DNA of 64,000 nucleotides from Stenotrophomonas indicatrix (lineage in GTDB: Bacteria > Pseudomonadota > Gammaproteobacteria > Xanthomonadales > Xanthomonadaceae). Numbering within the stretch: position 1 is the first letter of the stretch; each line of letters begins with the position of its first letter. Positions 1-64,000 of the stretch are shown here, piece by piece. The position numbers and the translations under genes were made by a program. The stretch lies in NCBI GenBank assembly GCA_041545745.1, contig CP168152.1, positions 1,672,001 to 1,736,000 on the forward strand, written 5' to 3'. Below the pieces are notes generated by a model. That model saw only the letters and a list, made by a program, of their open reading frames with translations, ran no database searches and was not told the DNA's origin.

Positions 1-315
1 CTGCAGGCCCAGCTCGGCCATCAGGCGCTGCACCCGCTTGTGGTTGATCGCCTCGCCCCGATTGGCCAGTTCCAGTGTTATGCGGCGGTAGCCATAGCGC
101 CCTTGGCTTTCGTCGTAAATCGCGCGGATGCGCTCACGCAGTTCCACCTCGCCCTCATCAGGATGGGCCAAGGCATGAACCTGGTAATAGAACGTGCTGC
201 GCGACAACTCGGCCGCCTCGAGCAAAAGCGGCAGGGAGTGGGCCTGCCTCAATCCTTGGACGGCTTGCGCTTTGTGCGCTGTGCCGCCTGCTCTTCCTGG
301 ATCAAGGCATCGAGC
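1..315 (-). CDS. IS3-family transposase OrfB, N-terminal part only
   Basis: This frame encodes the start of the OrfB half of the transposase, which carries the DDE integrase core. Visible residues include SRSTFYYQ and the stretch YDESQGRYGYRRITLELA, typical of the HTH_21 region that precedes the rve catalytic domain in IS3 elements. The catalytic DDE residues are beyond the left edge. The frame is open from the slippery site at 315 to the edge, in the -1 frame relative to OrfA, so the natural product is probably the OrfAB fusion. No separate convincing OrfB start was chosen. Nothing in the visible part is broken. Confidence 0.8.
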
Positions 316-770
316 TTTTTTAAGTAGGCCGTCTCCGCACGCAGGTAGGCTACTTCCTTAAGGAGCTCATCGCGGCTCATGTCCTCGGCTGGCTTGGACG
401 AGCGGGTCTTCTTCATCGGCTTTGGGGGCGGTAATGGTGGCGGCGCCAACGCTTGGGCGCCACCGTCAGCATACAGCCGTTGCCATTGCCCCACCGCGCC
501 GGCATCTCCGATCTGGAAATAGGTCGTGGCCTCGCGCCCAGACATCCCTTCTTGACGCATCTTTTCAAGGACATCCAGCTTGAACTGGAGATCGTAGGAC
601 CGGACTTTGCGGTGAAACCCACGCCAACCATGCAGCCGGTAGGTCGCTGCCCAACGCCGGACCGTCGAAAACTCCAGACCGTGGCGACGGGCCACCGCCT
701 TGACGGATGTGGAGGTCTTGCAGGCCTCCTTGGCGACCTGAAGTTTGAAGCGCGCGTCATACCTATTCAT
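249..770 (-). CDS. IS3-family transposase OrfA (DNA-binding subunit)
   Basis: A 173-residue protein that binds the terminal repeats of the IS and, through frameshifting, forms the N-terminus of the OrfAB transposase. Two consecutive helix-turn-helix units are visible (about residues 1-45, VKAVARRHGLEFSTVRRW, and 50-100), followed by a proline-rich linker and a C-terminal leucine-zipper-like helix with ELLKEVAYLRAETAYLKKL, which IS3 OrfA proteins use to oligomerise. I chose MNRYDARF as the start because GAGGAT lies 8 bases upstream; an in-frame ATG ten codons earlier has no such site. The frame is intact, so the element may be active if its unseen half is whole. Confidence 0.85.
   Translation of the reverse strand: MNRYDARFKLQVAKEACKTSTSVKAVARRHGLEFSTVRRWAATYRLHGWRGFHRKVRSYDLQFKLDVLEKMRQEGMSGREATTYFQIGDAGAVGQWQRLYADGGAQALAPPPLPPPKPMKKTRSSKPAEDMSRDELLKEVAYLRAETAYLKKLDALIQEEQAAQRTKRKPSKD
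315..321 (-). other. Programmed -1 ribosomal frameshift heptamer A AAA AAG
   Basis: On the minus strand OrfA reads codons TTA AAA AAG here, giving the heptamer A AAA AAG in the correct zero-frame phase. A slip of one base back moves translation into the OrfB frame, which is open all the way to the window edge. This is the best known slippery site of IS3-family elements. Confidence 0.85.
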
Positions 771-818
771 GAAATCCTCGGAGTTGGACGGGGTGTCCAA
801 CTTCCGGGGGTCACTTCA

Positions 819-944
819 GGGAAGGGTTTACGGCGTGTCCTGCAAGCCCATCCCATCCCGCCATCCCACGGAAAGCCAGCTTTTGCCGATGCCGTTGCCG
901 TTGATTCTGCGGGTGCCGGGCCGCAGGCCCGGCCCACACACCCC
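819..944 (-). repeat. Half of a dispersed long-stem hairpin element, split by the IS
   Basis: Positions 837-862 match the outer stem arm of the five whole hairpin elements found at 21274, 21536, 60528, 60821 and 63196. The preceding GGGTTTACGGCGTGTCCTG matches the loop edge of the copies at 60821 and 63196. Downstream come the usual companion parts: CCATCCCACGGAA, a tract rich in GTTGCCGTTG, and a GC-rich palindrome ending near 935. The partner arm is not in the window and should flank the far end of the IS. Confidence 0.7.
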
Positions 945-2441
945 TCAATTGCGCTGGAACAACGCCTGCACATCCCTGCGGAACGCCGCCTGGCTGTCCG
1001 CCCGGCTATAGAACATGTGCCCACCCGGATAGCTGCGCACCTGCACACGGTCCGGGTTGCTGCCCATCGCCGGCATCTGGTCCACCGTCAGGACCGAGCC
1101 CATGAACGGGCACGACAGGTCATTCCAGCCGTGCACGATCAGCACCTGCAGGTGCGGATCGATCGCAACGGCCTGGCGCAGCTGGGTCACTGCACCTTCG
1201 CGCAGGTCACCATTGCGATCCCACAGACGGTTCACGTCGTAGTTCAGCGCCTGATAGCGCGCATCCACCTTCCAGCCGACCTCGCGGGTGACAAAGTCGA
1301 CCATCGCGGTGGTGGTCGGCGCGATGATGCTGTCCAGCAGCGGATCGTTGGCGCGCTGCTCCGGATCGTTCGGGAACGGATCGAACGCAGTGACGTTGGA
1401 ATCGTAGCGGCTGCCCAGCGTGCCCTTGTCGCGGAACACCTCGCGCAGGTAGGCCTGTGTCTCCAGGCGGCCACCGGCGCGGCGCACGAACTGCGGGTCC
1501 AGGCCGGTCAACTCAGCCACCCGGCGCAGCATCACCTCTGTCGCCTGTGGATCGCTGCGGCCCTTCATCAGTGCGGTTGCGTAGTCGCCGCGGGTGTACT
1601 CGACCACCTCGCGCATCGCCGCGTCGGTCAGTTTGCCCTGGCGCTCCAGGTGCGCGGCAGCGATCGAGGGCAGGGTCTGCATCCATGCCATCGGCGAAAC
1701 ATCAGCGTTGTCTTCCAGCGTCGGGCTCAGGTAAGGCGACACCAGCACCAGGCCGTTCATCGCCACGCCCAGACGGGTCTGCAGGAAGTGGGTGATGCGC
1801 GGGCCGCGATAGCCGCCATAGCTCTCGCCGGTCAGGTACTTGCGCGCGCCCATGCGCTGGTTGCGCAGCAGCCAGTCGTAGATCGAGCGCGACAGGTACT
1901 CGATGTCGGCGCTGGGGTTGTACAGCTGCTTCTTCGCTTCGTCATCGCCGATGCGTGCGCGGCTGAAGCCGGTGCCGACCGGGTCGATGAACACCAGGTC
2001 GGTGAAGTCCAGCCAGGTGCCGGGGTTGTCATGCAGCTTCGCCGGTGCCGATGCGCTGTCGCCTTCCGAACCGAAGGTCACCACCTTCGGACCGATGGCG
2101 CCCAGGTTGAGGTACACCGAAGACGCGCCGGGGCCACCATTGAGCGCGAAGGTCACCGGTCGGTCCTTGCCCGGCATGGTGTAGGCGGTGAACACCACAT
2201 CGGCGATCACCTTGCCCTTCGCATCGCGTACCGGCAGGGTGCCGACGGTGGCGGTGTAGTCGAGGGTGCGGCCAGCCAGGCGCATGCTCTGGCGAGCCGA
2301 CGCATCGGCGGGCAGGGGAGCGGCTTCGGTCTTTTCCTCTTTCGTTTCGGAGGCGCTGTCAGCAGCAGGAGCGGCCAGCGCACAGACAGGGGCAATCAGC
2401 AGGCCGACGCAGAGCGCGGCAGAGTGCAGCAGGAACTTCAT
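945..2441 (-). CDS. Secreted S10-family serine carboxypeptidase
   Basis: A 498-residue exported peptidase that should remove C-terminal residues from peptides in the periplasm or outside the cell. A signal peptide is clear (about residues 1-24, ending ALAA). The alpha/beta-hydrolase core has NGGPGASS (101-108, oxyanion region), the nucleophile motif GESYGG (205-210, Ser207), a late Asp in WNDLSCPF and His in GGHMFY, so the Ser-Asp-His triad of family S10 is complete. Length is normal for bacterial members. It stands alone on the minus strand, with a GNAT gene 98 bp upstream. Substrate unknown. The start has a signal peptide directly after it, so I am confident in it. Confidence 0.88.
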   Translation of the reverse strand: MKFLLHSAALCVGLLIAPVCALAAPAADSASETKEEKTEAAPLPADASARQSMRLAGRTLDYTATVGTLPVRDAKGKVIADVVFTAYTMPGKDRPVTFALNGGPGASSVYLNLGAIGPKVVTFGSEGDSASAPAKLHDNPGTWLDFTDLVFIDPVGTGFSRARIGDDEAKKQLYNPSADIEYLSRSIYDWLLRNQRMGARKYLTGESYGGYRGPRITHFLQTRLGVAMNGLVLVSPYLSPTLEDNADVSPMAWMQTLPSIAAAHLERQGKLTDAAMREVVEYTRGDYATALMKGRSDPQATEVMLRRVAELTGLDPQFVRRAGGRLETQAYLREVFRDKGTLGSRYDSNVTAFDPFPNDPEQRANDPLLDSIIAPTTTAMVDFVTREVGWKVDARYQALNYDVNRLWDRNGDLREGAVTQLRQAVAIDPHLQVLIVHGWNDLSCPFMGSVLTVDQMPAMGSNPDRVQVRSYPGGHMFYSRADSQAAFRRDVQALFQRN

Positions 2442-2539
2442 GGCACCGGAACGGCAGCGGAAGGGACCCCGATGCTAGGACGGGGTGCCGCGTACCGTAT
2501 GTGTCCAAAGGCATGGGCCAGCGTTGCGACCTGATCCGG

Positions 2540-3118
2540 TCAAGCGAAGCTGGGTGGCCGCACAGTGTCGTCGACCAGCAGCCCGTACACGGCCGAGTCC
2601 GCCAGTTCGCCGCGGATACGCCAGCGCTGCCGCAGCAGGCCTTCGCGGTGGAAACCGAGACGTTCGAGCACGTGTGCCGAGGCGTGGTTGCGTGGATCGA
2701 TCTCGGCCTCCACCCGATGCAGTTGCAGGGTGTTGAACAGATAGGCCAGCACCTGCTGCAGCGCTTCATGCATGTAGCCGTGGCCCTGCCTGGCAGGTGC
2801 CAGCAGATAGCCGATTTCGGCACGCGCCGCGTCGCGATCCAGGGCAAATACCACGCAGATGCCCAGCAGCGGGCCGTCCACGGATTCGCGCAGGGCCAGC
2901 TTCAATTGCGTGCCGGTCGCCTGTGCGGCGAGGTCGTCGTCGATCTGCGCGCGTGCTTCGGCCGGGCGCGTCCACGCCGGGTGGTTCCACCAGTGCATCA
3001 CGTCCGGGTCGGACTGCAGGGCGAACAGGGCCGCAGCGTCATCGCGACGAATGGGGCTCAGCACCAGGCGCGCGCTGTGCAGCGGCAGTCCGGGAAACAG
3101 CAGCGAGTTGGCGGGCAA
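2540..3118 (-). CDS. GNAT-family N-acetyltransferase, RimJ/RimL type
   Basis: Predicted acetyl-CoA dependent transferase acting on a protein N-terminus or small amine; the substrate is unknown. The protein has the RimJ/RimL-like pattern: SARLVLSPIRRDDAAALFAL near the N-terminus, the central EIGYLLAPARQGHGYMHEAL with the Q/RxxGxG acetyl-CoA loop (RQGHGY), and the C-terminal NHASAHVLERLGFHREG. The frame is open far upstream through a SMAG repeat cluster, which cannot be real coding sequence, and no ATG is available. I used the TTG at 3118 (192 residues, MPANSLLF), which gives the family's normal length; the start is uncertain. Confidence 0.75.
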   Translation of the reverse strand: MPANSLLFPGLPLHSARLVLSPIRRDDAAALFALQSDPDVMHWWNHPAWTRPAEARAQIDDDLAAQATGTQLKLALRESVDGPLLGICVVFALDRDAARAEIGYLLAPARQGHGYMHEALQQVLAYLFNTLQLHRVEAEIDPRNHASAHVLERLGFHREGLLRQRWRIRGELADSAVYGLLVDDTVRPPSFA

Positions 3119-3194
3119 TGGGGTCGTCCACGCGGATGAGCGCGCATTATGGACCCGCAGGGTTTGCCGATGGGGGCGGATCCATCGGTCCGGG

Positions 3195-3307
3195 TGGTGC
3201 CGGCCGCTGGCCGGCAACCTGGACAGGCCCGGTAGTGCCGGCCGCTGGCCGGCAACCCAGGCATCTCGGTGGTTCACGGAAAGCTGCCGGCCAGCGGCCG
3301 GCACTAC
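3195..3307. repeat. Cluster of three SMAG (GTAG) palindromes
   Basis: Three copies of a palindrome with core TGCCGGCCGCTGGCCGGCA lie at 3198-3216, 3232-3254 and, inverted, 3285-3307. The second and third copies carry the GTAG head that defines S. maltophilia SMAG/REP elements. They fill the spacer between parE and the acetyltransferase gene and may act as transcript ends or stabilisers. Confidence 0.85.
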
Positions 3308-3320
3308 CACCGGTCCGGAA

Positions 3321-5210
3321 TCAGACTTCCAGCGAAGCCAGATCGCCCTTGCTCTCCAGCCAGCCCTTGCGATCCGACGCGCGCTTCTTGGCCAGCAGCA
3401 TGTCCATCAGGGAATGGGTCTGCTCGCCATCGTCGATGGTCAACTGCACCAGACGACGGGTGTCCGGATGGATGGTGGATTCACGCAGCTGCGGTGGATT
3501 CATCTCGCCCAGGCCCTTGAAGCGGGTCACATTGATGGCGCCCTTGATCTTCTCGCGTTCGATCTTGTCCAGCATCGAGCGCTTCTCTTCCTCGTCCAGG
3601 GCGTAGAACACCTGCTTGCCCACGTCGATGCGGAACAGCGGCGGCATCGCCACGAACACGTGGCCGGCATCGACCAGCGCCGGGAAGTGCTTCAGGAACA
3701 GTGCGGTCAGCAGCGTTGCGATATGCAGGCCGTCGGAGTCGGCGTCGGCCAGGATGATCACCTTGCCATAGCGCAGGCCGGTGATGTCATCCTTGCCCGG
3801 GTCGCAGCCGATGGCTACCGCCAGGTTGTGTACTTCCTCCGAGGCCAGCACGCTGTTGGAGGAGACCTCCCAGGTGTTGAGGATCTTGCCGCGCAGCGGC
3901 AGGATCGCCTGGAAATCCTTGTCGCGCGCCTGCTTGGCGCTGCCGCCTGCGGAGTCGCCCTCGACCAGGAACAGCTCGGTGCGCGACAGGTCCTGGCTGA
4001 TGCAGTCGGCCAGCTTGCCGGGCAGGGCAGGGCCCTGGGTGACCTTCTTGCGGACGACCAGCTTCTCGGTCTTCAGGCGCGCGCTGGCGCGTTCGATGGC
4101 GATCTGCGCGATCTTCTCGCCCAGCTCCACGTTCTGGTTCAGCAGCAGGCTGAACGCATCGTGCGCGGCGCCTTCGACGAAACCGGCGGCCTGGCGCGAA
4201 GACAGGCGTTCCTTGGTCTGGCCGCTGAACTGCGGGTCGGTCATCTTCAGCGACAGCACGAACGACACGCGGTCCCACACGTCTTCCGGGGCCAGCTTGA
4301 CGCCGCGCGGCAACAGGTTGCGGAAGTCGCAGAATTCGCGCAGCGCCTCCGTCAGGCCGGTGCGCAGGCCGTTGGCGTGGGTGCCGTGCTGTGCGGTGGG
4401 AATCAGGTTGACGTAGCTTTCCTGCACCAGCTCGCCTTCCGGCAGCCAGGCCACGGCCCAGTCCACGATCTCGGTGTCTTTCTTCAGGTTGCCGACGAAC
4501 AGGTCGGCCGGCAGCGACTCGCGATCGCCCAGTTCCAGCTTCAGGTAATCGCGCAGGCCGTCTTCGTAGTACCAGGTGTCGACGTCGCCGGTGGCCTCGT
4601 CGGTCAGTTTGACGGTCAGGCCCGGGCACAGCACGGCCTTGGCGCGCAGCAGGTGCTTGAGCGCACGCACGGCGAACTTGGGCGTATCGAAGTACTTCGG
4701 GTCCGGCCAGAAGCGCAGGCGGGTACCGGTATTCTTCTTGCCGACAGTGCCGACCACTTCCAGCGGCGAGGCGCGGTCGCCGTTGCGGAAGGTGATGCGG
4801 TGTTCGGCACCTTCACGCTTGATGTGGATTTCCACCAGGGTCGACAGCGCATTGACCACGCTGACGCCGACGCCATGCAGGCCGCCGGAGAAGGTGTAGT
4901 TGTTGTTGTTGAACTTGCCGCCGGCATGCAGGCGGGTGAGGATCAGCTCGACGCCCGGGATCTTCTCTTCCGGATGGATGTCCACCGGCATGCCGCGGCC
5001 GTCATCGCTGACCTCCACGCTGCCGTCCTTGAACAGGGTGATCTCGATCGAGCGGGCGTGGCCGGCGAGGGCTTCGTCCACCGAGTTGTCGATCACTTCC
5101 TGCGCCAGGTGGTTCGGGCGCGCGGTGTCGGTATACATGCCGGGGCGGCGCTTGACCGGGTCAAGGCCGGACAGGACTTCAATATCGGCGGCGTTATAGC
5201 GGGCGTTCAT
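3321..5210 (-). CDS. parE: DNA topoisomerase IV subunit B
   Basis: ATPase subunit of topoisomerase IV, which unlinks daughter chromosomes together with ParC. The 629-residue length is normal. The GHKL ATPase domain shows QEVIDNSVDEAL (catalytic Glu and Mg-binding Asn), DGRGMP and GGLHGVGVSVVNALS; the TOPRIM domain shows FLVEGDSAGGSAKQARD and ILADADSDGLHI; the C-terminus is the usual parE tail. ParE rather than GyrB is favoured by the short length and the early MNARYNAADIEVLSGLDPVKRRPGMY. I chose this ATG because it begins the conserved region; the frame is open further upstream without family similarity. The small gene at 5371 diverges from it. Confidence 0.95.
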   Translation of the reverse strand: MNARYNAADIEVLSGLDPVKRRPGMYTDTARPNHLAQEVIDNSVDEALAGHARSIEITLFKDGSVEVSDDGRGMPVDIHPEEKIPGVELILTRLHAGGKFNNNNYTFSGGLHGVGVSVVNALSTLVEIHIKREGAEHRITFRNGDRASPLEVVGTVGKKNTGTRLRFWPDPKYFDTPKFAVRALKHLLRAKAVLCPGLTVKLTDEATGDVDTWYYEDGLRDYLKLELGDRESLPADLFVGNLKKDTEIVDWAVAWLPEGELVQESYVNLIPTAQHGTHANGLRTGLTEALREFCDFRNLLPRGVKLAPEDVWDRVSFVLSLKMTDPQFSGQTKERLSSRQAAGFVEGAAHDAFSLLLNQNVELGEKIAQIAIERASARLKTEKLVVRKKVTQGPALPGKLADCISQDLSRTELFLVEGDSAGGSAKQARDKDFQAILPLRGKILNTWEVSSNSVLASEEVHNLAVAIGCDPGKDDITGLRYGKVIILADADSDGLHIATLLTALFLKHFPALVDAGHVFVAMPPLFRIDVGKQVFYALDEEEKRSMLDKIEREKIKGAINVTRFKGLGEMNPPQLRESTIHPDTRRLVQLTIDDGEQTHSLMDMLLAKKRASDRKGWLESKGDLASLEV

Positions 5211-5370
5211 CTGTCTTCGAAAGCGTGGAGCGACGGGCAAGTGTGCGGTCTGGACCGGGAATTTGCACGCCTGCGGTTCAGCCTCGTTGGCGGGGAGGGG
5301 GTAAAATGGCAGCCGCTGGAACCGAACACCGGCGCCCCCCACATCCGAGCCATACCGCGAGGAGGACTCC

Positions 5371-5604
5371 ATGAAGAAGTTGCTGACCATTGCGATCCTG
5401 GCTGCCGCCGCTGTTGCAGTGCCGATGGTGCTGGCGCAGAACGCCGGCCAGCCTGCTCCGCAGCAGGGTGACCAGGCCGACAAGGCGCAGTCCGAAGCCG
5501 ACGCCAAGGCCAAGCGCCGTGCGCAGGCCAATGCCGAGATGAAGGCCAAGGGCCAGCCGGTGCCGCAGCAGGAAGAAGAGGAAGAGGCGCGGAAGAAGCG
5601 TTAA
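5371..5604 (+). CDS. Small exported Lys/Glu/Gln-rich protein
   Basis: A 77-residue protein I do not recognise. It begins with a typical signal peptide (MKKLLTIAILAAAAVAVPMVLA), followed by a mature part of about 54 residues made almost only of Ala, Lys, Gln, Glu and Arg and ending in a run of six acidic residues and RKKR. Such composition suggests a disordered or coiled periplasmic protein. A strong ribosome site, GAGGAGG, lies 8 bases before the ATG, and a good intrinsic terminator follows at 5727, so it is probably a single-gene transcript read divergently from parE. Function unknown. Confidence 0.75.
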   Translation: MKKLLTIAILAAAAVAVPMVLAQNAGQPAPQQGDQADKAQSEADAKAKRRAQANAEMKAKGQPVPQQEEEEEARKKR

Positions 5605-5726
5605 GCGCATGCGCGCTACCGCTTCCCCACGGTTTGCGGAGCAAACCGCGGGCCCCGCCTTACCACGTATCCGATCCCCTGCGCCTGTCGGCGCGCCCCC
5701 TTACCAAGGGGGCTTCCGGACATAAG

Positions 5727-5754
5727 ACGCCCCGACGCCGGGGCGTTTTTGTTT
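5727..5754 (+). terminator. Rho-independent terminator
   Basis: Stem ACGCCCC (5727-5733) pairs with GGGGCGT (5740-5746) around a six-base loop and is followed by TTTTTGTTT. It lies 123 bp after the small exported protein gene and before the pyrG promoter region. Confidence 0.8.
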
Positions 5755-5774
5755 GGGTTGGTCGCACAAGCCCC

Positions 5775-5803
5775 TTGGGTTGGCGGCCATCTATCTGTAA
5801 ACT
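5775..5803 (+). promoter_or_regulatory. Candidate sigma-70 promoter for pyrG with long leader
   Basis: TTGGGT (5775-5780) and TAAACT (5798-5803) are 17 bp apart. A start here would leave a leader of about 270 bases before pyrG. That leader holds no recognisable gene; it contains C-rich and G-rich tracts near 6010-6045 that could fold. Match to consensus is moderate. Confidence 0.45.
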
Positions 5804-5821
5804 ATGGCTTTCCGGGAGTAA

Positions 5822-7744
<1,923 letters not shown>

Positions 7745-7750
7745 CTTGTC

Positions 7751-7771
7751 ATGGGGGCCGCCGGCCCCCAT
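7751..7771 (+). terminator. GC-rich hairpin between pyrG and kdsA
   Basis: ATGGGGGCC (7751-7759) pairs perfectly with GGCCCCCAT (7763-7771) around a 3-nt loop. The tract after it (CTTGCTTGC) is only weakly T-rich, so it may attenuate rather than stop transcription into kdsA. Confidence 0.45.
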
Positions 7772-7832
7772 CTTGCTTGCTTCAACCCCAGCGCACCGGC
7801 ACGGCCGGTGTAGCGGACAACAAGGAAACGCC

Positions 7833-8663
7833 ATGAAACTGTGTGGATTCGAGGTCGGGCTGGACCAGCCCCTGTTCCTGATCGCCGGCCCCTGCGTGAT
7901 CGAGTCGATGCAGCTGCAGCTGGATACCGCCGGCAAGCTGAAGGAAGTGACCGACAAGCTCGGTGTGAACTTCATCTTCAAGTCCAGCTTCGACAAGGCC
8001 AACCGCACCTCCGGCACGGCCTTCCGTGGCCCGGGCATGGAAGAGGGTCTGAAGGTGCTGGCCGAGGTCAAGAAGCAGATCGGCGTGCCGGTGCTGACCG
8101 ACGTTCACGAGTACACCCCGATGGATGAAGTGGCCTCGGTGGTGGACGTGCTGCAGACCCCGGCGTTCCTGGTCCGCCAGACCGACTTCATCCGCAAGGT
8201 GTGCTCGGCCGGCAAGCCGGTCAACATCAAGAAGGGCCAGTTCCTGGCGCCGTGGGACATGAAACCTGTCGTCGAGAAGGCCAAGGCCACCGGCAACGAG
8301 CAGATCATGGTCTGCGAGCGTGGCGCCAGCTTCGGCTACAACAACCTGGTCAGCGACATGCGTTCGCTGGCGGTGATGCGCGATACCGGCTGCCCGGTGG
8401 TGTTTGACGCCACCCATTCGGTGCAGTTGCCGGGCGGGCAGGGCACCAGTTCCGGTGGCCAGCGCGAGCATGTACCGGTACTGGCGCGTGCGGCGGTTGC
8501 CGTCGGCATCTCCGGCCTGTTCGCCGAAACCCATCCGGACCCGTCCAAGGCGCTGTCCGACGGCCCCAACGCGTGGCCGCTGGACCAGATGGAAGCCCTG
8601 CTCGAGACCCTGATGGAGCTTGACGCGGTGACCAAGAAGCACGGCTTCTCGCGCTTCGCGTGA
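7833..8663 (+). CDS. kdsA: 3-deoxy-8-phosphooctulonate synthase (Kdo-8-P synthase)
   Basis: Condenses arabinose-5-phosphate with phosphoenolpyruvate to make Kdo-8-phosphate for the lipopolysaccharide inner core. The 276 residues show family motifs: [26 protein letters not shown] (PEP and A5P binding), [22 protein letters not shown], and [13 protein letters not shown]. Length is normal. AAGGAAA lies just ahead of the ATG. Its stop overlaps the GTG start of the next gene by four bases (GTGA), so the two small membrane protein genes behind it are likely co-translated, and the group leads towards eno. Confidence 0.96.
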
Positions 8664-9007
8664 GTCAGCACTCGCAGGCGGCGCTGGAGATCCAGCGTCG
8701 TCGCCGGCACTGGCGGCAGTGGCCGTGGGGCCCGATCGCACTCGGTCTGGCCTTGCTCTCGGTATCGGGCGTATTCGCCATCGGCATGTTGTTCGGTGCC
8801 GGCATGCGTCCGTCCAGTGCGGGCGGCCCGGTAGTGAACCTGCTGCCCTTCGTCATCGCGCTGGCGGTGGCCGAAGTGCTGACCATTTCCGCAGGGCTTT
8901 TCGCCGCGGTGCTCGGCTGGCGCCTGAACCGGGGCAGGGTCACCGCTGCGCTGGCGATGGTCCTGCTGTCGCTGTGGGCGGGCATCCTGCTGCACGATCT
9001 GCTTTGA
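8660..9007 (+). CDS. Small membrane protein A of a tandem pair
   Basis: A 115-residue protein of unknown function with a basic N-terminus (RRRRHWRQ) and three hydrophobic segments at about residues 25-47, 60-85 and 92-113. It starts with GTG overlapping the kdsA stop. It resembles the following gene: both have WPWG followed by IAL, a RP motif after the first segment and WR..RG..AA before the last segment, so they look like diverged tandem duplicates. The pair sits inside the kdsA-eno interval; both ends overlap neighbours, which points to co-translation. Confidence 0.75.
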
Positions 9008-9339
9008 TGAATACGACACCTGAACCTTCGCGCAGCTGGCCTTGGGGTCTGATCGCCCTGTTGCTGTCCGTGCTCGCCTGGGGCGCGTTGCTGCTGGGCG
9101 TGCTTGCCTTCGCCGCCAGCTTCCGTCCGCCGGGGGATGGCAGCAGCGGCGTACAGGCCATGCAGTACTGGATGCTGGGCGCGCTGGTCACGCTGGCGCT
9201 GTCTTTCGTGGGCAGCCTGGTGGCGATGGTGATGGCCTGGCGACGACGGCGCGGGCCAGTGTGCGCGGCCATTGCCGGTGCGCTGCTGGTGCTGCTGGTG
9301 TCGCTGGTGATGATCGTGATCGGGTCCAGCTGGGGCTGA
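9007..9339 (+). CDS. Small membrane protein B of a tandem pair
   Basis: A 110-residue protein of unknown function with hydrophobic segments at about residues 13-35, 49-73 and 81-105. The ATG overlaps the previous stop as TGATG. It shares WPWGLIAL, SFRPP and AWRRRRGPVCAA with the upstream protein ([25 protein letters not shown]), which suggests duplication from one ancestor. It ends 97 bp before eno, which has its own promoter in the gap. Confidence 0.75.
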   Translation: MNTTPEPSRSWPWGLIALLLSVLAWGALLLGVLAFAASFRPPGDGSSGVQAMQYWMLGALVTLALSFVGSLVAMVMAWRRRRGPVCAAIAGALLVLLVSLVMIVIGSSWG

Positions 9340-9354
9340 TGCCGCTCAGGCCAT

Positions 9355-10729
<1,375 letters not shown>

Positions 10730-10733
10730 GCCG

Positions 10734-11084
10734 ATGCGCGACTGGCGCTGGCTGCTGTTGTTGCTGGCCCTGCTGCTGGCATGGCTGCAGTACCGTTTCT
10801 GGTTCGGCCCGGGCAATTCGGGTGAAGTGATGATGCTCGAAGCCCAGGTCGCCAACCAGGAGCGGGACAATGACGGTCTGCAGCAGCGCAACGATGCGCT
10901 TGCTGCCGAAGTGAAGGACCTCAAGGAAGGCCAGTCCGCCATCGAAGAACGCGCGCGCAGCGAGCTGGGCATGATCAAGCCCGGCGAGAAGTTCTATCGC
11001 GTCGTGGAAGATGCACCGACGCGCCCGGCGCAGCCTGCGCCGGTCACGGCCCAGGCCGGCGACCATCCGGCGGACGTGCCATGA
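10734..11084 (+). CDS. ftsB: Cell division protein FtsB
   Basis: Bitopic inner-membrane protein of the divisome that forms the FtsQ-FtsB-FtsL complex. The 116 residues contain one N-terminal membrane helix (about 5-22), a coiled coil (about 32-72, [25 protein letters not shown]) and the conserved [20 protein letters not shown] proline-rich tail of about 20 residues follows. The neighbourhood eno-ftsB-ispD-ispF is classic for gammaproteobacteria. Its stop overlaps the ispD start as ATGA. Confidence 0.92.
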
Positions 11085-11779
11085 GCGCGGCGATCTGGGT
11101 GGTTGTTCCGGCCGCAGGGCGCGGCACGCGTTTTGGTGCGCCGTTGCCCAAGCAGTACCTGCAGGCGGGCGGGCAGACCCTGCTCGCCCATACCCTGGAC
11201 ACGCTGCTGGCACACCCGGCCGTGGCCGGGGCGATGGTAGTGATCGGTGCGGACGATGCCGATTGGCCTGGCTGGACCGAATGGGCCGGCAAACCGGTGC
11301 TGACCTGCACCGGTGGCGCCACCCGCGCCGCCTCGGTGCTGGCGGGGCTGCAGGCCCTGCCGGACAGTGTGCGTGCCGATGAATTCGTGCTGGTGCACGA
11401 CGCGGCGCGTCCGAACCTGTCGCAGGCCGATCTTGGCCGCCTGCTGGAAGTGGGGCGCACCGATCCGGTCGGCGCCATTCTGGCCGCGCCGGTGCGAGAC
11501 ACCCTCAAGCGCGCCGGTGATGATGGCGGTATCGATGGCACCGAGCCGCGTGAGCGCCTGTGGCGTGCACTGACGCCGCAGCTGTTCCGCCGTCACCAAC
11601 TGATCCGCGCCTTGTCCGAAGCGGCCGCCGCCGGTATCGATGTCACCGACGACGCCATGGCCATGGAGCGCCAGGGCCAGCGCCCTCTGCTGGTGGAAGG
11701 CAGCGAGGACAACTTCAAGGTCACCACCCCGGCCGATCTCGATCGTTTCGAATTCGTACTCTCCCGCCGCGCCGGCTGA
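11081..11779 (+). CDS. ispD: 2-C-methyl-D-erythritol 4-phosphate cytidylyltransferase
   Basis: Third step of the MEP isoprenoid pathway: MEP plus CTP gives CDP-methylerythritol. The 232 residues begin with the nucleotidyl-transferase motif [21 protein letters not shown], followed by [11 protein letters not shown] and [12 protein letters not shown], which carry the CTP and Mg contacts. The start overlaps the ftsB stop and ispF follows 35 bp downstream, so two consecutive-pathway enzymes are in one operon. Confidence 0.95.
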
Positions 11780-11813
11780 CCGCCCGCGCGGCCCTGCTGC
11801 AAGGGCTGCATCC

Positions 11814-12311
11814 ATGAGCACCTCCCCGTTCCCGCCCGTCCGTATCGGTCAGGGCTACGACGTCCATGCCTTCGGTGAAGGCGACCACATCATGCTCGGC
11901 GGCGTTGCGGTACCGCACAGTTGCGGCGTGCTCGCCCACAGCGATGGCGACGTCATCCTGCACGCGTTGTGCGACGCCATGCTCGGCGCGATTGCGCTGG
12001 GCGACATCGGTCAGCACTTCCCGCCCAGCGATGACCGCTGGAAAGGTGCGGACAGCAGCGAGTTCGTGCGCCACTGCGACAGCCTGCTGCGCGAGCGCGG
12101 CTGGCGTGTCGGCAACACCGACATCACCGTAATCTGCGAGCGGCCCAAGGTCGGCCCGCATGCCCTGGCCATGCGTGAGCGCATCGGTGAGCTGCTGCAG
12201 CTGCCGTTGGATGCGGTCAGCGTCAAGGCCACCACGTCCGAGAAGCTGGGTTTCACCGGGAGGGGCGAAGGCATCGCCGCGCAGGCCGTCGTTCTGCTGG
12301 TGGCCGCATGA
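11814..12311 (+). CDS. ispF: 2-C-methyl-D-erythritol 2,4-cyclodiphosphate synthase
   Basis: Fifth MEP-pathway enzyme, cyclising CDP-ME-2-phosphate with loss of CMP. The 165 residues show the zinc ligands in [10 protein letters not shown] and the pocket [29 protein letters not shown], plus [22 protein letters not shown] at the C-terminus; family length is about 160. I chose the ATG giving [12 protein letters not shown]; the frame is open further upstream over ispD. Its stop overlaps the truD ATG. Confidence 0.95.
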
Positions 12312-13339
12312 TCCCGCTGCCGCTCGCGTTCGGTGCGCCGTTGCTGCAGGCGCGCATCCGCACCACCCCGGAAGACTTCCAGGTCGATGAACTGCCGGCC
12401 TTCGAGGCGACGGGTGAAGGCGAGCACCTGCTGCTGCATATCCGCAAGCGTGGCGCCAATACGGTGCACGTGGCCAAAGTGCTGGCCAAGTGGGCGGGCC
12501 TGCCGGAAATGGCGGTCAGCTATGCCGGCATGAAGGATCGCAACGCGGTCACCACCCAGCGTTTCAGCGTACATCTGCCCAAGCGCGTCGCGCCCGATCT
12601 GGCCGAGCTGGCCAGTGACGAGATCGAGGTGATCGACTCCACCTGGCACAACCGCAAGCTGCAGCGCGGTGCGCTGGCGGGCAACCGCTTCAGGCTGGTG
12701 CTGCGTGATGTGCGGGGTGACGCTGCGGCAATCGACGAGCGCCTGCAGCAGATCGCCATGCGCGGCCTGCCGAACTGGTTCGGGGAGCAGCGCTTCGGTC
12801 GCGATGGCGGCAATGTGCCGGCTGCGCTGGCGATGTTCGGTGGTCGCCGCATGCGCAAGGACCAGCGTTCGCTGCTGTTGTCGGCGGCCCGTTCGGCGCT
12901 GTTCAACCGGGTGCTGGCCGCGCGCGTGGAGCACGGCAGCTGGGACCAGCCGCTGCAGGGTGAAGTGTGGATGCTGGACGGCAGTCGTAGCGTGTTCGGT
13001 CCCGAGCCGTACAGCGAGGTGCTGGCCGAGCGCCTGGCGCGCTTCGACATCCACCCCAGCGGCCCGCTGTGGGGCGAGGGTGAGCTGCGCAGCAGTGACG
13101 CCGCCCGCGAGCTGGAACTGGCGGCGCTGGATGATGATGAATCCAAGGCGTTGCGTGTCGGCCTGGAAGAGGCGCGGCTGAAGCAGGAGCGACGCGCGCT
13201 GCGGCTGCGTCCGGCGTTGCTGCAGCATCAGTGGCTGGCCGATGACGTGCTGGAGCTGTCCTTCGCACTGCCGCCGGGCTGCTACGCCACGGCTGTCCTG
13301 CACGAGCTTGGGCCGGTAGAAGACGCGTCGCAGGCCTGA
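12308..13339 (+). CDS. truD: tRNA pseudouridine(13) synthase TruD
   Basis: Makes pseudouridine 13 in several tRNAs. The 343 residues contain the catalytic Asp77 in [12 protein letters not shown], the early [28 protein letters not shown], and [16 protein letters not shown] typical of TruD. It is the last gene of the eno-ispD-ispF run and overlaps ispF by four bases. Next to it is an array of SMAG palindromes, which probably ends the transcript and also that of the convergent Smr-domain gene. Confidence 0.94.
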
Positions 13340-13365
13340 AAGAAAAGGGGGCGGAGGCGAAGAGC

Positions 13366-13525
13366 ATCCACGCATGGCGTGGATCTACTTTCCTCCGCTC
13401 GCCGCAGTAGATCCACGCCATGCGTGGATGGGCCGTCAGTAGATCCACGCCATGCGTGGATGGGCCGTCAGTAGATCCACGCCATGCGTGGATGGGCCGT
13501 CAGTAGATCCACGCCATGCGTGGAT
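13366..13525. repeat. SMAG palindrome array, 32-bp period
   Basis: One inverted copy (13366-13388) is followed by four direct copies of the 23-bp GTAG palindrome with core ATCCACGCCATGCGTGGAT at 13407, 13439, 13471 and 13503. The direct copies are exactly 32 bp apart and the 9-base spacers (GGGCCGTCA) are identical, so this is a recent tandem expansion. It fills the gap between convergent truD and the Smr gene. Confidence 0.9.
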
Positions 13526-13544
13526 GAATCCAACCGCCAGAACG

Positions 13545-14090
13545 TCAGCGCCGCGCCAGCAGCACCAGCAATGCGCCGGTGCCGCCTTGCCCGGTTGGGG
13601 CGGAATGGAACGCCAACACGTCGTTGCGCAGGCGCAACAGCCGGTCCACCAGGTTCTTCAACACCGGCGCACTGCCATCGGACTGCAGGCCCTTGCCATG
13701 GATTATGCGCACGCAGCCGTACTCGTGGGCGTGCGCCTCCAGCAGGAACTGGCGCAGCATCATCTCGGCCTGCGCGGCAGTGGCACCATGCAGGTCCAGT
13801 TCGTCCTGTACCGAGTACTGCCCGCGCTTCAGGCGCTGGAACAGGCGTGGTGGCAGGTTGTCGCGCCGGTAGCTGGCAACGTCGCCCGCTTCGAGGGGAG
13901 CGTTGTCGCGCAGCAGCCGGGCGAACTCACCGGCGGCTTCGGCGTCGTCGCGCTCGGCCATGCGCGCGCGTGGCTTCGGGCGCGGCGCGGCAGGCGCGGG
14001 CTCCACTTCCTTGCGCAGCGGCGTCACTTCGCCGATGGCGGCACGGAACAATGCAGCCGGATCTTCGTCTTCAGGGTGCGACATCCGCAC
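13545..14090 (-). CDS. Smr-domain DNA/RNA endonuclease-like protein
   Basis: A 181-residue cytosolic protein. The C-terminal half is a small MutS-related (Smr) domain, with the signature LDLHG at about residue 97 and IIHGKG at about 130, as in E. coli YfcN/SmrA-type proteins; stand-alone Smr proteins can nick DNA or cleave RNA at stalled ribosomes. The N-terminal half is charged and rich in Pro, Ala and Arg. The annotated start is a GTG; an ATG two codons later (14084) is equally likely. It converges with truD. Confidence 0.85.
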   Translation of the reverse strand: MRMSHPEDEDPAALFRAAIGEVTPLRKEVEPAPAAPRPKPRARMAERDDAEAAGEFARLLRDNAPLEAGDVASYRRDNLPPRLFQRLKRGQYSVQDELDLHGATAAQAEMMLRQFLLEAHAHEYGCVRIIHGKGLQSDGSAPVLKNLVDRLLRLRNDVLAFHSAPTGQGGTGALLVLLARR

Positions 14091-14293
14091 AGGTTAAACC
14101 GCCCGCGCGGGTCTGCCTATGCCCGTTGGATGTCGGCCGTGACCGCAGACAGGGTAGGACCCAGCGCCCGCTTGCGGCACAATAGTCGGCGCACTTGCGG
14201 AGTTGCCGCCTCCTTGGAGGAGACTGGCCGACTTCGCCCACGCAGCAAGGTGACGGGATCGAATTCTTGGAAAATCAAGCGGTTAAATCGAAG

Positions 14294-15073
14294 ATGCGTA
14301 TCCTGGTCAGCAATGATGACGGTGTCGACGCGGCAGGCATCCGGATGCTTGCATCCGTGCTGCGCGAGGCCGGGCACGAAGTCACGGTGGTCGCACCCGA
14401 CCGCGATCGCTCCGGCGCCAGCAATTCGCTGACCCTGGATCTGCCGATCCGGCTCAAGCGCATCGACCACTACACCGTGTCGGTGGCAGGCACGCCCACC
14501 GACTGCGTGCACCTTGCGCTGACCGGGCTGCTGGAATTCGAGCCTGACATCGTCGTGTCCGGTATCAACAATGCCGCCAATCTCGGCGACGACGTGATCT
14601 ATTCCGGCACCGTCTCGGCGGCGATGGAAGGTCGTTTTCTTGGCCTGCCCGCTGTTGCGGTGTCGCTGGTGACCCGCAACCACGACCCGAAGCATTTCGA
14701 GACGGCGGCGCGTGCCGCGGTGGAGATCGTTGCCCGCCTCAAGGCCGATCCGCTGCCGGCCGACACCATCCTCAACGTCAATGTGCCAGACCTGCCGTGG
14801 AGCGAGGTCAAGGGCTTTGAAGTCACCCGCCTGGGCAATCGCCATCGCGCCGAAGGCTGCATTGCGCAGAAAGACCCGCGCGGCAACGAGGTGTACTGGA
14901 TCGGCCCGGCTGGCCGCGAGCAGGATTCCGGCCCCGGCACCGATTTCCATGCAGTGCGCACCGGCCACATTTCGATCACCCCGATCCAGGTCGACCTGAC
15001 CCGCTACCAGGCGCTGGAAAAGGTCGCCAGCTGGGTCGGCGGCCTCACCGCCGCGCTGGACCAGCCGGCATGA
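14294..15073 (+). CDS. surE: 5'/3'-nucleotidase SurE
   Basis: Metal-dependent phosphatase acting on nucleoside monophosphates and short polyphosphates, linked to stationary-phase survival. The 259 residues begin with [10 protein letters not shown] (metal-binding Asp8 and Asp9), then [15 protein letters not shown] and [20 protein letters not shown], all family signatures. The start is fixed by this N-terminus. It leads the conserved surE-pcm-nlpD cluster, overlapping pcm by four bases. Confidence 0.96.
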
Positions 15074-15747
15074 GCCCACGCCTGCGCCTGCAGCCGGAAG
15101 CGGTCGGTATCGGCATGACATCGCAGCGTGTGCGCGACCGCCTGGTCGACCGCCTGCGCGAAGCAGGCATCGTCGACGAGTCGACGCTGAACGCGATCCG
15201 GGTGGTGCCGCGTCATCTGTTCATCGATGAGGCCCTGGCGTCGCGCGCGTATGAGGACACCGCGCTGCCAATCGGCCACGGCCAGACCATTTCCCAACCG
15301 TGGGTGGTCGCGCGGATGACCGAGGCCGTGCTGCAGGTGGCGCCGAAGAAGGTGCTCGAAGTGGGCACCGGCTCGGGCTACCAGGCGGCGGTGCTCGGTG
15401 CGCTGGGGCTGGAGGTCTACACCGTCGAGCGCATCGGCGATCTGCTGCGGCAGGCGCGCAAGCGTTTCCGCGCGCTGGGCATGAACATCCGCACCAAGCA
15501 CGACGACGGCCGCGTGGGCTGGGCCGAGCATGGCCCGTTCGACGCCATCGTGGTTACCGCCGCCGCACCGGCGCTGGTCGATGCCCTGGTCGAACAGTTG
15601 GCCGAAGGTGGCCGCTTGGTCGCCCCGGTCGGTGGCGCGGGCGCACAGTCGCTGGTGCAGCTCGACCGCAAGGACGACGGCAGCATCGAACAACGCGTGC
15701 TGGCGCCGGTCACCTTCGTGCCGCTGCTGTCTGGCATGCTCGATTGA
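15070..15747 (+). CDS. pcm: Protein-L-isoaspartate O-methyltransferase
   Basis: Methylates isoaspartyl residues in aged proteins using S-adenosylmethionine, so that they can be repaired. The 225 residues contain [30 protein letters not shown], the substrate region typical of PIMT, and the SAM motif [15 protein letters not shown] followed by YTVERI. The ATG overlaps the surE stop (ATGA), so the two repair enzymes are coupled. Confidence 0.95.
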
Positions 15748-15766
15748 ATCCACGGAGCAGGGTTGC

Positions 15767-16381
15767 ATGAAGATTTTCGGGCCGCTGTACGAGCGGGCGA
15801 TGAAGTGGGCCGCGCACGAGCGCGCGCCGACCTATCTGATGGTGCTGAGCTTTTTCGAAGCCATCATCTTCCCGGTGATGCCGGAAGTGATGCTGGCGCC
15901 GATGTGCGTGGCCCAGCCCAAGCGCGGCTGGTGGTTCGCCACCCTCAGCCTGGCCGGCTCGATGATCGGCGCGGTGATCGGTTACGCGCTGGGTCACTAT
16001 GCATTCGAGGCGGTCAAGCCGATGTTCGAGGCGCTGGGCATGCTGCCGGCGATCGAGCAGGGCATCGCTACCGTGCAGGCCAAGATGGTGGAGTCGCCCT
16101 GGGCGGTGTTCACCTTCCTGGTGCTCGGCGGCTTCATGCCGATTCCGATGAAGGTCTTCACGTGGGCATCGGGTATCGTCGGCGTGCCGATGCCGCAGTA
16201 CCTGTTGAGCATGTTGATCGGTCGTGGCAAGCGCGTGTTCGTGCTGGCCGCGGTCATCCGTATCGGTGGTGCGCGCGCCGAAGCAGCGCTGCGCCGATGG
16301 ATTGAACCGCTGGGCTGGATCGCCACCGCGTTGGTGGTGGTGCTGATCGCCTGGCTTGTATGGAGGTCGAAGTTCGCATGA
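15767..16381 (+). CDS. YqaA/DedA-type (VTT domain) membrane protein
   Basis: A 204-residue inner-membrane protein with hydrophobic segments at about residues 23-45, 50-75, 110-135, 140-160 and 180-200. It has the VTT/DedA-like pattern of an N-terminal re-entrant segment with acidic and proline residues (FFEAIIFPVMPEVMLAP) and a second half with GGFMPIPMKVFTWASGI. Proteins of this superfamily move lipids such as undecaprenyl phosphate across the membrane; the role of the YqaA branch is not settled. It sits between pcm and nlpD, overlapping nlpD by ATGA. Confidence 0.85.
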   Translation: MKIFGPLYERAMKWAAHERAPTYLMVLSFFEAIIFPVMPEVMLAPMCVAQPKRGWWFATLSLAGSMIGAVIGYALGHYAFEAVKPMFEALGMLPAIEQGIATVQAKMVESPWAVFTFLVLGGFMPIPMKVFTWASGIVGVPMPQYLLSMLIGRGKRVFVLAAVIRIGGARAEAALRRWIEPLGWIATALVVVLIAWLVWRSKFA

Positions 16382-17163
16382 GTGCAGATCGTCTGAGCAA
16401 GGGAGTGCGCATCGGCGCACTGGCGTTGCTGGTATCCACCCTGGCCGCCTGTGGCACCGCCACCGTGGTCCGGCCCAGTGGCAGTGGCGGCAGTGGCGTC
16501 AGCACGCCGAAGACGTCGGTGCCCAAGCCGGGGCAGACGGTGGTCGTGCGCAAGGGCGACACCATCTATGCGCTGGCCCGCATCCACGACATCACCCCGG
16601 CCGACCTGATCGCCTGGAACAACCTGGACAACCCGTCGACCATTTACCCGGGGCAGGTGATCCGCCTGTATCCGGCCGGTTCCGCTGGCGGCCGTGCACC
16701 GACCACCGTGGTGACCGCGCCGCGCCCGGCCGGCAGCACGTCTGGCGGCAGCACCGCGCCGACGCCGGGTCCGGCCGGTCCGGTCAAGAGCAACATCGCC
16801 TGGCGCTGGCCGGCCGATGGCGCCGTCGTGGGCCGTTACGTGGCCGGTGATGCGACCAAGCAGGGCGTGGACATCGCCGGCACCAGCGGCGCGCCGGTGA
16901 GGGCTACGGCCAATGGCGTGGTGGTGTATTCCGGTGCTGGCCTGGTGGGCTATGGCGAGCTGATCATCATCAAGCACAGCGACCAGTGGTTGTCGGCCTA
17001 CGGCCACAACCGCAAGCGCCTGGTCAATGAAGGGCAGAGCGTGAAGGCTGGCGAGCAGATCGCCGAGATGGGCCGTACCGGCGCCAACCGGGACATGCTG
17101 CACTTCGAGATCCGCTACAACGGCAAGCCGGTCGACCCGCAGCAGTATCTGCCGGCGAAGTAA
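16378..17163 (+). CDS. nlpD: NlpD-like lipoprotein, LysM plus degenerate LytM domain
   Basis: Outer-membrane lipoprotein that in E. coli activates the amidase AmiC during cell separation. The 261 residues have a lipoprotein signal (LLVSTLAAC), a LysM domain at about 55-105 (VVRKGDTIYALARIHDITPADLIAWN), a Pro/Thr/Gly linker and a C-terminal M23/LytM domain. Zinc ligands of active M23 peptidases are replaced (TKQGVDIAG and LHFEIRY), as in E. coli NlpD, so this should be a non-catalytic activator. In enterics rpoS follows nlpD; here no sigma gene follows, only a duplicated tail of nlpD itself. Confidence 0.88.
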   Translation: MSADRLSKGVRIGALALLVSTLAACGTATVVRPSGSGGSGVSTPKTSVPKPGQTVVVRKGDTIYALARIHDITPADLIAWNNLDNPSTIYPGQVIRLYPAGSAGGRAPTTVVTAPRPAGSTSGGSTAPTPGPAGPVKSNIAWRWPADGAVVGRYVAGDATKQGVDIAGTSGAPVRATANGVVVYSGAGLVGYGELIIIKHSDQWLSAYGHNRKRLVNEGQSVKAGEQIAEMGRTGANRDMLHFEIRYNGKPVDPQQYLPAK

Positions 17164-17365
17164 TCGGCCGCTCTTTTTCCGGGCGGATCCCCGGCCCGGC
17201 GCAGCGCGCCGGGCGTTCGCCGAGGGCGCGTCCCATGGGCCGCAAGCGCCCTCGGCTCACCCGCTACAACGGCAAGCCGGTCGACCCGCAGCAGTATCTG
17301 CCGGCGAAGTAATCGGACATTCGCCTTCCGGCCGGATCCCCGGCCCGGCGCAGCGCGCCGGGCGT
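17112..17365 (+). repeat. Tandem duplication of the nlpD 3' end
   Basis: The last 17 codons of nlpD with stop and the GC-rich hairpin behind it (17112-17216) occur again at 17261-17365, 149 bp downstream. Coding parts are identical, including the stop; only a short stretch after the stop differs. The second copy has no start and is not a gene. Both hairpins (CCCGGCGC paired with GCGCCGGG) are kept, so the locus has two transcript ends. Confidence 0.9.
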
Positions 17366-17374
17366 GATTCACCT

Positions 17375-17397
17375 GTAGCGCCGAGCCATGCTCGGCT
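17375..17397. repeat. SMAG (GTAG) palindrome
   Basis: GTAG head followed by the palindrome CGCCGAGCCATGCTCGGCT. It lies after the duplicated nlpD tail. The rest of the 340-bp spacer to 17503 shows a second, poorer hairpin and no gene. Confidence 0.75.
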
Positions 17398-17503
17398 GCT
17401 CTTTGCTGCGACACGGCACCGCCGGAGCATGGGCTCGGGCGCTACGCGCAACGTGTGATCCAGAGGGGCGGGAGCGCCGGGCCATGCCCGGCGGCTTCAG
17501 GCC

Positions 17504-17878
17504 TCAGCCTTCCAGGATGAAGGCGGCCGCCACCTTGCGGCCTTCGCCGGCAAGGATGTTGAAGGTGCGCGCGGCAGCAGGATTGTTCATCACTTCCAGG
17601 CCGATACCGCGCGACAGGCAGGCGGCCATGACAACCGCCGGCGGAAACGCTTGACGCTCGCCGGTGCCGAGCAGTATCAACGCCGGCTTCAGTGCCAGGA
17701 TCGGCTCCAGGTCCGCCACCTGCAGTGCCGCGACGTCGGTCACCGGCCACAGCTCGACCAGCTGGTCCGGAGTCAGGAAGAAGCTGTTGCCCAGAACGCG
17801 ATCATTCACCCGTGCCGAGCGACCGTCAGCGGCGCGCAGGCTGTAGGCGTAGTCGGGCAGTTCGTGGTTCAGCTGCAT
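17504..17878 (-). CDS. Mth938-like (DUF498) domain protein
   Basis: A 124-residue cytosolic protein of the Mth938/DUF498 family, related to mitochondrial complex I assembly factor NDUFAF3; its bacterial role is unknown. Visible family features are SFFLTPDQLVELWPV, the central LILLGTGERQAFPP and the C-terminal GIGLEVMNNPAAARTFNILAGEGRKVAAAFIL. It is read in the same direction as yhbY, 12 bp downstream of it. Confidence 0.85.
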   Translation of the reverse strand: MQLNHELPDYAYSLRAADGRSARVNDRVLGNSFFLTPDQLVELWPVTDVAALQVADLEPILALKPALILLGTGERQAFPPAVVMAACLSRGIGLEVMNNPAAARTFNILAGEGRKVAAAFILEG

Positions 17879-17890
17879 GGCAGGGACCGA

Positions 17891-18196
17891 TCAGCCGCGC
17901 GGCAGCACGATCTGACGGTGTTCCTTGCTTGGGCGATACAGCACGGCCACATGGCCGATACGCTGCACCAGCGCACTGTCGGTGGCCTGCACGATCTCGC
18001 CGATCATCACGTCGCGGGCGTCACGGTCTTCGGCGGCAACTTTCACCTTGACCAGTTCGTGGCGTTCCAGCACTTCGTTCAGCTCGGTCAGGAAGGCCGG
18101 ACTGACGCCCTTGCCGCCGATCTGCAGCAGGGCCTTCAGGTCATGGGCTTGGCCGCGCAGGAAACGGGTCTGGGAAGGGGTCAAGGCAGTGGGCAT
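17891..18196 (-). CDS. yhbY: YhbY-family (CRM domain) RNA-binding protein
   Basis: A 101-residue single-CRM-domain protein that in E. coli associates with pre-50S ribosomal particles. The signature [27 protein letters not shown] and the GxxG-type loop before it are visible, and [15 protein letters not shown] near the C-terminus fits the family. It diverges from rlmE, a ribosomal RNA methyltransferase, the same arrangement seen in E. coli (yhbY beside rlmE-ftsH), and leads a two-gene unit with the Mth938-like gene. Confidence 0.92.
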
Positions 18197-18260
18197 GCAG
18201 AAAACACGGTTGAATGGGACGATCAGGGTATCATGGCGACCCCCTCAGCCCCTATTTCCA

Positions 18261-18893
18261 ATGGCTACCCGCAGCAAAAGCAGCCAGCGCTGGCTCAAGG
18301 AACACTTCTCCGATCCCTTCGTGAAGAAGGCCCAGGCCGAAGGCATGCGCTCCCGTGCGGCCTACAAGCTTGAAGAACTGCTCGAACGTGACCGGCTGCT
18401 GAAGCCGCACATGGTGGTGGTCGACCTCGGCGCGGCCCCAGGCGGCTGGTCTCAGCAGATTCGGAGACAGATTGGCGATACCGGCCGTGTGCTTGCCCTG
18501 GACATCCTGGACATGCCGCCGTTGGCCGGCGTGGAGTTCCTTCATGGTGACTTCAGGGAAGAAACCGTCCTATCGGAGTTTGAAGCCATGCTCGGGGATC
18601 AGCCGGTAGACCTTGTGCTGTCGGACATGGCCCCCAATAAGAGCGGTGTGGGCGCGGTCGACCAGCCGCGGATGATGCACCTGGCGGAGCTGGCTCTGGA
18701 TTTTGCCGACAACCACCTCAAGACCGGTGGGGCATTCCTGATCAAGCTGTTCCAGGGCGAAGGTTTTGACGACTACGTGCGCGACATGCGCCGCCGGTAC
18801 GACAAGGTCTCCATCCGCAAGCCGGAAGCGTCGCGCAAGCGCTCCCCCGAGGTGTATGCCTTGGGTCAGGGAAAACGCGCCCACATGAAGTAA
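18261..18893 (+). CDS. rlmE: 23S rRNA (uridine-2'-O-)-methyltransferase
   Basis: Methylates U2552 of 23S rRNA in the 50S A-loop. The 210 residues show [11 protein letters not shown] (catalytic Lys), the SAM motif [23 protein letters not shown] (Asp), [11 protein letters not shown] (Lys) and [11 protein letters not shown] (Glu), the full K-D-K-E set. The ATG giving [16 protein letters not shown] fixes the start. ftsH follows 60 bp downstream as in enterics, where both are heat-shock genes; I see no clear heat-shock promoter here. Confidence 0.96.
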
Positions 18894-18953
18894 GCTCGAC
18901 CCCGTAAGTTCGACCCCAACGCAACGCCAGCACTAAGAGGAACACCGGAGCCA

Positions 18954-20897
<1,944 letters not shown>

Positions 20898-20995
20898 CGG
20901 CCTGCCGTACGCAATGCAAGACGAGGCCGGGGCAACCCGGCCTTGTTGTTTCCGGGCCCTGGCCCATCCGATCCCGACAGTCCGCTGGAGTCCGC

Positions 20996-21181
20996 ATGTC
21001 CGCCCCCAAGCCTGAACCGATTTCCCACACTGCCGAGATGGTCATCGCCACCGTGGTCGGCGTCGCTGTCGGCCTGACCGTGGACAATCTGCTGCTGGGC
21101 TGTGGCGTGGGCATCGCAGTGGGCATCCTGCTGAGCATCATCAAGACGCTGTACGTGGACCGGAAGCGTCGGCGCAAGTAG
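20996..21181 (+). CDS. Small two-helix membrane protein
   Basis: A 61-residue protein of unknown function. It has two hydrophobic glycine-rich segments (about 14-31 and 34-50) and a strongly basic end, DRKRRRK, which should stay in the cytoplasm. CTGGAG lies about 8 bases before the ATG. It is 98 bp behind ftsH and may share its transcript; no terminator is obvious between them. The large composite repeat begins directly after its stop. Confidence 0.65.
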   Translation: MSAPKPEPISHTAEMVIATVVGVAVGLTVDNLLLGCGVGIAVGILLSIIKTLYVDRKRRRK

Positions 21182-21273
21182 GGTTTTCAGGCCGGGCTGC
21201 GTCCGGCACCCGCAGAGGCGGAAACAACTGCAACAGCCGAAGCAACAGCCGGCTCTGGATTGTCTGTGTGTTT

Positions 21274-21375
21274 GGCGGGGCGGTGTCGGATTGCGGGGAC
21301 GCCGCAAGTACGTCCTTGTAGGCTTGGCCGCGGCATCCATGCCGCGGACACCCCGCAATCCGACACCGCCCCGCC
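21274..21375 (+). repeat. Long-stem hairpin element, copy 1
   Basis: Perfect 25-bp arms at 21274-21298 and 21351-21375 around a 52-nt loop. The loop holds two small hairpins of its own, one being CCGCGGCAT paired with ATGCCGCGG. Outer arm ends GGCGGGG/CCCCGCC are shared with the other copies, while the arm core (GGTGTCGGATTGC) is private to this copy. Confidence 0.85.
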
Positions 21376-21535
21376 TTCGACGATTCCCCGCTGCTGTTGG
21401 TAGGTGTCGACCTTGGTCGACACGTAGATCCACGCCATGAGTGGATGCTCTTCGTTCAATTATTGAGATATTCGATTCCAATGGAGATTCATCCACGCAT
21501 GGCGTGGATCTACTGGCCACCGGGAAACTGTCGAA

Positions 21536-21637
21536 GGCGGGGCACTGTAGGTTTGCGGGGTGTGAGCCGCATGGATGCGGCGACCAAGCCTCCATGGATG
21601 GATTCACGGCGACCCCGCAAACCTACAGTGCCCCGCC
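21536..21637 (-). repeat. Long-stem hairpin element, copy 2
   Basis: Perfect 26-bp arms at 21536-21561 and 21612-21637 around a 50-nt loop. The loop is the reverse complement of a diverged copy 1 loop, so the element lies in the opposite direction. The arm core (CACTGTAGGTTTGC) differs from all other copies but is matched on both sides. Confidence 0.85.
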
Positions 21638-21739
21638 CCCCTCAGGACCGCTGTTGCTTTGGCCGTTGCCCTGGCCTCTGCGGGTGCAGGGCGCAGCCCT
21701 GCCGCCGTAAACTAACCTTCGTTGCCCGCAGGATCTGCC

Positions 21740-22636
21740 ATGTTCGATATCTCTCCCCAGCTCGATTGCGCCGGCCGCGTGTTGCGCCTGGACCGTGCAC
21801 GGGTCATGGGTATCGTCAATGTCACCCCGGATTCGTTCTCCGATGGTGGCGCCCATGACACCACCGAAGCGGCGGTCGCGCATGGTCTGAAACTGGTGGA
21901 GGAGGGCGCCGACCTGCTCGACATCGGTGGCGAATCGACCCGTCCGGGCGCGGCGCCGGTGTCGATCGACGAGGAACTGCGTCGTGTCGTGCCGGTCATC
22001 GAGCAGCTGGCAGCGCGCACGGTGGTCCCGATCAGCATCGATACCTTCAAGCCGGAGGTGATGCGTGCCGCGGTTGCTGCAGGCGCGGGGATGATCAACG
22101 ACATCTTCGGCCTGCGCCAGGACGGTGCGCTGGAGGCGGCAGCGGACGCAGGCGTGCCGGTGGTGCTGATGCACATGCAGGGCGAACCGGGTCACATGCA
22201 GGCAGACCCGCAGTACGACGATGTCGTCACCGAGGTGCGTGGCTTCCTGGTGCAGCGACTGTTCGCCGCGGAGATGGCTGGCATCGCCAAGAAGAACCTG
22301 GTGATCGACCTCGGCTTCGGCTTCGGCAAGACCACTGCGCACAACATGACGCTGCTGGCCCGTTCGGAGCGTTTCCTTGAACTGGGCGTGCCGATGCTGG
22401 CCGGGCTGTCGCGCAAGCGCAGCCTGGGCGAGCTGACCGGTCGTCAGTCGCCGGCAGAGCGTGTCGCTGCGTCGCTGGCCGCACACCTGATCGCCGTGCA
22501 ACGCGGTGCCCGTATCGTGCGCGTGCACGATGTGGCAGCGACGGTCGATGCATTGAAGGTCTGGCAGGCGGTCGAGGCGGTACCCGCCGTGCGGGTGGAT
22601 GCCAAGCCGACCCTCCGCTGGCCGGACGAAGACTGA
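21740..22636 (+). CDS. folP: Dihydropteroate synthase
   Basis: Joins p-aminobenzoate to dihydropterin pyrophosphate in folate synthesis; target of sulfonamides. The 298 residues contain the signatures [15 protein letters not shown] and [11 protein letters not shown] (pterin and pyrophosphate site), plus MINDIFGLR and [14 protein letters not shown] [12 protein letters not shown] chose the ATG giving MFDISPQ because AGGAT lies 7 bases upstream; an earlier in-frame start six codons upstream is weaker. Its end overlaps the miaA ATG as TGATG. Confidence 0.95.
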
Positions 22637-23589
22637 TGGCAGTGGATCAGCGGCCGCTGGCGATCGCCGTGATGGGGCCGACCGCCAGCGGCAAGACCGC
22701 CACCGCGATCGCGCTGGCACAGCAGCTGGACGGTGAAATCGTCAGTGTCGATTCGGCGCTGGTCTATCGCGGCCTGGATATCGGTTCGGCCAAGCCGGAT
22801 GCGGCCGAACGCGCACAGGCACCGCACCACCTGCTGGACCTGCGTGATCCTTGGCAGACCTATTCGGCGGCCGAGTTCGCTGCCGACGCCGCCCGCGTGG
22901 TGGCCGAAATTGTCGCCCGAGGCAAGACTCCGATCCTGGCCGGCGGCACGGGCCTGTACTTCCGGGCGCTGTTGCAGGGGCTGTCGCCGATGCCGGAGGC
23001 CGACCCGGCGATGCGTGCCGTGCTGAGCGCCGAGGCCGCCGAGCGAGGCTGGGCTGCGCTGCACGCCGAACTGGCCGCCGTTGACCCTGCCGCCGCTGCA
23101 CGCATCCATGCCACCGATCCGCAACGCATCCAGCGGGCGCTGGAGGTCTACCGGCTGACCGGCACGCCGATCAGTGAATGGCAGCGTCGCCCCGGCGTCG
23201 CCCCGTTGCCGGTGCGTACATTGAAGCTGATTCTGGCGCCGCGCGACCGCGCCGTGCTGCACCAGCGCATCGAGGCCCGCTTCGACGCCATGCTCGCCCA
23301 GGGCTTTCTCGACGAAGTGCGCGCCCTGCGTGCGCTGCCGGAAATGCGGGCGGTCGCCGCGCCGCTGGACCTCCCGGCCGTCCGCGCGGTGGGGTATCGC
23401 CAGGCCTGGGAGTACCTGGACGGCGAGGGGGACGAGGCCCGCTTCCGTGACAAGTCCATTTTCGCCACCCGGCAACTGGCCAAGCGCCAGCTGACCTGGC
23501 TGCGCAGCGAGCTTGATGCACGCTGGTTCGACCCCCATATGGATGGGGAGCGCCTGGCAGGCGCGGTGTCGACCTTCGTTGCACGCTGA
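22636..23589 (+). CDS. miaA: tRNA dimethylallyltransferase
   Basis: Adds the dimethylallyl group to A37 of tRNAs reading UNN codons. The 317 residues start with the P-loop [16 protein letters not shown], followed by [18 protein letters not shown] and the C-terminal [21 protein letters not shown], all typical. miaA-hfq-hflX is a conserved order in proteobacteria and is complete here, with folP placed ahead of it. Confidence 0.96.
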
Positions 23590-23684
23590 ACCGACGCTGG
23601 CCGTGTACCATCATGGGCCGGCAAGCGGCTCGGGGGCCGCGGCAACCGCCGGCTACCAATAAGAACAATAATCAGGAGTGTGCA

Positions 23685-23960
23685 ATGTCCAAGGGGCAAT
23701 CGCTGCAGGATCCTTTCTTGAATGCACTGCGGCGCGAGCGCGTGCCGGTTTCGGTGTACCTGGTCAACGGCATCAAGCTGCAGGGCACGATCGAATCGTT
23801 CGATCAGTTCGTGGTCCTGCTGCGCAACACCGTCAGCCAGATGGTCTACAAGCACGCCATTTCCACCGTGGTGCCGGCGCGCAACGTCAAGGTCGGCCCG
23901 GGTGGTGGGTACGTGCAATCAGGTGAGGATGGTCAGGCGGGTGATGAAGCAGACGAATGA
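23685..23960 (+). CDS. hfq: RNA chaperone Hfq
   Basis: Hexameric Sm-like protein that pairs small RNAs with mRNAs. The 91 residues have the Sm1 region ([40 protein letters not shown]) and the Sm2 motif YKHAIST at about residues 55-61. The tail after residue 68 is short, glycine-rich and acidic (DEADE). CAGGAG lies about 8 bases before the ATG. hflX begins 14 bp downstream. Confidence 0.97.
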
Positions 23961-23974
23961 TGTTGGAGCGGTGA

Positions 23975-25285
23975 ATGTTTGACCGCTCGAAAAAGGGCGA
24001 ACACGCCCTGTTGATCCAGCCGCATTTCGGCAAGCTGGAAGACGATGTGCTGGAAGAATTCGGTGATCTGGCCCGCTCGGCTGGGGCCAGCATCGCGGTG
24101 ACCATCACCGCGCGCCTGGATCGTCCCAATCCATCGACCCTGCTCGGCAGCGGCAAGCTGGATGAGATCAAGGCCGCCGCCGAAGCAACTGGCGCAGATC
24201 TGATCCTGGTCAACCACGCGTTGAGCCCAGGCCAGGAACGCAATCTGGAACGTTTCCTGGAGCGTCGGGTGATCGACCGTACCGGTCTGATCCTGGACAT
24301 CTTTGCCCAGCGTGCGCGCAGCCATGAAGGCAAGCTGCAGGTCGAGCTGGCCCAGCTGCGCCATATGGCGACCCGCCTGGTGCGCGGCTGGACCCATCTG
24401 GAGCGCCAGCGTGGTGGTTCGATCGGTCTGCGCGGCCCGGGTGAAACCCAGCTGGAAACCGATCGTCGCCTGCTGCAGAAGCGGGTTGAACAGCTGCAGA
24501 AGCGGCTGGAAAAAGTCGAAGTACAGCGCACCCAGATGCGCCGTGCGCGTGTGCGCAGCGAATTGCCGCGCGTGGCCCTGGTGGGCTACACCAATGCCGG
24601 CAAATCGACCTTGTTCAATGCGATGACCGGCGCCGAGGCCTATGCGGCTGACCAGTTGTTCGCGACCCTGGATCCGACCGTGCGCCGGATCGCCGTGCCT
24701 GGTGGCAACGTCGTGCTGGCCGATACGGTTGGTTTCGTACGCGACCTGCCGCATGACCTGGTGGCGGCCTTCCGCTCGACCCTGTCTGAAGCGCGGGAAG
24801 CGGATTTCCTGCTGCACCTTGTCGATGCCGCCGATCCGCACCGCGAGGAGCGCATCGCCCAGGTCGACGAAGTGCTGACCGCCGTCGGTGCCGGCGACCT
24901 GCCGCAGCTGCTGGTGTTCAACAAGATCGACCGCATCGAGGGTGCCGACGTGCGCCACGATGGCCAGGACGGCGTGCCGGATGAATCGCGGCGTGAGCGG
25001 GTGTGGATTTCCGCACGCGACGGGCAGGGCATCGAACTGTTGCAGGCTGTGCTCGGCAAGCGGCTGGGTCTGCAGCATGTCACCGGCGAGCTGCGCCTGC
25101 CACCCAGTGCCGGCCGCCTGCGCGCGCGCCTGCACCAGCTGGAAGTGGTCCGCAGTGAACAGGCTGATGAAGAAGGCTGGCTGTTGCAGGTCGATCTTCC
25201 CATCGCCGAGGCCGAGAAGCTGGCGGCCAGCGCCGATGGCGAGCCGATCCGGGCCCTGCTGCCGGAGAAACTGCCCGAATGGTGA
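23975..25285 (+). CDS. hflX: GTPase HflX
   Basis: Ribosome-associated GTPase that splits stalled 70S ribosomes in E. coli. The 436 residues carry the N-terminal nucleotide-binding domain and the glycine-rich RGGSIGLRGPGETQLETDRR, a coiled coil, then the G domain: GYTNAGKST (G1), DTVGFVRDLP (G3) and NKID (G4). The start directly follows hfq. A SMAG palindrome two bases after the stop probably marks the end of the transcript. Confidence 0.95.
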   Translation: MFDRSKKGEHALLIQPHFGKLEDDVLEEFGDLARSAGASIAVTITARLDRPNPSTLLGSGKLDEIKAAAEATGADLILVNHALSPGQERNLERFLERRVIDRTGLILDIFAQRARSHEGKLQVELAQLRHMATRLVRGWTHLERQRGGSIGLRGPGETQLETDRRLLQKRVEQLQKRLEKVEVQRTQMRRARVRSELPRVALVGYTNAGKSTLFNAMTGAEAYAADQLFATLDPTVRRIAVPGGNVVLADTVGFVRDLPHDLVAAFRSTLSEAREADFLLHLVDAADPHREERIAQVDEVLTAVGAGDLPQLLVFNKIDRIEGADVRHDGQDGVPDESRRERVWISARDGQGIELLQAVLGKRLGLQHVTGELRLPPSAGRLRARLHQLEVVRSEQADEEGWLLQVDLPIAEAEKLAASADGEPIRALLPEKLPEW

Positions 25286-25286
25286 G

Positions 25287-25309
25287 GTAGTGCCGGCCGC
25301 TGGCCGGCA
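25287..25309. repeat. SMAG (GTAG) palindrome
   Basis: GTAG followed by TGCCGGCCGCTGGCCGGCA, identical to the cluster near 3240. It begins one base after the hflX stop codon. Confidence 0.85.
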
Positions 25310-25387
25310 GTTCCTGCAGCCCCGCGCCGCGACACCACCCTGCGATCTGCGGTACAACGTGCAGGTTCTTCATCTTTCAGCTACCCG

Positions 25388-25882
25388 ATGTCCATCCCCT
25401 CCGACGCCGAACTCAACGCCCAGGCCGCTGCGCTGGGCCAGCGCCTGCATCAGGCTTCGCTGCAACTGGTGACTGCTGAAAGCTGCAGCGGTGGCTGGAT
25501 CGCCAAGTGCATGACCGACATCGCCGGTTCCTCGGCGTTCTTCGACTGCGGCATGGTGGTCTACAGCTACGAAGCCAAGCAGCGCCTGCTCGGCGTGCGC
25601 GCGCAGACGCTGGAGCAGTTCGGTGCGGTCAGCCGCGAAGCCGTGCTGGAGATGGTGTCCGGGGCACTGGTCAATTCCGGTGCCGGCATCGCGGTGGCAG
25701 TGACCGGTATCGCAGGGCCGGGCGGTGGCAGCCCGGACAAGCCGGTCGGCAGTGTCTGGATCGGCTGGAAGCGCCGCGGCGGCTATGCCCGTGCCGAGCT
25801 GTTCCAGTTCGACGGTGACCGCGAAGCCATCCGCCGGCAAACCGTAGCGGCGGCATTGCACGGTATCGACGCCCAGCTGTGA
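25388..25882 (+). CDS. pncC: Nicotinamide-nucleotide amidohydrolase (CinA C-terminal type)
   Basis: Deamidates nicotinamide mononucleotide to nicotinate mononucleotide, recycling NAD breakdown products. The 164 residues are a stand-alone CinA C-terminal domain: LVTAESCSGGWIAKCMTDIAGSSAFFDCGMVVYSYEAK with the catalytic Ser, and VAVTGIAGPGGGSPDKPVGSVWIGW. Length fits E. coli PncC. The gene often lies close to recA in gammaproteobacteria; here ubiB and lexA separate them. Confidence 0.92.
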   Translation: MSIPSDAELNAQAAALGQRLHQASLQLVTAESCSGGWIAKCMTDIAGSSAFFDCGMVVYSYEAKQRLLGVRAQTLEQFGAVSREAVLEMVSGALVNSGAGIAVAVTGIAGPGGGSPDKPVGSVWIGWKRRGGYARAELFQFDGDREAIRRQTVAAALHGIDAQL

Positions 25883-25917
25883 CATGCTGCTCCGGCAATC
25901 AACCGGAGTAGGCAACG

Positions 25918-27600
25918 ATGTGGGAGACGCTGGGCACCGTCCGTGACCTTGGCCGGCTGCAGGAAATCGCCGCCGTCCTGATCCGCTACGGCTTCGGCGA
26001 CGTCGTGCGGCGCATCGGCCTGGCCACGGTGCTGGAACGTACCGGCCGCCTGCTGCATTGGAACGAGGAGCGGCAGGAGATGCTGCGGATGACCGCGCCG
26101 GTGCGCGTGCGCAGCGCCCTGCAGGAACTCGGTCCGACGTTCGTGAAGCTGGGCCAGGTGCTCGCCACCCGTGTGGACCTGCTGCCGCCGGACTGGATCG
26201 CCGAACTCTCCGAGTTGCAGAACGCGGTCCCGGCATTGCCCTATGAAAAGATCCGCGAACAGCTGGAGGCCGATCTCGGTGCGCCGCCTTCGCAGGTGTT
26301 CGCCTTCCTTGATGAAACCCCGATGGCCGCTGCTTCATTGGCCCAGGCGCACCGTGCGCGGCTGCGCGATGGCCGCGAAGTGGTGTTGAAAGTGCGTCGC
26401 CCCGGAATCCGTGACGTGGTTGAAGCCGATCTGCGATTGCTGGCACGGCTGGCCGAGATCGTTGAGGCACGCCTGCCGGACCTGCGTCGCTACCGGCCCG
26501 CCGAGGTGGTGCAGCAGTTCACCGTGTCGCTGCGGCGCGAGCTGGATTTCGCCGCGGAGTGCCGCAACGCCGAGCGCATCGCGCGCAACTTCGAGGGGCG
26601 TGACGACATCCTGATTCCGGCGGTGCACTGGCAATGGACCTGCGAAAGCCTGAACGTGCAGGACTTCGTCGACGGCATCGCGGGGCGTGATCTGGCCGGT
26701 GTCGATGCCGCCGGCCTCGACCGCCGTGAACTGGCCCGGCGTGGTGGCGACATCGTATTGAAGATGGTGCTTGAGGACGGCAGCTTCCACGCCGATCCGC
26801 ACCCGGGCAACATCATCTACCTGCGCGATGGCCGCATCGGCGTGATCGATTTCGGCATGGTTGGCGCCTTGTCAGAGGTACGCCGCTTCCAGGTCGCACA
26901 GCTGCTGCATGGCCTGGTGGAACAGGACCCGCAGGGCGTGGCCGACGTGTTGCTGGACTGGGCGGGCGGCGTGGAGGTGGACGAGAACCGGTTGCAGCAC
27001 GACATCAGCCTGTTCGTCGACCAGTACCGTGGCGTACCGCTGAAGGACCTGCGCATCGGCCTGATGCTGGGCGACATCACCCAGCTGCTGCGCAGCTACA
27101 ACCTGACCCTGCCGGCGGATCTGGCACTGATGATCAAGGCCTTCCTGACCCTGGAGGGCATGGGCCGCCAGCTCGACCCGGATTTCGACATGGCCAGCGC
27201 CGCGCGCCCGTTCCTGGAGCGGGTGGTACTGCAGCGCTATGCGCCGCGGGCGCTGTTCAAGCGTGGCCGACGCAGTCTGCTGGGCATGATCGACTTTGCC
27301 GGTGAACTGCCGCGGGATCTGCGCAAGCTGGTCCAGGCGGCGCGCCGTGGCCGCCTGCAGCTGAAGGTCGAGACCAGCGCACTGCAGGGCTTCGGTGACC
27401 AGGTCAATCGCGCCGCGAACCGGCTGGTGATGGGGATCGTCACCGCGGCCTTGATCATCGGTTCCTCGATCGTGATGCACAGCGTAGGGGGCGTCTCCAG
27501 CCGTTGGCTGCTGGCGCTGGGCGTGTGCGGTTTCATCGGCGCAGGGTTCTGCGGGGTGTGGATCCTGTTCTCGATCTGGCGCAGCGGTAAACACACGTAG
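25918..27600 (+). CDS. ubiB: UbiB-family protein kinase-like protein (ubiquinone synthesis)
   Basis: ABC1/AarF/COQ8 family member needed for ubiquinone synthesis; family members are atypical ATPases. The 560 residues show the KxGQ motif in FVKLGQVLATR, the alanine-rich loop AAASLAQAHRA, the substrate DGREVVLKVRRPG, the catalytic region FHADPHPGN and the metal-binding DFGMVG. Two membrane helices lie at the C-terminus (about 500-520 and 528-550), ending SGKHT. The ATG has AGTAGG about 8 bases upstream. An alternative name in some annotations is a general AarF/UbiB kinase, since xanthomonads may hold more than one. Confidence 0.88.
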   Translation: MWETLGTVRDLGRLQEIAAVLIRYGFGDVVRRIGLATVLERTGRLLHWNEERQEMLRMTAPVRVRSALQELGPTFVKLGQVLATRVDLLPPDWIAELSELQNAVPALPYEKIREQLEADLGAPPSQVFAFLDETPMAAASLAQAHRARLRDGREVVLKVRRPGIRDVVEADLRLLARLAEIVEARLPDLRRYRPAEVVQQFTVSLRRELDFAAECRNAERIARNFEGRDDILIPAVHWQWTCESLNVQDFVDGIAGRDLAGVDAAGLDRRELARRGGDIVLKMVLEDGSFHADPHPGNIIYLRDGRIGVIDFGMVGALSEVRRFQVAQLLHGLVEQDPQGVADVLLDWAGGVEVDENRLQHDISLFVDQYRGVPLKDLRIGLMLGDITQLLRSYNLTLPADLALMIKAFLTLEGMGRQLDPDFDMASAARPFLERVVLQRYAPRALFKRGRRSLLGMIDFAGELPRDLRKLVQAARRGRLQLKVETSALQGFGDQVNRAANRLVMGIVTAALIIGSSIVMHSVGGVSSRWLLALGVCGFIGAGFCGVWILFSIWRSGKHT

Positions 27601-27613
27601 TGTGCTTACCGCT

Positions 27614-27677
27614 GCGGTTCCCACCGGGAACCGCGGAATCGCGCAGCGATTCCTGTAGAGCCGACCGCTGGTCGGCT
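27614..27677. repeat. Hairpin and SMAG palindrome after ubiB
   Basis: GCGGTTCCC (27614-27622) pairs with GGGAACCGC (27626-27634), a likely transcript end for ubiB. A SMAG element with GTAG head and arms AGCCGACC/GGTCGGCT follows at 27655-27677. The rest of the 212-bp gap to lexA holds a weak GAGCATGGCTC palindrome and the lexA operator. Confidence 0.7.
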
Positions 27678-27791
27678 GCTTTCGGCTTTGCCGCCCGGCC
27701 ATTCGCCCGATTACCGAGCATGGCTCGGCACGACAGGTCGGATTCGGCTCGCATTGCGCCTTGTCGCCCTCAGCACTTGCGGTCCCGGGAG

Positions 27792-27810
27792 TTAGTAGTA
27801 ATACTACTAA
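27792..27810 (+). promoter_or_regulatory. LexA operator (SOS box, Xanthomonas type)
   Basis: TTAGTAGTAATACTACTAA is a perfect palindrome with 9-bp arms around one central base. It matches the operator described for Xanthomonas LexA. It ends two bases before the lexA ATG, so bound LexA would cover the ribosome site region and block its own gene. Confidence 0.92.
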
Positions 27811-27812
27811 CC

Positions 27813-28448
27813 ATGGACCTGACCGACACCCAGCAGGCGATCCTGCAGTTGATCGCCGAGCGTATCGAGAGCGAAGGGGCCCCCCCCTCGCAGACTGAAA
27901 TCGCACGTGCCTTCGGCTTCAAGGGCGTACGTGCAGCGCAGTATCACCTGGAGGCGCTGGAGCAGGCCGGGGCGATCCGCCGCGTACCGGGCCAGGCGCG
28001 CGGCATCCGTCTGGTGCAGGCGCCTCCGGTGGAGAAGCTCGCCGAGCCAGGCCTGCCTGACAGCGTCCTGCGTCTGCCGATCCTGGGCCGTGTCGCTGCA
28101 GGTCTGCCGATCGGCGCCGACATCGGCTCGGATGATTTCGTGGTGCTGGACCGGGTGTTCTTCTCGCCGGCGCCGGACTACCTGCTGAAAGTGCAGGGCG
28201 ACTCGATGATCGACGAGGGCATCTTCGACGGTGACCTGATCGGTGTGCACCGCACCCGTGACGCTCGTTCCGGGCAGATCGTGGTGGCCCGCATCGATGA
28301 CGAGATCACCGTCAAGCTGCTGAAGATCGCCAAGGACCGGATCCGGTTGCTGCCGCGCAATCCCGATTACAAACCGATTGACGTGCTTCCGGACCAGGAC
28401 TTCTCGATCGAGGGCCTGTACTGCGGGCTGCTGCGACCGAACCGTTGA
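27813..28448 (+). CDS. lexA: SOS repressor LexA
   Basis: Represses DNA-damage genes and cleaves itself when RecA filaments form. The 211 residues have a winged helix (about 1-65, SQTEIARAFGFKGVRAAQYHLEALE), the cleavage site Ala96-Gly97 in RVAAGLP, and the catalytic dyad Ser131 in GDSMID and Lys168 in EITVKLL. The perfect palindromic operator just before the ATG shows autoregulation. No matching operator precedes recA, so recA may depend on read-through from here or on another LexA. Confidence 0.97.
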   Translation: MDLTDTQQAILQLIAERIESEGAPPSQTEIARAFGFKGVRAAQYHLEALEQAGAIRRVPGQARGIRLVQAPPVEKLAEPGLPDSVLRLPILGRVAAGLPIGADIGSDDFVVLDRVFFSPAPDYLLKVQGDSMIDEGIFDGDLIGVHRTRDARSGQIVVARIDDEITVKLLKIAKDRIRLLPRNPDYKPIDVLPDQDFSIEGLYCGLLRPNR

Positions 28449-28649
28449 CGATCCACCCTGCAATTCCCGCGGTCTTTTGTGGCGATTCTCTGGTTCTGCT
28501 GAGGTTGGTACGGATGTCCGATAATTTTTTTCCGAACGCCGGGCAGAATCTCAGCCTGTGCGATACGCCAGCCTTAAAGTGAACCCATGGCCAAGAAGAC
28601 TTCCAAAGACAGCACCTCCAACGACGTGACCTCTGCAAGGACCAATCCG

Positions 28650-29687
<1,038 letters not shown>

Positions 29688-29796
29688 GGCTTGCTGTGGG
29701 GCAGGGCGGCGCCGTCAGTGACGTCGCCCTGTCCTGCAGATTCGGTTTCCCCGACGGGGGACGCGCCAGGGACGGCGCATTTGATTGAAGGCGAGC

Positions 29797-30288
29797 ATGA
29801 ACGATTCCGACGCCCCGGCACCCGGCCGCAAGCGCCGCGTACGCGAACAGACGCCTGTCCAGCGCGCCCTGGGGTTGCTGGTGCGGCGTGAACATTCGCG
29901 CAAGGAGTTGACCCGCAAACTGACCTCCCGGGGTATCGAGGGCGAGGCAGCGCAGGCCGCGGTCGACAAGCTGGCCGAGGCCGGCTGGCAGGACGACACC
30001 CGGTTTGCCGAGAATCTGGTGCGCATGCGTGCCAATACCGGCTATGGGCCGATCCATGTGCGTGCCGAACTGGGTACCCATGGACTGGACAGCGAGCAGA
30101 TCGCTGCCGCCATGGAGACCTTTGAAGGAGACTGGACGGAGAACGCCCGGGATCTGGTCCGTCGCCGCTTCGGTGAGGCTGGCCCGCAGGACCTGGCGCA
30201 GCGTCGCAAGGCTGCCGATTTGCTGGCCCGCCGGGGCTTTGATGGTGACAGCATCCGCCGTGCGACCCGTTACGATCCGGACGACTGA
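29797..30288 (+). CDS. recX: RecA regulator RecX
   Basis: Small helical protein that binds RecA filaments and limits their activity. The 163 residues contain the three-helix repeats typical of Rec[56 protein letters not shown] and the second unit [21 protein letters not shown]. The N-terminus (residues 1-20) is Pro/Arg-rich. Position directly behind recA supports the call. I used the ATG at 29797; an upstream TTG would add four residues. Confidence 0.93.
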
Positions 30289-30393
30289 GACTGATGGCGC
30301 CGGGCCTGATACCCTTTGGGGTTTCGGCGGTCCGTTCGACCCTGGCCACTGCGGCCGGCGGCACGGGCCCCGGCCCGCAGACTGCCAGCCCCC

Positions 30394-33042
30394 ATGAACG
30401 CATCCGCCAAATTCACGACATCCCAGATCCGCAGCGACTTCCTTGAGTTCTTCAAGGGCAAAGGCCACACCATCGTGCCGTCGGCGCCGCTGGTGCCGGG
30501 CAACGATCCGACCCTGCTGTTCACCAACTCCGGCATGGTGCAGTTCAAGGACGTGTTCCTGGGCGCGGAGAAGCGCAGCTACGTGCGCGCGGCCGACGTC
30601 CAGCGTTGCCTGCGTGCCGGTGGCAAGCACAACGATCTCGACCAGGTGGGCTACACCGCCCGTCATCACACCTTCTTCGAAATGCTGGGCAACTGGTCCT
30701 TCGGCGATTACTTCAAGAAGGATGCGATCGCCTGGGCCTGGGAGCTGCTGACCCAGGTCTGGAAGCTGCCCGCCGAGCGCCTGCTGGTCACGGTCTACCA
30801 GACCGACGACGAGGCCTACGCGCTGTGGCGCGACATGATCGGCATTCCGGAAGAGCGCATCGTGCGCATCGGCGACAACAAGGGGGCGCCGTTCGCCTCG
30901 GACAACTTCTGGCAGATGGCCGATACCGGTCCCTGCGGTCCGTGCACCGAGATCTTCTACGATCACGGTGACCATATCGCCGGTGGCCCTCCGGGCTCGC
31001 CGGACGAGGACGGCGACCGTTTCATCGAGATCTGGAACCTGGTCTTCATGCAGTTCGATCGCCAGCAGGACGGCACGTTGATGCCGTTGCCTGCGCCGTG
31101 CGTGGACACTGGCATGGGCCTGGAACGCCTGGCCGCGATCCTGCAGCACGTGCATACCAACTACGAGATCGACCTGTTCCAGGCGCTGATCCGCAAGGCA
31201 TCGGAGCTGACCGGCACCGCCGATCTGGAAAACAAGTCGCTGCGGGTGATCGCCGACCATATCCGCGCCTGTTCGTTCCTGATCGTCGATGGCGTGCTGC
31301 CGTCCAACGAAGGTCGCGGCTACGTGCTGCGCCGGATCATCCGCCGCGCGCTGCGACACGGCTGGATGCTGGGCGTGCGCCAGCCGTTCTTCAGCAAGCT
31401 GGTGCCGACCCTGGTCGAGCAGATGGGCGAAGCCTATCCGGAACTTCCGGCGCAGGTCGATACCGTCGTGCGTGCACTCCAGGCCGAAGAAGAGCGTTTC
31501 GCCGAAACCCTCGACTCGGGCATGAAGATCTTCGACGACGTCGCCGCCAAGGTCAGCAATGGCGTGATCCCGGGCGTGGACGCCTTCCGCCTGTACGACA
31601 CCTACGGCTTCCCGCTCGACCTCACCCAGGACATCGCCCGCGAGCGTGACCTGACGGTGGACATCGACGGCTTCAATGCCGCGATGGAAACGCAGCGCGA
31701 GACCGCGCGTGCGGCCGGCAAGTTCGGCGGCGGCGTGACGCTGTCGGCCGATCTGGTCGCCACGCTCAAGCCGACCGTCTTCCTGGGCTATGACCGCCTG
31801 CAGGCCGACGGCCTCAGTGTGGTCGCGATCCTCAAGGATGGCCGTCCGGTGGAAGCGGCCCAGGCCGGTGACGAGGTCATCGTGCTGACCAGCCAGACCC
31901 CGTTCTATGCCGAGTCCGGCGGTCAGGTCGGCGACACCGGCACCTTGTCCGCTGCCGGCGTGCAGGTGCAGGTGAGCGACACCCAGAAGTTCGCGGGCCA
32001 GTTCCATGGCCACGTCGGCAAGCTCACCCAGGGCAGCCTGAAGATCGGTGACGTCCTGGCCGGTCAGGTCGATGGCGAGCGCCGTGGCGCCACCATCCTC
32101 AATCACTCGGCCACCCACCTGCTGCATGCTGCCCTGCGCGAAGTGCTGGGCACCCACGTGCAGCAGAAGGGCTCGCTGGTGGCACCGGACCGCCTGCGTT
32201 TCGACTTCTCGCATTTCCAGCCGATCAGCGCCGAGGAACTGGCGATCATCGAACGCAAGGTCAACCAGCAGGTACGCGTCAACAACGCTGTGGAAGTGCA
32301 CAACATGGGCATGCAGGAAGCGCTGGACTTCGGCGCGATGGCCCTGTTCGGCGAGAAGTACGGCGAGAACGTACGCGTGCTGAAGATGGGTGACTACTCC
32401 ACTGAGTTGTGTGGTGGTACCCACGTCAACCGGACCGGTGACATCGGCCTGTTCAAGATCACCTCCGAGGGCGGCGTATCGGCCGGTGTGCGTCGTATCG
32501 AGGCCGTCACCGGCCAGGGCGCGCTGGACTACGTGGACGCCGAGGAGGCGCGCCTGGCCGAGGCCGCGGAACTGCTGGGTGGCAGCGCAGCTGACGTGGT
32601 CGAAAAGATCCGCGCGCTGGGCCTGCGTCAGAAGCAGCTGGAGCGCGAACTGGAGGCCGTGAAGGCCAAGGCCGCCGCCGGCGCCACGGCTGATCTGTCA
32701 GGCCAGGCTGTCGAGGTCGCCGGCGTGAAGGTCCTGGCCGTCCGCCTGGAAGGCTTCGATGCCAAGGCCCTGCGCGATGCCATGGACCGCCTGAAGCAGC
32801 AGCTGGGCGACGCGGTGATCGTGCTGGCCGGTGCCCAGGACGGCAAGGCGGCCCTGGTCGCGGGCGTGAACGGCAGTGCAATGGGCAAGGTCAAGGCCGG
32901 GGAACTGTTGTCTCATATCGCCGGTCAGATCGGGGGCAAGGGCGGCGGACGCCCGGACCTCGCCCAGGGTGGTGGCGAGGACGGGCCCGCCCTTGCCACC
33001 GCGCTGGCTGCGGTCGTCGAATGGGTCAGCCCCCGCCTGTGA
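30394..33042 (+). CDS. alaS: Alanyl-tRNA synthetase
   Basis: Charges tRNA-Ala and edits Ser/Gly mischarging. The 882 residues show the class II core ([46 protein letters not shown]), [11 protein letters not shown], the editing domain zinc motifs [13 protein letters not shown] and [13 protein letters not shown], and the C-Ala domain ending in [15 protein letters not shown]. The gene is full length. recA-recX-alaS-csrA-tRNA-Ser is a conserved order in gammaproteobacteria. Confidence 0.97.
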
Positions 33043-33190
33043 TGAACCCCTGCCGTCCCCCTCCTTGTAGGAGCGGGACGGCTGACGGTACCATTGCGAA
33101 TCTTTTCCCTTTGTCGTGGGCGCGCTTCTTGACGGAGCGTCAAGCCGGTGGGGGATACCCTTCCACACGGTTCCATGGAGACTTAAAAAA

Positions 33191-33394
33191 ATGTTGATCC
33201 TGACTCGCCGCGTCGGCGAAACCCTGATGATCGGTGACTCGGTGAGCGTCACCGTGCTTGGCGTCAAGGGTAACCAGGTGCGTATCGGCATCACTGCGCC
33301 GAAGGACGTCGCTGTGCATCGCGAAGAGATCTACCAGCGCATCCAGCGTGGTGACGAAGCCGGCAGCACCGGTGGTGAAAATTCTGCGGAATAA
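33191..33394 (+). CDS. csrA: Carbon storage regulator CsrA
   Basis: Dimeric RNA-binding regulator that blocks or stabilises mRNAs with exposed GGA motifs; controls motility, biofilm and virulence in relatives. The 67 residues begin [16 protein letters not shown] and include [23 protein letters not shown], both diagnostic; the tail is a short Gly/Ser/Glu extension. GGAG lies 12 bases before the ATG. The 148-bp gap after alaS holds a hairpin and the palindrome CTTGACGGAGCGTCAAG (33128-33144), whose TTGACG could be a -35 element. Confidence 0.97.
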
Positions 33395-33397
33395 GGC

Positions 33398-33427
33398 TTT
33401 ACCTTCGCGCGTGATTAACGTTATGAT
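33398..33427 (+). promoter_or_regulatory. Candidate promoter for tRNA-Ser
   Basis: TTTACC (33398-33403) and TATGAT (33422-33427) are 18 bp apart, directly after the csrA stop and 46 bp before the tRNA. A GC-rich stretch follows the -10, as is usual for stable RNA genes. Confidence 0.55.
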
Positions 33428-33472
33428 TCACGCCCCGCTGAGGTGCAACGCACCAGACGCGGAGAAAACCCC

Positions 33473-33565
33473 GGAGCGATGCCCGAGCGGCTGAAGGGGC
33501 TCCCCTGCTAAGGGAGTATAGGGTCAAAAGCTCTATCGAGGGTTCGAATCCCTCTCGCTCCGCCA
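33473..33565 (+). tRNA. tRNA-Ser (anticodon GCT)
   Basis: Cloverleaf with acceptor GGAGCGA paired to TCGCTCC, anticodon stem CTCCC/GGGAG enclosing GCT at 33507-33509, the long variable arm expected for tRNA-Ser, T-loop GGTTCGAATCC and encoded CCA at the 3' end. It reads AGC/AGU codons. It is followed by a perfect terminator; no integrase gene or duplicated 3' end is visible, so it is not serving as an island site here. Confidence 0.97.
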
Positions 33566-33577
33566 GATACAAAGAAG

Positions 33578-33614
33578 CGCCTGCAGATCCTCGATCTGCA
33601 GGCGTTTTTCTTTT
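33578..33614 (+). terminator. Perfect intrinsic terminator after tRNA-Ser
   Basis: CGCCTGCAGATC (33578-33589) pairs without mismatch with GATCTGCAGGCG (33593-33604) around a 3-nt loop, followed by TTTTTCTTTT. It lies 12 bp after the tRNA and just before the stop of the convergent receptor gene. Confidence 0.92.
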
Positions 33615-33622
33615 CCGGTCCC

Positions 33623-35953
33623 TTAAAGCCTCACGGTCACGCCGACCTGGAACCCGCGACCGGGCAGCGGTGCGATGTACTTCAACGGCGAGTTGTGTGG
33701 ACGCGCTTCGTCATCCAGAAGGTTGCTGCCGTTGACGAACACCTCCATCCCGGCGATGTAGGCATTGCGTACTGGCAGCTCGCGGCTGACCTGCAGATCG
33801 ACCAGGTTGAATGCATCCAGCGGAATCTCTTCGCTGACGTTGCGCCCCAGGTACTTCTGCTTGTCGTAGTAGGTGCTGGAGAGTTGTACCTTCCAGCGGT
33901 CGCGCTGCCATTGCAGGTTGGCACCATAGCGGTTGGTCGGCATGTTCGGCAGGTACTCGCCATCGTTGTGCGCGCGCAGCGTGTCCGGACGATCGGCCTG
34001 GTTCCTGACCAGATCGGCGAAGGCGGACAGATTCAATTTCCCGTAGCCGCCAAGGTCGAGCGCCTGCGAGGCATCGATCTCGAATCCCTTCACCGTGGTG
34101 TCGGTCTGCTTCCAGTACTTCAGCGGCAGGCGGTTGGCCGTCTGCATGCCGGAGTAGCCCAGGTAGAGGTAGTTGTCGTACTTCATCCGGTAGGCGGTGG
34201 CCGACAGCGCGAAGCCGCCAAGGTGGAACAGTCCGGTCAGCTCCAGGTTCTTTGCGCGTTCCGGCTCCAGGTTCTGGTTGCCTTCTTCCTGGGTCATCAC
34301 CGAATAATGCGCGTTGCTGGCATACAGCTCGTTGATCTCCGGTGTGCGCTGCGAAGACGAATAGCGCACCTTGGCGGCAAACAGCGGGCCGAGTTCGACA
34401 TACGAACCCAGGCTGTAACTGTTGAGGCGATAGGAGCGATCCTGCAGCGTGGTGTTGGCAGCATTGCGCGAGGTCTTGAAGCGGCTGGGCTGCAGGCCAT
34501 GGTCCACGCGTTCATGGCGCACGCCGGCGTCGAAACTGGCCCAGCCGAAGTCCAGCATCTCCTTCAGGAACACCGCGTTGCTGCGGGTGTCGACGTCAGG
34601 CAGGTAGCGCAGCGCGCCACTGCCGGTGACATCACGCGACTGGTGGCTGTAACCGAGCAGGCCGCTGAGCGGACCGACGCGCTGATGGCTCAGCAGCAGC
34701 TCGGCCTGGGTGCTTTCGACATCGTAGTCGTTGGCCCGGGTGGCACCCAGCCGTTCGCCCGAGGTGTTGTCCAGCTTGGAGACACGCAGCTCGGCGCGCT
34801 CGAACCACGGCAGCGGATCGCGCAGCAGCGCTTCCAGTGCATAGCGCTGCTGCTTGATCACCACGCCCACCGGCAGTGCGTTGGCGTAGTTGGAACCGAA
34901 GGACAGGTTCTGCATCGAGAAGCCCGGCACACCGTACTCGCTGTCCTTGGCATCGATGCTGACGCCGATATGGCCGCGATCGAAGAACCAGGTCGATCCG
35001 AGTGCTGCCTGCGAACTGCGTGAGTAGCTGTTGCCCAGCCGATGGTGGTAATCGGGGGTCACATCGTTGTTGATCTGTTTCTGTACGTACGAAGGCGTGC
35101 CGGCGACATAGGCCGGATTGACCGGATTGATGTAGGTGCGGCGCTGCCAGACCGAGGTCGGGTTGCTGGTATAGAAGGAAAAATCACCATCGGCCCAGTC
35201 GGGATTCTCGGTCATGAACTGGTCGATGTAGGGTTGCGAGGCCTTGTTGTAGAGCTGCTGGACGCGCGCTTCCTTCTGGCAGCTGTCGGCCAGCGCCGAA
35301 TTGACACCTCCGGTGGCCGGGAACAGCTGGGTGTTGCAGACGCCTGCCTTGCTGTTGCCGGGAATGTCGTAATACGAGATGCGTTGCCGCGAGACCTGCA
35401 GGTTGGTCGAGACATTCCGCTGGTTGTTGAAGTTCATGCGGAAGCCCTGCGCATCGGCCGCGTTGAAGCCTTTGCGCAGCACCAGTTGCATCGACTGGTC
35501 CTTGTCCTCCATCGTGCGCGAGATCAGGCCGGAGTCGATGTCGACGCTGCCGCCGATCGCGTTGCCGCCGTAGCGGACGGTATCGGAGGATTTGGTGACG
35601 GTGACGCTGCGCACGAACAGCGGGTCGAAGGGAATGTTGATGTCGCCGCTGAAGGCGTTCATGCCGAGGATGGACTGGCCATCTTCCAGGATCTGCACGC
35701 GGTTGCCGCTGAGACTGCGGATGACCGGAGCGCCAGCGTTGGGACCGAAGGCACTGTTCTGCACGCCGGAGACATGTTCAAGCATGCCGCCGAGGGTGCG
35801 GTTCTGGGCCTGTGGGGTCTCGACAGTGACGATGCTGTCGATCCGGGAGGGCTTGCTTGCCTCGACCCGGACGGCGGGCAGGGTGGGGTCGTCGCTGGCA
35901 TGGGCGTTGTGAACGACGAACAGGATGGCTGCAGCAAGCAGATGACGACGCAT
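33623..35953 (-). CDS. TonB-dependent outer-membrane receptor, ZnuD-like (zinc uptake)
   Basis: A 776-residue outer-membrane barrel expected to import a metal using TonB energy. It has a signal peptide (MRRHLLAAAILFVVHNAHA), a plug domain (VETPQAQNRTLGGMLEHVSGVQ, RSLSGNRVQILEDGQ, YGGNAIGGSVDI), a 22-strand-type barrel and a C-terminal strand ending RGFQVGVTVRL with final aromatic/hydrophobic pattern. DSEYGVPGF resembles the ZnuD extracellular region but lacks its His cluster. A Zur-type operator covers its promoter, which is the main reason for proposing zinc. Two Cys in the first long loop (VCNTQ, DSCQK) could form a disulfide. Single-gene unit ending against the tRNA-Ser terminator. Confidence 0.85.
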   Translation of the reverse strand: MRRHLLAAAILFVVHNAHASDDPTLPAVRVEASKPSRIDSIVTVETPQAQNRTLGGMLEHVSGVQNSAFGPNAGAPVIRSLSGNRVQILEDGQSILGMNAFSGDINIPFDPLFVRSVTVTKSSDTVRYGGNAIGGSVDIDSGLISRTMEDKDQSMQLVLRKGFNAADAQGFRMNFNNQRNVSTNLQVSRQRISYYDIPGNSKAGVCNTQLFPATGGVNSALADSCQKEARVQQLYNKASQPYIDQFMTENPDWADGDFSFYTSNPTSVWQRRTYINPVNPAYVAGTPSYVQKQINNDVTPDYHHRLGNSYSRSSQAALGSTWFFDRGHIGVSIDAKDSEYGVPGFSMQNLSFGSNYANALPVGVVIKQQRYALEALLRDPLPWFERAELRVSKLDNTSGERLGATRANDYDVESTQAELLLSHQRVGPLSGLLGYSHQSRDVTGSGALRYLPDVDTRSNAVFLKEMLDFGWASFDAGVRHERVDHGLQPSRFKTSRNAANTTLQDRSYRLNSYSLGSYVELGPLFAAKVRYSSSQRTPEINELYASNAHYSVMTQEEGNQNLEPERAKNLELTGLFHLGGFALSATAYRMKYDNYLYLGYSGMQTANRLPLKYWKQTDTTVKGFEIDASQALDLGGYGKLNLSAFADLVRNQADRPDTLRAHNDGEYLPNMPTNRYGANLQWQRDRWKVQLSSTYYDKQKYLGRNVSEEIPLDAFNLVDLQVSRELPVRNAYIAGMEVFVNGSNLLDDEARPHNSPLKYIAPLPGRGFQVGVTVRL

Positions 35954-35976
35954 GACACACTCCGTGAAAAGAATGT

Positions 35977-36009
35977 GAAATGTTATAACGTAACTATTCA
36001 GATTCACAA
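35977..36009 (-). promoter_or_regulatory. Zur-type operator over a sigma-70 promoter
   Basis: Positions 35977-35999 match the 23-bp gammaproteobacterial Zur consensus at about 19 positions: left half GAAATGTTATAA, right half TAACTATTC. On the minus strand TTGTGA (36009-36004) and TATAAC (35987-35982) are 16 bp apart and make a promoter, so the -10 lies inside the box. Bound Zur with zinc should therefore repress the receptor gene that starts 24 bp further on. Confidence 0.75.
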
Positions 36010-36164
36010 GTCGGAAGGGGGGACGGCGGAGGGGAGGGGAGATCGGCCTGGCAATCGGCGGCAGCCTGGGAACTTGCACGCCCGGCCGCTGGCGCGCAGC
36101 ATCCGGCATGGCAGGTTCCCCACAACGCACCTGCAGGACCTTCCTCACTCGAAAGGAGCCTCGC

Positions 36165-36647
36165 ATGAAGCTGTTGTCCGTCGTGTTGTTGTCCGTGGTT
36201 TCGCTGCAGGCGATGCCTGCCCTGGCTGAAAACCCGAAGTCCTCGCCGCTGCTCGGCCGCTGGTCGCTGGATATCGCCACCTCCGCGCTGCCTGAAGCAC
36301 AGCGTCCGGAACAGGTCGTGCTGGAATTCAAGGACGCCGGTGCGGGAAGGTGGAGCTCGCATGTGGATATCGTCCTGCATGATGGCAAGACGATGAAATC
36401 CGACGGTACGCTGGCATTGGATGGCACGCCCGCAGCGCTGACCGGCAGCTACGGCGCCAACCAGGCGACGCTGAAACTGCCGGCGCCGAACACGCTGGTG
36501 ATGCAGCTGGTCGATCACGGTGCGCCTGCGTCCACCCGTGTGTATACGGTGGCCGCCGATCGTTCAACGATGACCGAAACCAAGGCGTTCTTCGGTCATG
36601 ACGGCACGCCGATCCTGCAGACCAACCTGTTCAAGCGGTTGCCGTAG
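36165..36647 (+). CDS. Exported protein of unknown function, divergent from the zinc receptor
   Basis: A 160-residue protein with a clear signal peptide (cut after MPALA, about residue 21). The mature part looks all-beta, with repeated patterns such as LLGRWSLDIATSALP, GRWSSHVDIVLHDGKTMKSDGTLALDG and STRVYTVAADRSTMTETKAFFGHDG, and resembles small lipocalin-like exported proteins, but I cannot name a family. AAGGAGCC lies 8 bases before the ATG. It shares a 211-bp intergenic region with the receptor gene; whether the Zur box also acts on it is open. Confidence 0.75.
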   Translation: MKLLSVVLLSVVSLQAMPALAENPKSSPLLGRWSLDIATSALPEAQRPEQVVLEFKDAGAGRWSSHVDIVLHDGKTMKSDGTLALDGTPAALTGSYGANQATLKLPAPNTLVMQLVDHGAPASTRVYTVAADRSTMTETKAFFGHDGTPILQTNLFKRLP

Positions 36648-36666
36648 CGGTGTAATGCAGCGACAC

Positions 36667-36687
36667 CCGCAGAGGCGTGCTCTGCGG
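36667..36687. terminator. Hairpin between convergent genes
   Basis: CCGCAGAG (36667-36674) pairs with CTCTGCGG (36680-36687) around a 5-nt loop, in the 57-bp gap between the exported protein gene and aceE. There is no T tract on either side, so termination is only likely by position. Confidence 0.45.
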
Positions 36688-36704
36688 ATGCCGTTGCTGC
36701 GCTG

Positions 36705-39377
36705 TCATGCGGCGGCGGGGTCGCGCTTGCCGGTATCGATCCCGTACCGGTCGATCGCCTGCTGCAGCAGGCTCCGTTCGACATGTCCGTCATCGGCCAA
36801 AGCCTTCAGTGCCGCCAGTACGATGAAGTGGCGATCGACCTCGAAGAACGTCCGCAGCGATTCGCGTGTATCCGAGCGACCGAAACCATCGGTGCCGAGT
36901 GCGATGAAGCGACGATCGTTGATGAAGGGGCGGATCTGGTCGCCGACGATCTTCATGTAATCGGTCGCCACCACCACCGGGCCGGCGTGGTCCTGCAGGC
37001 ACTGCTGCACGTAGGGAACGCGCGGCTCGTCGGCCGGGTGCAGCAGATTCCAGCGCTCGACGGCCAGACCATCCCGGCGCAGTTCGGTCAGGCTGGTGGC
37101 GCTCCAGACATCGCTGCTGATACCGAAATCCTGCTGCAGAAGATCGGCGGCGGCCAGTACCTCGCGCAGGATCGAGCCACTGCCCATCAACTGCACGCGC
37201 GGCGGTGCAATGGTGTCGGCAGCGGCGGGGCGCAGCAGATGGAGGCCCTTCAGGATGCCGGCTTCGGCGCCGTCGGGCAGGGCCGGGTGCGGGTAGTTCT
37301 CGTTGAGCAGGGTGATGTAGTAGTAGATGTCTTCCTGGTCCACGTACATGCGGCGCAGGCCGTCGTGGATGATCACCGCCAGCTCGAAGTTGTAGGTCGG
37401 GTCGTAGGACACGCAGCTGGGAATCACCGAGGACAGCACGTGGCTGTGGCCATCGTCGTGCTGCAGGCCTTCGCCCATCAGCGTGGTACGGCCCGAGGTG
37501 GCGCCAAGCAGGAAGCCACGGGTGCGCGCGTCGGCCGCTGCCCAGGCCAGGTCGCCGACGCGCTGCAGGCCGAACATCGAATAGAAGATGTAGAACGGAA
37601 TCGTGGCCAGGCCGTGGTTGGCGTACGCGGTACCGGCGGCGATCCACGAACAGATCGCGCCGGATTCGTTGATGCCTTCCTGCAGGATCTGGCCATCCTT
37701 GGCTTCCTTGTAATAGCTCAGCTGGCCAGCATCCTGCGGCGTGTACAGCTGGCCCAGGAAGGAATGGATGCCGATCTGGCGGAACAGGCCTTCCATGCCG
37801 AAGGTGCGCGATTCATCGGGCACGATCGGGATCACCAGCCTGCCCAGCTCGGGATCCTTGAGCAGGGTGGTGAGGATGCGCACGAAGCCCATGGTGGTGG
37901 ACTGGCCGCGATCACCACTGCCCTGCAGTTGGACGTTGAACGCGGACAGCGGCGGCAGTGGCAGCGGATCGACCTGTGCCAGTCGTGCCGGCAGCTGGCC
38001 ACCCTGCGCCTGGCGACGCTGGGCGAAGTAGAGCGCTTCCGGGCTGCCCGGTTCCGGGCGCAGGTACGGCATTTCCTCCAGCTGTTCATCACTGACCGGC
38101 AGATCGAAGCGGTCGCGGAAGGCGCGCATCGCATCGGTGCTCATCTTCTTCAGCTGGTGATTGATGTTCTGGCCTTCGCCGGCCTCACCCATGCCGAAGC
38201 CCTTCACCGTCTTGGCCAGCACCACGGTTGGCCGGCCCGTGGTGTTCACTGCCTGCTGGTAGGCAGCGAAGACCTTCTGCGGGTCGTGGCCACCACGTGC
38301 CAGCGCCCATATCTCGTCGTCACTCATGTGCGCGACCAGCGCCAGCAGTTCCGGGTAGCGCCCGAAGAAATGCTCGCGTACATAGGCACCGCTCTGTGAC
38401 TTGAAGGTCTGGTAGTCACCATCGACGCATTCCATCATGCGCTGGCGTAGCAGGCCGCTGTGATCGCGTGCCAGCAGGTCGTCCCAGCCATTGCCCCAGA
38501 TCACCTTGATCACGTTCCAACCGGCAGCACGGAAGGTGCCTTCCAGTTCCTGGATCACCTTGGCGTTGCCACGCACCGGTCCGTCCAGGCGCTGCAGGTT
38601 GCAGTTGACCACGAACACCAGGTTGTCCAAGCGCTCGCGCCCGGCCAGCGAAATGGCCGCCAGCGATTCGGGCTGGTCCATTTCGCCATCCCCGAGGAAG
38701 GCCCAGACCTTGCGGCCCTGGTGCTGCTTCAAGCCGCGGTATTCCAGGTAGCGCATGTAGCGGGCCTGATAGGCCGCCGTCAGTGGGCCCAGGCCCATCG
38801 ATACGGTGGGGAACTGCCAGAACTCCGGCATCAACCGCGGGTGCGGATACGAGGACAGGCCCTCGCGTCCGGCTTCGCGACGGAAGTTGTCCATGCGTTC
38901 GGCGCTGATGCGGCCTTCCACGAAGGCACGGCCATAGATGCCGGGTGCGGAATGGCCCTGGATGTAGATCATGTCGCCGTCGAAGGTGTCGGTACGGCCA
39001 CGGAAGAAGTGATCGAAGCCCACGTCATACATGACCGCTGCGGACTGGTAGGTGGCGATGTGGCCGCCGACATTGGAATGCTTGCCGGCGCGCAGCACCA
39101 TCACCATCGCGTTCCAGCGGATCATCGCGTTCAACCGCCGCTCGATGGCCAGGTCGCCCGGGTAGGCGGGCTGGCGTTCGGGCGGGATCGTGTTGGTGTA
39201 GGCGGTCCACGCGCGGGTGTGCAGGTCGCCATGCTGCTGCACGTCGAGTTCATCCAGCTGGTCCAGCAGGTAGTGCGCGCGGGGGCGGCCGCCAGCCTGG
39301 ATCACCGCGTGCAGGGACTCGCGCCATTCGCGGGTTTCCTGCGGATCGGTGTCGAGAGGGAAGTGTGCCTGGTTCAT
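36705..39377 (-). CDS. aceE: Pyruvate dehydrogenase E1 component, homodimeric type
   Basis: Thiamine-dependent decarboxylase that feeds pyruvate into the E2 lipoyl subunit of the pyruvate dehydrogenase complex. The 890 residues fit the AceE family. Motifs include HSNVGGHIATYQSAA, GHSAPGIYGRAFVEGR, the thiamine-diphosphate motif FLGDGEMDQPESLAAI...VVNCNLQRLDG, and GKTVKGFGMGEAGEGQN-like residues AKTVKGFGMG. I chose MNQAHFPLD, with GGAGA 9 bases upstream. The E2 and E3 genes are not adjacent in this window. It converges with the exported protein gene. Confidence 0.95.
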   Translation of the reverse strand: MNQAHFPLDTDPQETREWRESLHAVIQAGGRPRAHYLLDQLDELDVQQHGDLHTRAWTAYTNTIPPERQPAYPGDLAIERRLNAMIRWNAMVMVLRAGKHSNVGGHIATYQSAAVMYDVGFDHFFRGRTDTFDGDMIYIQGHSAPGIYGRAFVEGRISAERMDNFRREAGREGLSSYPHPRLMPEFWQFPTVSMGLGPLTAAYQARYMRYLEYRGLKQHQGRKVWAFLGDGEMDQPESLAAISLAGRERLDNLVFVVNCNLQRLDGPVRGNAKVIQELEGTFRAAGWNVIKVIWGNGWDDLLARDHSGLLRQRMMECVDGDYQTFKSQSGAYVREHFFGRYPELLALVAHMSDDEIWALARGGHDPQKVFAAYQQAVNTTGRPTVVLAKTVKGFGMGEAGEGQNINHQLKKMSTDAMRAFRDRFDLPVSDEQLEEMPYLRPEPGSPEALYFAQRRQAQGGQLPARLAQVDPLPLPPLSAFNVQLQGSGDRGQSTTMGFVRILTTLLKDPELGRLVIPIVPDESRTFGMEGLFRQIGIHSFLGQLYTPQDAGQLSYYKEAKDGQILQEGINESGAICSWIAAGTAYANHGLATIPFYIFYSMFGLQRVGDLAWAAADARTRGFLLGATSGRTTLMGEGLQHDDGHSHVLSSVIPSCVSYDPTYNFELAVIIHDGLRRMYVDQEDIYYYITLLNENYPHPALPDGAEAGILKGLHLLRPAAADTIAPPRVQLMGSGSILREVLAAADLLQQDFGISSDVWSATSLTELRRDGLAVERWNLLHPADEPRVPYVQQCLQDHAGPVVVATDYMKIVGDQIRPFINDRRFIALGTDGFGRSDTRESLRTFFEVDRHFIVLAALKALADDGHVERSLLQQAIDRYGIDTGKRDPAAA

Positions 39378-39648
39378 GCTGCGTCTCCAGAGAGCGCCGG
39401 TCGGCATCTGCGCGACACCGCCGGCAGGGCGACAGCTCTGGAGCGGAGTCGCGCCGGCAGGGCCGTGGCGCGGGGGCAGCCTTGGTGGCTGCCGGGGAGA
39501 CAAGCGTAGGCGGCGCACGGGTTGGCCGGTAGGCAGGTGACGATTGGATCTGCGCGAACCTGCGCTTTACCCGGCGGCGCTGCAATGCGGCTGTCATCGT
39601 CGGTGTGCACCCTGCTGGGCTTTCCAGCCTCGGGGTGGTTGGTCGGTT

Positions 39649-40164
39649 GTGAACAGCGTCAGGATCTGGGAGAAGAGCTACGCCTTGCGGCGCCGCCTGT
39701 TGCGGGGCTTCTTCCTTCGGCGTGGTTCACAGGCTGCCGATGCCGAGGATCTGGCCCAGGAGGTCTATCTGCGCCTGCTGCGCAGCACCGGCGAAGACGC
39801 CGCGGCGATCGAGAACCCTGAAGCCTATCTGTTCGCCGTGGCAGCCAACCTGGCCCGTGAGCAGGCACGCTCGCGCTCCGGCCTGCCGCAGATCGAGGAT
39901 GTTGATCTGCTGGCCGAGGTACTCAGCAGCGAGGAGGACATCGAGGGTGATTTCGAACGGGCGCAGCGCTGGAGCGGGATCCGCGGCGCCATCGCACAAC
40001 TGCCACCCACGACGCGGCGGGTGATGGAGCTGCACTACCGCGAAGGTCTGGATTGCCAACAGGTGGGGGCACAGCTGGATGTGTCGGTGCACATGGTGCG
40101 CAAGCACATCGGCAAGGGGCTGGATGCCTGCAGGAAGGCGCTCGGCGCGGGGAAGGATGGATGA
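39649..40164 (+). CDS. FecI-like ECF sigma factor
   Basis: A 171-residue extracytoplasmic-function sigma factor, expected to turn on the TonB receptor gene behind it in answer to a signal passed by that receptor and FecR. Region 2 is visible (AADAEDLAQEVYLRLLR, then ENPEAYLFAVAANLAREQARS) and region 4 as AIAQLPPTTRRVMELHYREGLDCQQVGAQLDVSVHMVRKHIGKGL. The frame is open upstream of the family match, so I used the GTG giving MNSVRIWEKSYALRRRLL; this start is not certain. The stop overlaps the fecR-like start as ATGA. Confidence 0.9.
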   Translation: MNSVRIWEKSYALRRRLLRGFFLRRGSQAADAEDLAQEVYLRLLRSTGEDAAAIENPEAYLFAVAANLAREQARSRSGLPQIEDVDLLAEVLSSEEDIEGDFERAQRWSGIRGAIAQLPPTTRRVMELHYREGLDCQQVGAQLDVSVHMVRKHIGKGLDACRKALGAGKDG

Positions 40165-41192
40165 ACCGGCAGGAGCCTGCAGCAATGGATGACGAGGTGG
40201 CCGAGCAGGCCGCGCGCTGGTTCCTGTGCAACCGCGAGGGTGGCCTGAGCGCTGCGCAGCGTGCCGAGTTCATGGCATGGATGAAGCGCTCTCCCGAACA
40301 CATACGCGCGTACCTGCATGCCCTGCATGTGCACCGGCAGGTGGGCGCGGCGATGTCGGCGCACGCGCAGGAGCAGGGGGACAGGGCCGCGCTGCCGGCG
40401 CTGCCGGCAACGGCGAAAGTCGTGCCGTTGTTTGCCGTGCCCCTGCCGCGCGCCGCGGTTGCATCGCGATCACGCCGGCCGCTCTGGAGGCGGGGGGCTG
40501 CGGTGGCGTGCTGTCTGTTGCTGGTGGCCGGTCTGCTGCCGTGGCTGACGCCGCGCGAACAGATGCTGGTCGCCGGGCACGGGCAACTGCGTGAGGTGGT
40601 ACTGGCTGACCGGACGCAGGTGCGGCTGAATGCAGACAGCCGTCTGCGGGTGAACATCGGCTGGTTCAGCCGCCGCGTCGAACTGCTGCAGGGCGAGGCC
40701 ACGTTTGATATCGCAGCGGATCGCCGACCCTTCGAGGTGCGGGTCGGTGATCTGCAGATCCGTGACATCGGCACCGTGTTCGATGTGTCGCGTCGTTTGC
40801 AGAGCACGCGTGTCGGCGTGGTATCCGGCGAGGTGGAGGTCTGGACTGCCGGTGATGAGCAACGCCGGCTGGCGCAGCTGCCCGCCGGGCGGGTGGTCCA
40901 GGTCGATCATCTCAGTCATGCGGTGCAGCCGCTGGAAATACCGATGTCCATGCTGCTGGACTGGCAGCAGCGCCGGGTGTCGTTTCGTGATGAGCGCCTG
41001 GACGAGGTGGCTGCAGCGTTCAACCGCCACAACCAGGTGCAGGTGCGGCTGACCGATGATGCGGCGCGGGCGGCGCGCCTGTCGGGCAGCCTGGAGGCGC
41101 ACCGGGTCGCCGCATTGCAGGCATTCCTGCAGCGGGACGCGCGCTTCGTCATCCGCCGCGAACAGGACACGATATGGGTCTCCAGCCGCTGA
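40161..41192 (+). CDS. FecR-family anti-sigma/transmembrane regulator
   Basis: A 343-residue inner-membrane regulator that relays receptor occupancy to the FecI-like sigma factor. The cytoplasmic N-terminus has the FecR N-terminal domain (EQAARWFLCNREGGLSAAQRAEFMAWMKRSPEHIRAYL), there is one membrane helix at about 112-130, and the periplasmic part has the FecR core (VVLADRTQVRLNADSRLRVN, VELLQGEATFDIA, GTVFDVSRR, GVVSGEVEV). The C-terminal STN-like region follows. It is translationally coupled to the sigma gene and lies 142 bp before the receptor gene. Confidence 0.92.
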   Translation: MNRQEPAAMDDEVAEQAARWFLCNREGGLSAAQRAEFMAWMKRSPEHIRAYLHALHVHRQVGAAMSAHAQEQGDRAALPALPATAKVVPLFAVPLPRAAVASRSRRPLWRRGAAVACCLLLVAGLLPWLTPREQMLVAGHGQLREVVLADRTQVRLNADSRLRVNIGWFSRRVELLQGEATFDIAADRRPFEVRVGDLQIRDIGTVFDVSRRLQSTRVGVVSGEVEVWTAGDEQRRLAQLPAGRVVQVDHLSHAVQPLEIPMSMLLDWQQRRVSFRDERLDEVAAAFNRHNQVQVRLTDDAARAARLSGSLEAHRVAALQAFLQRDARFVIRREQDTIWVSSR

Positions 41193-41214
41193 TCCCGGTG
41201 AGGGCGGTGGGCTG

Positions 41215-41245
41215 TCAGAAAAAATTCATCGAATCGGCGTTCTCC
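41215..41245 (+). promoter_or_regulatory. Candidate ECF (FecI-type) promoter
   Basis: In the 142-bp gap between the fecR-like gene and the receptor gene, an A-rich tract AGAAAAAATTC is followed after about 14 bases by CGTTCT. A-rich -35 and CGT-type -10 elements are typical of FecI-controlled promoters. The spacing is a little short, so this is only a suggestion. Confidence 0.35.
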
Positions 41246-41334
41246 ACTTCCGCCGATGCCGGCTCTTACTTGGGAGAAGCCGCTGTCGAATGCCGACGCG
41301 GCAGCAGCTGTCCTCTCTCCTGCAAGGAACCGTG

Positions 41335-44268
41335 ATGCGCAAGAAGCTCTATCTGTCGGTGGTACTGGCCTTGTCTCCCTGTCTGGGCGCTCATGCGCAG
41401 GCGGTGTCGTCCAACGGGCTTGAGACCAAGGTCACTGCAGCGATCGCCCCGCAGCCATTGAGCCAGGCACTGGAGCAGCTGTCACGCAGCTCCGGCGTGC
41501 AGTTCCTGTATGCCGGCGCGGGCAATACACCGATGGCGGGCGCGGTACCGCGGGGAGCCACCGTCAAGCAGGCGCTGGACACGCTGCTGGCCGGCACCGG
41601 CCTGCGCTACACGGTGGTGGACGGCAACGTGATTGCCATCGATGCGGCACCGGCCCAGCGGGAAACCAGGCCGGCCGCACCTGCACCGCGGCCACCGGAA
41701 GCCGTGGTGGCTCCGACCCTGGGAACGATCAAGGTGATCGCCGCCCATGAGGTCATCGACCAGAAGAAGACGTCGCCGGTGATCAAGGATTCGGTGATCT
41801 ACGATGAGATGGACAGCTACGGCGATGAGACGCTGGCCGAGAGCCTGATGGCCGCGCCTGGCCTGAGTGCGGTGGAAGATGCGGGCGAACCGCGTTATGT
41901 GACCGTACGCGGGGTGCAGGCCAATCTCAACTACACGACCATCGACGGCATCGCGATTGCAAGCGTGGGTGGCAGTGGCTCCGGCGAGCGCATGAACAAC
42001 CTGCAGCTGATTCCCAGTGACATCGGCACGCGCACCGACATCTACAAGAGCTTCAGCGCTGAGCAGGCACCGGATGCCATTGGTGGTGTGATCGACATCA
42101 TCAGCCGCAGTGCCTTTGATCGCTCCGGCAAGTATGTGTTCGCCGATGTGGCCGGCATTTATTCCACGGCCGAGACCAACGTAGGGCGCAGCGCGGGTGG
42201 CGACCACAAGACCCTGGGCCACTTCGGCAAGAGCGCCAAGGCGGTGTTCTCCAACCAGTTCGGTGCCGATGATCAGTTCGGCATCGTCGCGGTCGCACGC
42301 TATGAGCAGCGCTCACGCAACAGCGTCAAGCGCTGGGTGGAATCGAACTATTACTACAACGATGCCGGCAAGTACCTCACCGATGGGACCACCGGCCCCG
42401 ACGAGGCGAAAGGCTGGAACGGCCTGCGCGCGCCGGGCAACTTCAGCACCGGCACCTACACCAACTACATCACCAACTTCGGTGGCTCGGCCAAACTGGA
42501 ATGGAAGCCATCGGACGATCCGTTCTATGCCTCGCTGCTGCTGTACTCGTACCGGTTCTACGAGAACTCGACGATGAACAAGACCGATCTGTATGGCAAC
42601 GCCAAGTTCCCGATACGCAACCAGAGCGAGGACGGTGGCACCACCCAGATCAACAGCATCTACATCAAGAACCGCCATGACCGCTGGGACCGCAGCAACC
42701 GAGGTGCGATCGCCAGCTTCAACTGGGATATCGGCGACCTCTCACGGCTGACCCTGCGCGCCGGCCACACCGAAGAGACCTTCCACAACAATCAGGTCTA
42801 CTGGGGCGTACGCGCGTACCCGAGCAACCTGTTCGTCGACTATGCCAACGACAGCCATGGTTTTCCGAACGCGGTGGGCGTCTCGGACTCCAGTCTGCTG
42901 ACCAGCTCGGCGTTCAAGCTCAATCCCGCGCAGGCCTACATCTCGCCGCGCGACGCCAAGGAGAGCATCGACAACCTGCGCGCCGACTTCAGCTACAACA
43001 TCGATGCCGATGCGCGCGGCTTCGGTCTCGCCGCCGGTGCCGAGTATCGCCACCTGAAGATCTGGCAGGACATCGATTTCGATTACTACAAGACCAGCGC
43101 GACCTTGAACGACTATCTGTATCCCGGTTCGACGCTGCTTGGCAGCGTCCCCGGCTTCCCGCTGATCGACAACCGCAAGTGGCATGACGAGCTGTACCCG
43201 AAGCTGGGCAACAACGATGCGGCCTACCCGAATGCCGATTTCACCAGCGACTACAAGTACGTGGAAGACATCGCCAACGCCTACGTTTCGGCGCATTACG
43301 CCTGGGACCGGCTGCTGCTGATCGGCGGCCTGCGCTATGACCACACCTCCTTCGATGCGTTCAGCCCGTTCAGTGATGATGGCGGTACCACCTACACCTC
43401 GGCATTCCGCAAGAGCAGTGGCGGCTACAACAACCTGCTGCCGTCATTGAATGCGACCTTCAAGCTGAGCGAGAACCAGCGTCTGCGTTTCTCCGCCAGC
43501 CGCACGCTGGGTCGGCCGACGCCCAGCAACATCGCCCAGGCCACCAGTACCAGCTGCGGTGACGACGAGCTGGGTGGCGGCTTCTGCACTATCAAGCAGG
43601 GCAATGCCTCGCTGCAGCCGCGCCGCTCGACCAACCTCGATCTTGCGTGGGACCTGTACTTCAACGGCAACAACGGCCTGGTGTCGGTTGCGTTGTTCGA
43701 CAAGGTCATCAAGGACGACATCTATACCCTGACCACGTTCGAGAACATCGGCGACGTCCGCTATCGAGTCACCCAGCCGATGAACACCGATGAGTCGACG
43801 CTGCGCGGTGTCGAGTTCGCGGTGGCAAACCGCAATCTGCAGTGGGGCCGCCACCGCTTCGACATGTACCTCAATGCCACCCGCCTGGACGGGCAGACCA
43901 ACTACCGCATCAGCGATGGCAGCGAGCGCCGCCTGGACCGCCTGCTGTACCAGCCGGACTGGTCGGTGAACGGCTCGGTGATCTGGCGCATGCCGTGGAA
44001 GAGCTCGCAGCTGCGCGTGTCCGGCACCTACCGCAGCCGCATGCTGGTCGACTTCGGCGATACCCAGTGGCTGGATTCGTATTACGACCCGTACATGACC
44101 TTCAACCTGGCCTTCAGCCACAAGGTCAGCAAGCACGTGACGCTGAAGTACGAGGCGAAGAACCTGTTCAACACCCAGCCGACCTACAGCACCGGTCCGA
44201 ACGGACGCTTCCGCACCGAGATCGATGACTACGGCCGCTTCTTCTACTTCCACATCATCTACAACTGA
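41335..44268 (+). CDS. TonB-dependent transducer/receptor with STN signalling domain
   Basis: A 977-residue outer-membrane receptor that both imports a ligand and signals through FecR. Signal peptide about 1-22 (ending GAHAQA); STN domain about 30-100 (IAPQPLSQALEQLSRSSGVQFLYAG, TVKQALDTLLAGTGLRYTVVDGNVIAI); Pro-rich linker; plug from about 140 (VRGVQANLNYTTIDGIAIASVGG, APDAIGGVIDIISR); then the barrel, with the C-terminal strand ending FFYFHIIYN. It is larger than siderophore receptors and resembles the Xanthomonas-type receptors for larger substrates. The PhoD gene begins 12 bp later, which suggests a phosphate ester as ligand (inference). Confidence 0.92.
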   Translation: MRKKLYLSVVLALSPCLGAHAQAVSSNGLETKVTAAIAPQPLSQALEQLSRSSGVQFLYAGAGNTPMAGAVPRGATVKQALDTLLAGTGLRYTVVDGNVIAIDAAPAQRETRPAAPAPRPPEAVVAPTLGTIKVIAAHEVIDQKKTSPVIKDSVIYDEMDSYGDETLAESLMAAPGLSAVEDAGEPRYVTVRGVQANLNYTTIDGIAIASVGGSGSGERMNNLQLIPSDIGTRTDIYKSFSAEQAPDAIGGVIDIISRSAFDRSGKYVFADVAGIYSTAETNVGRSAGGDHKTLGHFGKSAKAVFSNQFGADDQFGIVAVARYEQRSRNSVKRWVESNYYYNDAGKYLTDGTTGPDEAKGWNGLRAPGNFSTGTYTNYITNFGGSAKLEWKPSDDPFYASLLLYSYRFYENSTMNKTDLYGNAKFPIRNQSEDGGTTQINSIYIKNRHDRWDRSNRGAIASFNWDIGDLSRLTLRAGHTEETFHNNQVYWGVRAYPSNLFVDYANDSHGFPNAVGVSDSSLLTSSAFKLNPAQAYISPRDAKESIDNLRADFSYNIDADARGFGLAAGAEYRHLKIWQDIDFDYYKTSATLNDYLYPGSTLLGSVPGFPLIDNRKWHDELYPKLGNNDAAYPNADFTSDYKYVEDIANAYVSAHYAWDRLLLIGGLRYDHTSFDAFSPFSDDGGTTYTSAFRKSSGGYNNLLPSLNATFKLSENQRLRFSASRTLGRPTPSNIAQATSTSCGDDELGGGFCTIKQGNASLQPRRSTNLDLAWDLYFNGNNGLVSVALFDKVIKDDIYTLTTFENIGDVRYRVTQPMNTDESTLRGVEFAVANRNLQWGRHRFDMYLNATRLDGQTNYRISDGSERRLDRLLYQPDWSVNGSVIWRMPWKSSQLRVSGTYRSRMLVDFGDTQWLDSYYDPYMTFNLAFSHKVSKHVTLKYEAKNLFNTQPTYSTGPNGRFRTEIDDYGRFFYFHIIYN

Positions 44269-44280
44269 GGGGCGGCTGTC

Positions 44281-45876
44281 TTGGATACGATCAATCGCAG
44301 GCGCTTCCTTGCCCTGTCGGGACTGTCCGCATTGGGTGCGTGGGCCGGAACTGCCCGCGCGCTGGCCGCGCACAACGATGCAGCAGCGCTGAATCCCCGC
44401 AATCTGCTGGCCTCGCCGCGCTTTGCCAGTACGCCCTTCACTCTCGGCGTGGCGTCGGGTGATCCGTCGACCGACGGCGTGGTGCTGTGGACGCGGCTGG
44501 CCACCGAGCCCTTGGTGTTCGGTGGCGGCATGCCAAGCCGGCCGATGGTGGTGGCATGGCAGGTGGCCGCTGACGAGGGCATGCGCACGGTGGTGCGGCA
44601 GGGAACCTCGCTGGCCCACCCCGAGCTGGGCCATGCGCTGCACGTGGAACTGGATGGCCTGCTGCCTGGACGGCCGTACTGGTACCGCTTCACTGTTGGA
44701 GGCCATGCCAGTGCGATTGGACGCACCCGCACCCTGCCTGCGGCGAACGCGCCGATCGAGCGCGTGCGCTTCGCGGTGGCCGGTTGCCAGCATTTCGAGG
44801 AGGGCCACTACACGGCTTGGCGACATATTGCCGAGGAACCGCTCGATTTCGTGTTCCATTACGGCGACTACATCTACGAGGGCGAAAGCCAGACTGGCGT
44901 GCGGAAGATGAACGGTCAGCCGTTCACCAACCTGCGCAACCACATTGGCCCGCAGACCTACACCCTCGACGACTATCGCCGCCGCTACGCGCAGTACAAG
45001 ACCGATACGGATCTGCAGGCGGCGCACGCCGCGTCACCGTGGTTCGTGACGTTTGACGACCATGAAGTGGACAACAACTGGGCGAGTGCTGAAGACCAGG
45101 ACGGTACGCCCAGCGAACTGTTCCTGCTGCGCCGCGCACAGGCATTCCAGGCATACTACGAGAACATGCCGCTGCGCGCCTCGTCGTTCCCGCGCGACGG
45201 CCATATGCAGATGTACCGCCGCGCGCGCTACGGCACGCTGCTGGACCTGCATCTGCTCGATACCCGCCAGTACCGCAGCAAGCAGGTCAACATGGCGCAG
45301 CGCGGGCAGGTCGAATCTGCCGCGCGCAGCATTGTGGGTGCGAAGCAGGAGCAATGGCTTTTTGATGGTCTGGCCGATGCCGCACCGCGCTGGCACGCGA
45401 TCGCGCACCAGGTCTCACTGGGCAATTACATGCGCGAGAAGGGCGGCGTGGTGCAGTCCTCCGATGATCAGTGGTCCGGCTATCTGTCCAGCCGCCGCCG
45501 CCTGCTCGATCACATCCAGAAGGTGGGCTTCGGCAACGTGGTAACCGCCTGTGGCGATGCGCACCGTCACTATGCCGGCGACCTGGTGCAGGACAATGCA
45601 GACTCCGGGGTGATTTCCAGTGAGTTCCTGGCCACCTCGATCACGTCGGGTGCGGACGGACAGGGCGTGGATGCGTATGCAGAGAACCAGCTGCGGCACA
45701 GCCCCCATCTGAAGGCGACGACGGACAAGCGCGGTTACGTGCTGTGCGACGTCACCCGTAATGCCTGGATCGGTGATATGAAGACGCTCGATACGGTCAT
45801 GCAGCCGAACGGCGCGCTGCAGAGCTGGAAGCGCTATGCGGTGGAGCACGGCCGGCCGGGGTTGCAGGAGGCCTGA
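44281..45876 (+). CDS. phoD: PhoD-family alkaline phosphatase/phosphodiesterase, Tat-exported
   Basis: A 531-residue secreted metallophosphatase. The N-terminus is a twin-arginine signal (MDTINRRRFLALSGLSALGAWAG), as known for PhoD. The PhoD N-terminal domain is followed by the metal-binding core: VAGCQHFEEGHYTAW, FVFHYGDYIYEG, FVTFDDHEVDNNW and VTACGDAHRHYAGDL. The start is a TTG with GAGGGG 10 bases upstream. It is read with the TonB receptor and converges with a phospholipase C gene, so phosphate release at the cell surface and uptake are linked here. Confidence 0.9.
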   Translation: MDTINRRRFLALSGLSALGAWAGTARALAAHNDAAALNPRNLLASPRFASTPFTLGVASGDPSTDGVVLWTRLATEPLVFGGGMPSRPMVVAWQVAADEGMRTVVRQGTSLAHPELGHALHVELDGLLPGRPYWYRFTVGGHASAIGRTRTLPAANAPIERVRFAVAGCQHFEEGHYTAWRHIAEEPLDFVFHYGDYIYEGESQTGVRKMNGQPFTNLRNHIGPQTYTLDDYRRRYAQYKTDTDLQAAHAASPWFVTFDDHEVDNNWASAEDQDGTPSELFLLRRAQAFQAYYENMPLRASSFPRDGHMQMYRRARYGTLLDLHLLDTRQYRSKQVNMAQRGQVESAARSIVGAKQEQWLFDGLADAAPRWHAIAHQVSLGNYMREKGGVVQSSDDQWSGYLSSRRRLLDHIQKVGFGNVVTACGDAHRHYAGDLVQDNADSGVISSEFLATSITSGADGQGVDAYAENQLRHSPHLKATTDKRGYVLCDVTRNAWIGDMKTLDTVMQPNGALQSWKRYAVEHGRPGLQEA

Positions 45877-45893
45877 GCCGGATGTCCCACCCT

Positions 45894-45921
45894 GTGGAGC
45901 CGAGCACGCGCCCGGCTCCAC
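45894..45921. terminator. Hairpin between convergent phoD and phospholipase genes
   Basis: GTGGAGCCG (45894-45902) pairs with CGGCTCCAC (45913-45921) around a 10-nt loop in the 55-bp gap. There is no T tract towards phospholipase; AAAAT follows on the plus strand, giving a short T run for the minus strand only upstream. Confidence 0.45.
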
Positions 45922-45931
45922 GGAAAATCCC

Positions 45932-48040
45932 TCAGCCGTGCTCGAAGCGCAGCGGTTCGCTGCCCATGGCAGGGTCGCTGGTGCCAGGCCGGCCGTCTTC
46001 GGCACGTCCGGCCAGGCGTTGCTCGACGCCCTCTGAGTGCACGATCAAGTCGTACCAGCCTGCGGTGGGGGCGGGATCCCAGGCCAGTACGGTTTCCGCG
46101 CCGGCCACCAACTGCAGTTCGCGGGTGGGCATGTGGCCGGCGTAGGCGCCGGCCTGCGCCTGGACCTTCCGCGCTGAAGGCGATGGATTGCGCAGTATCA
46201 GGCGCATCTGGCCGTCCGCGCGTTCCACGTGCGCATGCAGCGGTGCGAGCGTGCCATCGCCGCGATAGTGACGATGGAATCCATTCGGCCCCAGCAGCCA
46301 GAGGTCGTAACGACCCTGTGCATCCAGCGGCCAACGATCCTGCAACGGGGTACCCGGTACCACGGTGTAACGGCGCGGAACGGCGTCCAGGCGCAGGCGG
46401 TCGTAGACATGCAGCACGGCCGCGGCGCTATCGCTGGCCAGCTGCAGGGTGAGACCAGCGCCATCCACCGATGTGGCCTGCACCTGCGGCCGATAGGGCA
46501 GTGCCCGTGCAGGACGTACGCCTGGCTCCTGGCGGGCCGGATGCAGGCCATCGGGCAGCGCGGGCACGGTACGGCCGGGCAGGGCGGCGGCGCGCGCTGC
46601 GACAGCGGTGACATCGGGCAGCGCCTTGGCGAAGGGGCGGGTGTCGCGCTGGGCGAAGTCGAAGGCGTTGCTCAGATCACCGCAGACCGCACGCCGCCAC
46701 GGCGAGATGTCCGGCGCGGCCACGCCGAAGCGGCGCTCGATCAGACGCAGCACTGAAGTGTGGTCGTACACCTGCGAGTCGACCCAGCCGCCGCGGCTCC
46801 ACGGTGAAATCACATACAACGGTACGCGTGGGCCGAGCCCATAGGGGCGCCCGCGCAGCTCGGCGGCATCGTATTTCTGGTCGCCGGGTGCCGGGTGGCG
46901 GTGGTACTCGCCCTCGGTGCTGACCGCCGACGCACCGGCCCAGCCATCGCCAAGCGGGGAGGGCGGTGCCGGTGGTGGCACATGGTCAAAGAAGCCATCG
47001 TTCTCATCGAACATCAGCAGCAGGGCGGTGCGGCTCCACACCTCCGGGTCGGCGGTCAAGGCATCCAGCAGGCGTGCGGTATAGGCTGCGCCCTGCGCGG
47101 GGCTGGACGGCCCGGGATGCTCGCTGCCGGCCGCATCGGCGATGATGAAACTGACCTGCGGCAGGCGGCCGCTGATCGCGTCCTCGCGCAGCTGCGCCAG
47201 GCCACGGGTACTGACGCCGCGCGCGCGCAGCTCCGGGTCATGCCCCGGGTCGCCGCGGTACGCCTGGCGGAAGGTCTCGAACCCGGCAAGCGGGTTGTCG
47301 GTGAAGTTGTCGGCCATGTCCTGGTAGATCTGCCAGGACACGCCGGCCTGCTGCAGCCGCTCGACATAGCTGGCCCAGCTGTACGAGTCGGGATGGCCGC
47401 CCAGCTCGGGGAAATTGTCGTGCGAATTGGCGATCACCGGGCCGCCTGCCTGGCCCTGGGCGTCGTTGTGGCCGGTCCACAGGAACACGCGGTTCGGGTT
47501 GGTGCCGGCCTGCATCGCGCAGTGGTAGGCATCGCAGAGCGTGAACGCATCGGCCAGGGCGAACTGGAACGGCATGTCGCTGCGCTGGAAGTAGCCCATC
47601 GAGTGGTTCTGCTTGGCCTTGGGCCAGTGCGCCATGCGCCCGTGGTCCCACGCCTGCTGTGCATCAGGCCAGGTGTGGGGCGTGCCTTCCACCCGCATGT
47701 AGCCGAAGTGCGCAGCAGTATCCAACGGGAAGGGGGCGATCGCGCGTTGTCCGCTGGCGTCGGGCTGCAGCCACAGGCTGCGCGGGCGGTCGCCATCGGG
47801 CAGCGGCGATGCCGGGGCAACGAAACGGTCACCGAAGCCACGCACGCCCTGCAACGTGCCGAAGTAGTGGTCGAACGAGCGGTTCTCCTGCATGAACACC
47901 ACGATGTGCTGCAGGTCCTGCAGGCTGCGCGTGCGCGAAGCAGGGGCGATCGCTGCTGCCCGGGCGATACTGGGCAGCAGCGGCGAAAGGCCGGCGGCGA
48001 CGCCGGCCTGCAACAGTCGGCGTCGGCCGGTATCAGTCAC
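45932..48040 (-). CDS. Phospholipase C of the phosphoesterase family (PlcC/PlcN type), Tat-exported
   Basis: A 702-residue secreted enzyme that should release phosphorylated head groups from phospholipids. It has a twin-arginine signal (TDTGRRRLLQAGVAAGLSPLLPSIARAA), the catalytic start LQDLQHIVVFMQENRSFDHYFGTLQGVRGFGD with the nucleophile region, LFLWTGHNDAQ-like RVFLWTGHND, MFDENDGFFDHVPPP and PLYVISPWSRGGWVDSQVYDHTSVLRLIERRFG; two C-terminal beta domains follow (DUF756 type). I used the GTG at 48040, which gives the Tat motif at the normal place, 10 bp after the stop of the upstream receptor gene. Specificity for phosphatidylcholine is not visible from sequence. Confidence 0.9.
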   Translation of the reverse strand: MTDTGRRRLLQAGVAAGLSPLLPSIARAAAIAPASRTRSLQDLQHIVVFMQENRSFDHYFGTLQGVRGFGDRFVAPASPLPDGDRPRSLWLQPDASGQRAIAPFPLDTAAHFGYMRVEGTPHTWPDAQQAWDHGRMAHWPKAKQNHSMGYFQRSDMPFQFALADAFTLCDAYHCAMQAGTNPNRVFLWTGHNDAQGQAGGPVIANSHDNFPELGGHPDSYSWASYVERLQQAGVSWQIYQDMADNFTDNPLAGFETFRQAYRGDPGHDPELRARGVSTRGLAQLREDAISGRLPQVSFIIADAAGSEHPGPSSPAQGAAYTARLLDALTADPEVWSRTALLLMFDENDGFFDHVPPPAPPSPLGDGWAGASAVSTEGEYHRHPAPGDQKYDAAELRGRPYGLGPRVPLYVISPWSRGGWVDSQVYDHTSVLRLIERRFGVAAPDISPWRRAVCGDLSNAFDFAQRDTRPFAKALPDVTAVAARAAALPGRTVPALPDGLHPARQEPGVRPARALPYRPQVQATSVDGAGLTLQLASDSAAAVLHVYDRLRLDAVPRRYTVVPGTPLQDRWPLDAQGRYDLWLLGPNGFHRHYRGDGTLAPLHAHVERADGQMRLILRNPSPSARKVQAQAGAYAGHMPTRELQLVAGAETVLAWDPAPTAGWYDLIVHSEGVEQRLAGRAEDGRPGTSDPAMGSEPLRFEHG

Positions 48041-48050
48041 AGGGTCACAC

Positions 48051-50429
48051 TCACAGGTCCACGCGGAAGGAGATGCCGACGGTGCGCGGGGCGCCGATGA
48101 AGGCGTTGTCGCGGCCGTCCACCCCTGCAAGATAGCGCTTGTCGGTCAGGTTGCTCACCACCAGGTTGGCGCCCATGCCCTTCAGGCGCGGCGACAGGGC
48201 CTGCAGATCGAAGCCGATGTTGGCGTTGAACACGGTGGCCGACGGCAGCTTGTTGACGTTGGCTGCATCCAGGTAGCGTTCGCCGAGGTAGCGACCGGAC
48301 AGGCCGAAGTTCCAGTTCTCACCCTGCCAGTCGGCCGACACCACCAGGATCTGCTCGGGCTGGCCGATCACCTTGGCACCGTCGACGATGCCCAGCTGGG
48401 CATCACGCGCGTCGTTGCCACTGCCCAGGTACTTGGAACGGTTGTAGGTGTAGGCGGCATTGATGCGCCAGCCATTGTCCCAGCCGTAGCCGAAGGCCGC
48501 TTCCAGGCCGTTGCTCTCCACGCCGCCGAAGTTCTCGTAGACGCCATCGGTCTCGCCGAGGTAGTCGATGCCGCTGACCAGACCGGCCGGCAGGTAGACG
48601 ATGCGGTTGTCGAACTTGATGTTGTACAGGGTGACCGAAGCGGTGAGCGGCCAGCGGCTGATGCGCATGCCCAGTTCGATGTTGTCGGCGGTCTCCGGCT
48701 CGACGTTGCGGAAGCGCTGCGGATCGGTTTCACCCAGCACGCCGGACGGGATCGCGGCGAAGTTCTGCGAGTAGCCAGCGAACAGCTCCATGCCCTCCAC
48801 ACCCGGGGCCCAGGTGAAGCCGGTGGACAGCAGCGGATCGGACTTCGAATCGGACTTCACATTCTCGGCGGCGCCGATCACACGGCGACGGGACTGGTCG
48901 ACGAAGAACTGCTTCACGCCGAGGCGCGCGCTGAACGGACCGAAGCGGGCCACGTCCTCGACGTAGTACATCTGCTCATCGACCTTGTACTTGTCTTCGA
49001 ACTGCACCCAGTAGGGCTGGTGGTCGAAGGCGATGTCCTGGCCGACGTTGAGCAGGCGGTGCCAGTCGCGGCGCACGGAACGGTCGAGCTTCTCCACCCA
49101 CAGGCCACCGCGGATCGTGTTGTCGATCGCGCCGAAGGTCTGCCGCCATTCGACGTCGGCGGTGACGCCCATGCGATCGTTGTCGTAGTGGGAATGGCGG
49201 TAGGACTGTGCGCCCTGCACATTGCCGGCGTAGCAGTTGGGGTCGTACTCGGCAGTGAAGCCGAGACGCGGTGTGCAGTTGGCCAGACGCTGGGCGGAAC
49301 TGCCATCGGGGTTCACGAAGTAGATCTGGCCACGGTTGCTGCCGCCGTAGACCGTCCTGCCGCCGAGGTATTCCGACTGCGGGCGACCGGCGCCATCGTC
49401 GTTGACATCGGCCAGGTACGGCGGCAGCCAGTCACCGCGGCCCTGCATACGGTGACCGTAGGCAGCCATCGAGGCTTTGAAACCGTTGCCGCCATCAAAG
49501 GCCGCGCGCAGGTAGCCGAAGGTGTTCTCGCGCAGTGCGCGCGAACCGGAGCGGTAGTTCTGGTCCAGATACGGAATGCCGGTCAGGGTGCCGACCAGGC
49601 CGTCGCGGTCCGGGTTGGTGGCGAAGCCCTTCGGTGAAACGCTGGTGTACTCCGGCTCGTCGGCATCGTTGTAGGACAGGTAGCCGGTCAAGGTCCAGCG
49701 GTCCAGTTCAGTGATGAATTTGCCGGCGATGTTGTCGTTGCTGGTGTGGCCGGTGCCATCGATCCAGTCATGCACGCGCGCCGATGATGCGCTGATCCAC
49801 GCGCGGGTGTGTCCGCCCAGCAGGCCGGTGTCGTAGCGCACGTAGTACTTGCGCGCCTCATTGTCGCCGGCACCCACTACCATCCGCAGGCGCTGTTCCT
49901 GCAGTGGATCGCTGGTGAGGAAGTTCAGGGTGCCGCCCAATGCTTCGTTCGAGCGCGAGGAAATATCGGCCGTACCCTGGCTCACTTCCACCGTTTCCAG
50001 GTCGAGCGTGTCGATGTAGCGGTTGGCCAGCGAGCCGCCGCCATAACCGGAACCGCCATTGGGCAGGCCGTCGATGGTGGTGCCGATCTGCTGGGTATCG
50101 CGGTTGGTGACGAAGCCGCGCATGCTGATCTGCGTGCCCCAGACCGACGAGCCGGTGGCATCGGCTTCGCTGACGACCACGCCGGGCACTTCGTTGAGCG
50201 TGCCATTGACGCTGCTCAATACGGCCTGCCGGTTCAAGGTTTCCTGGCGCACCGAGGTCTTGGCATAGCTGGTGGCCTGGCCGATCACCTGCACCTGGTC
50301 CAGGGTCCGCGCGTCGGCGCTTCGCGTATCAGCGGCATCGCCCTGAGGTGCTTCAGCCAGGGCATCCAGTGCGGGAGCAATCAGCAGGGCAAGCAGCGAG
50401 ATACGGGGAAAGCGCGCCATCGTTCGCAT
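48051..50429 (-). CDS. TonB-dependent receptor upstream of phospholipase C
   Basis: A 792-residue outer-membrane receptor without an STN domain. Signal peptide about 1-25 (MRTMARFPRISLLALLIAPALDALAE), TonB box region near DQVQVIGQATSY, plug with SSVNGTLNEVPGVVVSEADATGSS, ISMRGFVTNRDTQQIGTTIDGLPNGG and NEALGGTLNFLTSD, and a C-terminal strand ending VGISFRVDL. Two Cys in a loop (LANCTPRLGFTAEYDPNCYAG). It is read with the phospholipase gene 10 bp downstream, so the ligand may be a lipid-derived phosphate compound. A second ATG three codons in is possible. Confidence 0.9.
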   Translation of the reverse strand: MRTMARFPRISLLALLIAPALDALAEAPQGDAADTRSADARTLDQVQVIGQATSYAKTSVRQETLNRQAVLSSVNGTLNEVPGVVVSEADATGSSVWGTQISMRGFVTNRDTQQIGTTIDGLPNGGSGYGGGSLANRYIDTLDLETVEVSQGTADISSRSNEALGGTLNFLTSDPLQEQRLRMVVGAGDNEARKYYVRYDTGLLGGHTRAWISASSARVHDWIDGTGHTSNDNIAGKFITELDRWTLTGYLSYNDADEPEYTSVSPKGFATNPDRDGLVGTLTGIPYLDQNYRSGSRALRENTFGYLRAAFDGGNGFKASMAAYGHRMQGRGDWLPPYLADVNDDGAGRPQSEYLGGRTVYGGSNRGQIYFVNPDGSSAQRLANCTPRLGFTAEYDPNCYAGNVQGAQSYRHSHYDNDRMGVTADVEWRQTFGAIDNTIRGGLWVEKLDRSVRRDWHRLLNVGQDIAFDHQPYWVQFEDKYKVDEQMYYVEDVARFGPFSARLGVKQFFVDQSRRRVIGAAENVKSDSKSDPLLSTGFTWAPGVEGMELFAGYSQNFAAIPSGVLGETDPQRFRNVEPETADNIELGMRISRWPLTASVTLYNIKFDNRIVYLPAGLVSGIDYLGETDGVYENFGGVESNGLEAAFGYGWDNGWRINAAYTYNRSKYLGSGNDARDAQLGIVDGAKVIGQPEQILVVSADWQGENWNFGLSGRYLGERYLDAANVNKLPSATVFNANIGFDLQALSPRLKGMGANLVVSNLTDKRYLAGVDGRDNAFIGAPRTVGISFRVDL

Positions 50430-50477
50430 CGAAACCGGACCTTCAGGGGAGGAAAGTCCGGGAGTGTCGGCAGCGCC

Positions 50478-50495
50478 GATGACATGGCGGTGACG
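50478..50495 (-). promoter_or_regulatory. Possible Pho box upstream of the receptor-phospholipase operon
   Basis: On the minus strand CGTCACCGCCATGTCATC contains two GTCA units 11 bp apart, the repeat spacing of PhoB sites. The gap to the receptor ATG is about 50 bp. The match is short and should be treated as a hint; it fits because phospholipase genes of this type are phosphate-starvation genes in other bacteria. Confidence 0.3.
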
Positions 50496-50547
50496 CGCAG
50501 ATGCAGGGAGTGTGTTGTGTGACGGCCGGCAACGCCGGCGGCGCCCC

Positions 50548-51474
50548 TCAGTAGCGCGCGTCCTTCGGTTTCGGGTCGCGTGGCCAGTCCTTGGCCTTGC
50601 CGGCGAAGTCCGGGCGCGGCTGATTGATGAAGTAACTGGCGATATCCACCGCATCCTGGTCGGGCATCACCTGCTGGCCCAGTGGCGGTTCACGGGTCAC
50701 CGCCGGCGGCATGTTGTGCTTGATGAAGCCAGCGGCCTTGTACAACCGCGCCATGCCGGCACCGATGTTGAAGCTGCGCTCGCCCCACAACGGCGGGAAC
50801 GCGATATCGCCGCTGGCATCGCGCTGGCCTTCGCCGTTGTCGCCGTGGCAGGCGGCGCACTGCGCGGCGTACAGCGCCTGCCCACGTATCGGGTCCGGCG
50901 TCAGCGTGCTGTCGATCGGCCCTTCGCTGGGCGCGGCCACGCGTGCACCCTCCGGTACCGGGCGGCTCAGCCACGCCATGTATTCCAGCATGGCCCGCAT
51001 CTCCGGCGCGTCCTTGGCCAGCGGTTTGCCGTTCATCGAACGCTGCAGGCAGCCGTTGATGCGCTCGGCCAGACCGATTTCCCTGCCCGGGCGCGGCATG
51101 TAGCGCGGGTAGCTGCCGCCGCCGGTGTTGAAGTAGTGATTGCCGAACGGTCGCTTGCCCTCGGCCATGTGGCAGGAGTTGCAGTTCAGATCGTTGCCGA
51201 CGTTGTCCGGCAACAGCCGCGCGGTTTCATTGAGCAGGCGACGGCCGAACATCACCGTGTCTGCGTTGCCGAGGCCGGCGATCTCTTCGGCACTGGGCAC
51301 GTGGTATTGACCCACCACCTGGCCGTGGCGGTCGAGGATATCCAGGGTCCTTGCCACCTCCGCATCCAGGTCCGGGTACAGGTGCTGGTATAGCAACGTA
51401 CCGGCACCGGCCAGCAGCACCGCAACCACTGCGCTGGCGATCAGCGCTCTGGAACGCTTCTTCGAACGCCTCAT
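50548..51474 (-). CDS. Diheme cytochrome c, TsdA-like
   Basis: A 308-residue periplasmic or membrane-anchored cytochrome with an N-terminal helix (about 12-32). Two heme sites are visible: CNSCH at about 97-101 and CAACH at about 205-209. The pattern ERINGCLQRSMNGKPL between them is typical of thiosulfate dehydrogenase TsdA, where that Cys is the axial ligand of the first heme. It may therefore oxidise thiosulfate or reduce tetrathionate. It is coupled by ATGA to the upstream triheme cytochrome gene, an electron partner by position. Exact activity is an inference. Confidence 0.8.
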   Translation of the reverse strand: MRRSKKRSRALIASAVVAVLLAGAGTLLYQHLYPDLDAEVARTLDILDRHGQVVGQYHVPSAEEIAGLGNADTVMFGRRLLNETARLLPDNVGNDLNCNSCHMAEGKRPFGNHYFNTGGGSYPRYMPRPGREIGLAERINGCLQRSMNGKPLAKDAPEMRAMLEYMAWLSRPVPEGARVAAPSEGPIDSTLTPDPIRGQALYAAQCAACHGDNGEGQRDASGDIAFPPLWGERSFNIGAGMARLYKAAGFIKHNMPPAVTREPPLGQQVMPDQDAVDIASYFINQPRPDFAGKAKDWPRDPKPKDARY

Positions 51475-52817
51475 TGCGCCGTCTCCTGCGGGACCACATG
51501 CACCGGCTTGTCACGCACGACCCGGCGCATGCGCGCCACGTCCAGTTCACTGACCGCACTGGCCTGGTTGCCCCAGCTGTTGCGGATGAAGGTGAGGATG
51601 TCGGCGAGCTGCGCATTGGGCAGTCGCTCGAAGCCCGGCATGGTGAACGCCATCCGGTCATGCGGCGTGTGCGGCGTGCGTCCACCGATCAGGGTTACCT
51701 GCAGCAGCGAGCTGGGATCGTCGGCGAACACGATGGAGTTGCCGGCCAGAGCAGGGTAGACCCGTGGCATGCCACGGCCATCTGCACGATGGCAGGCCTG
51801 GCAGTGTTCGGCGTAGGCCAGCGAACCGGCCACCCGGTAGTCGCCGCCGCGCAGTGCGGCGGTAGTGGTGTCGGTGCCCGGGGTCCGTTGCACGCTGCGA
51901 CCTTCGCGTGCCGGCAACTGCTTCAGGTACCGCGCCATCGCCAGCAGATCGGCATCGGACAGGTACTGCGTACTGTGCTCGACCACATCGGCCATGCCGC
52001 CGAAGGCCGCGGAACGATCGGTGCGGCCGGTGCGCAGGAACTCGACGATCTCGGCTTCGCTCCAGCTGGCCAACCCGGTCGCTTCGTTGCGCAGGTTCTT
52101 CGCATACCAGCCTTCCAGCACCGAGCCGGACAGGAACTGGCGACTGCCATCATCGGCCATCGCCTTTTCCTGGAAGGCCAGCCCGCGCGGGGTATGGCAC
52201 GCGCCGCAATGGGCCAGGCCTTCCACCAGTTCGGCGCCGCGCTGCTGGCCGGCATCCAGGGTTGGATCAGGGATGAAGCTGCGCGGGCGCGCGAACAGCA
52301 GCTGCCACCAGGCAAGCGGCCAGCGCATGTTGGCCGGCCATGGAATCGTGCTGTCGGCGTTGTCCTGCCGGACCGGCTGCACTGCGCCCATGAAGTAGGC
52401 ATACAGTGCCTTGATCTCGGCATCGCTGGCGATCACGTACGAGGCGTAGGGCATTGCCGGATACAGCGGCTGGCCGTCATGGCGGATGCCACGCCGCACC
52501 GCGCGCTCGAAATCCGCATAGTCGTACGTGCCGATGCCGGTATCCGGGTCCGGGGTGATGTTGGTCGAGTACAGCGTGCCCATCGGTGTCTGCATGCCAA
52601 GCCCACCGGCGAACGGTCTGCCGCCCGGTGCGGTATGGCAGGCGGCGCAGTCGGCGGCACGCGATAGATACCGGCCCTGCTCGATCAGGGTCGGGTCGTG
52701 GATATCAACCTCGGCCGGTTGCCGTGGGGCGAACCAGTACGGTGTGCTGCGGGCGATGCCGTAGGCGGCGGTCAATGTGGCGGCCAGGGCAATGGCGAGC
52801 TTGAACGAGGTGCGCAT
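51471..52817 (-). CDS. Triheme membrane cytochrome c (dehydrogenase-type)
   Basis: A 448-residue cytochrome with an N-terminal signal or anchor (MRTSFKLAIALAATLTAAYG) and three CxxCH sites: CAACH (about 56-60), CGACH (about 204-208) and CQACH (about 341-345). The lay-out equals the cytochrome subunit of membrane alcohol, gluconate or sorbitol dehydrogenases, but no dehydrogenase subunit is adjacent; the partner is instead the TsdA-like diheme protein. I chose the ATG at 52817 because the signal sequence follows it; the frame is open upstream through the operator. A perfect FNR-type palindrome lies 35 bp ahead. Confidence 0.82.
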   Translation of the reverse strand: MRTSFKLAIALAATLTAAYGIARSTPYWFAPRQPAEVDIHDPTLIEQGRYLSRAADCAACHTAPGGRPFAGGLGMQTPMGTLYSTNITPDPDTGIGTYDYADFERAVRRGIRHDGQPLYPAMPYASYVIASDAEIKALYAYFMGAVQPVRQDNADSTIPWPANMRWPLAWWQLLFARPRSFIPDPTLDAGQQRGAELVEGLAHCGACHTPRGLAFQEKAMADDGSRQFLSGSVLEGWYAKNLRNEATGLASWSEAEIVEFLRTGRTDRSAAFGGMADVVEHSTQYLSDADLLAMARYLKQLPAREGRSVQRTPGTDTTTAALRGGDYRVAGSLAYAEHCQACHRADGRGMPRVYPALAGNSIVFADDPSSLLQVTLIGGRTPHTPHDRMAFTMPGFERLPNAQLADILTFIRNSWGNQASAVSELDVARMRRVVRDKPVHVVPQETAQ

Positions 52818-52851
52818 GCTGGCACTGTGGCCATTCGTGCGATGGCGTTCA

Positions 52852-52865
52852 TTGATCCGGATCAA
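52852..52865 (-). promoter_or_regulatory. FNR/Anr-type operator
   Basis: TTGATCCGGATCAA fits the FNR consensus TTGAT-N4-ATCAA exactly, and the surrounding CATTGATCCGGATCAATG is an 18-bp perfect palindrome. It lies 35 bp before the triheme cytochrome ATG and suggests induction at low oxygen. If it acts at the usual -41.5 position, transcription would start almost at that ATG, so the mRNA leader would be very short or translation starts a little later. Confidence 0.8.
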
Positions 52866-53000
52866 TGCTCTGGCCGGTCGCGACATTGTGACAAGCTGAA
52901 TCGATCCTGCGCTGTCATCAACTCGTCATCCAGCTGCGATAGATGGCATCGGGCGCGACCGCTAACCTGCCACGCTGTCGCACTTTTCCCCTGACTGCCC

Positions 53001-54152
53001 ATGAAGCGCCTGCTGCTGCTTTTGCTGGCGTGCGCCGGCCTGTGGCTGGCTGCATGCTCTTCTTCGATGACGGCCTCGTCCACCTCGCTCAGCGATCGCC
53101 TGATCGCGCCCGGTGGCGTTTCGACCCTGCTTGATCAACCGCGTATCGCCGCCGCTGTGGCCGCGCTGCCGAACCGGCATGGGTTCGCCGCGGGCCGTGA
53201 TGGCGTGCCGATCTTCTGGCGTGCTTTCGATCCGGGTGACTATGGTGCGCGCTACCACTACCTGCCGCAGCAGCACCAGAACGGTCTGCCGCTGGATACC
53301 GGGCTGAGCCTGGCCGTACCGCAACCGTTCCGCGCGCAGGCGCCGCGTGGCACCGTGGTGCTGCTGCACGGCTGGATGATGAACGGTGATTCGATGCTGC
53401 CGTGGTCGCTGCAGCTGGCCGAGTCGGGTTACCGCGTGGTCACCCTGGACCTGCGCAACCATGGCCAGTCCGGCGCCGGCCCCTCCGGCTACGGCACCTA
53501 CGAATCGGACGATGTGGTGGACGTCATCGCCGAGCTGCGCGCGCGCGGCGAAGTGACCGGCCCGCTGTACCTGTTCGGTGTTTCCTATGGCGCTGCCACC
53601 GCACTGTTCACCGCCGACAAGCTGGGTGACCAGGTTGCAGGCGTGGTGGCGATGGAATCGTTCGCCAATGCCGGCGTAGCGATCCGCACCATGATTCCGC
53701 ATCTGATGGCCCTGCAGCCGGAAGGCTTGAAGGCACAGGCGATCGCTTCGTATGCACGCTGGCGCTACGGCAGCCAGGACATCAACCAGGTGGTGGCCGC
53801 CGCCAGCCGCCGCATCGACGTGGACCTGGACAAGGTGGATGTTGCCCGTGCGCTGGCCGATACACGTGCCTGCGTGCTGCTGCTGCACGGACAGGGCGAC
53901 CAGCACATTCCGGTCAGCCAGGGGCGTGCACTGGCACAGGCCAATCCGCGTGCGCACTACATCGAGATGCGCGGCGAAGATCACATCACCCTGCCGCTGC
54001 GGCTGGACCTGCTGGCCGGGGTGGTCGATGACTGGATGGCGCGCGACGAGCACCACCCGAAGACCGCGTGCCCAGCGCCGCAGTTGCCGGCACAGGCCGA
54101 GTGGCTGGTGCACGGCGTCGATGCACCAGCAAAGACCCCAGCGCGCAGCTGA
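53001..54152 (+). CDS. Alpha/beta-hydrolase lipoprotein
   Basis: A 383-residue predicted lipoprotein esterase or lipase-like hydrolase. The signal ends in a lipobox (LWLAAC, Cys at about 19). The fold motifs are TVVLLHGWMMNGDSM (oxyanion His-Gly), the nucleophile elbow GVSYGA, an Asp in LLLHGQGDQHIP and His in EDHITLPL. The 183-bp gap upstream holds the FNR palindrome, nearer the divergent cytochrome gene. It ends against a large inverted repeat and converges with an MFS gene. Substrate unknown. Confidence 0.82.
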   Translation: MKRLLLLLLACAGLWLAACSSSMTASSTSLSDRLIAPGGVSTLLDQPRIAAAVAALPNRHGFAAGRDGVPIFWRAFDPGDYGARYHYLPQQHQNGLPLDTGLSLAVPQPFRAQAPRGTVVLLHGWMMNGDSMLPWSLQLAESGYRVVTLDLRNHGQSGAGPSGYGTYESDDVVDVIAELRARGEVTGPLYLFGVSYGAATALFTADKLGDQVAGVVAMESFANAGVAIRTMIPHLMALQPEGLKAQAIASYARWRYGSQDINQVVAAASRRIDVDLDKVDVARALADTRACVLLLHGQGDQHIPVSQGRALAQANPRAHYIEMRGEDHITLPLRLDLLAGVVDDWMARDEHHPKTACPAPQLPAQAEWLVHGVDAPAKTPARS

Positions 54153-54158
54153 ACCCTC

Positions 54159-54236
54159 AAAAAGGGGACGGAGGGGATTAAGTCGCATTCGGCCTACTAG
54201 TGCAGGAAACGACTTAATCCCCTCCGTCCCCTTTTT
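54159..54236. terminator. Bidirectional terminator with 27-bp perfect inverted repeat
   Basis: Arms at 54159-54185 and 54210-54236 are perfect complements, starting AAAAAGGGGACGGAGGGG and ending CCCCTCCGTCCCCTTTTT, around a 24-nt loop. Each strand therefore reads a stem followed by five T. It sits exactly between two convergent genes. The arm sequence looks like a dispersed xanthomonad repeat rather than a random terminator. Confidence 0.8.
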
Positions 54237-54239
54237 GCT

Positions 54240-55379
54240 TCAGGGCAGGCGGCGGGCCAGTGAACGCGCCGACGCCGCCACGCCCAGCAGCATCGCCGCC
54301 ACGCACAGGAAGGCAAAGCCCAGGCTGGTAGCATGGGCGAGCGCGCCGATCGCTGCGGGGCCCGCAAGGATTCCGGCATAGCCCAGCGTGGTGACTGCGG
54401 TGATCGCAATGCTCTCCGGCATCGCGCGCTGCTGGCCGGCCATCGAGAACAGGGCGGGCACGATGTTGGCGCAGCCCAGGCCCACCAGCACGTAACCGAC
54501 CAGCGCCATCGCGAAGGAGGGCACCAGCGTGGCCAGTGCGAAACCGGCCGCCGCGGTGATGCCGCCAATGACGATGGTGCGGGTGCGGCCAAGGCGCTCG
54601 ACGATGCCGTCGCCGAACAGACGCATCGCGGTCATCGCCAGCGTGAACACCGCAAAGCCGGCACCGGCCTGGTCGCGCGATACCTGCCGCACGTCGGCCA
54701 GAAACACTGCACTCCAGTCGAGCATCGAGCCCTCGGCCAGGAACACCACGAAGGCCAGCACGCTGATGAACAGCACGACGCCGTGCGGCACCGCCAGCAT
54801 CGGGCCGTCATGCAGGATGCGCTGCGGGCGCCAGTGCGGGGCCGACAGCACGGCCACCAGCAGCATGGCCGCCACGGCGACCACTGACGCCAGCCACAGC
54901 GGCGTGCCGAGAACCAGCAGGCCGGTCATGCAGCCGGCGCCGATGAAGCCGCCGATGCTGTAGAACGCGTGGAAGCCGGACATCATCGGTCGCCCCGCAT
55001 CGCGCTCGACGGTCACCGCCTGCATGTTCATCGTGCAGTCCATCGCTCCCACACCCGCACCGAACACAAACAGCGTCGCTCCCAGTGCCAGCGGCGTGGG
55101 AGCGAGCGTCAGCAGTGGCAGGGCGAGCAGGATCAACGCGGTGGTGGCGATCATCAAGCGGCGTGAGCCCAGCCGCGCGGTCAACGCACCTGCCAGCGGC
55201 ATCGCCAGCAATGAGCCGAGGCCAAGGCACAGCAACAGCCCGCCGAGGCTGGCATCGGACAATCCGGCCTGGGCCTTGGCATAGGGCACCATCGGCGCCC
55301 AGGCAGCGGTGGCAAAGCCGGGGATGAAGAATGCAGCGCGGGTCGCGTGCTGCTGGGCGCGGGGAGAGGAAGGCGTCAT
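54240..55379 (-). CDS. MFS transporter, YbjJ-like
   Basis: A 379-residue inner-membrane transporter with about 12 hydrophobic segments. The family signs are RAAFFIPGFATAAWAPMVPYAKAQAGLSD at the N-terminus, LTARLGSRRLM after helix 2 and a second GDGIVERLGRTRTIVIGG in the middle. YbjJ-like carriers are often annotated as sugar or drug exporters; the substrate is unknown. A LacI-type palindrome lies 30 bp before its ATG. It ends three bases from the bidirectional terminator. Confidence 0.85.
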   Translation of the reverse strand: MTPSSPRAQQHATRAAFFIPGFATAAWAPMVPYAKAQAGLSDASLGGLLLCLGLGSLLAMPLAGALTARLGSRRLMIATTALILLALPLLTLAPTPLALGATLFVFGAGVGAMDCTMNMQAVTVERDAGRPMMSGFHAFYSIGGFIGAGCMTGLLVLGTPLWLASVVAVAAMLLVAVLSAPHWRPQRILHDGPMLAVPHGVVLFISVLAFVVFLAEGSMLDWSAVFLADVRQVSRDQAGAGFAVFTLAMTAMRLFGDGIVERLGRTRTIVIGGITAAAGFALATLVPSFAMALVGYVLVGLGCANIVPALFSMAGQQRAMPESIAITAVTTLGYAGILAGPAAIGALAHATSLGFAFLCVAAMLLGVAASARSLARRLP

Positions 55380-55408
55380 GCGCGAGAAGGGCTCCAGAGG
55401 ATCCCTTT

Positions 55409-55424
55409 ATGAAAACGTTTTCAT
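55409..55424 (-). promoter_or_regulatory. LacI-family type operator palindrome
   Basis: ATGAAAACGTTTTCAT is a perfect 16-bp palindrome with a central CG, the form bound by LacI/PurR/CcpA-family repressors. It lies 30 bp upstream of the MFS transporter ATG. No LacI-family gene is in the window, so the regulator would act from elsewhere. Confidence 0.65.
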
Positions 55425-55565
55425 GGGCCCTGGGCAAGTGCCATGAACGACATCAGACGACGCATACGATTGCAGTGGTCCGGATGCGTCACCGTTGATT
55501 AACGTCGCCAGCGCAAAGTAGCCCGACGGTGGGCATTCCGCCTGGCCGCCGCCGGAGATCAGCGC

Positions 55566-56261
55566 ATGAGCACTACACCGACCATCCTCCTCGTCCATGG
55601 GTTCTGGGGCGGGGCCGCACACTGGGGCAAGGTCATCCTGGAGCTGCACCGCAAGGGCCACGACCAGGTGAAGGCGGTCGAACTGCCGCTGACCTCGCTG
55701 GTCAACGACGCCGAGCGGACGCGCAGGATGATCCGCCAGATCGATGGCCCGGTGGTACTGGTCGGGCACTCCTACGGGGGCGCGGTGATCACCGAAGCCG
55801 GCAACCAGCCCAATGTGCAGGGTCTGGTCTACATCGCTGCATTCGCGCCGGACAGTGGTGAGAGCCCCGGCGGCATTACCCAGCAGCACCTGCCCGAAGC
55901 AGCACCGAACCTGGCCCCGGACAGTGATGGCTATCTGTGGCTGCGTGCCGACAAGTTCCATGAGAGCTTCTGCCAGGACCTCAGCGCCGACGAAGGCTGG
56001 GTGATGGCGGTGACCCAGAAGGCGCCGCTGGCCAGCACCTTTGGTGATGCGATCAGCGACCCGGCGTGGAAGCACAAGCCGAGCTGGTACCAGCTTTCCA
56101 GCCAGGACCGGATGATCGCGCCACAGAACCAGAAGGCCATGGCCGTACGCATGCAGCCCAAGCGCCTGCTGCAGCTGGAGGCGAGCCATGCCTCACTGGC
56201 CTCGCATCCGGCCGAGGTGGCGGCACTGATCCTGGAGGCCGTGGCCGCCGTCGACGGCTGA
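55566..56261 (+). CDS. Small cytosolic alpha/beta-hydrolase
   Basis: A 231-residue hydrolase without signal peptide. Motifs are ILLVHGFWGGAAHWG (oxyanion His-Gly), VVLVGHSYGGAVI (Ser nucleophile) and a late Asp/His pair in SSQDRMIAP and LEASHASLASHP. The sequence resembles hydrolases related to EstC/pyrethroid-type esterases. It diverges from the MFS gene, sharing the 186-bp gap with the LacI-type palindrome, and precedes a siderophore receptor. Confidence 0.82.
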   Translation: MSTTPTILLVHGFWGGAAHWGKVILELHRKGHDQVKAVELPLTSLVNDAERTRRMIRQIDGPVVLVGHSYGGAVITEAGNQPNVQGLVYIAAFAPDSGESPGGITQQHLPEAAPNLAPDSDGYLWLRADKFHESFCQDLSADEGWVMAVTQKAPLASTFGDAISDPAWKHKPSWYQLSSQDRMIAPQNQKAMAVRMQPKRLLQLEASHASLASHPAEVAALILEAVAAVDG

Positions 56262-56319
56262 CCATCGATACGGAGCAAGCAGAGCCTGATCAGACCCGGG
56301 CGCCACTCACGACAGCGGG

Positions 56320-56345
56320 GGCGCAGGAGAGTAAACTCCTGCGCC
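56320..56345 (+). other. Hairpin in the leader of the siderophore receptor
   Basis: GGCGCAGGAG (56320-56329) pairs perfectly with CTCCTGCGCC (56336-56345) around AGTAAA. There is no T tract after it. It lies between the hydrolase stop and the receptor GTG and may be a transcript end or a leader structure. I saw no Fur box in this gap. Confidence 0.4.
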
Positions 56346-56421
56346 GGCGGCCTTTGGCCGCATCCCCCCCCTTGCCTCGAGCCGCCGCCAGAGGATCCCA
56401 CCCCTTCGTGGAGGTCCCGTC

Positions 56422-58617
56422 GTGTCGTCTGTGCCTGTTCGTTTTTCCGTGCTCTCCCTGCGTCGTCGCCCGTTGGCGAACGCCCTTGCCCATGGTCTTC
56501 TGCTGACCTCGCTGGCCGCTGCCGGCGCCGCTTCGGCGCAATCCGCCCCGGCTGAAGAGGAGGGCAAAACGCCCTCGCAGACCCTGCAGACCGTGCAGGT
56601 CACCGCCAACCAGCTGGGCACCATCACCGAAGGCAGCGGCGCCTACACGCCGGGCACCATCGCCACCGCCACCCGCCTGGTACTGACCCCGCGGCAGACC
56701 CCGCAGACCATCAGCGTGATCACCCGTGCGCAGATGGACGACTTCGGCCTGGATGGCATCGATGACGTGATGCGGGTGACCCCGGGCATCAGCATCGTCA
56801 CCTACGACAGTGAGCGCACCGAGTACTACGCACGTGGTTTTGCCGTGCAGAACTTCCAGTACGACGGTATTCCGATGTCGCGCGACTCGGCCTACTCGGC
56901 CGGCAATACGCTCAGCGATACCGCGATCTACGACCGCATCGAAGTGCTCAAGGGTGCCACCGGCCTGCTGACCGGCATGGGCGATCCCGGCGCGACCATC
57001 AACCTGGTGCGCAAGAAGCCGGGCAAGGAATTTGCCGGCAGTGCGACGCTCGGCGTCGGTCGCTGGGACGACTACCGTGCAGAAGTCGATGTCGGCGGCC
57101 CGCTGACCGCCGATGGCCGCGTGCGTGGCCGTGCGGTGGCTGCCTGGCAGGACAAGCATTCCAATCTGGATTTCTACCAGCGCACCAGCAAGGTCGGCTA
57201 TGCCGTGCTGGAAGCCGATCTGGGCGAACGCACGCTGCTGACCGTGGGTGGCGACGTGCTGGAGAGCGACCCCAAGGGCTCGACCTGGGGCGGCATTCCG
57301 TTGCTGGACAGCCAGGGCAATTTCAATGACATGCCGCGCTCGTTCAACAACGGTACCCGCTGGAGTGGCTGGCGCCAGTACGTGCGCACCGGCTTTGCCA
57401 CGCTGGAACACACGTTCGACAACGACTGGGTGGCCAAGCTGCAGCTCAACCACCAGGTCAATGGCTACGATGCCGCGCTGGCGGGTGCGGCCGGCGGCAA
57501 TCCCGATCCGGTCACCGGCGAAGGCGTCTCGCTGTGGCTGGGCAAGTACGTCGGCAAGACGGTCAGCAACGCTGCGGACTTCTATCTGAGCGGCAACTTC
57601 GGTCTGTTCGGCCGCCAGCATGAACTGGTGGTCGGCGGCAGTGCGTCGCGCAAGCGCTGGACCAACACCGGCTATTCGCCGCAGCCCGGCTACCCGACCG
57701 CCGTTGCCGACTACAACAGCTGGAAGGGTGATATCCCGGAACCGGAATGGCAGCGCGGTTATGGCAACAATGAAGTGACCCGCGAGAACGGTCTGTACGT
57801 GGTCGGTCGCTTCGACGTGGCCGACCCGTTGAAGGTGATCGTCGGCAGCCGCCTGGCCAGCTACCGTTCGCCGCAGACGCGCGAGACCGGCGTGTTCGTG
57901 CCGTATGCCGGCGTGGTCTACGACCTTGGTGAGCACTATTCGGTCTATGCCAGCTACAGCACCATCTTCAAGCCGCAGGGTGAGCGCGACGAACAGGGCA
58001 AGGCACTGGATCCGCTGGAAGGCCGCAGCTATGAAATGGGTCTGAAGGCGGAGTTCCTCGACGGCCGCTTCAATGCCAGCGCGGCACTGTTCCAGCTTGA
58101 CCAGGACAATTTCGCCCAGCCTACAGGCGGCAAAACGCCGACCGGCGATATCGCCTATCGCGGATTGATGGGGGTGCGCACCAAGGGCTACGAACTGGAG
58201 TTGTCCGGACAATTGGCCGAGGGCTGGCAGGTGCAGGGCGGCTTTGCGCACAAGATCGCCCGCCAGGCCGGGACCAAGGTGTCCACGCTGGAGCCGGAAA
58301 ACCAGTTCAGCCTGCACACCAGCTACCGTCTTCGCGGCGACTGGCGTGGCCTGACCGTCGGTGGCGGCGCGCGCTGGCAGGATTCCACGTTCGGCAACAT
58401 CACCAACCCGGCCAGTGGTGCGTCGGTGGTTCATCGCACCCAGCCGTACTGGCTGCTGGATGCCATGGCCCGCTACCAGTTCAACGATCGCCTGTCGGCT
58501 ACCGTCAACGTCAACAACCTGCTGGACAAGCGCTATTACACGATCTTCAGCTGGTACAGCACCTACACCTGGGGCGAGCCGCGCAACGTGCGGCTGGCGG
58601 TGACGTACAAGTTCTGA
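56422..58617 (+). CDS. TonB-dependent siderophore receptor (FpvA/FhuE-like)
   Basis: A 731-residue outer-membrane receptor for a ferric siderophore. The signal peptide is long (about 1-40, ending AASAQS). TonB box and plug: LQTVQVTANQ, LTPRQTPQTISVITRAQMDDFGL, RGFAVQNFQYDGIPMSRDS, DRIEVLKGATGLLTGMGDPGATINLVRK, which is the siderophore-receptor signature. Barrel ends RNVRLAVTYKF with the terminal Phe. It has no STN domain. Start is GTG with GGAGG 8 bases upstream. No sigma or synthesis genes are adjacent, so it probably takes up a foreign siderophore. Confidence 0.93.
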   Translation: MSSVPVRFSVLSLRRRPLANALAHGLLLTSLAAAGAASAQSAPAEEEGKTPSQTLQTVQVTANQLGTITEGSGAYTPGTIATATRLVLTPRQTPQTISVITRAQMDDFGLDGIDDVMRVTPGISIVTYDSERTEYYARGFAVQNFQYDGIPMSRDSAYSAGNTLSDTAIYDRIEVLKGATGLLTGMGDPGATINLVRKKPGKEFAGSATLGVGRWDDYRAEVDVGGPLTADGRVRGRAVAAWQDKHSNLDFYQRTSKVGYAVLEADLGERTLLTVGGDVLESDPKGSTWGGIPLLDSQGNFNDMPRSFNNGTRWSGWRQYVRTGFATLEHTFDNDWVAKLQLNHQVNGYDAALAGAAGGNPDPVTGEGVSLWLGKYVGKTVSNAADFYLSGNFGLFGRQHELVVGGSASRKRWTNTGYSPQPGYPTAVADYNSWKGDIPEPEWQRGYGNNEVTRENGLYVVGRFDVADPLKVIVGSRLASYRSPQTRETGVFVPYAGVVYDLGEHYSVYASYSTIFKPQGERDEQGKALDPLEGRSYEMGLKAEFLDGRFNASAALFQLDQDNFAQPTGGKTPTGDIAYRGLMGVRTKGYELELSGQLAEGWQVQGGFAHKIARQAGTKVSTLEPENQFSLHTSYRLRGDWRGLTVGGGARWQDSTFGNITNPASGASVVHRTQPYWLLDAMARYQFNDRLSATVNVNNLLDKRYYTIFSWYSTYTWGEPRNVRLAVTYKF

Positions 58618-58636
58618 TCGCGTTGCGACATGACAT

Positions 58637-58664
58637 GCCCGCGATGCCGGACGGCATCGCGGGC
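58637..58664. terminator. Hairpin between convergent siderophore receptor and pirin genes
   Basis: GCCCGCGATGCC (58637-58648) pairs perfectly with GGCATCGCGGGC (58653-58664) around a 4-nt loop in the 54-bp gap. T-rich sequence (GTGTTGGTT) follows on the plus strand only. Confidence 0.6.
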
Positions 58665-58671
58665 GTGTTGG

Positions 58672-59373
58672 TTACAGCGGCAGGTCGAACACCAGCACTT
58701 CGGCGTCGTTGCCGTTTTCCAGGGTCAGCTGTGCCTCGTCGCTGACCTGCAGTGCGTCACCTGCTTCCAGGGTGATGCCGTTGACCTGCAGTTGGCCCCG
58801 CGCCACCTGCACATACGCGCCGCGGCCGGCAGCCAGGGCGTGATGCAGCTTCTGCTCGCCATCGAGGATGGTGGCGAAGATGCGCGCATCCTGGTGGATG
58901 TGCAGCGAGCCATCGGCGCCATCCGGCGAGGCGATCAGGCGCAGCTGGCCGCGCTTGCTGTCCGGCGTGAAGTGGGTCTCCTCATACGACGGCGTGATGT
59001 TCTCGGTCTGCGGGAAGATCCAGATCTGCAGGAAATGCACCGGATCGGTGGCCGAATGGTTGAACTCGCTGTGGCTGACGCCGCTGCCGGCGCTCATGCG
59101 CTGCACGTCGCCGTAGCGCAGCACCGAACCGGTGCCCATCGAGTCCTTGTGTTCCAGTGCGCCACCCAGCACATAGGAGACGATCTCCATGTTGCTGTGG
59201 CTGTGGGTGCCGAAGCCCTGGCCGCCGGTCACCTTGTCTTCGTTGATGACCCGCAGCGGGCCGAAGCTCACATAACGGGGGTCGTAGTAGCTGGCGAACG
59301 AGAAGGTATGGCGCGAGGACAGCCAGCCATGCTCGGCCAGGCCACGGGTAGCGCTCTTGCGGATCTGCAGCAT
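58672..59373 (-). CDS. Pirin-family protein (YhaK/YhhW type)
   Basis: A 233-residue bicupin protein; pirins of this type can act as quercetin dioxygenases. The metal-binding N-terminal cupin shows GFGTHSHSNMEIVSYVLGGALEHKDSMG and SHSEFNHS; the rest of the motif set (RYVSFGPLRVINEDKV, LQIWIFPQTENITPSYEE) is diagnostic. I chose MLQIRKSATRG, with GGAGA 8 bases upstream. It diverges from a LysR gene, the common arrangement in which the regulator controls the pirin gene. Confidence 0.9.
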   Translation of the reverse strand: MLQIRKSATRGLAEHGWLSSRHTFSFASYYDPRYVSFGPLRVINEDKVTGGQGFGTHSHSNMEIVSYVLGGALEHKDSMGTGSVLRYGDVQRMSAGSGVSHSEFNHSATDPVHFLQIWIFPQTENITPSYEETHFTPDSKRGQLRLIASPDGADGSLHIHQDARIFATILDGEQKLHHALAAGRGAYVQVARGQLQVNGITLEAGDALQVSDEAQLTLENGNDAEVLVFDLPL

Positions 59374-59448
59374 GATGGAATCTCCTTGTTCGATGGTTTC
59401 GATGGAGCGGGTTCGGCTGGAAGCCGCTGTGTTTCCCCGTTGGAGAGA

Positions 59449-59484
59449 AGTATCCGCTTGCACCTTGGGTTTGAAAAACGGATA
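59449..59484 (-). promoter_or_regulatory. Pirin promoter within a candidate LysR binding region
   Basis: On the minus strand TTTTCA (59477-59472) and GATACT (59454-59449) are 17 bp apart. The inverted repeat TATCCG (59451-59456) and CGGATA (59479-59484) brackets this promoter, and a second palindrome TCGAAAATTTCGA (59501-59513) directly precedes the LysR ATG. Both fit a divergent LysR-controlled pair. Confidence 0.5.
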
Positions 59485-59513
59485 GTTTTGACAGCCATCA
59501 TCGAAAATTTCGA

Positions 59514-60434
59514 ATGCTCAAGCTCAGCCTCGATGCCCTGCAGATCCTGGATGCGATCGACCGCCGAGGCTCCTTTGCCGGTGCCGGCAAGGCCCTGCAC
59601 AAGGTGCCTTCGACCATTTCCTACACCGTGGCCAAGCTGGAAGAGGATCTGGGCGTGCAGCTGTTCGACCGGATCGGCCCGCGGGCGGAGCCGACCGAGG
59701 CCGGGCGCGCGTTGCTGGAGGAGGGCAGGCACCTGCTGCGTGCGGCCCGGGAGCTGGAACTGCGGGTACGGCGGGTAGCCTCGGGCTGGGAGGCTGAATT
59801 GACCATGGCGGTGGATTCGGTGTTCCCGACTTGGCTGCTGGGGCCGGAAATTGCTGCTTTCCGCGAGGTGGCGGCGCCGACCCGATTGCGCCTGTTTGGC
59901 GAGGCGTTGTCCGGGACCTGGGAAGCGCTGCTGGACCGGCGTGCCGACCTGCTGGTGGGCGCGCCGGGCGAGGGCCCCAGTGGCGGGGGCTACGTGGTCG
60001 AGCCGCTGGGCAGCGTTGGTTTCGTGTTTGCGGTGGCGCCCGGTCATCCGCTGGCGACGGTGCCGGGTGTGCTGGGCCGCGAGCAGTTGGCGCCGTATTG
60101 CGCGATCGCCGTGTCCGACTCGGCACGGCGGCTGCTGCCACGGACGGTGGGTCTGTTGATGGGCCAGGAGACGTTGACCGTGCCGGACATGGCCAGCAAG
60201 TTGAAGCTGCAGTGCCAAGGGCTGGGATTCGGTTTCCTGCCCGAGCCGTGCGCGCGCGCGGCGGTGGCGCGCGGCCAGCTGGTGATCCGCGAGGTCGAGG
60301 AGCACAAGCCGGAGGAGACCTTCTGGCTGGCCTGGCGCACCGGCGAAGATGGCGCGGCCCTGCGCTGGTGGCGCGAGCGCCTGCGACGGCCGGAGCTGCT
60401 GGCGCAATGGTGGCAGGCGATGGCAGAGGGATAG
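59514..60434 (+). CDS. LysR-family transcriptional regulator
   Basis: A 306-residue regulator. The winged helix-turn-helix is at about 1-60 (LQILDAIDRRGSFAGAGKALHKVPSTISYTVAKLEEDLGVQLFDR), followed by a linker helix and the two-lobed effector domain (from about 90). It is divergent from the pirin gene with 140 bp between the starts, and the palindromes in that gap suggest that it controls both itself and pirin. The effector is unknown. A large composite repeat begins directly after its stop. Confidence 0.92.
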   Translation: MLKLSLDALQILDAIDRRGSFAGAGKALHKVPSTISYTVAKLEEDLGVQLFDRIGPRAEPTEAGRALLEEGRHLLRAARELELRVRRVASGWEAELTMAVDSVFPTWLLGPEIAAFREVAAPTRLRLFGEALSGTWEALLDRRADLLVGAPGEGPSGGGYVVEPLGSVGFVFAVAPGHPLATVPGVLGREQLAPYCAIAVSDSARRLLPRTVGLLMGQETLTVPDMASKLKLQCQGLGFGFLPEPCARAAVARGQLVIREVEEHKPEETFWLAWRTGEDGAALRWWRERLRRPELLAQWWQAMAEG

Positions 60435-60527
60435 GGTTCGGCCGGGCTGCGCCCTGCACCTGCCGAATCGACGGCAACAGCCAAAGCCAAAGCCAAAGCC
60501 AAAGCAACAGCGGGCATTCCGTGGAAT

Positions 60528-60629
60528 GGCGGGGTGGGTCCGGTTGCGGGGGACGCTGCAAGTACGTCCATGTAAGCTCGGTCGCCGCATCCATGCGGCT
60601 CACGCCCCCGCAACCGGACCCACCCCGCC
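60528..60629 (+). repeat. Long-stem hairpin element, copy 3
   Basis: Perfect 25-bp arms at 60528-60552 and 60605-60629 around a 52-nt loop. The loop matches that of copy 1 (GCAAGTACGTCC is shared) and keeps the inner hairpin GCCGCA/TGCGGC with changed bases on both sides. The arm core (TGGGTCCGGTTGC) is private. Confidence 0.85.
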
Positions 60630-60820
60630 TTCGACAGATCTCCGCGATCTGTTGGATGGCATGGCCTGCTCTTGGTCTGCTCTTGGTGGGTGTCGACCTT
60701 GGTCGACACGTGAATCCACGCGACGCGTGGATGCTCTTCGTTCAATTGTCGAAATATTTGATCTCGATGAGATTCATCCACGCATGGCGTGGATCTACCC
60801 GATCGCGGAAATCTGTCAGA

Positions 60821-60924
60821 GGTGGGGCGGTATGGGTAGGCAGGACCGTTGGCGCCATGGATGGCGCCATCGAGCCCCCATGGATGGGTTTACGGCGTGT
60901 CCTGTCTGCCCATACCGTCCCGCC
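60821..60924 (-). repeat. Long-stem hairpin element, copy 4
   Basis: 26-bp arms at 60821-60846 and 60899-60924 around a 52-nt loop. Four positions are not Watson-Crick, and all four would be G-U pairs in a plus-strand RNA. The loop holds GGCGCC-ATGGAT-GGCGCC and is the reverse complement of the copy 5 loop with one difference, although the arms differ strongly. Confidence 0.82.
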
Positions 60925-61005
60925 ATCCCACGGAATGCCTGCTTCTGCTGTTGCCGTTGCTTTGGCCTCTGCGGGTGCAGGGTGCAACCCTGCCGAAAAA
61001 CACAC

Positions 61006-61036
61006 AAAAAAAACAGCAGGCCGGGGCCTGCTGTTT
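61006..61036 (-). terminator. Intrinsic terminator of the tRNA-Arg operon
   Basis: Reading the minus strand, AAACAGCAGGCC (61036-61025) pairs with GGCCTGCTGTTT (61022-61011), and eight T follow from 61013 to 61006. It lies 8 bp after the last tRNA. Confidence 0.9.
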
Positions 61037-61044
61037 CGGTGTAA

Positions 61045-61121
61045 TGGTGCGCCCGGAGAGATTCGAACTCCCGACCGCCTGGTTCGTAGCCAGGTACTCT
61101 ATCCAACTGAGCTACGGGCGC
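61045..61121 (-). tRNA. tRNA-Arg (anticodon ACG), copy 3 of operon
   Basis: 77 bases on the minus strand: acceptor GCGCCCG paired to CGGGCGC, D-arm TAGCTCAGTTGGATAGAGTA, anticodon loop CTACGAA with ACG, T-arm GGAGTTCGAATCTCTCC and encoded CCA. It is identical to the two copies upstream and is last in the operon. ACG is normally read as ICG after deamination and serves CGU, CGC and CGA. Confidence 0.97.
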
Positions 61122-61153
61122 CAATTACATAAACTTGTTGTGTTGATCGTGTG

Positions 61154-61230
61154 TGGTGCGCCCGGAGAGATTCGAACTCCCGACCGCCTGGTTCGTAGCC
61201 AGGTACTCTATCCAACTGAGCTACGGGCGC
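61154..61230 (-). tRNA. tRNA-Arg (anticodon ACG), copy 2 of operon
   Basis: Identical in all 77 bases to its two neighbours. Spacers to them are 32 and 58 bp and not alike, so copies are kept the same by conversion or recent duplication of the gene body alone. Confidence 0.97.
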
Positions 61231-61288
61231 GCGGTACACAATCAAATTTTACTGCACTTCCAGCGGCGGATGCTGAAGGTCTGTCGAG

Positions 61289-61365
61289 TGGTGCGCCCGG
61301 AGAGATTCGAACTCCCGACCGCCTGGTTCGTAGCCAGGTACTCTATCCAACTGAGCTACGGGCGC
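61289..61365 (-). tRNA. tRNA-Arg (anticodon ACG), copy 1 of operon
   Basis: Promoter-proximal copy, identical to the other two. Its first ten bases (GCGCCCGTAG) are also the last codons and TAG stop of the hydrolase gene that is read into it. Confidence 0.97.
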
Positions 61366-62282
61366 CCTGCGACAGGAGCGGAATTATGCGGATGTCGGCG
61401 CGAGTCGTCAACGCTTTTGTGAAAATTTTCACCCAACTGAATGAAAAACGCCTCTGCGACAGCCTCCGGGTGTTTCATCCACGCGAAGTGGTCGGCTCGC
61501 GCGCCCAGCTCCTGCGCAGAAAGCACGCGCAGCTGTGAGGCGACATTCGGCAGTTTCGCCAGCAGCGCCTGCATCGATCCGATAGGCGCCAGCCAATCGT
61601 TTTCCATCAGCACCGCCTGCGCACTGCCATGCACGCGCGCCATCTGCGCATCGAGGTCCTCGTCCATGCCCACGGCAGCGTAGTGATTGTTCAGCCCTAC
61701 GCGCGCCCAGTCGGCGATCAATCCCCGTGCTTCGGTGCCGCCGAAGCCCAGCCGGCGCCCGTGCAGCACGCCCTGATGCCGTGAGATCCATGGCAGGAAG
61801 CGATAGATCAGCGGCAGCAACCAGCCGCGTGGTGGCGGGAACGTGCGCCAGAACGGTGTACCGCTGGCCGCCAGCCACAATCGATCGAATGCCTGCGGCT
61901 GGCGCCCGGCATGCACGCAGGCCAGCTGACCGCCCAGGCTGTGACCACCGATGATCCATGGCAGTACCTCCTGCGCGTCATCGGCATCGGCGAGCAGGGC
62001 CTGGCTGGCCGGCAGATCGTGATCGAGAATCTGCCGGTAGCCCCAATCCTGGGTGCGTGACGGGCGCAGCGAACTGCTGCCATTGCCGCGCCATTCGTGC
62101 AGGTAGACCGCCACGCCCCTGGCTGCCAGTGCCTGCGCAAGCGGCAGGTAATGGCGCGTGGCCACGCCCAGCGCCGGCAGCCACAACAGCCGTGCCAGCG
62201 GCTGTGCAGGCACGCAGGCGATGATCTCGTAACGGTGGCCATCGCCGCTGTCCACGGCGAGCGCGCGTGGCGAATCGCTCAT
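61356..62282 (-). CDS. Alpha/beta-hydrolase, serine aminopeptidase (S33)-like
   Basis: A 308-residue cytosolic hydrolase. Motifs: LLWLPALGVATRHYLPLAQALAARGVAVYLHEWRGNGSS, the nucleophile GGHSLGGQLA, a late Asp (MENDWLAP) and His (GARADHFAWM). The start overlaps the thiD stop as ATGA, so it is co-translated with thiD. The gene runs into the first tRNA-Arg: the last codons contain the tRNA promoter and the stop lies in the tRNA. Its final 25 or so residues (HKSVDDSRRHPHNSAPVAGRP) look unlike the fold and probably result from that overlap. Confidence 0.85.
   Translation of the reverse strand: MSDSPRALAVDSGDGHRYEIIACVPAQPLARLLWLPALGVATRHYLPLAQALAARGVAVYLHEWRGNGSSSLRPSRTQDWGYRQILDHDLPASQALLADADDAQEVLPWIIGGHSLGGQLACVHAGRQPQAFDRLWLAASGTPFWRTFPPPRGWLLPLIYRFLPWISRHQGVLHGRRLGFGGTEARGLIADWARVGLNNHYAAVGMDEDLDAQMARVHGSAQAVLMENDWLAPIGSMQALLAKLPNVASQLRVLSAQELGARADHFAWMKHPEAVAEAFFIQLGENFHKSVDDSRRHPHNSAPVAGRP
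61383..61411 (-). promoter_or_regulatory. Promoter of the tRNA-Arg operon, inside the hydrolase coding region
   Basis: On the minus strand TTGACG (61411-61406), a 17-bp spacer and CATAAT (61388-61383) form a near-consensus promoter, 18 bp before the first tRNA. A GC-rich stretch follows the -10. All of it lies within the last 20 codons of the hydrolase gene. Confidence 0.8.
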
Positions 62283-63088
62283 GCGTGCGGTGCCGCGCCG
62301 AAGTGGTCCAGTACCAGCACCTCGCTGCGGCCAGGCGCGTAGCCCTGCTGCAGGCCGCGCGCTACGTAGTCGATGCCGGCTTCGCAGGCATTGGCCAGGC
62401 TCAGCCCGTTGCACAGCTGTGCGGCGATGGCCGAGGCCAGCGTGCAGCCCGTGCCGTGCGCATCCAATGGCAAGCGGGCATGGATGAACTCTTCGCTGCT
62501 GACACCATCGAAGTAACGGTCGACCACGCGGTTGCCCTCCTGCAGGTGACCGCCCTTCAGCAGCACGGCACCGGCACCCAGATCAAGCAGTGAGGCGGCG
62601 GCTTGTTCTGCGTCGTTGCCATTGTCGATGCTGCGGCCGACCAGCAGCTCCGCTTCCGGTGCATTGGGGGTGACCAGGGTGGCCAGTGGCAGCAGCCGTT
62701 CGCGCATTGCCTGCAGCGCGCTGTCCTCCAGCAGGCGCGCGCCGCTGGTGGCGACCATCACCGGGTCCAGCACCACGTGCGGCGGTCGATGGCGTTCAAG
62801 GGCATCGGCCACAGCGTGGATCACCTCGGCGTTGGCCAGCATGCCCAGCTTCACTGCGTGGATATCGAAGTCGTCGAAGCAGGCCTCGATCTGCGCGCGC
62901 AGGAAGTCGACCGGCGGCACGTGCACGGCGCTGACGCCGCGGGTGTTCTGCGCGGTCAGCGCGGCGATCACCGACAGGCCGTGCACGCGATGCGCGGCGA
63001 AGGCCTTCAGGTCGGCCTGGATGCCGGCGCCACCGCCAGAATCGGAGCCGGCGATGGTCAGGGCGGAAACGGGGGTGGTCGGGCTCAT
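62279..63088 (-). CDS. thiD: Hydroxymethylpyrimidine/phosphomethylpyrimidine kinase
   Basis: Phosphorylates HMP and HMP-phosphate in thiamine synthesis. The 269 residues show ALTIAGSDSGGGAGIQADLKAFAAHRVHG, VKLGMLAN, VLDPVMVATSG, TLVTPNAPEAELL and DAHGTGCTLASAIAAQL (catalytic anion hole with Cys/Gly), complete for a ThiD kinase. Start is the ATG giving MSPTTPVSALTIAGSD. I saw no TPP riboswitch in the 310-bp gap upstream, which is filled with repeats. The hydrolase gene is coupled behind it. Confidence 0.95.
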   Translation of the reverse strand: MSPTTPVSALTIAGSDSGGGAGIQADLKAFAAHRVHGLSVIAALTAQNTRGVSAVHVPPVDFLRAQIEACFDDFDIHAVKLGMLANAEVIHAVADALERHRPPHVVLDPVMVATSGARLLEDSALQAMRERLLPLATLVTPNAPEAELLVGRSIDNGNDAEQAAASLLDLGAGAVLLKGGHLQEGNRVVDRYFDGVSSEEFIHARLPLDAHGTGCTLASAIAAQLCNGLSLANACEAGIDYVARGLQQGYAPGRSEVLVLDHFGAAPHA

Positions 63089-63119
63089 GCGGTGATTGTG
63101 CCGTGCTGCTAAGTGTGGG

Positions 63120-63388
63120 GGTAGTGCCGGCCGGGTTGCACCCGGCACCCGCAGAAGCAACAGCAACACCGGAGCAACGGCGGCATCTCGTGGGATGCGG
63201 GGCGGTGTGGGCCTGCAGGACACGCCGTAAACCCGTCCATGGGGGCTCGATGGCGCCATCCATGGCGCCAACGGTCCTGCAGCCCCACACCGCCCCGCCT
63301 CTGACGGCTTCCTGCAGTAGATCCACGCCATGCGTGGATATCGCGGAAATGATCGGAGGGACAACGTAGATCCACGCCATGCGTGGAT
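63120..63388 (+). repeat. Composite repeat with long-stem hairpin element, copy 5
   Basis: Order: GTAG-headed palindrome with CCGGGTTGCACCCGG (from 63121), an AGCAAC tract, the hairpin with 26-base arms 63196-63221 and 63274-63299 (24 of 26 paired, 52-nt loop), then SMAG copies at 63317-63339 and 63366-63388. This is a single half-block compared with the two head-to-head blocks. It fills the gap between thiD and the DUF1275 gene; no gene is seen. Confidence 0.83.
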
Positions 63389-63398
63389 GACGCCATGC

Positions 63399-64000
63399 TC
63401 ACCGCCGCCAGCGTGCCCACTGCTGGTAGAACACATAGCCCAGGCCGGTCAGTCCGGTCAGCAGGGCAGGGGCGAGCAGGGCGTCGTACTGCCAGCGTAC
63501 GAACAGCCAAGCGCCGATCACGCCGCCAGCAAGGAAGCCGCTGATGATCAGGCCGCTCAGGGTCAGGCGCCGTACCTGCAGCGGCAGTCCGCGCAGCAGG
63601 TGGCCCAGGCCGATGCCGAGATCGGTGAACATGCCGCTGAGATGAGTGGTGCGTACGACGGCACCACTGAACGTGGTAGCCATCGCATTCTGCAGTCCGC
63701 AGGCCATCGCGGCTGCCAGTGCGCCCCAGATCTGATGTTGCTTGAACAGCGGAATGGCCGCCAGCAGCAACAGCGATTCCAGCGCCAGTGCTACGCCGTA
63801 GCGGCGGCCGAGCTGCAGTGCGCTGTCCTGGATCAGCAGTCCGCTGACCATCGCGCCCAGTGAGAATGCGATCAGCAGACCCCACAGATGGCCGACCGCG
63901 CGCCAATCACCCTGCGCCAACGCCATGCCGAGCTGGCTGGTGCTGCCGGTCATGTGGCTGACCGCCTGGTGTTCAAAACCGAGGAAGCCAACCACATTGA
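63399..64000 (-). CDS. DUF1275/YoaK-family membrane protein, N-terminus cut by window
   Basis: At least 200 residues of an inner-membrane protein with about five hydrophobic segments. The family mark is NVVGFLGFEHQAVSHMTGSTSQLGMAL near the visible start, which in DUF1275 proteins follows another membrane helix; the GTG at 63995 is therefore unlikely to be the real start and the gene continues beyond 64000. The middle has GLQNAMATTFSGAVVRTTHLSGMFTDLGIGLGHLL, also typical. Function unknown. Confidence 0.82.
   Translation of the reverse strand, partial: NVVGFLGFEHQAVSHMTGSTSQLGMALAQGDWRAVGHLWGLLIAFSLGAMVSGLLIQDSALQLGRRYGVALALESLLLLAAIPLFKQHQIWGALAAAMACGLQNAMATTFSGAVVRTTHLSGMFTDLGIGLGHLLRGLPLQVRRLTLSGLIISGFLAGGVIGAWLFVRWQYDALLAPALLTGLTGLGYVFYQQWARWRR

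Follow-up and report, generated by a model that had tools for sequence, protein, structure and literature searches.

What keeps the two arms of a repeated palindrome matched when the arms themselves differ strongly from one copy to the next? The window analyzed here, a stretch of 64,000 nucleotides from Stenotrophomonas indicatrix (GenBank contig CP168152.1, positions 1,672,001 to 1,736,000), holds several such palindromes. Is the folded structure kept as RNA or as a DNA cruciform, or are the arms simply copied from one side to the other? And if an RNA is kept, what might bind it?

A dispersed element with two ANGGAN loops

The original prediction listed five whole copies and one half copy of the element, and all were found again (Table 1), with the arms recovered by a repeat search. 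Its description of arms that differ among copies but match within each, with small hairpins in the loop, also agrees with what we see, and so do the outer ends GGCGGGG/CCCCGCC: the window contains the pattern GGCGGGG-N60-90-CCCCGCC 3 times, versus 0.13 expected and a maximum of 1 among 100 shuffles. The five whole copies have fold z-scores of -7.6 to -10.5; folding is about as good on one strand as on the other, and when copies B and C are folded singly, their minimum-energy structures lack the consensus core. As for the half copy, a truncated model match at 1671309-1671452(+) of the same genome, about 0.55-0.69 kb ahead of the window, is probably its 5' half, and genome G001 carries a full orthologous copy at the matching place.

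Table 1. Copies of the element and the csrA gene in the window
Feature	Position	Strand	Model score (bits)	Hexaloops	Arms (repeat search)	Remark
Copy A	21274..21375	minus	118.5 minus, 47.1 plus	21335-21340 (P3), 21312-21317 (P2)	21274-21305/21344-21375; 32 nt, 91%	
Copy B	21536..21637	plus	111.3 plus, 48.2 minus	21571-21576 (P3), 21594-21599 (P2)	21536-21561/21612-21637; 26 nt, 100%	outward-facing with A
Copy C	60528..60629	minus	110.0 minus, 39.0 plus	60589-60594 (P3), 60566-60571 (P2)	60528-60552/60605-60629; 25 nt, 100%	
Copy D	60821..60924	plus	136.6 plus, 29.6 minus	60857-60862 (P3), 60880-60885 (P2)	60821-60846/60899-60924; 26 nt, 85%	outward-facing with C
Copy E	63196..63299	minus	133.0 minus, 42.4 plus	63258-63263 (P3), 63235-63240 (P2)	inside 51-nt repeat pair, 76%	single
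Broken copy, 3' half	819..862	plus				837-862 is the P1 3' arm; break in P2 loop
rsmA/csrA gene	33191..33394	plus				presumed binding partner; product 67 aa; Pfam CsrA, 91.3 bits; relatives with solved structures

A model search of the whole S. indicatrix genome found 161 copies in 100 intergenic groups. Each copy is about 100 nt long and consists of a P1 stem of ~26 bp, free in sequence but with matched arms, around two short hairpins (P2 and P3). The 150 rows of the alignment leave out 11 low-scoring copies, some of them truncated or with insertions. The small hairpins had been noticed originally; what had been missed is their most informative feature, namely, that both carry a C-ANGGAN-G hexaloop. 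Since the models were trained on copies with such loops, loop conservation among their matches is favored, and with this in mind the motif is found at P3 in 148 and at P2 in 147 of the 150 aligned copies, and at both in 145. The two GGA triplets lie 19-20 nt apart in these 145 rows and 19-21 nt apart in 64 of 69 rows from elsewhere. The first N of P2 is G in 66 copies, U in 61, A in 17 and C in 3.

As expected of a CsrA/RsmA ligand, the copies present CANGGANG, published as an Rsm consensus (PMC6849547), in hairpin loops and in pairs. With two docking motifs per copy and ~160 copies, the genome may thus hold its own dispersed set of RsmA/CsrA docking sites. A csrA gene is present in all 31 genomes with copies versus 220 of 398 overall (up to 9 candidates per genome scored), an association confounded by ancestry. 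Within the genus, csrA does not predict copies; 5 of 25 genomes have the gene and no copy detected among up to 87 candidates scored per genome. In three other genome searches for copies, up to 150 candidates per genome were scored.

Which strand is kept

The arms compensate for each other's changes, as had been claimed: in P1, counted over the 119 distinct sequences among the 150 rows, 98.2% of pairs are standard versus 71.5% when arms are dealt among copies. In an alignment of 31 copies, double changes occur at 29 of 40 pairs. Covariation within the genome, at orthologous sites and in other genera supports conservation of the fold itself. The choice among RNA, cruciform and arm copying had been left open, and here the departures from Watson-Crick pairing are informative. 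In P1 of the S. indicatrix copies, G-U outnumbers A-C by 83 to 10, with 43:5 and 40:5 when copies are separated by genome strand. The copies of other genera give 66:8, part of their rows having also been used to build the model to which they were aligned, and one-sided changes at orthologous sites give 56:9. The control, SMAG-like hairpins nearby, gives 42:43, although it takes in chance hairpins (8-bp stems with at least 6 Watson-Crick pairs), which pull the ratio towards 1:1. A model that itself prefers G-U over A-C guided the fitting of alignments A2 to A7; the MAFFT alignment A1, which predates any model, has 27 G-U and 0 A-C (11 P1 columns, 31 copies). Because the G-U excess is strand specific and absent from the SMAG-like hairpins, it is apparently the RNA of the ANGGAN strand that is kept, not a cruciform or a pair of copied arms. 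One defined strand of each copy appears to be kept as RNA, and neither a cruciform nor arm copying is accepted as the only cause, given ratios of 83:10 and 66:8 versus 42:43.

Could DNA nonetheless be the molecule that matters? The copies might fold as cruciforms or single-stranded DNA and serve as REP-like substrates for transposition or recombination, their arms being rematched by template switching or whole-copy replacement. Many of the double changes at orthologous sites are transversions, clustered as bursts of 7-11 within one copy; whole copies are also swapped for other family members, so that some double changes are not step-by-step compensation. The site at folP carries differing classes of copy among genomes and none in some, the SMAG palindromes are enriched nearby, and both strands fold well. 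All of this would suit a DNA-level process, but the roughly eightfold excess of G-U over A-C on either genome strand, not seen in SMAG-like hairpins, and loops that conserve ANGGA while N is free speak against it, and we consider it unlikely.

Relation to SMAG and to Rfam families

SMAG palindromes had been said always to accompany the element. In fact, a SMAG-like hairpin lies inside or within 300 bp of 72 of the 100 groups versus 74 of 500 random 1-kb window pieces, a strict SMAG core is found for 55 of 100 groups, and the one exact SMAG variant searched for is absent from 6 genomes of the genus that do carry the element, in two of them as one copy. SMAG company is therefore enriched but inconstant, and SMAG is ruled out as an obligatory partner. 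Copies resemble SMAG and other REPs in being dispersed intergenic palindromes that often share one module. They differ in that SMAG, as described in PMC2613905, is about 23 nt long with a GTAG end (REP/SMAG palindromes being about 20-40 nt), whereas the element here measures about 100 nt, ends differently and is G-U biased.

Closer relatives are found in Rfam, although the copies score under the thresholds of both families concerned. TwoAYGGAY RNA (RF01731), as outlined in PMC2864571, likewise has two ANGGAN-loop hairpins within an outer stem, on the same strand, and binding to CsrA has already been proposed for it (PMC4333381). One copy scanned alone gives the best score seen, 39.9 bits on the ANGGAN strand (threshold, 43 bits). 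RF01731 has no match in the window or in 15 stretches scanned together, and 1 in the S. indicatrix genome (31.6 bits); six sub-threshold matches overlap model copies on the same strand, and model R2 also picks up (35.3 bits) an RF01731 locus of genome G030 that is above threshold. The copies differ from TwoAYGGAY in that a purine frequently occupies the variable loop position (in P2, 83 of the 147 fitting loops), that P1 is longer and paired throughout, and that there are ~160 per genome, many in outward-facing pairs, the copy number having been counted for these copies alone.

The Rfam family that matches most copies is Ysr224 (RF02770), a Yersinia sRNA. It aligns over nearly the whole core at 41-43 bits but is defined on the opposite strand; its best score is 43.3 bits, and none of 31 genomes of the order exceeds its 70-bit threshold. 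TwoAYGGAY and Ysr224 may be two views, from opposite strands, of a single kind of element; among the open-literature papers listed for either name, none appears under both. Should the opposite strand then be the functional RNA, an Ysr224-like sRNA that pairs through its UCC loops with GGA (Shine-Dalgarno-like) sites in mRNAs? Ysr224 is defined there, and PMC12112432 reports several copies, with expression, in Yersinia ruckeri. On that strand, however, the favored departures would become A-C mismatches, which makes such an RNA highly improbable. Rfam microRNA matches fell below threshold and resemble hairpin noise. New points are the ~160-fold amplification, the pairs that face outward and abut stop codons, the strand test, and a connection of TwoAYGGAY with Ysr224.

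Placement and a possible role in RsmA buffering

Where do the copies lie? By gene calls from a self-trained script, which overlooked at least one short ORF (one additional set being cruder), 40 of the 100 groups lie between converging genes and 10 between diverging ones, the former being enriched relative to 46 window junctions (Fisher p 0.008). A stop codon is faced by 103 outer module ends, 92 of them at ≤100 nt. Such placement could suggest intrinsic terminators or end-protecting hairpins of converging genes, with incidental loops. Yet of 153 copies, 7 in the sense and 12 in the antisense direction have a T-run of at least 4 within 20 nt past P1, and terminators need neither ANGGAN loops nor a fixed 20-nt distance; intrinsic termination is rejected, and we regard the wider reading as very unlikely.

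It is also conceivable, if improbable, that each copy acts mainly as a cis-regulatory leader, with RsmA affecting translation or stability of the gene downstream in sense. A gene start follows a sense copy at 56 module ends, mostly 60-260 nt off, and in Zobellella and Marinobacterium copies are found ahead of ORF starts. In the window, copy B lies 98 nt ahead of the ORF at 21740, which we take to be folP from its neighbors, and copy E is upstream of the ORF that ends at 62279. Against a general leader role stand the stop codons faced by 103 module ends and the preponderance of converging over diverging genes.

We think it probable that the element is a dispersed structured RNA of the TwoAYGGAY kind, lying between genes, whose copies jointly bind and buffer RsmA; both the binding and the decoy role are inferred. 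The long P1 stem, free in sequence, bears a junction with two short C-ANGGAN-G hairpins about 20 nt apart, and one RsmA dimer could clamp both loops of a copy. Where outer ends face stop codons, a neighbor's transcript first runs into an antisense copy, which tells against this reading. Since paired copies face outward (in the window, 21274/21536 and 60528/60821), transcription that reads through a pair from either side yields an RNA with one competent copy. As a net result, copies that read-through brings into the 3' part of transcripts would most likely bind RsmA jointly and buffer it. Copies in leaders of genes just downstream would join in, and local protection or processing of the host RNA may be added.

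Known CsrA/RsmA decoys are a few dedicated small RNAs. If our reading is correct, a decoy-like RNA repeated ~160 times at gene ends, and apparently under selection as RNA, would control the amount of a global regulator by another route. More tentatively, the two-site copies might offer RsmA docking sites across the whole transcriptome and replace dedicated CsrB/RsmY-type decoys in this lineage, with summed read-through at gene ends setting free RsmA. The genus is related to Xanthomonas, for which PMC7694677 and PMC7286519 report the usual decoys missing (the former names CsrB, CsrC and RsmV-Z) and PMC7694677 describes RsmU, from a 3' UTR. CsrB/C, RsmX/Y/Z and RsmU (the last compared by description only) likewise offer GGA hairpin loops to RsmA/CsrA but come from dedicated or single loci, in contrast to the dispersed copies here. 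In the open literature, to which our search was confined, we found no paper joining CsrA with repetitive extragenic palindromes and a sponge. The proposal would also give a role to a repeat family overlooked by Rfam thresholds, and the count of G-U versus A-C is a simple test applicable to other palindromic repeats.

Two observations on arrangement may be added. Within pairs, the 5' arms are as alike as permuted ones (identity, 0.680 versus 0.679; 50 pairs, 1000 permutations), which supports neither mutual avoidance of stem sequence nor an origin of pairs as recent inverted duplicates. Single copies between tandem genes are about equally often sense (11) and antisense (8) to the genes, which tells against the proposed reading.

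Copies, Anatomy and Pairing

The stem-loop family is a real element. Its five whole copies and one half copy lie in the window where the original prediction had placed them, and their arms pair far above shuffles. Copy E, used as a query against the window's own genome (4.66 Mb), hit 49 sites, including a few in which an already matched copy was read on its other strand. The covariance-model search that had been proposed, run with R1 (built from a first alignment of 31 oriented copies), returned at least 150 matches in this genome, and the family totals 161 copies in 93 retrieved stretches plus the window.

On the higher-scoring strand, a copy reads 5' to 3' as the 5' arm of the long outer stem (P1), an inner hairpin (P3), a conserved joint, a second hairpin (P2), a conserved joint and the P1 3' arm; most copies score about 92 to 146 bits on this strand versus about 30 to 50 bits on the opposite one. 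The loop C-ANGGAN-G is present in P3 of 148, in P2 of 147 and in both of 145 of the 150 aligned copies, the five misfits being four single-base changes and one insertion. The GGA-to-GGA distance is 19 to 20 nt in the 145 rows having both motifs and 19 to 21 nt in 64 of 69 rows of other genera. Across the 150 copies, the loop-bearing stems also vary in a matched manner. Some copies reach ~195 to 202 nt, with 75 to 80 nt extra (L148:2343-2538, L096:2335-2530, L178:1720-1917 and L176:1689-1887; also L088, L183, L190, L191 and L198), and the alignment places long inserts in both their hairpin loops.

Features of the window and matched stem columns of the alignment
Feature	Position	Strand	Remark
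Copy A	21274-21375	-
Copy B	21536-21637	+
Copy C	60528-60629	-
Copy D	60821-60924	+
Copy E	63196-63299	-
Half copy	819-862	+	P1 3' arm 837-862
rsmA	33191-33394
sX6 sRNA match (Rfam)	5352-5767	+	45 bits, threshold 40
Inverted repeat	54158-54237		perfect, 28 nt; 24 nt between arms
Stem columns	50/61		G-C 107, C-G 43
Stem columns	51/60		C-G 76, G-C 73
Stem columns	73/166		U-A 111, C-G 37
Stem columns	74/165		A-U 80, C-G 70

Covariation and the Choice of Strand

The predicted covariation is borne out by the first alignment, in which 29 of 40 consensus pairs carry double compensatory changes. In P1, counted over 119 distinct stems, 26 pairs and 3046 cells with a base in each arm, we found 2909 Watson-Crick, 83 G-U, 10 A-C and 44 other combinations; pairing falls from 98.2% to 71.5% when the 3' arms are dealt among copies. 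G-U outnumbers A-C in 18 columns (the reverse in one), and the excess is equal for copies on the two genome strands (43:5 and 40:5). Other genera, with 68 distinct copies, gave 66:8. SMAG-like control hairpins from the same stretches, located by Watson-Crick scoring only, gave 42:43 (163 distinct of 289). A DNA process blind to strand would not be expected to prefer G-T to A-C on one strand; we therefore regard the ANGGAN strand as the one preserved, as RNA. The family most probably acts at the RNA level. The two strands of the copies are not distinguished by folding energy, and for copies B and C the fold of lowest energy departs from the consensus core.

At matching sites, where 57 of 61 copies from related genomes have a counterpart in the window's genome, 1106 of 1444 orthologous P1 pairs are unchanged. 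Both partners differ in 245, of which 235 exchange one Watson-Crick pair for another; in the remaining 93 a single partner differs (56 via G-U, 9 via A-C, 28 other). The double changes cluster in bursts, many being transversions. At folP, 30 loci were compared, contig ends cutting 4 of them short. A pair of copies is present in 7; one same site carries differing copy classes, and other loci are without copies. The ortholog pattern and the folP site thus show arm matching to be kept both by step-wise change and by whole-copy replacement.

In three copies a break follows the GG of the P2 loop: the window half copy (818/819), L024 and L178:2028-2229. The interrupting DNA of the first two shares terminal sequence and probably represents one insertion-sequence family; the third holds ~80 nt of palindrome-rich DNA. 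The DNA of the loop may be targeted by insertions.

Genomic Setting

The 161 copies, none within a predicted gene, form 100 groups, of which 59 are minus-plus pairs, one is minus-minus-plus and 40 are singles; plus-minus and plus-plus groups are absent. Transcription reading through a pair from either flank would thus meet one antisense, then one sense copy. Flanking genes converge at 40 groups, run in tandem at 49, diverge at 10 and are undetermined at one; of 46 window junctions, 8 converge and 8 diverge (Fisher p 0.008 and 0.28, respectively). A stop codon is faced by 103 module ends, at most 100 nt away in 92, and a gene start by 56, mostly at 60 to 260 nt. Spacers within pairs span 45 to 252 nt (median 151), and paired copies are no more similar than random ones. 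In other genera, 8 of 10 multi-copy groups are minus-plus. A genome from another taxonomic family of the class has, at G241:C1:94413-95646, six tandem minus-strand copies ~229 bp apart.

Known RNA Families, RsmA and Distribution

Scanned alone, a single copy scores 39.9 bits with TwoAYGGAY (RF01731; threshold 43) on the ANGGAN strand and 41 bits with Ysr224 (RF02770; threshold 70) on the opposite strand. In a batch scan of 15 stretches TwoAYGGAY was not matched, and Ysr224 recurred on the strand opposite to that of the copy. RF01731 exceeds threshold in 3 of 41 genomes; of its over-threshold loci, the broader model R2 recovers one at 35.3 bits and, weakly, two more (25.9, 14.6). Six sub-threshold RF01731 matches overlie R1 copies on the same strand. 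Ysr224 is reported to be transcribed from several copies in Yersinia ruckeri (PMC12112432); the strand on which it is defined counts against our strand choice, unless paired modules yield both strands. Published sources list TwoAYGGAY as probably RNA (Weinberg 2010, PMC2864571), propose that it binds CsrA (PMC4333381), give the Rsm consensus as CANGGANG (PMC6849547) and report Xanthomonas to be without CsrB/CsrC and RsmX/Y/Z homologues (PMC7694677, PMC7286519).

The window's rsmA product is close to solved-structure proteins such as 2jpp and the 2mf series, which are RsmE-RNA complexes. The family is best read as a much-amplified TwoAYGGAY relative with two RsmA-type sites per copy; copies likely bind RsmA as putative targets, and a candidate role as a genome-wide RsmA buffer is preferred, with less certainty.

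R1 matches occur in 23 of 41 genomes (own plus relatives), namely 20 of the 25 congeneric ones and 3 of the other 16, from 1 to at least 87 per positive genome. Of 398 Pseudomonadota genomes, 31 have R2 copies; these 31 all belong to the window's class and fall in 18 of 212 genera. Among the matches listed, the exact core is found in Stenotrophomonas species, Zobellella and Marinobacterium. csrA was found in 220 of the 398 genomes and in all 31 with copies, an association confounded by ancestry, and in 39 of the 41, including genus members without copies. A record titled Bacillus subtilis (L297) holds an outward-facing pair that looks like contamination from a Stenotrophomonas-like genome. Elsewhere in the window lie an inverted repeat, for which we saw no link to the family, and the sX6 match.
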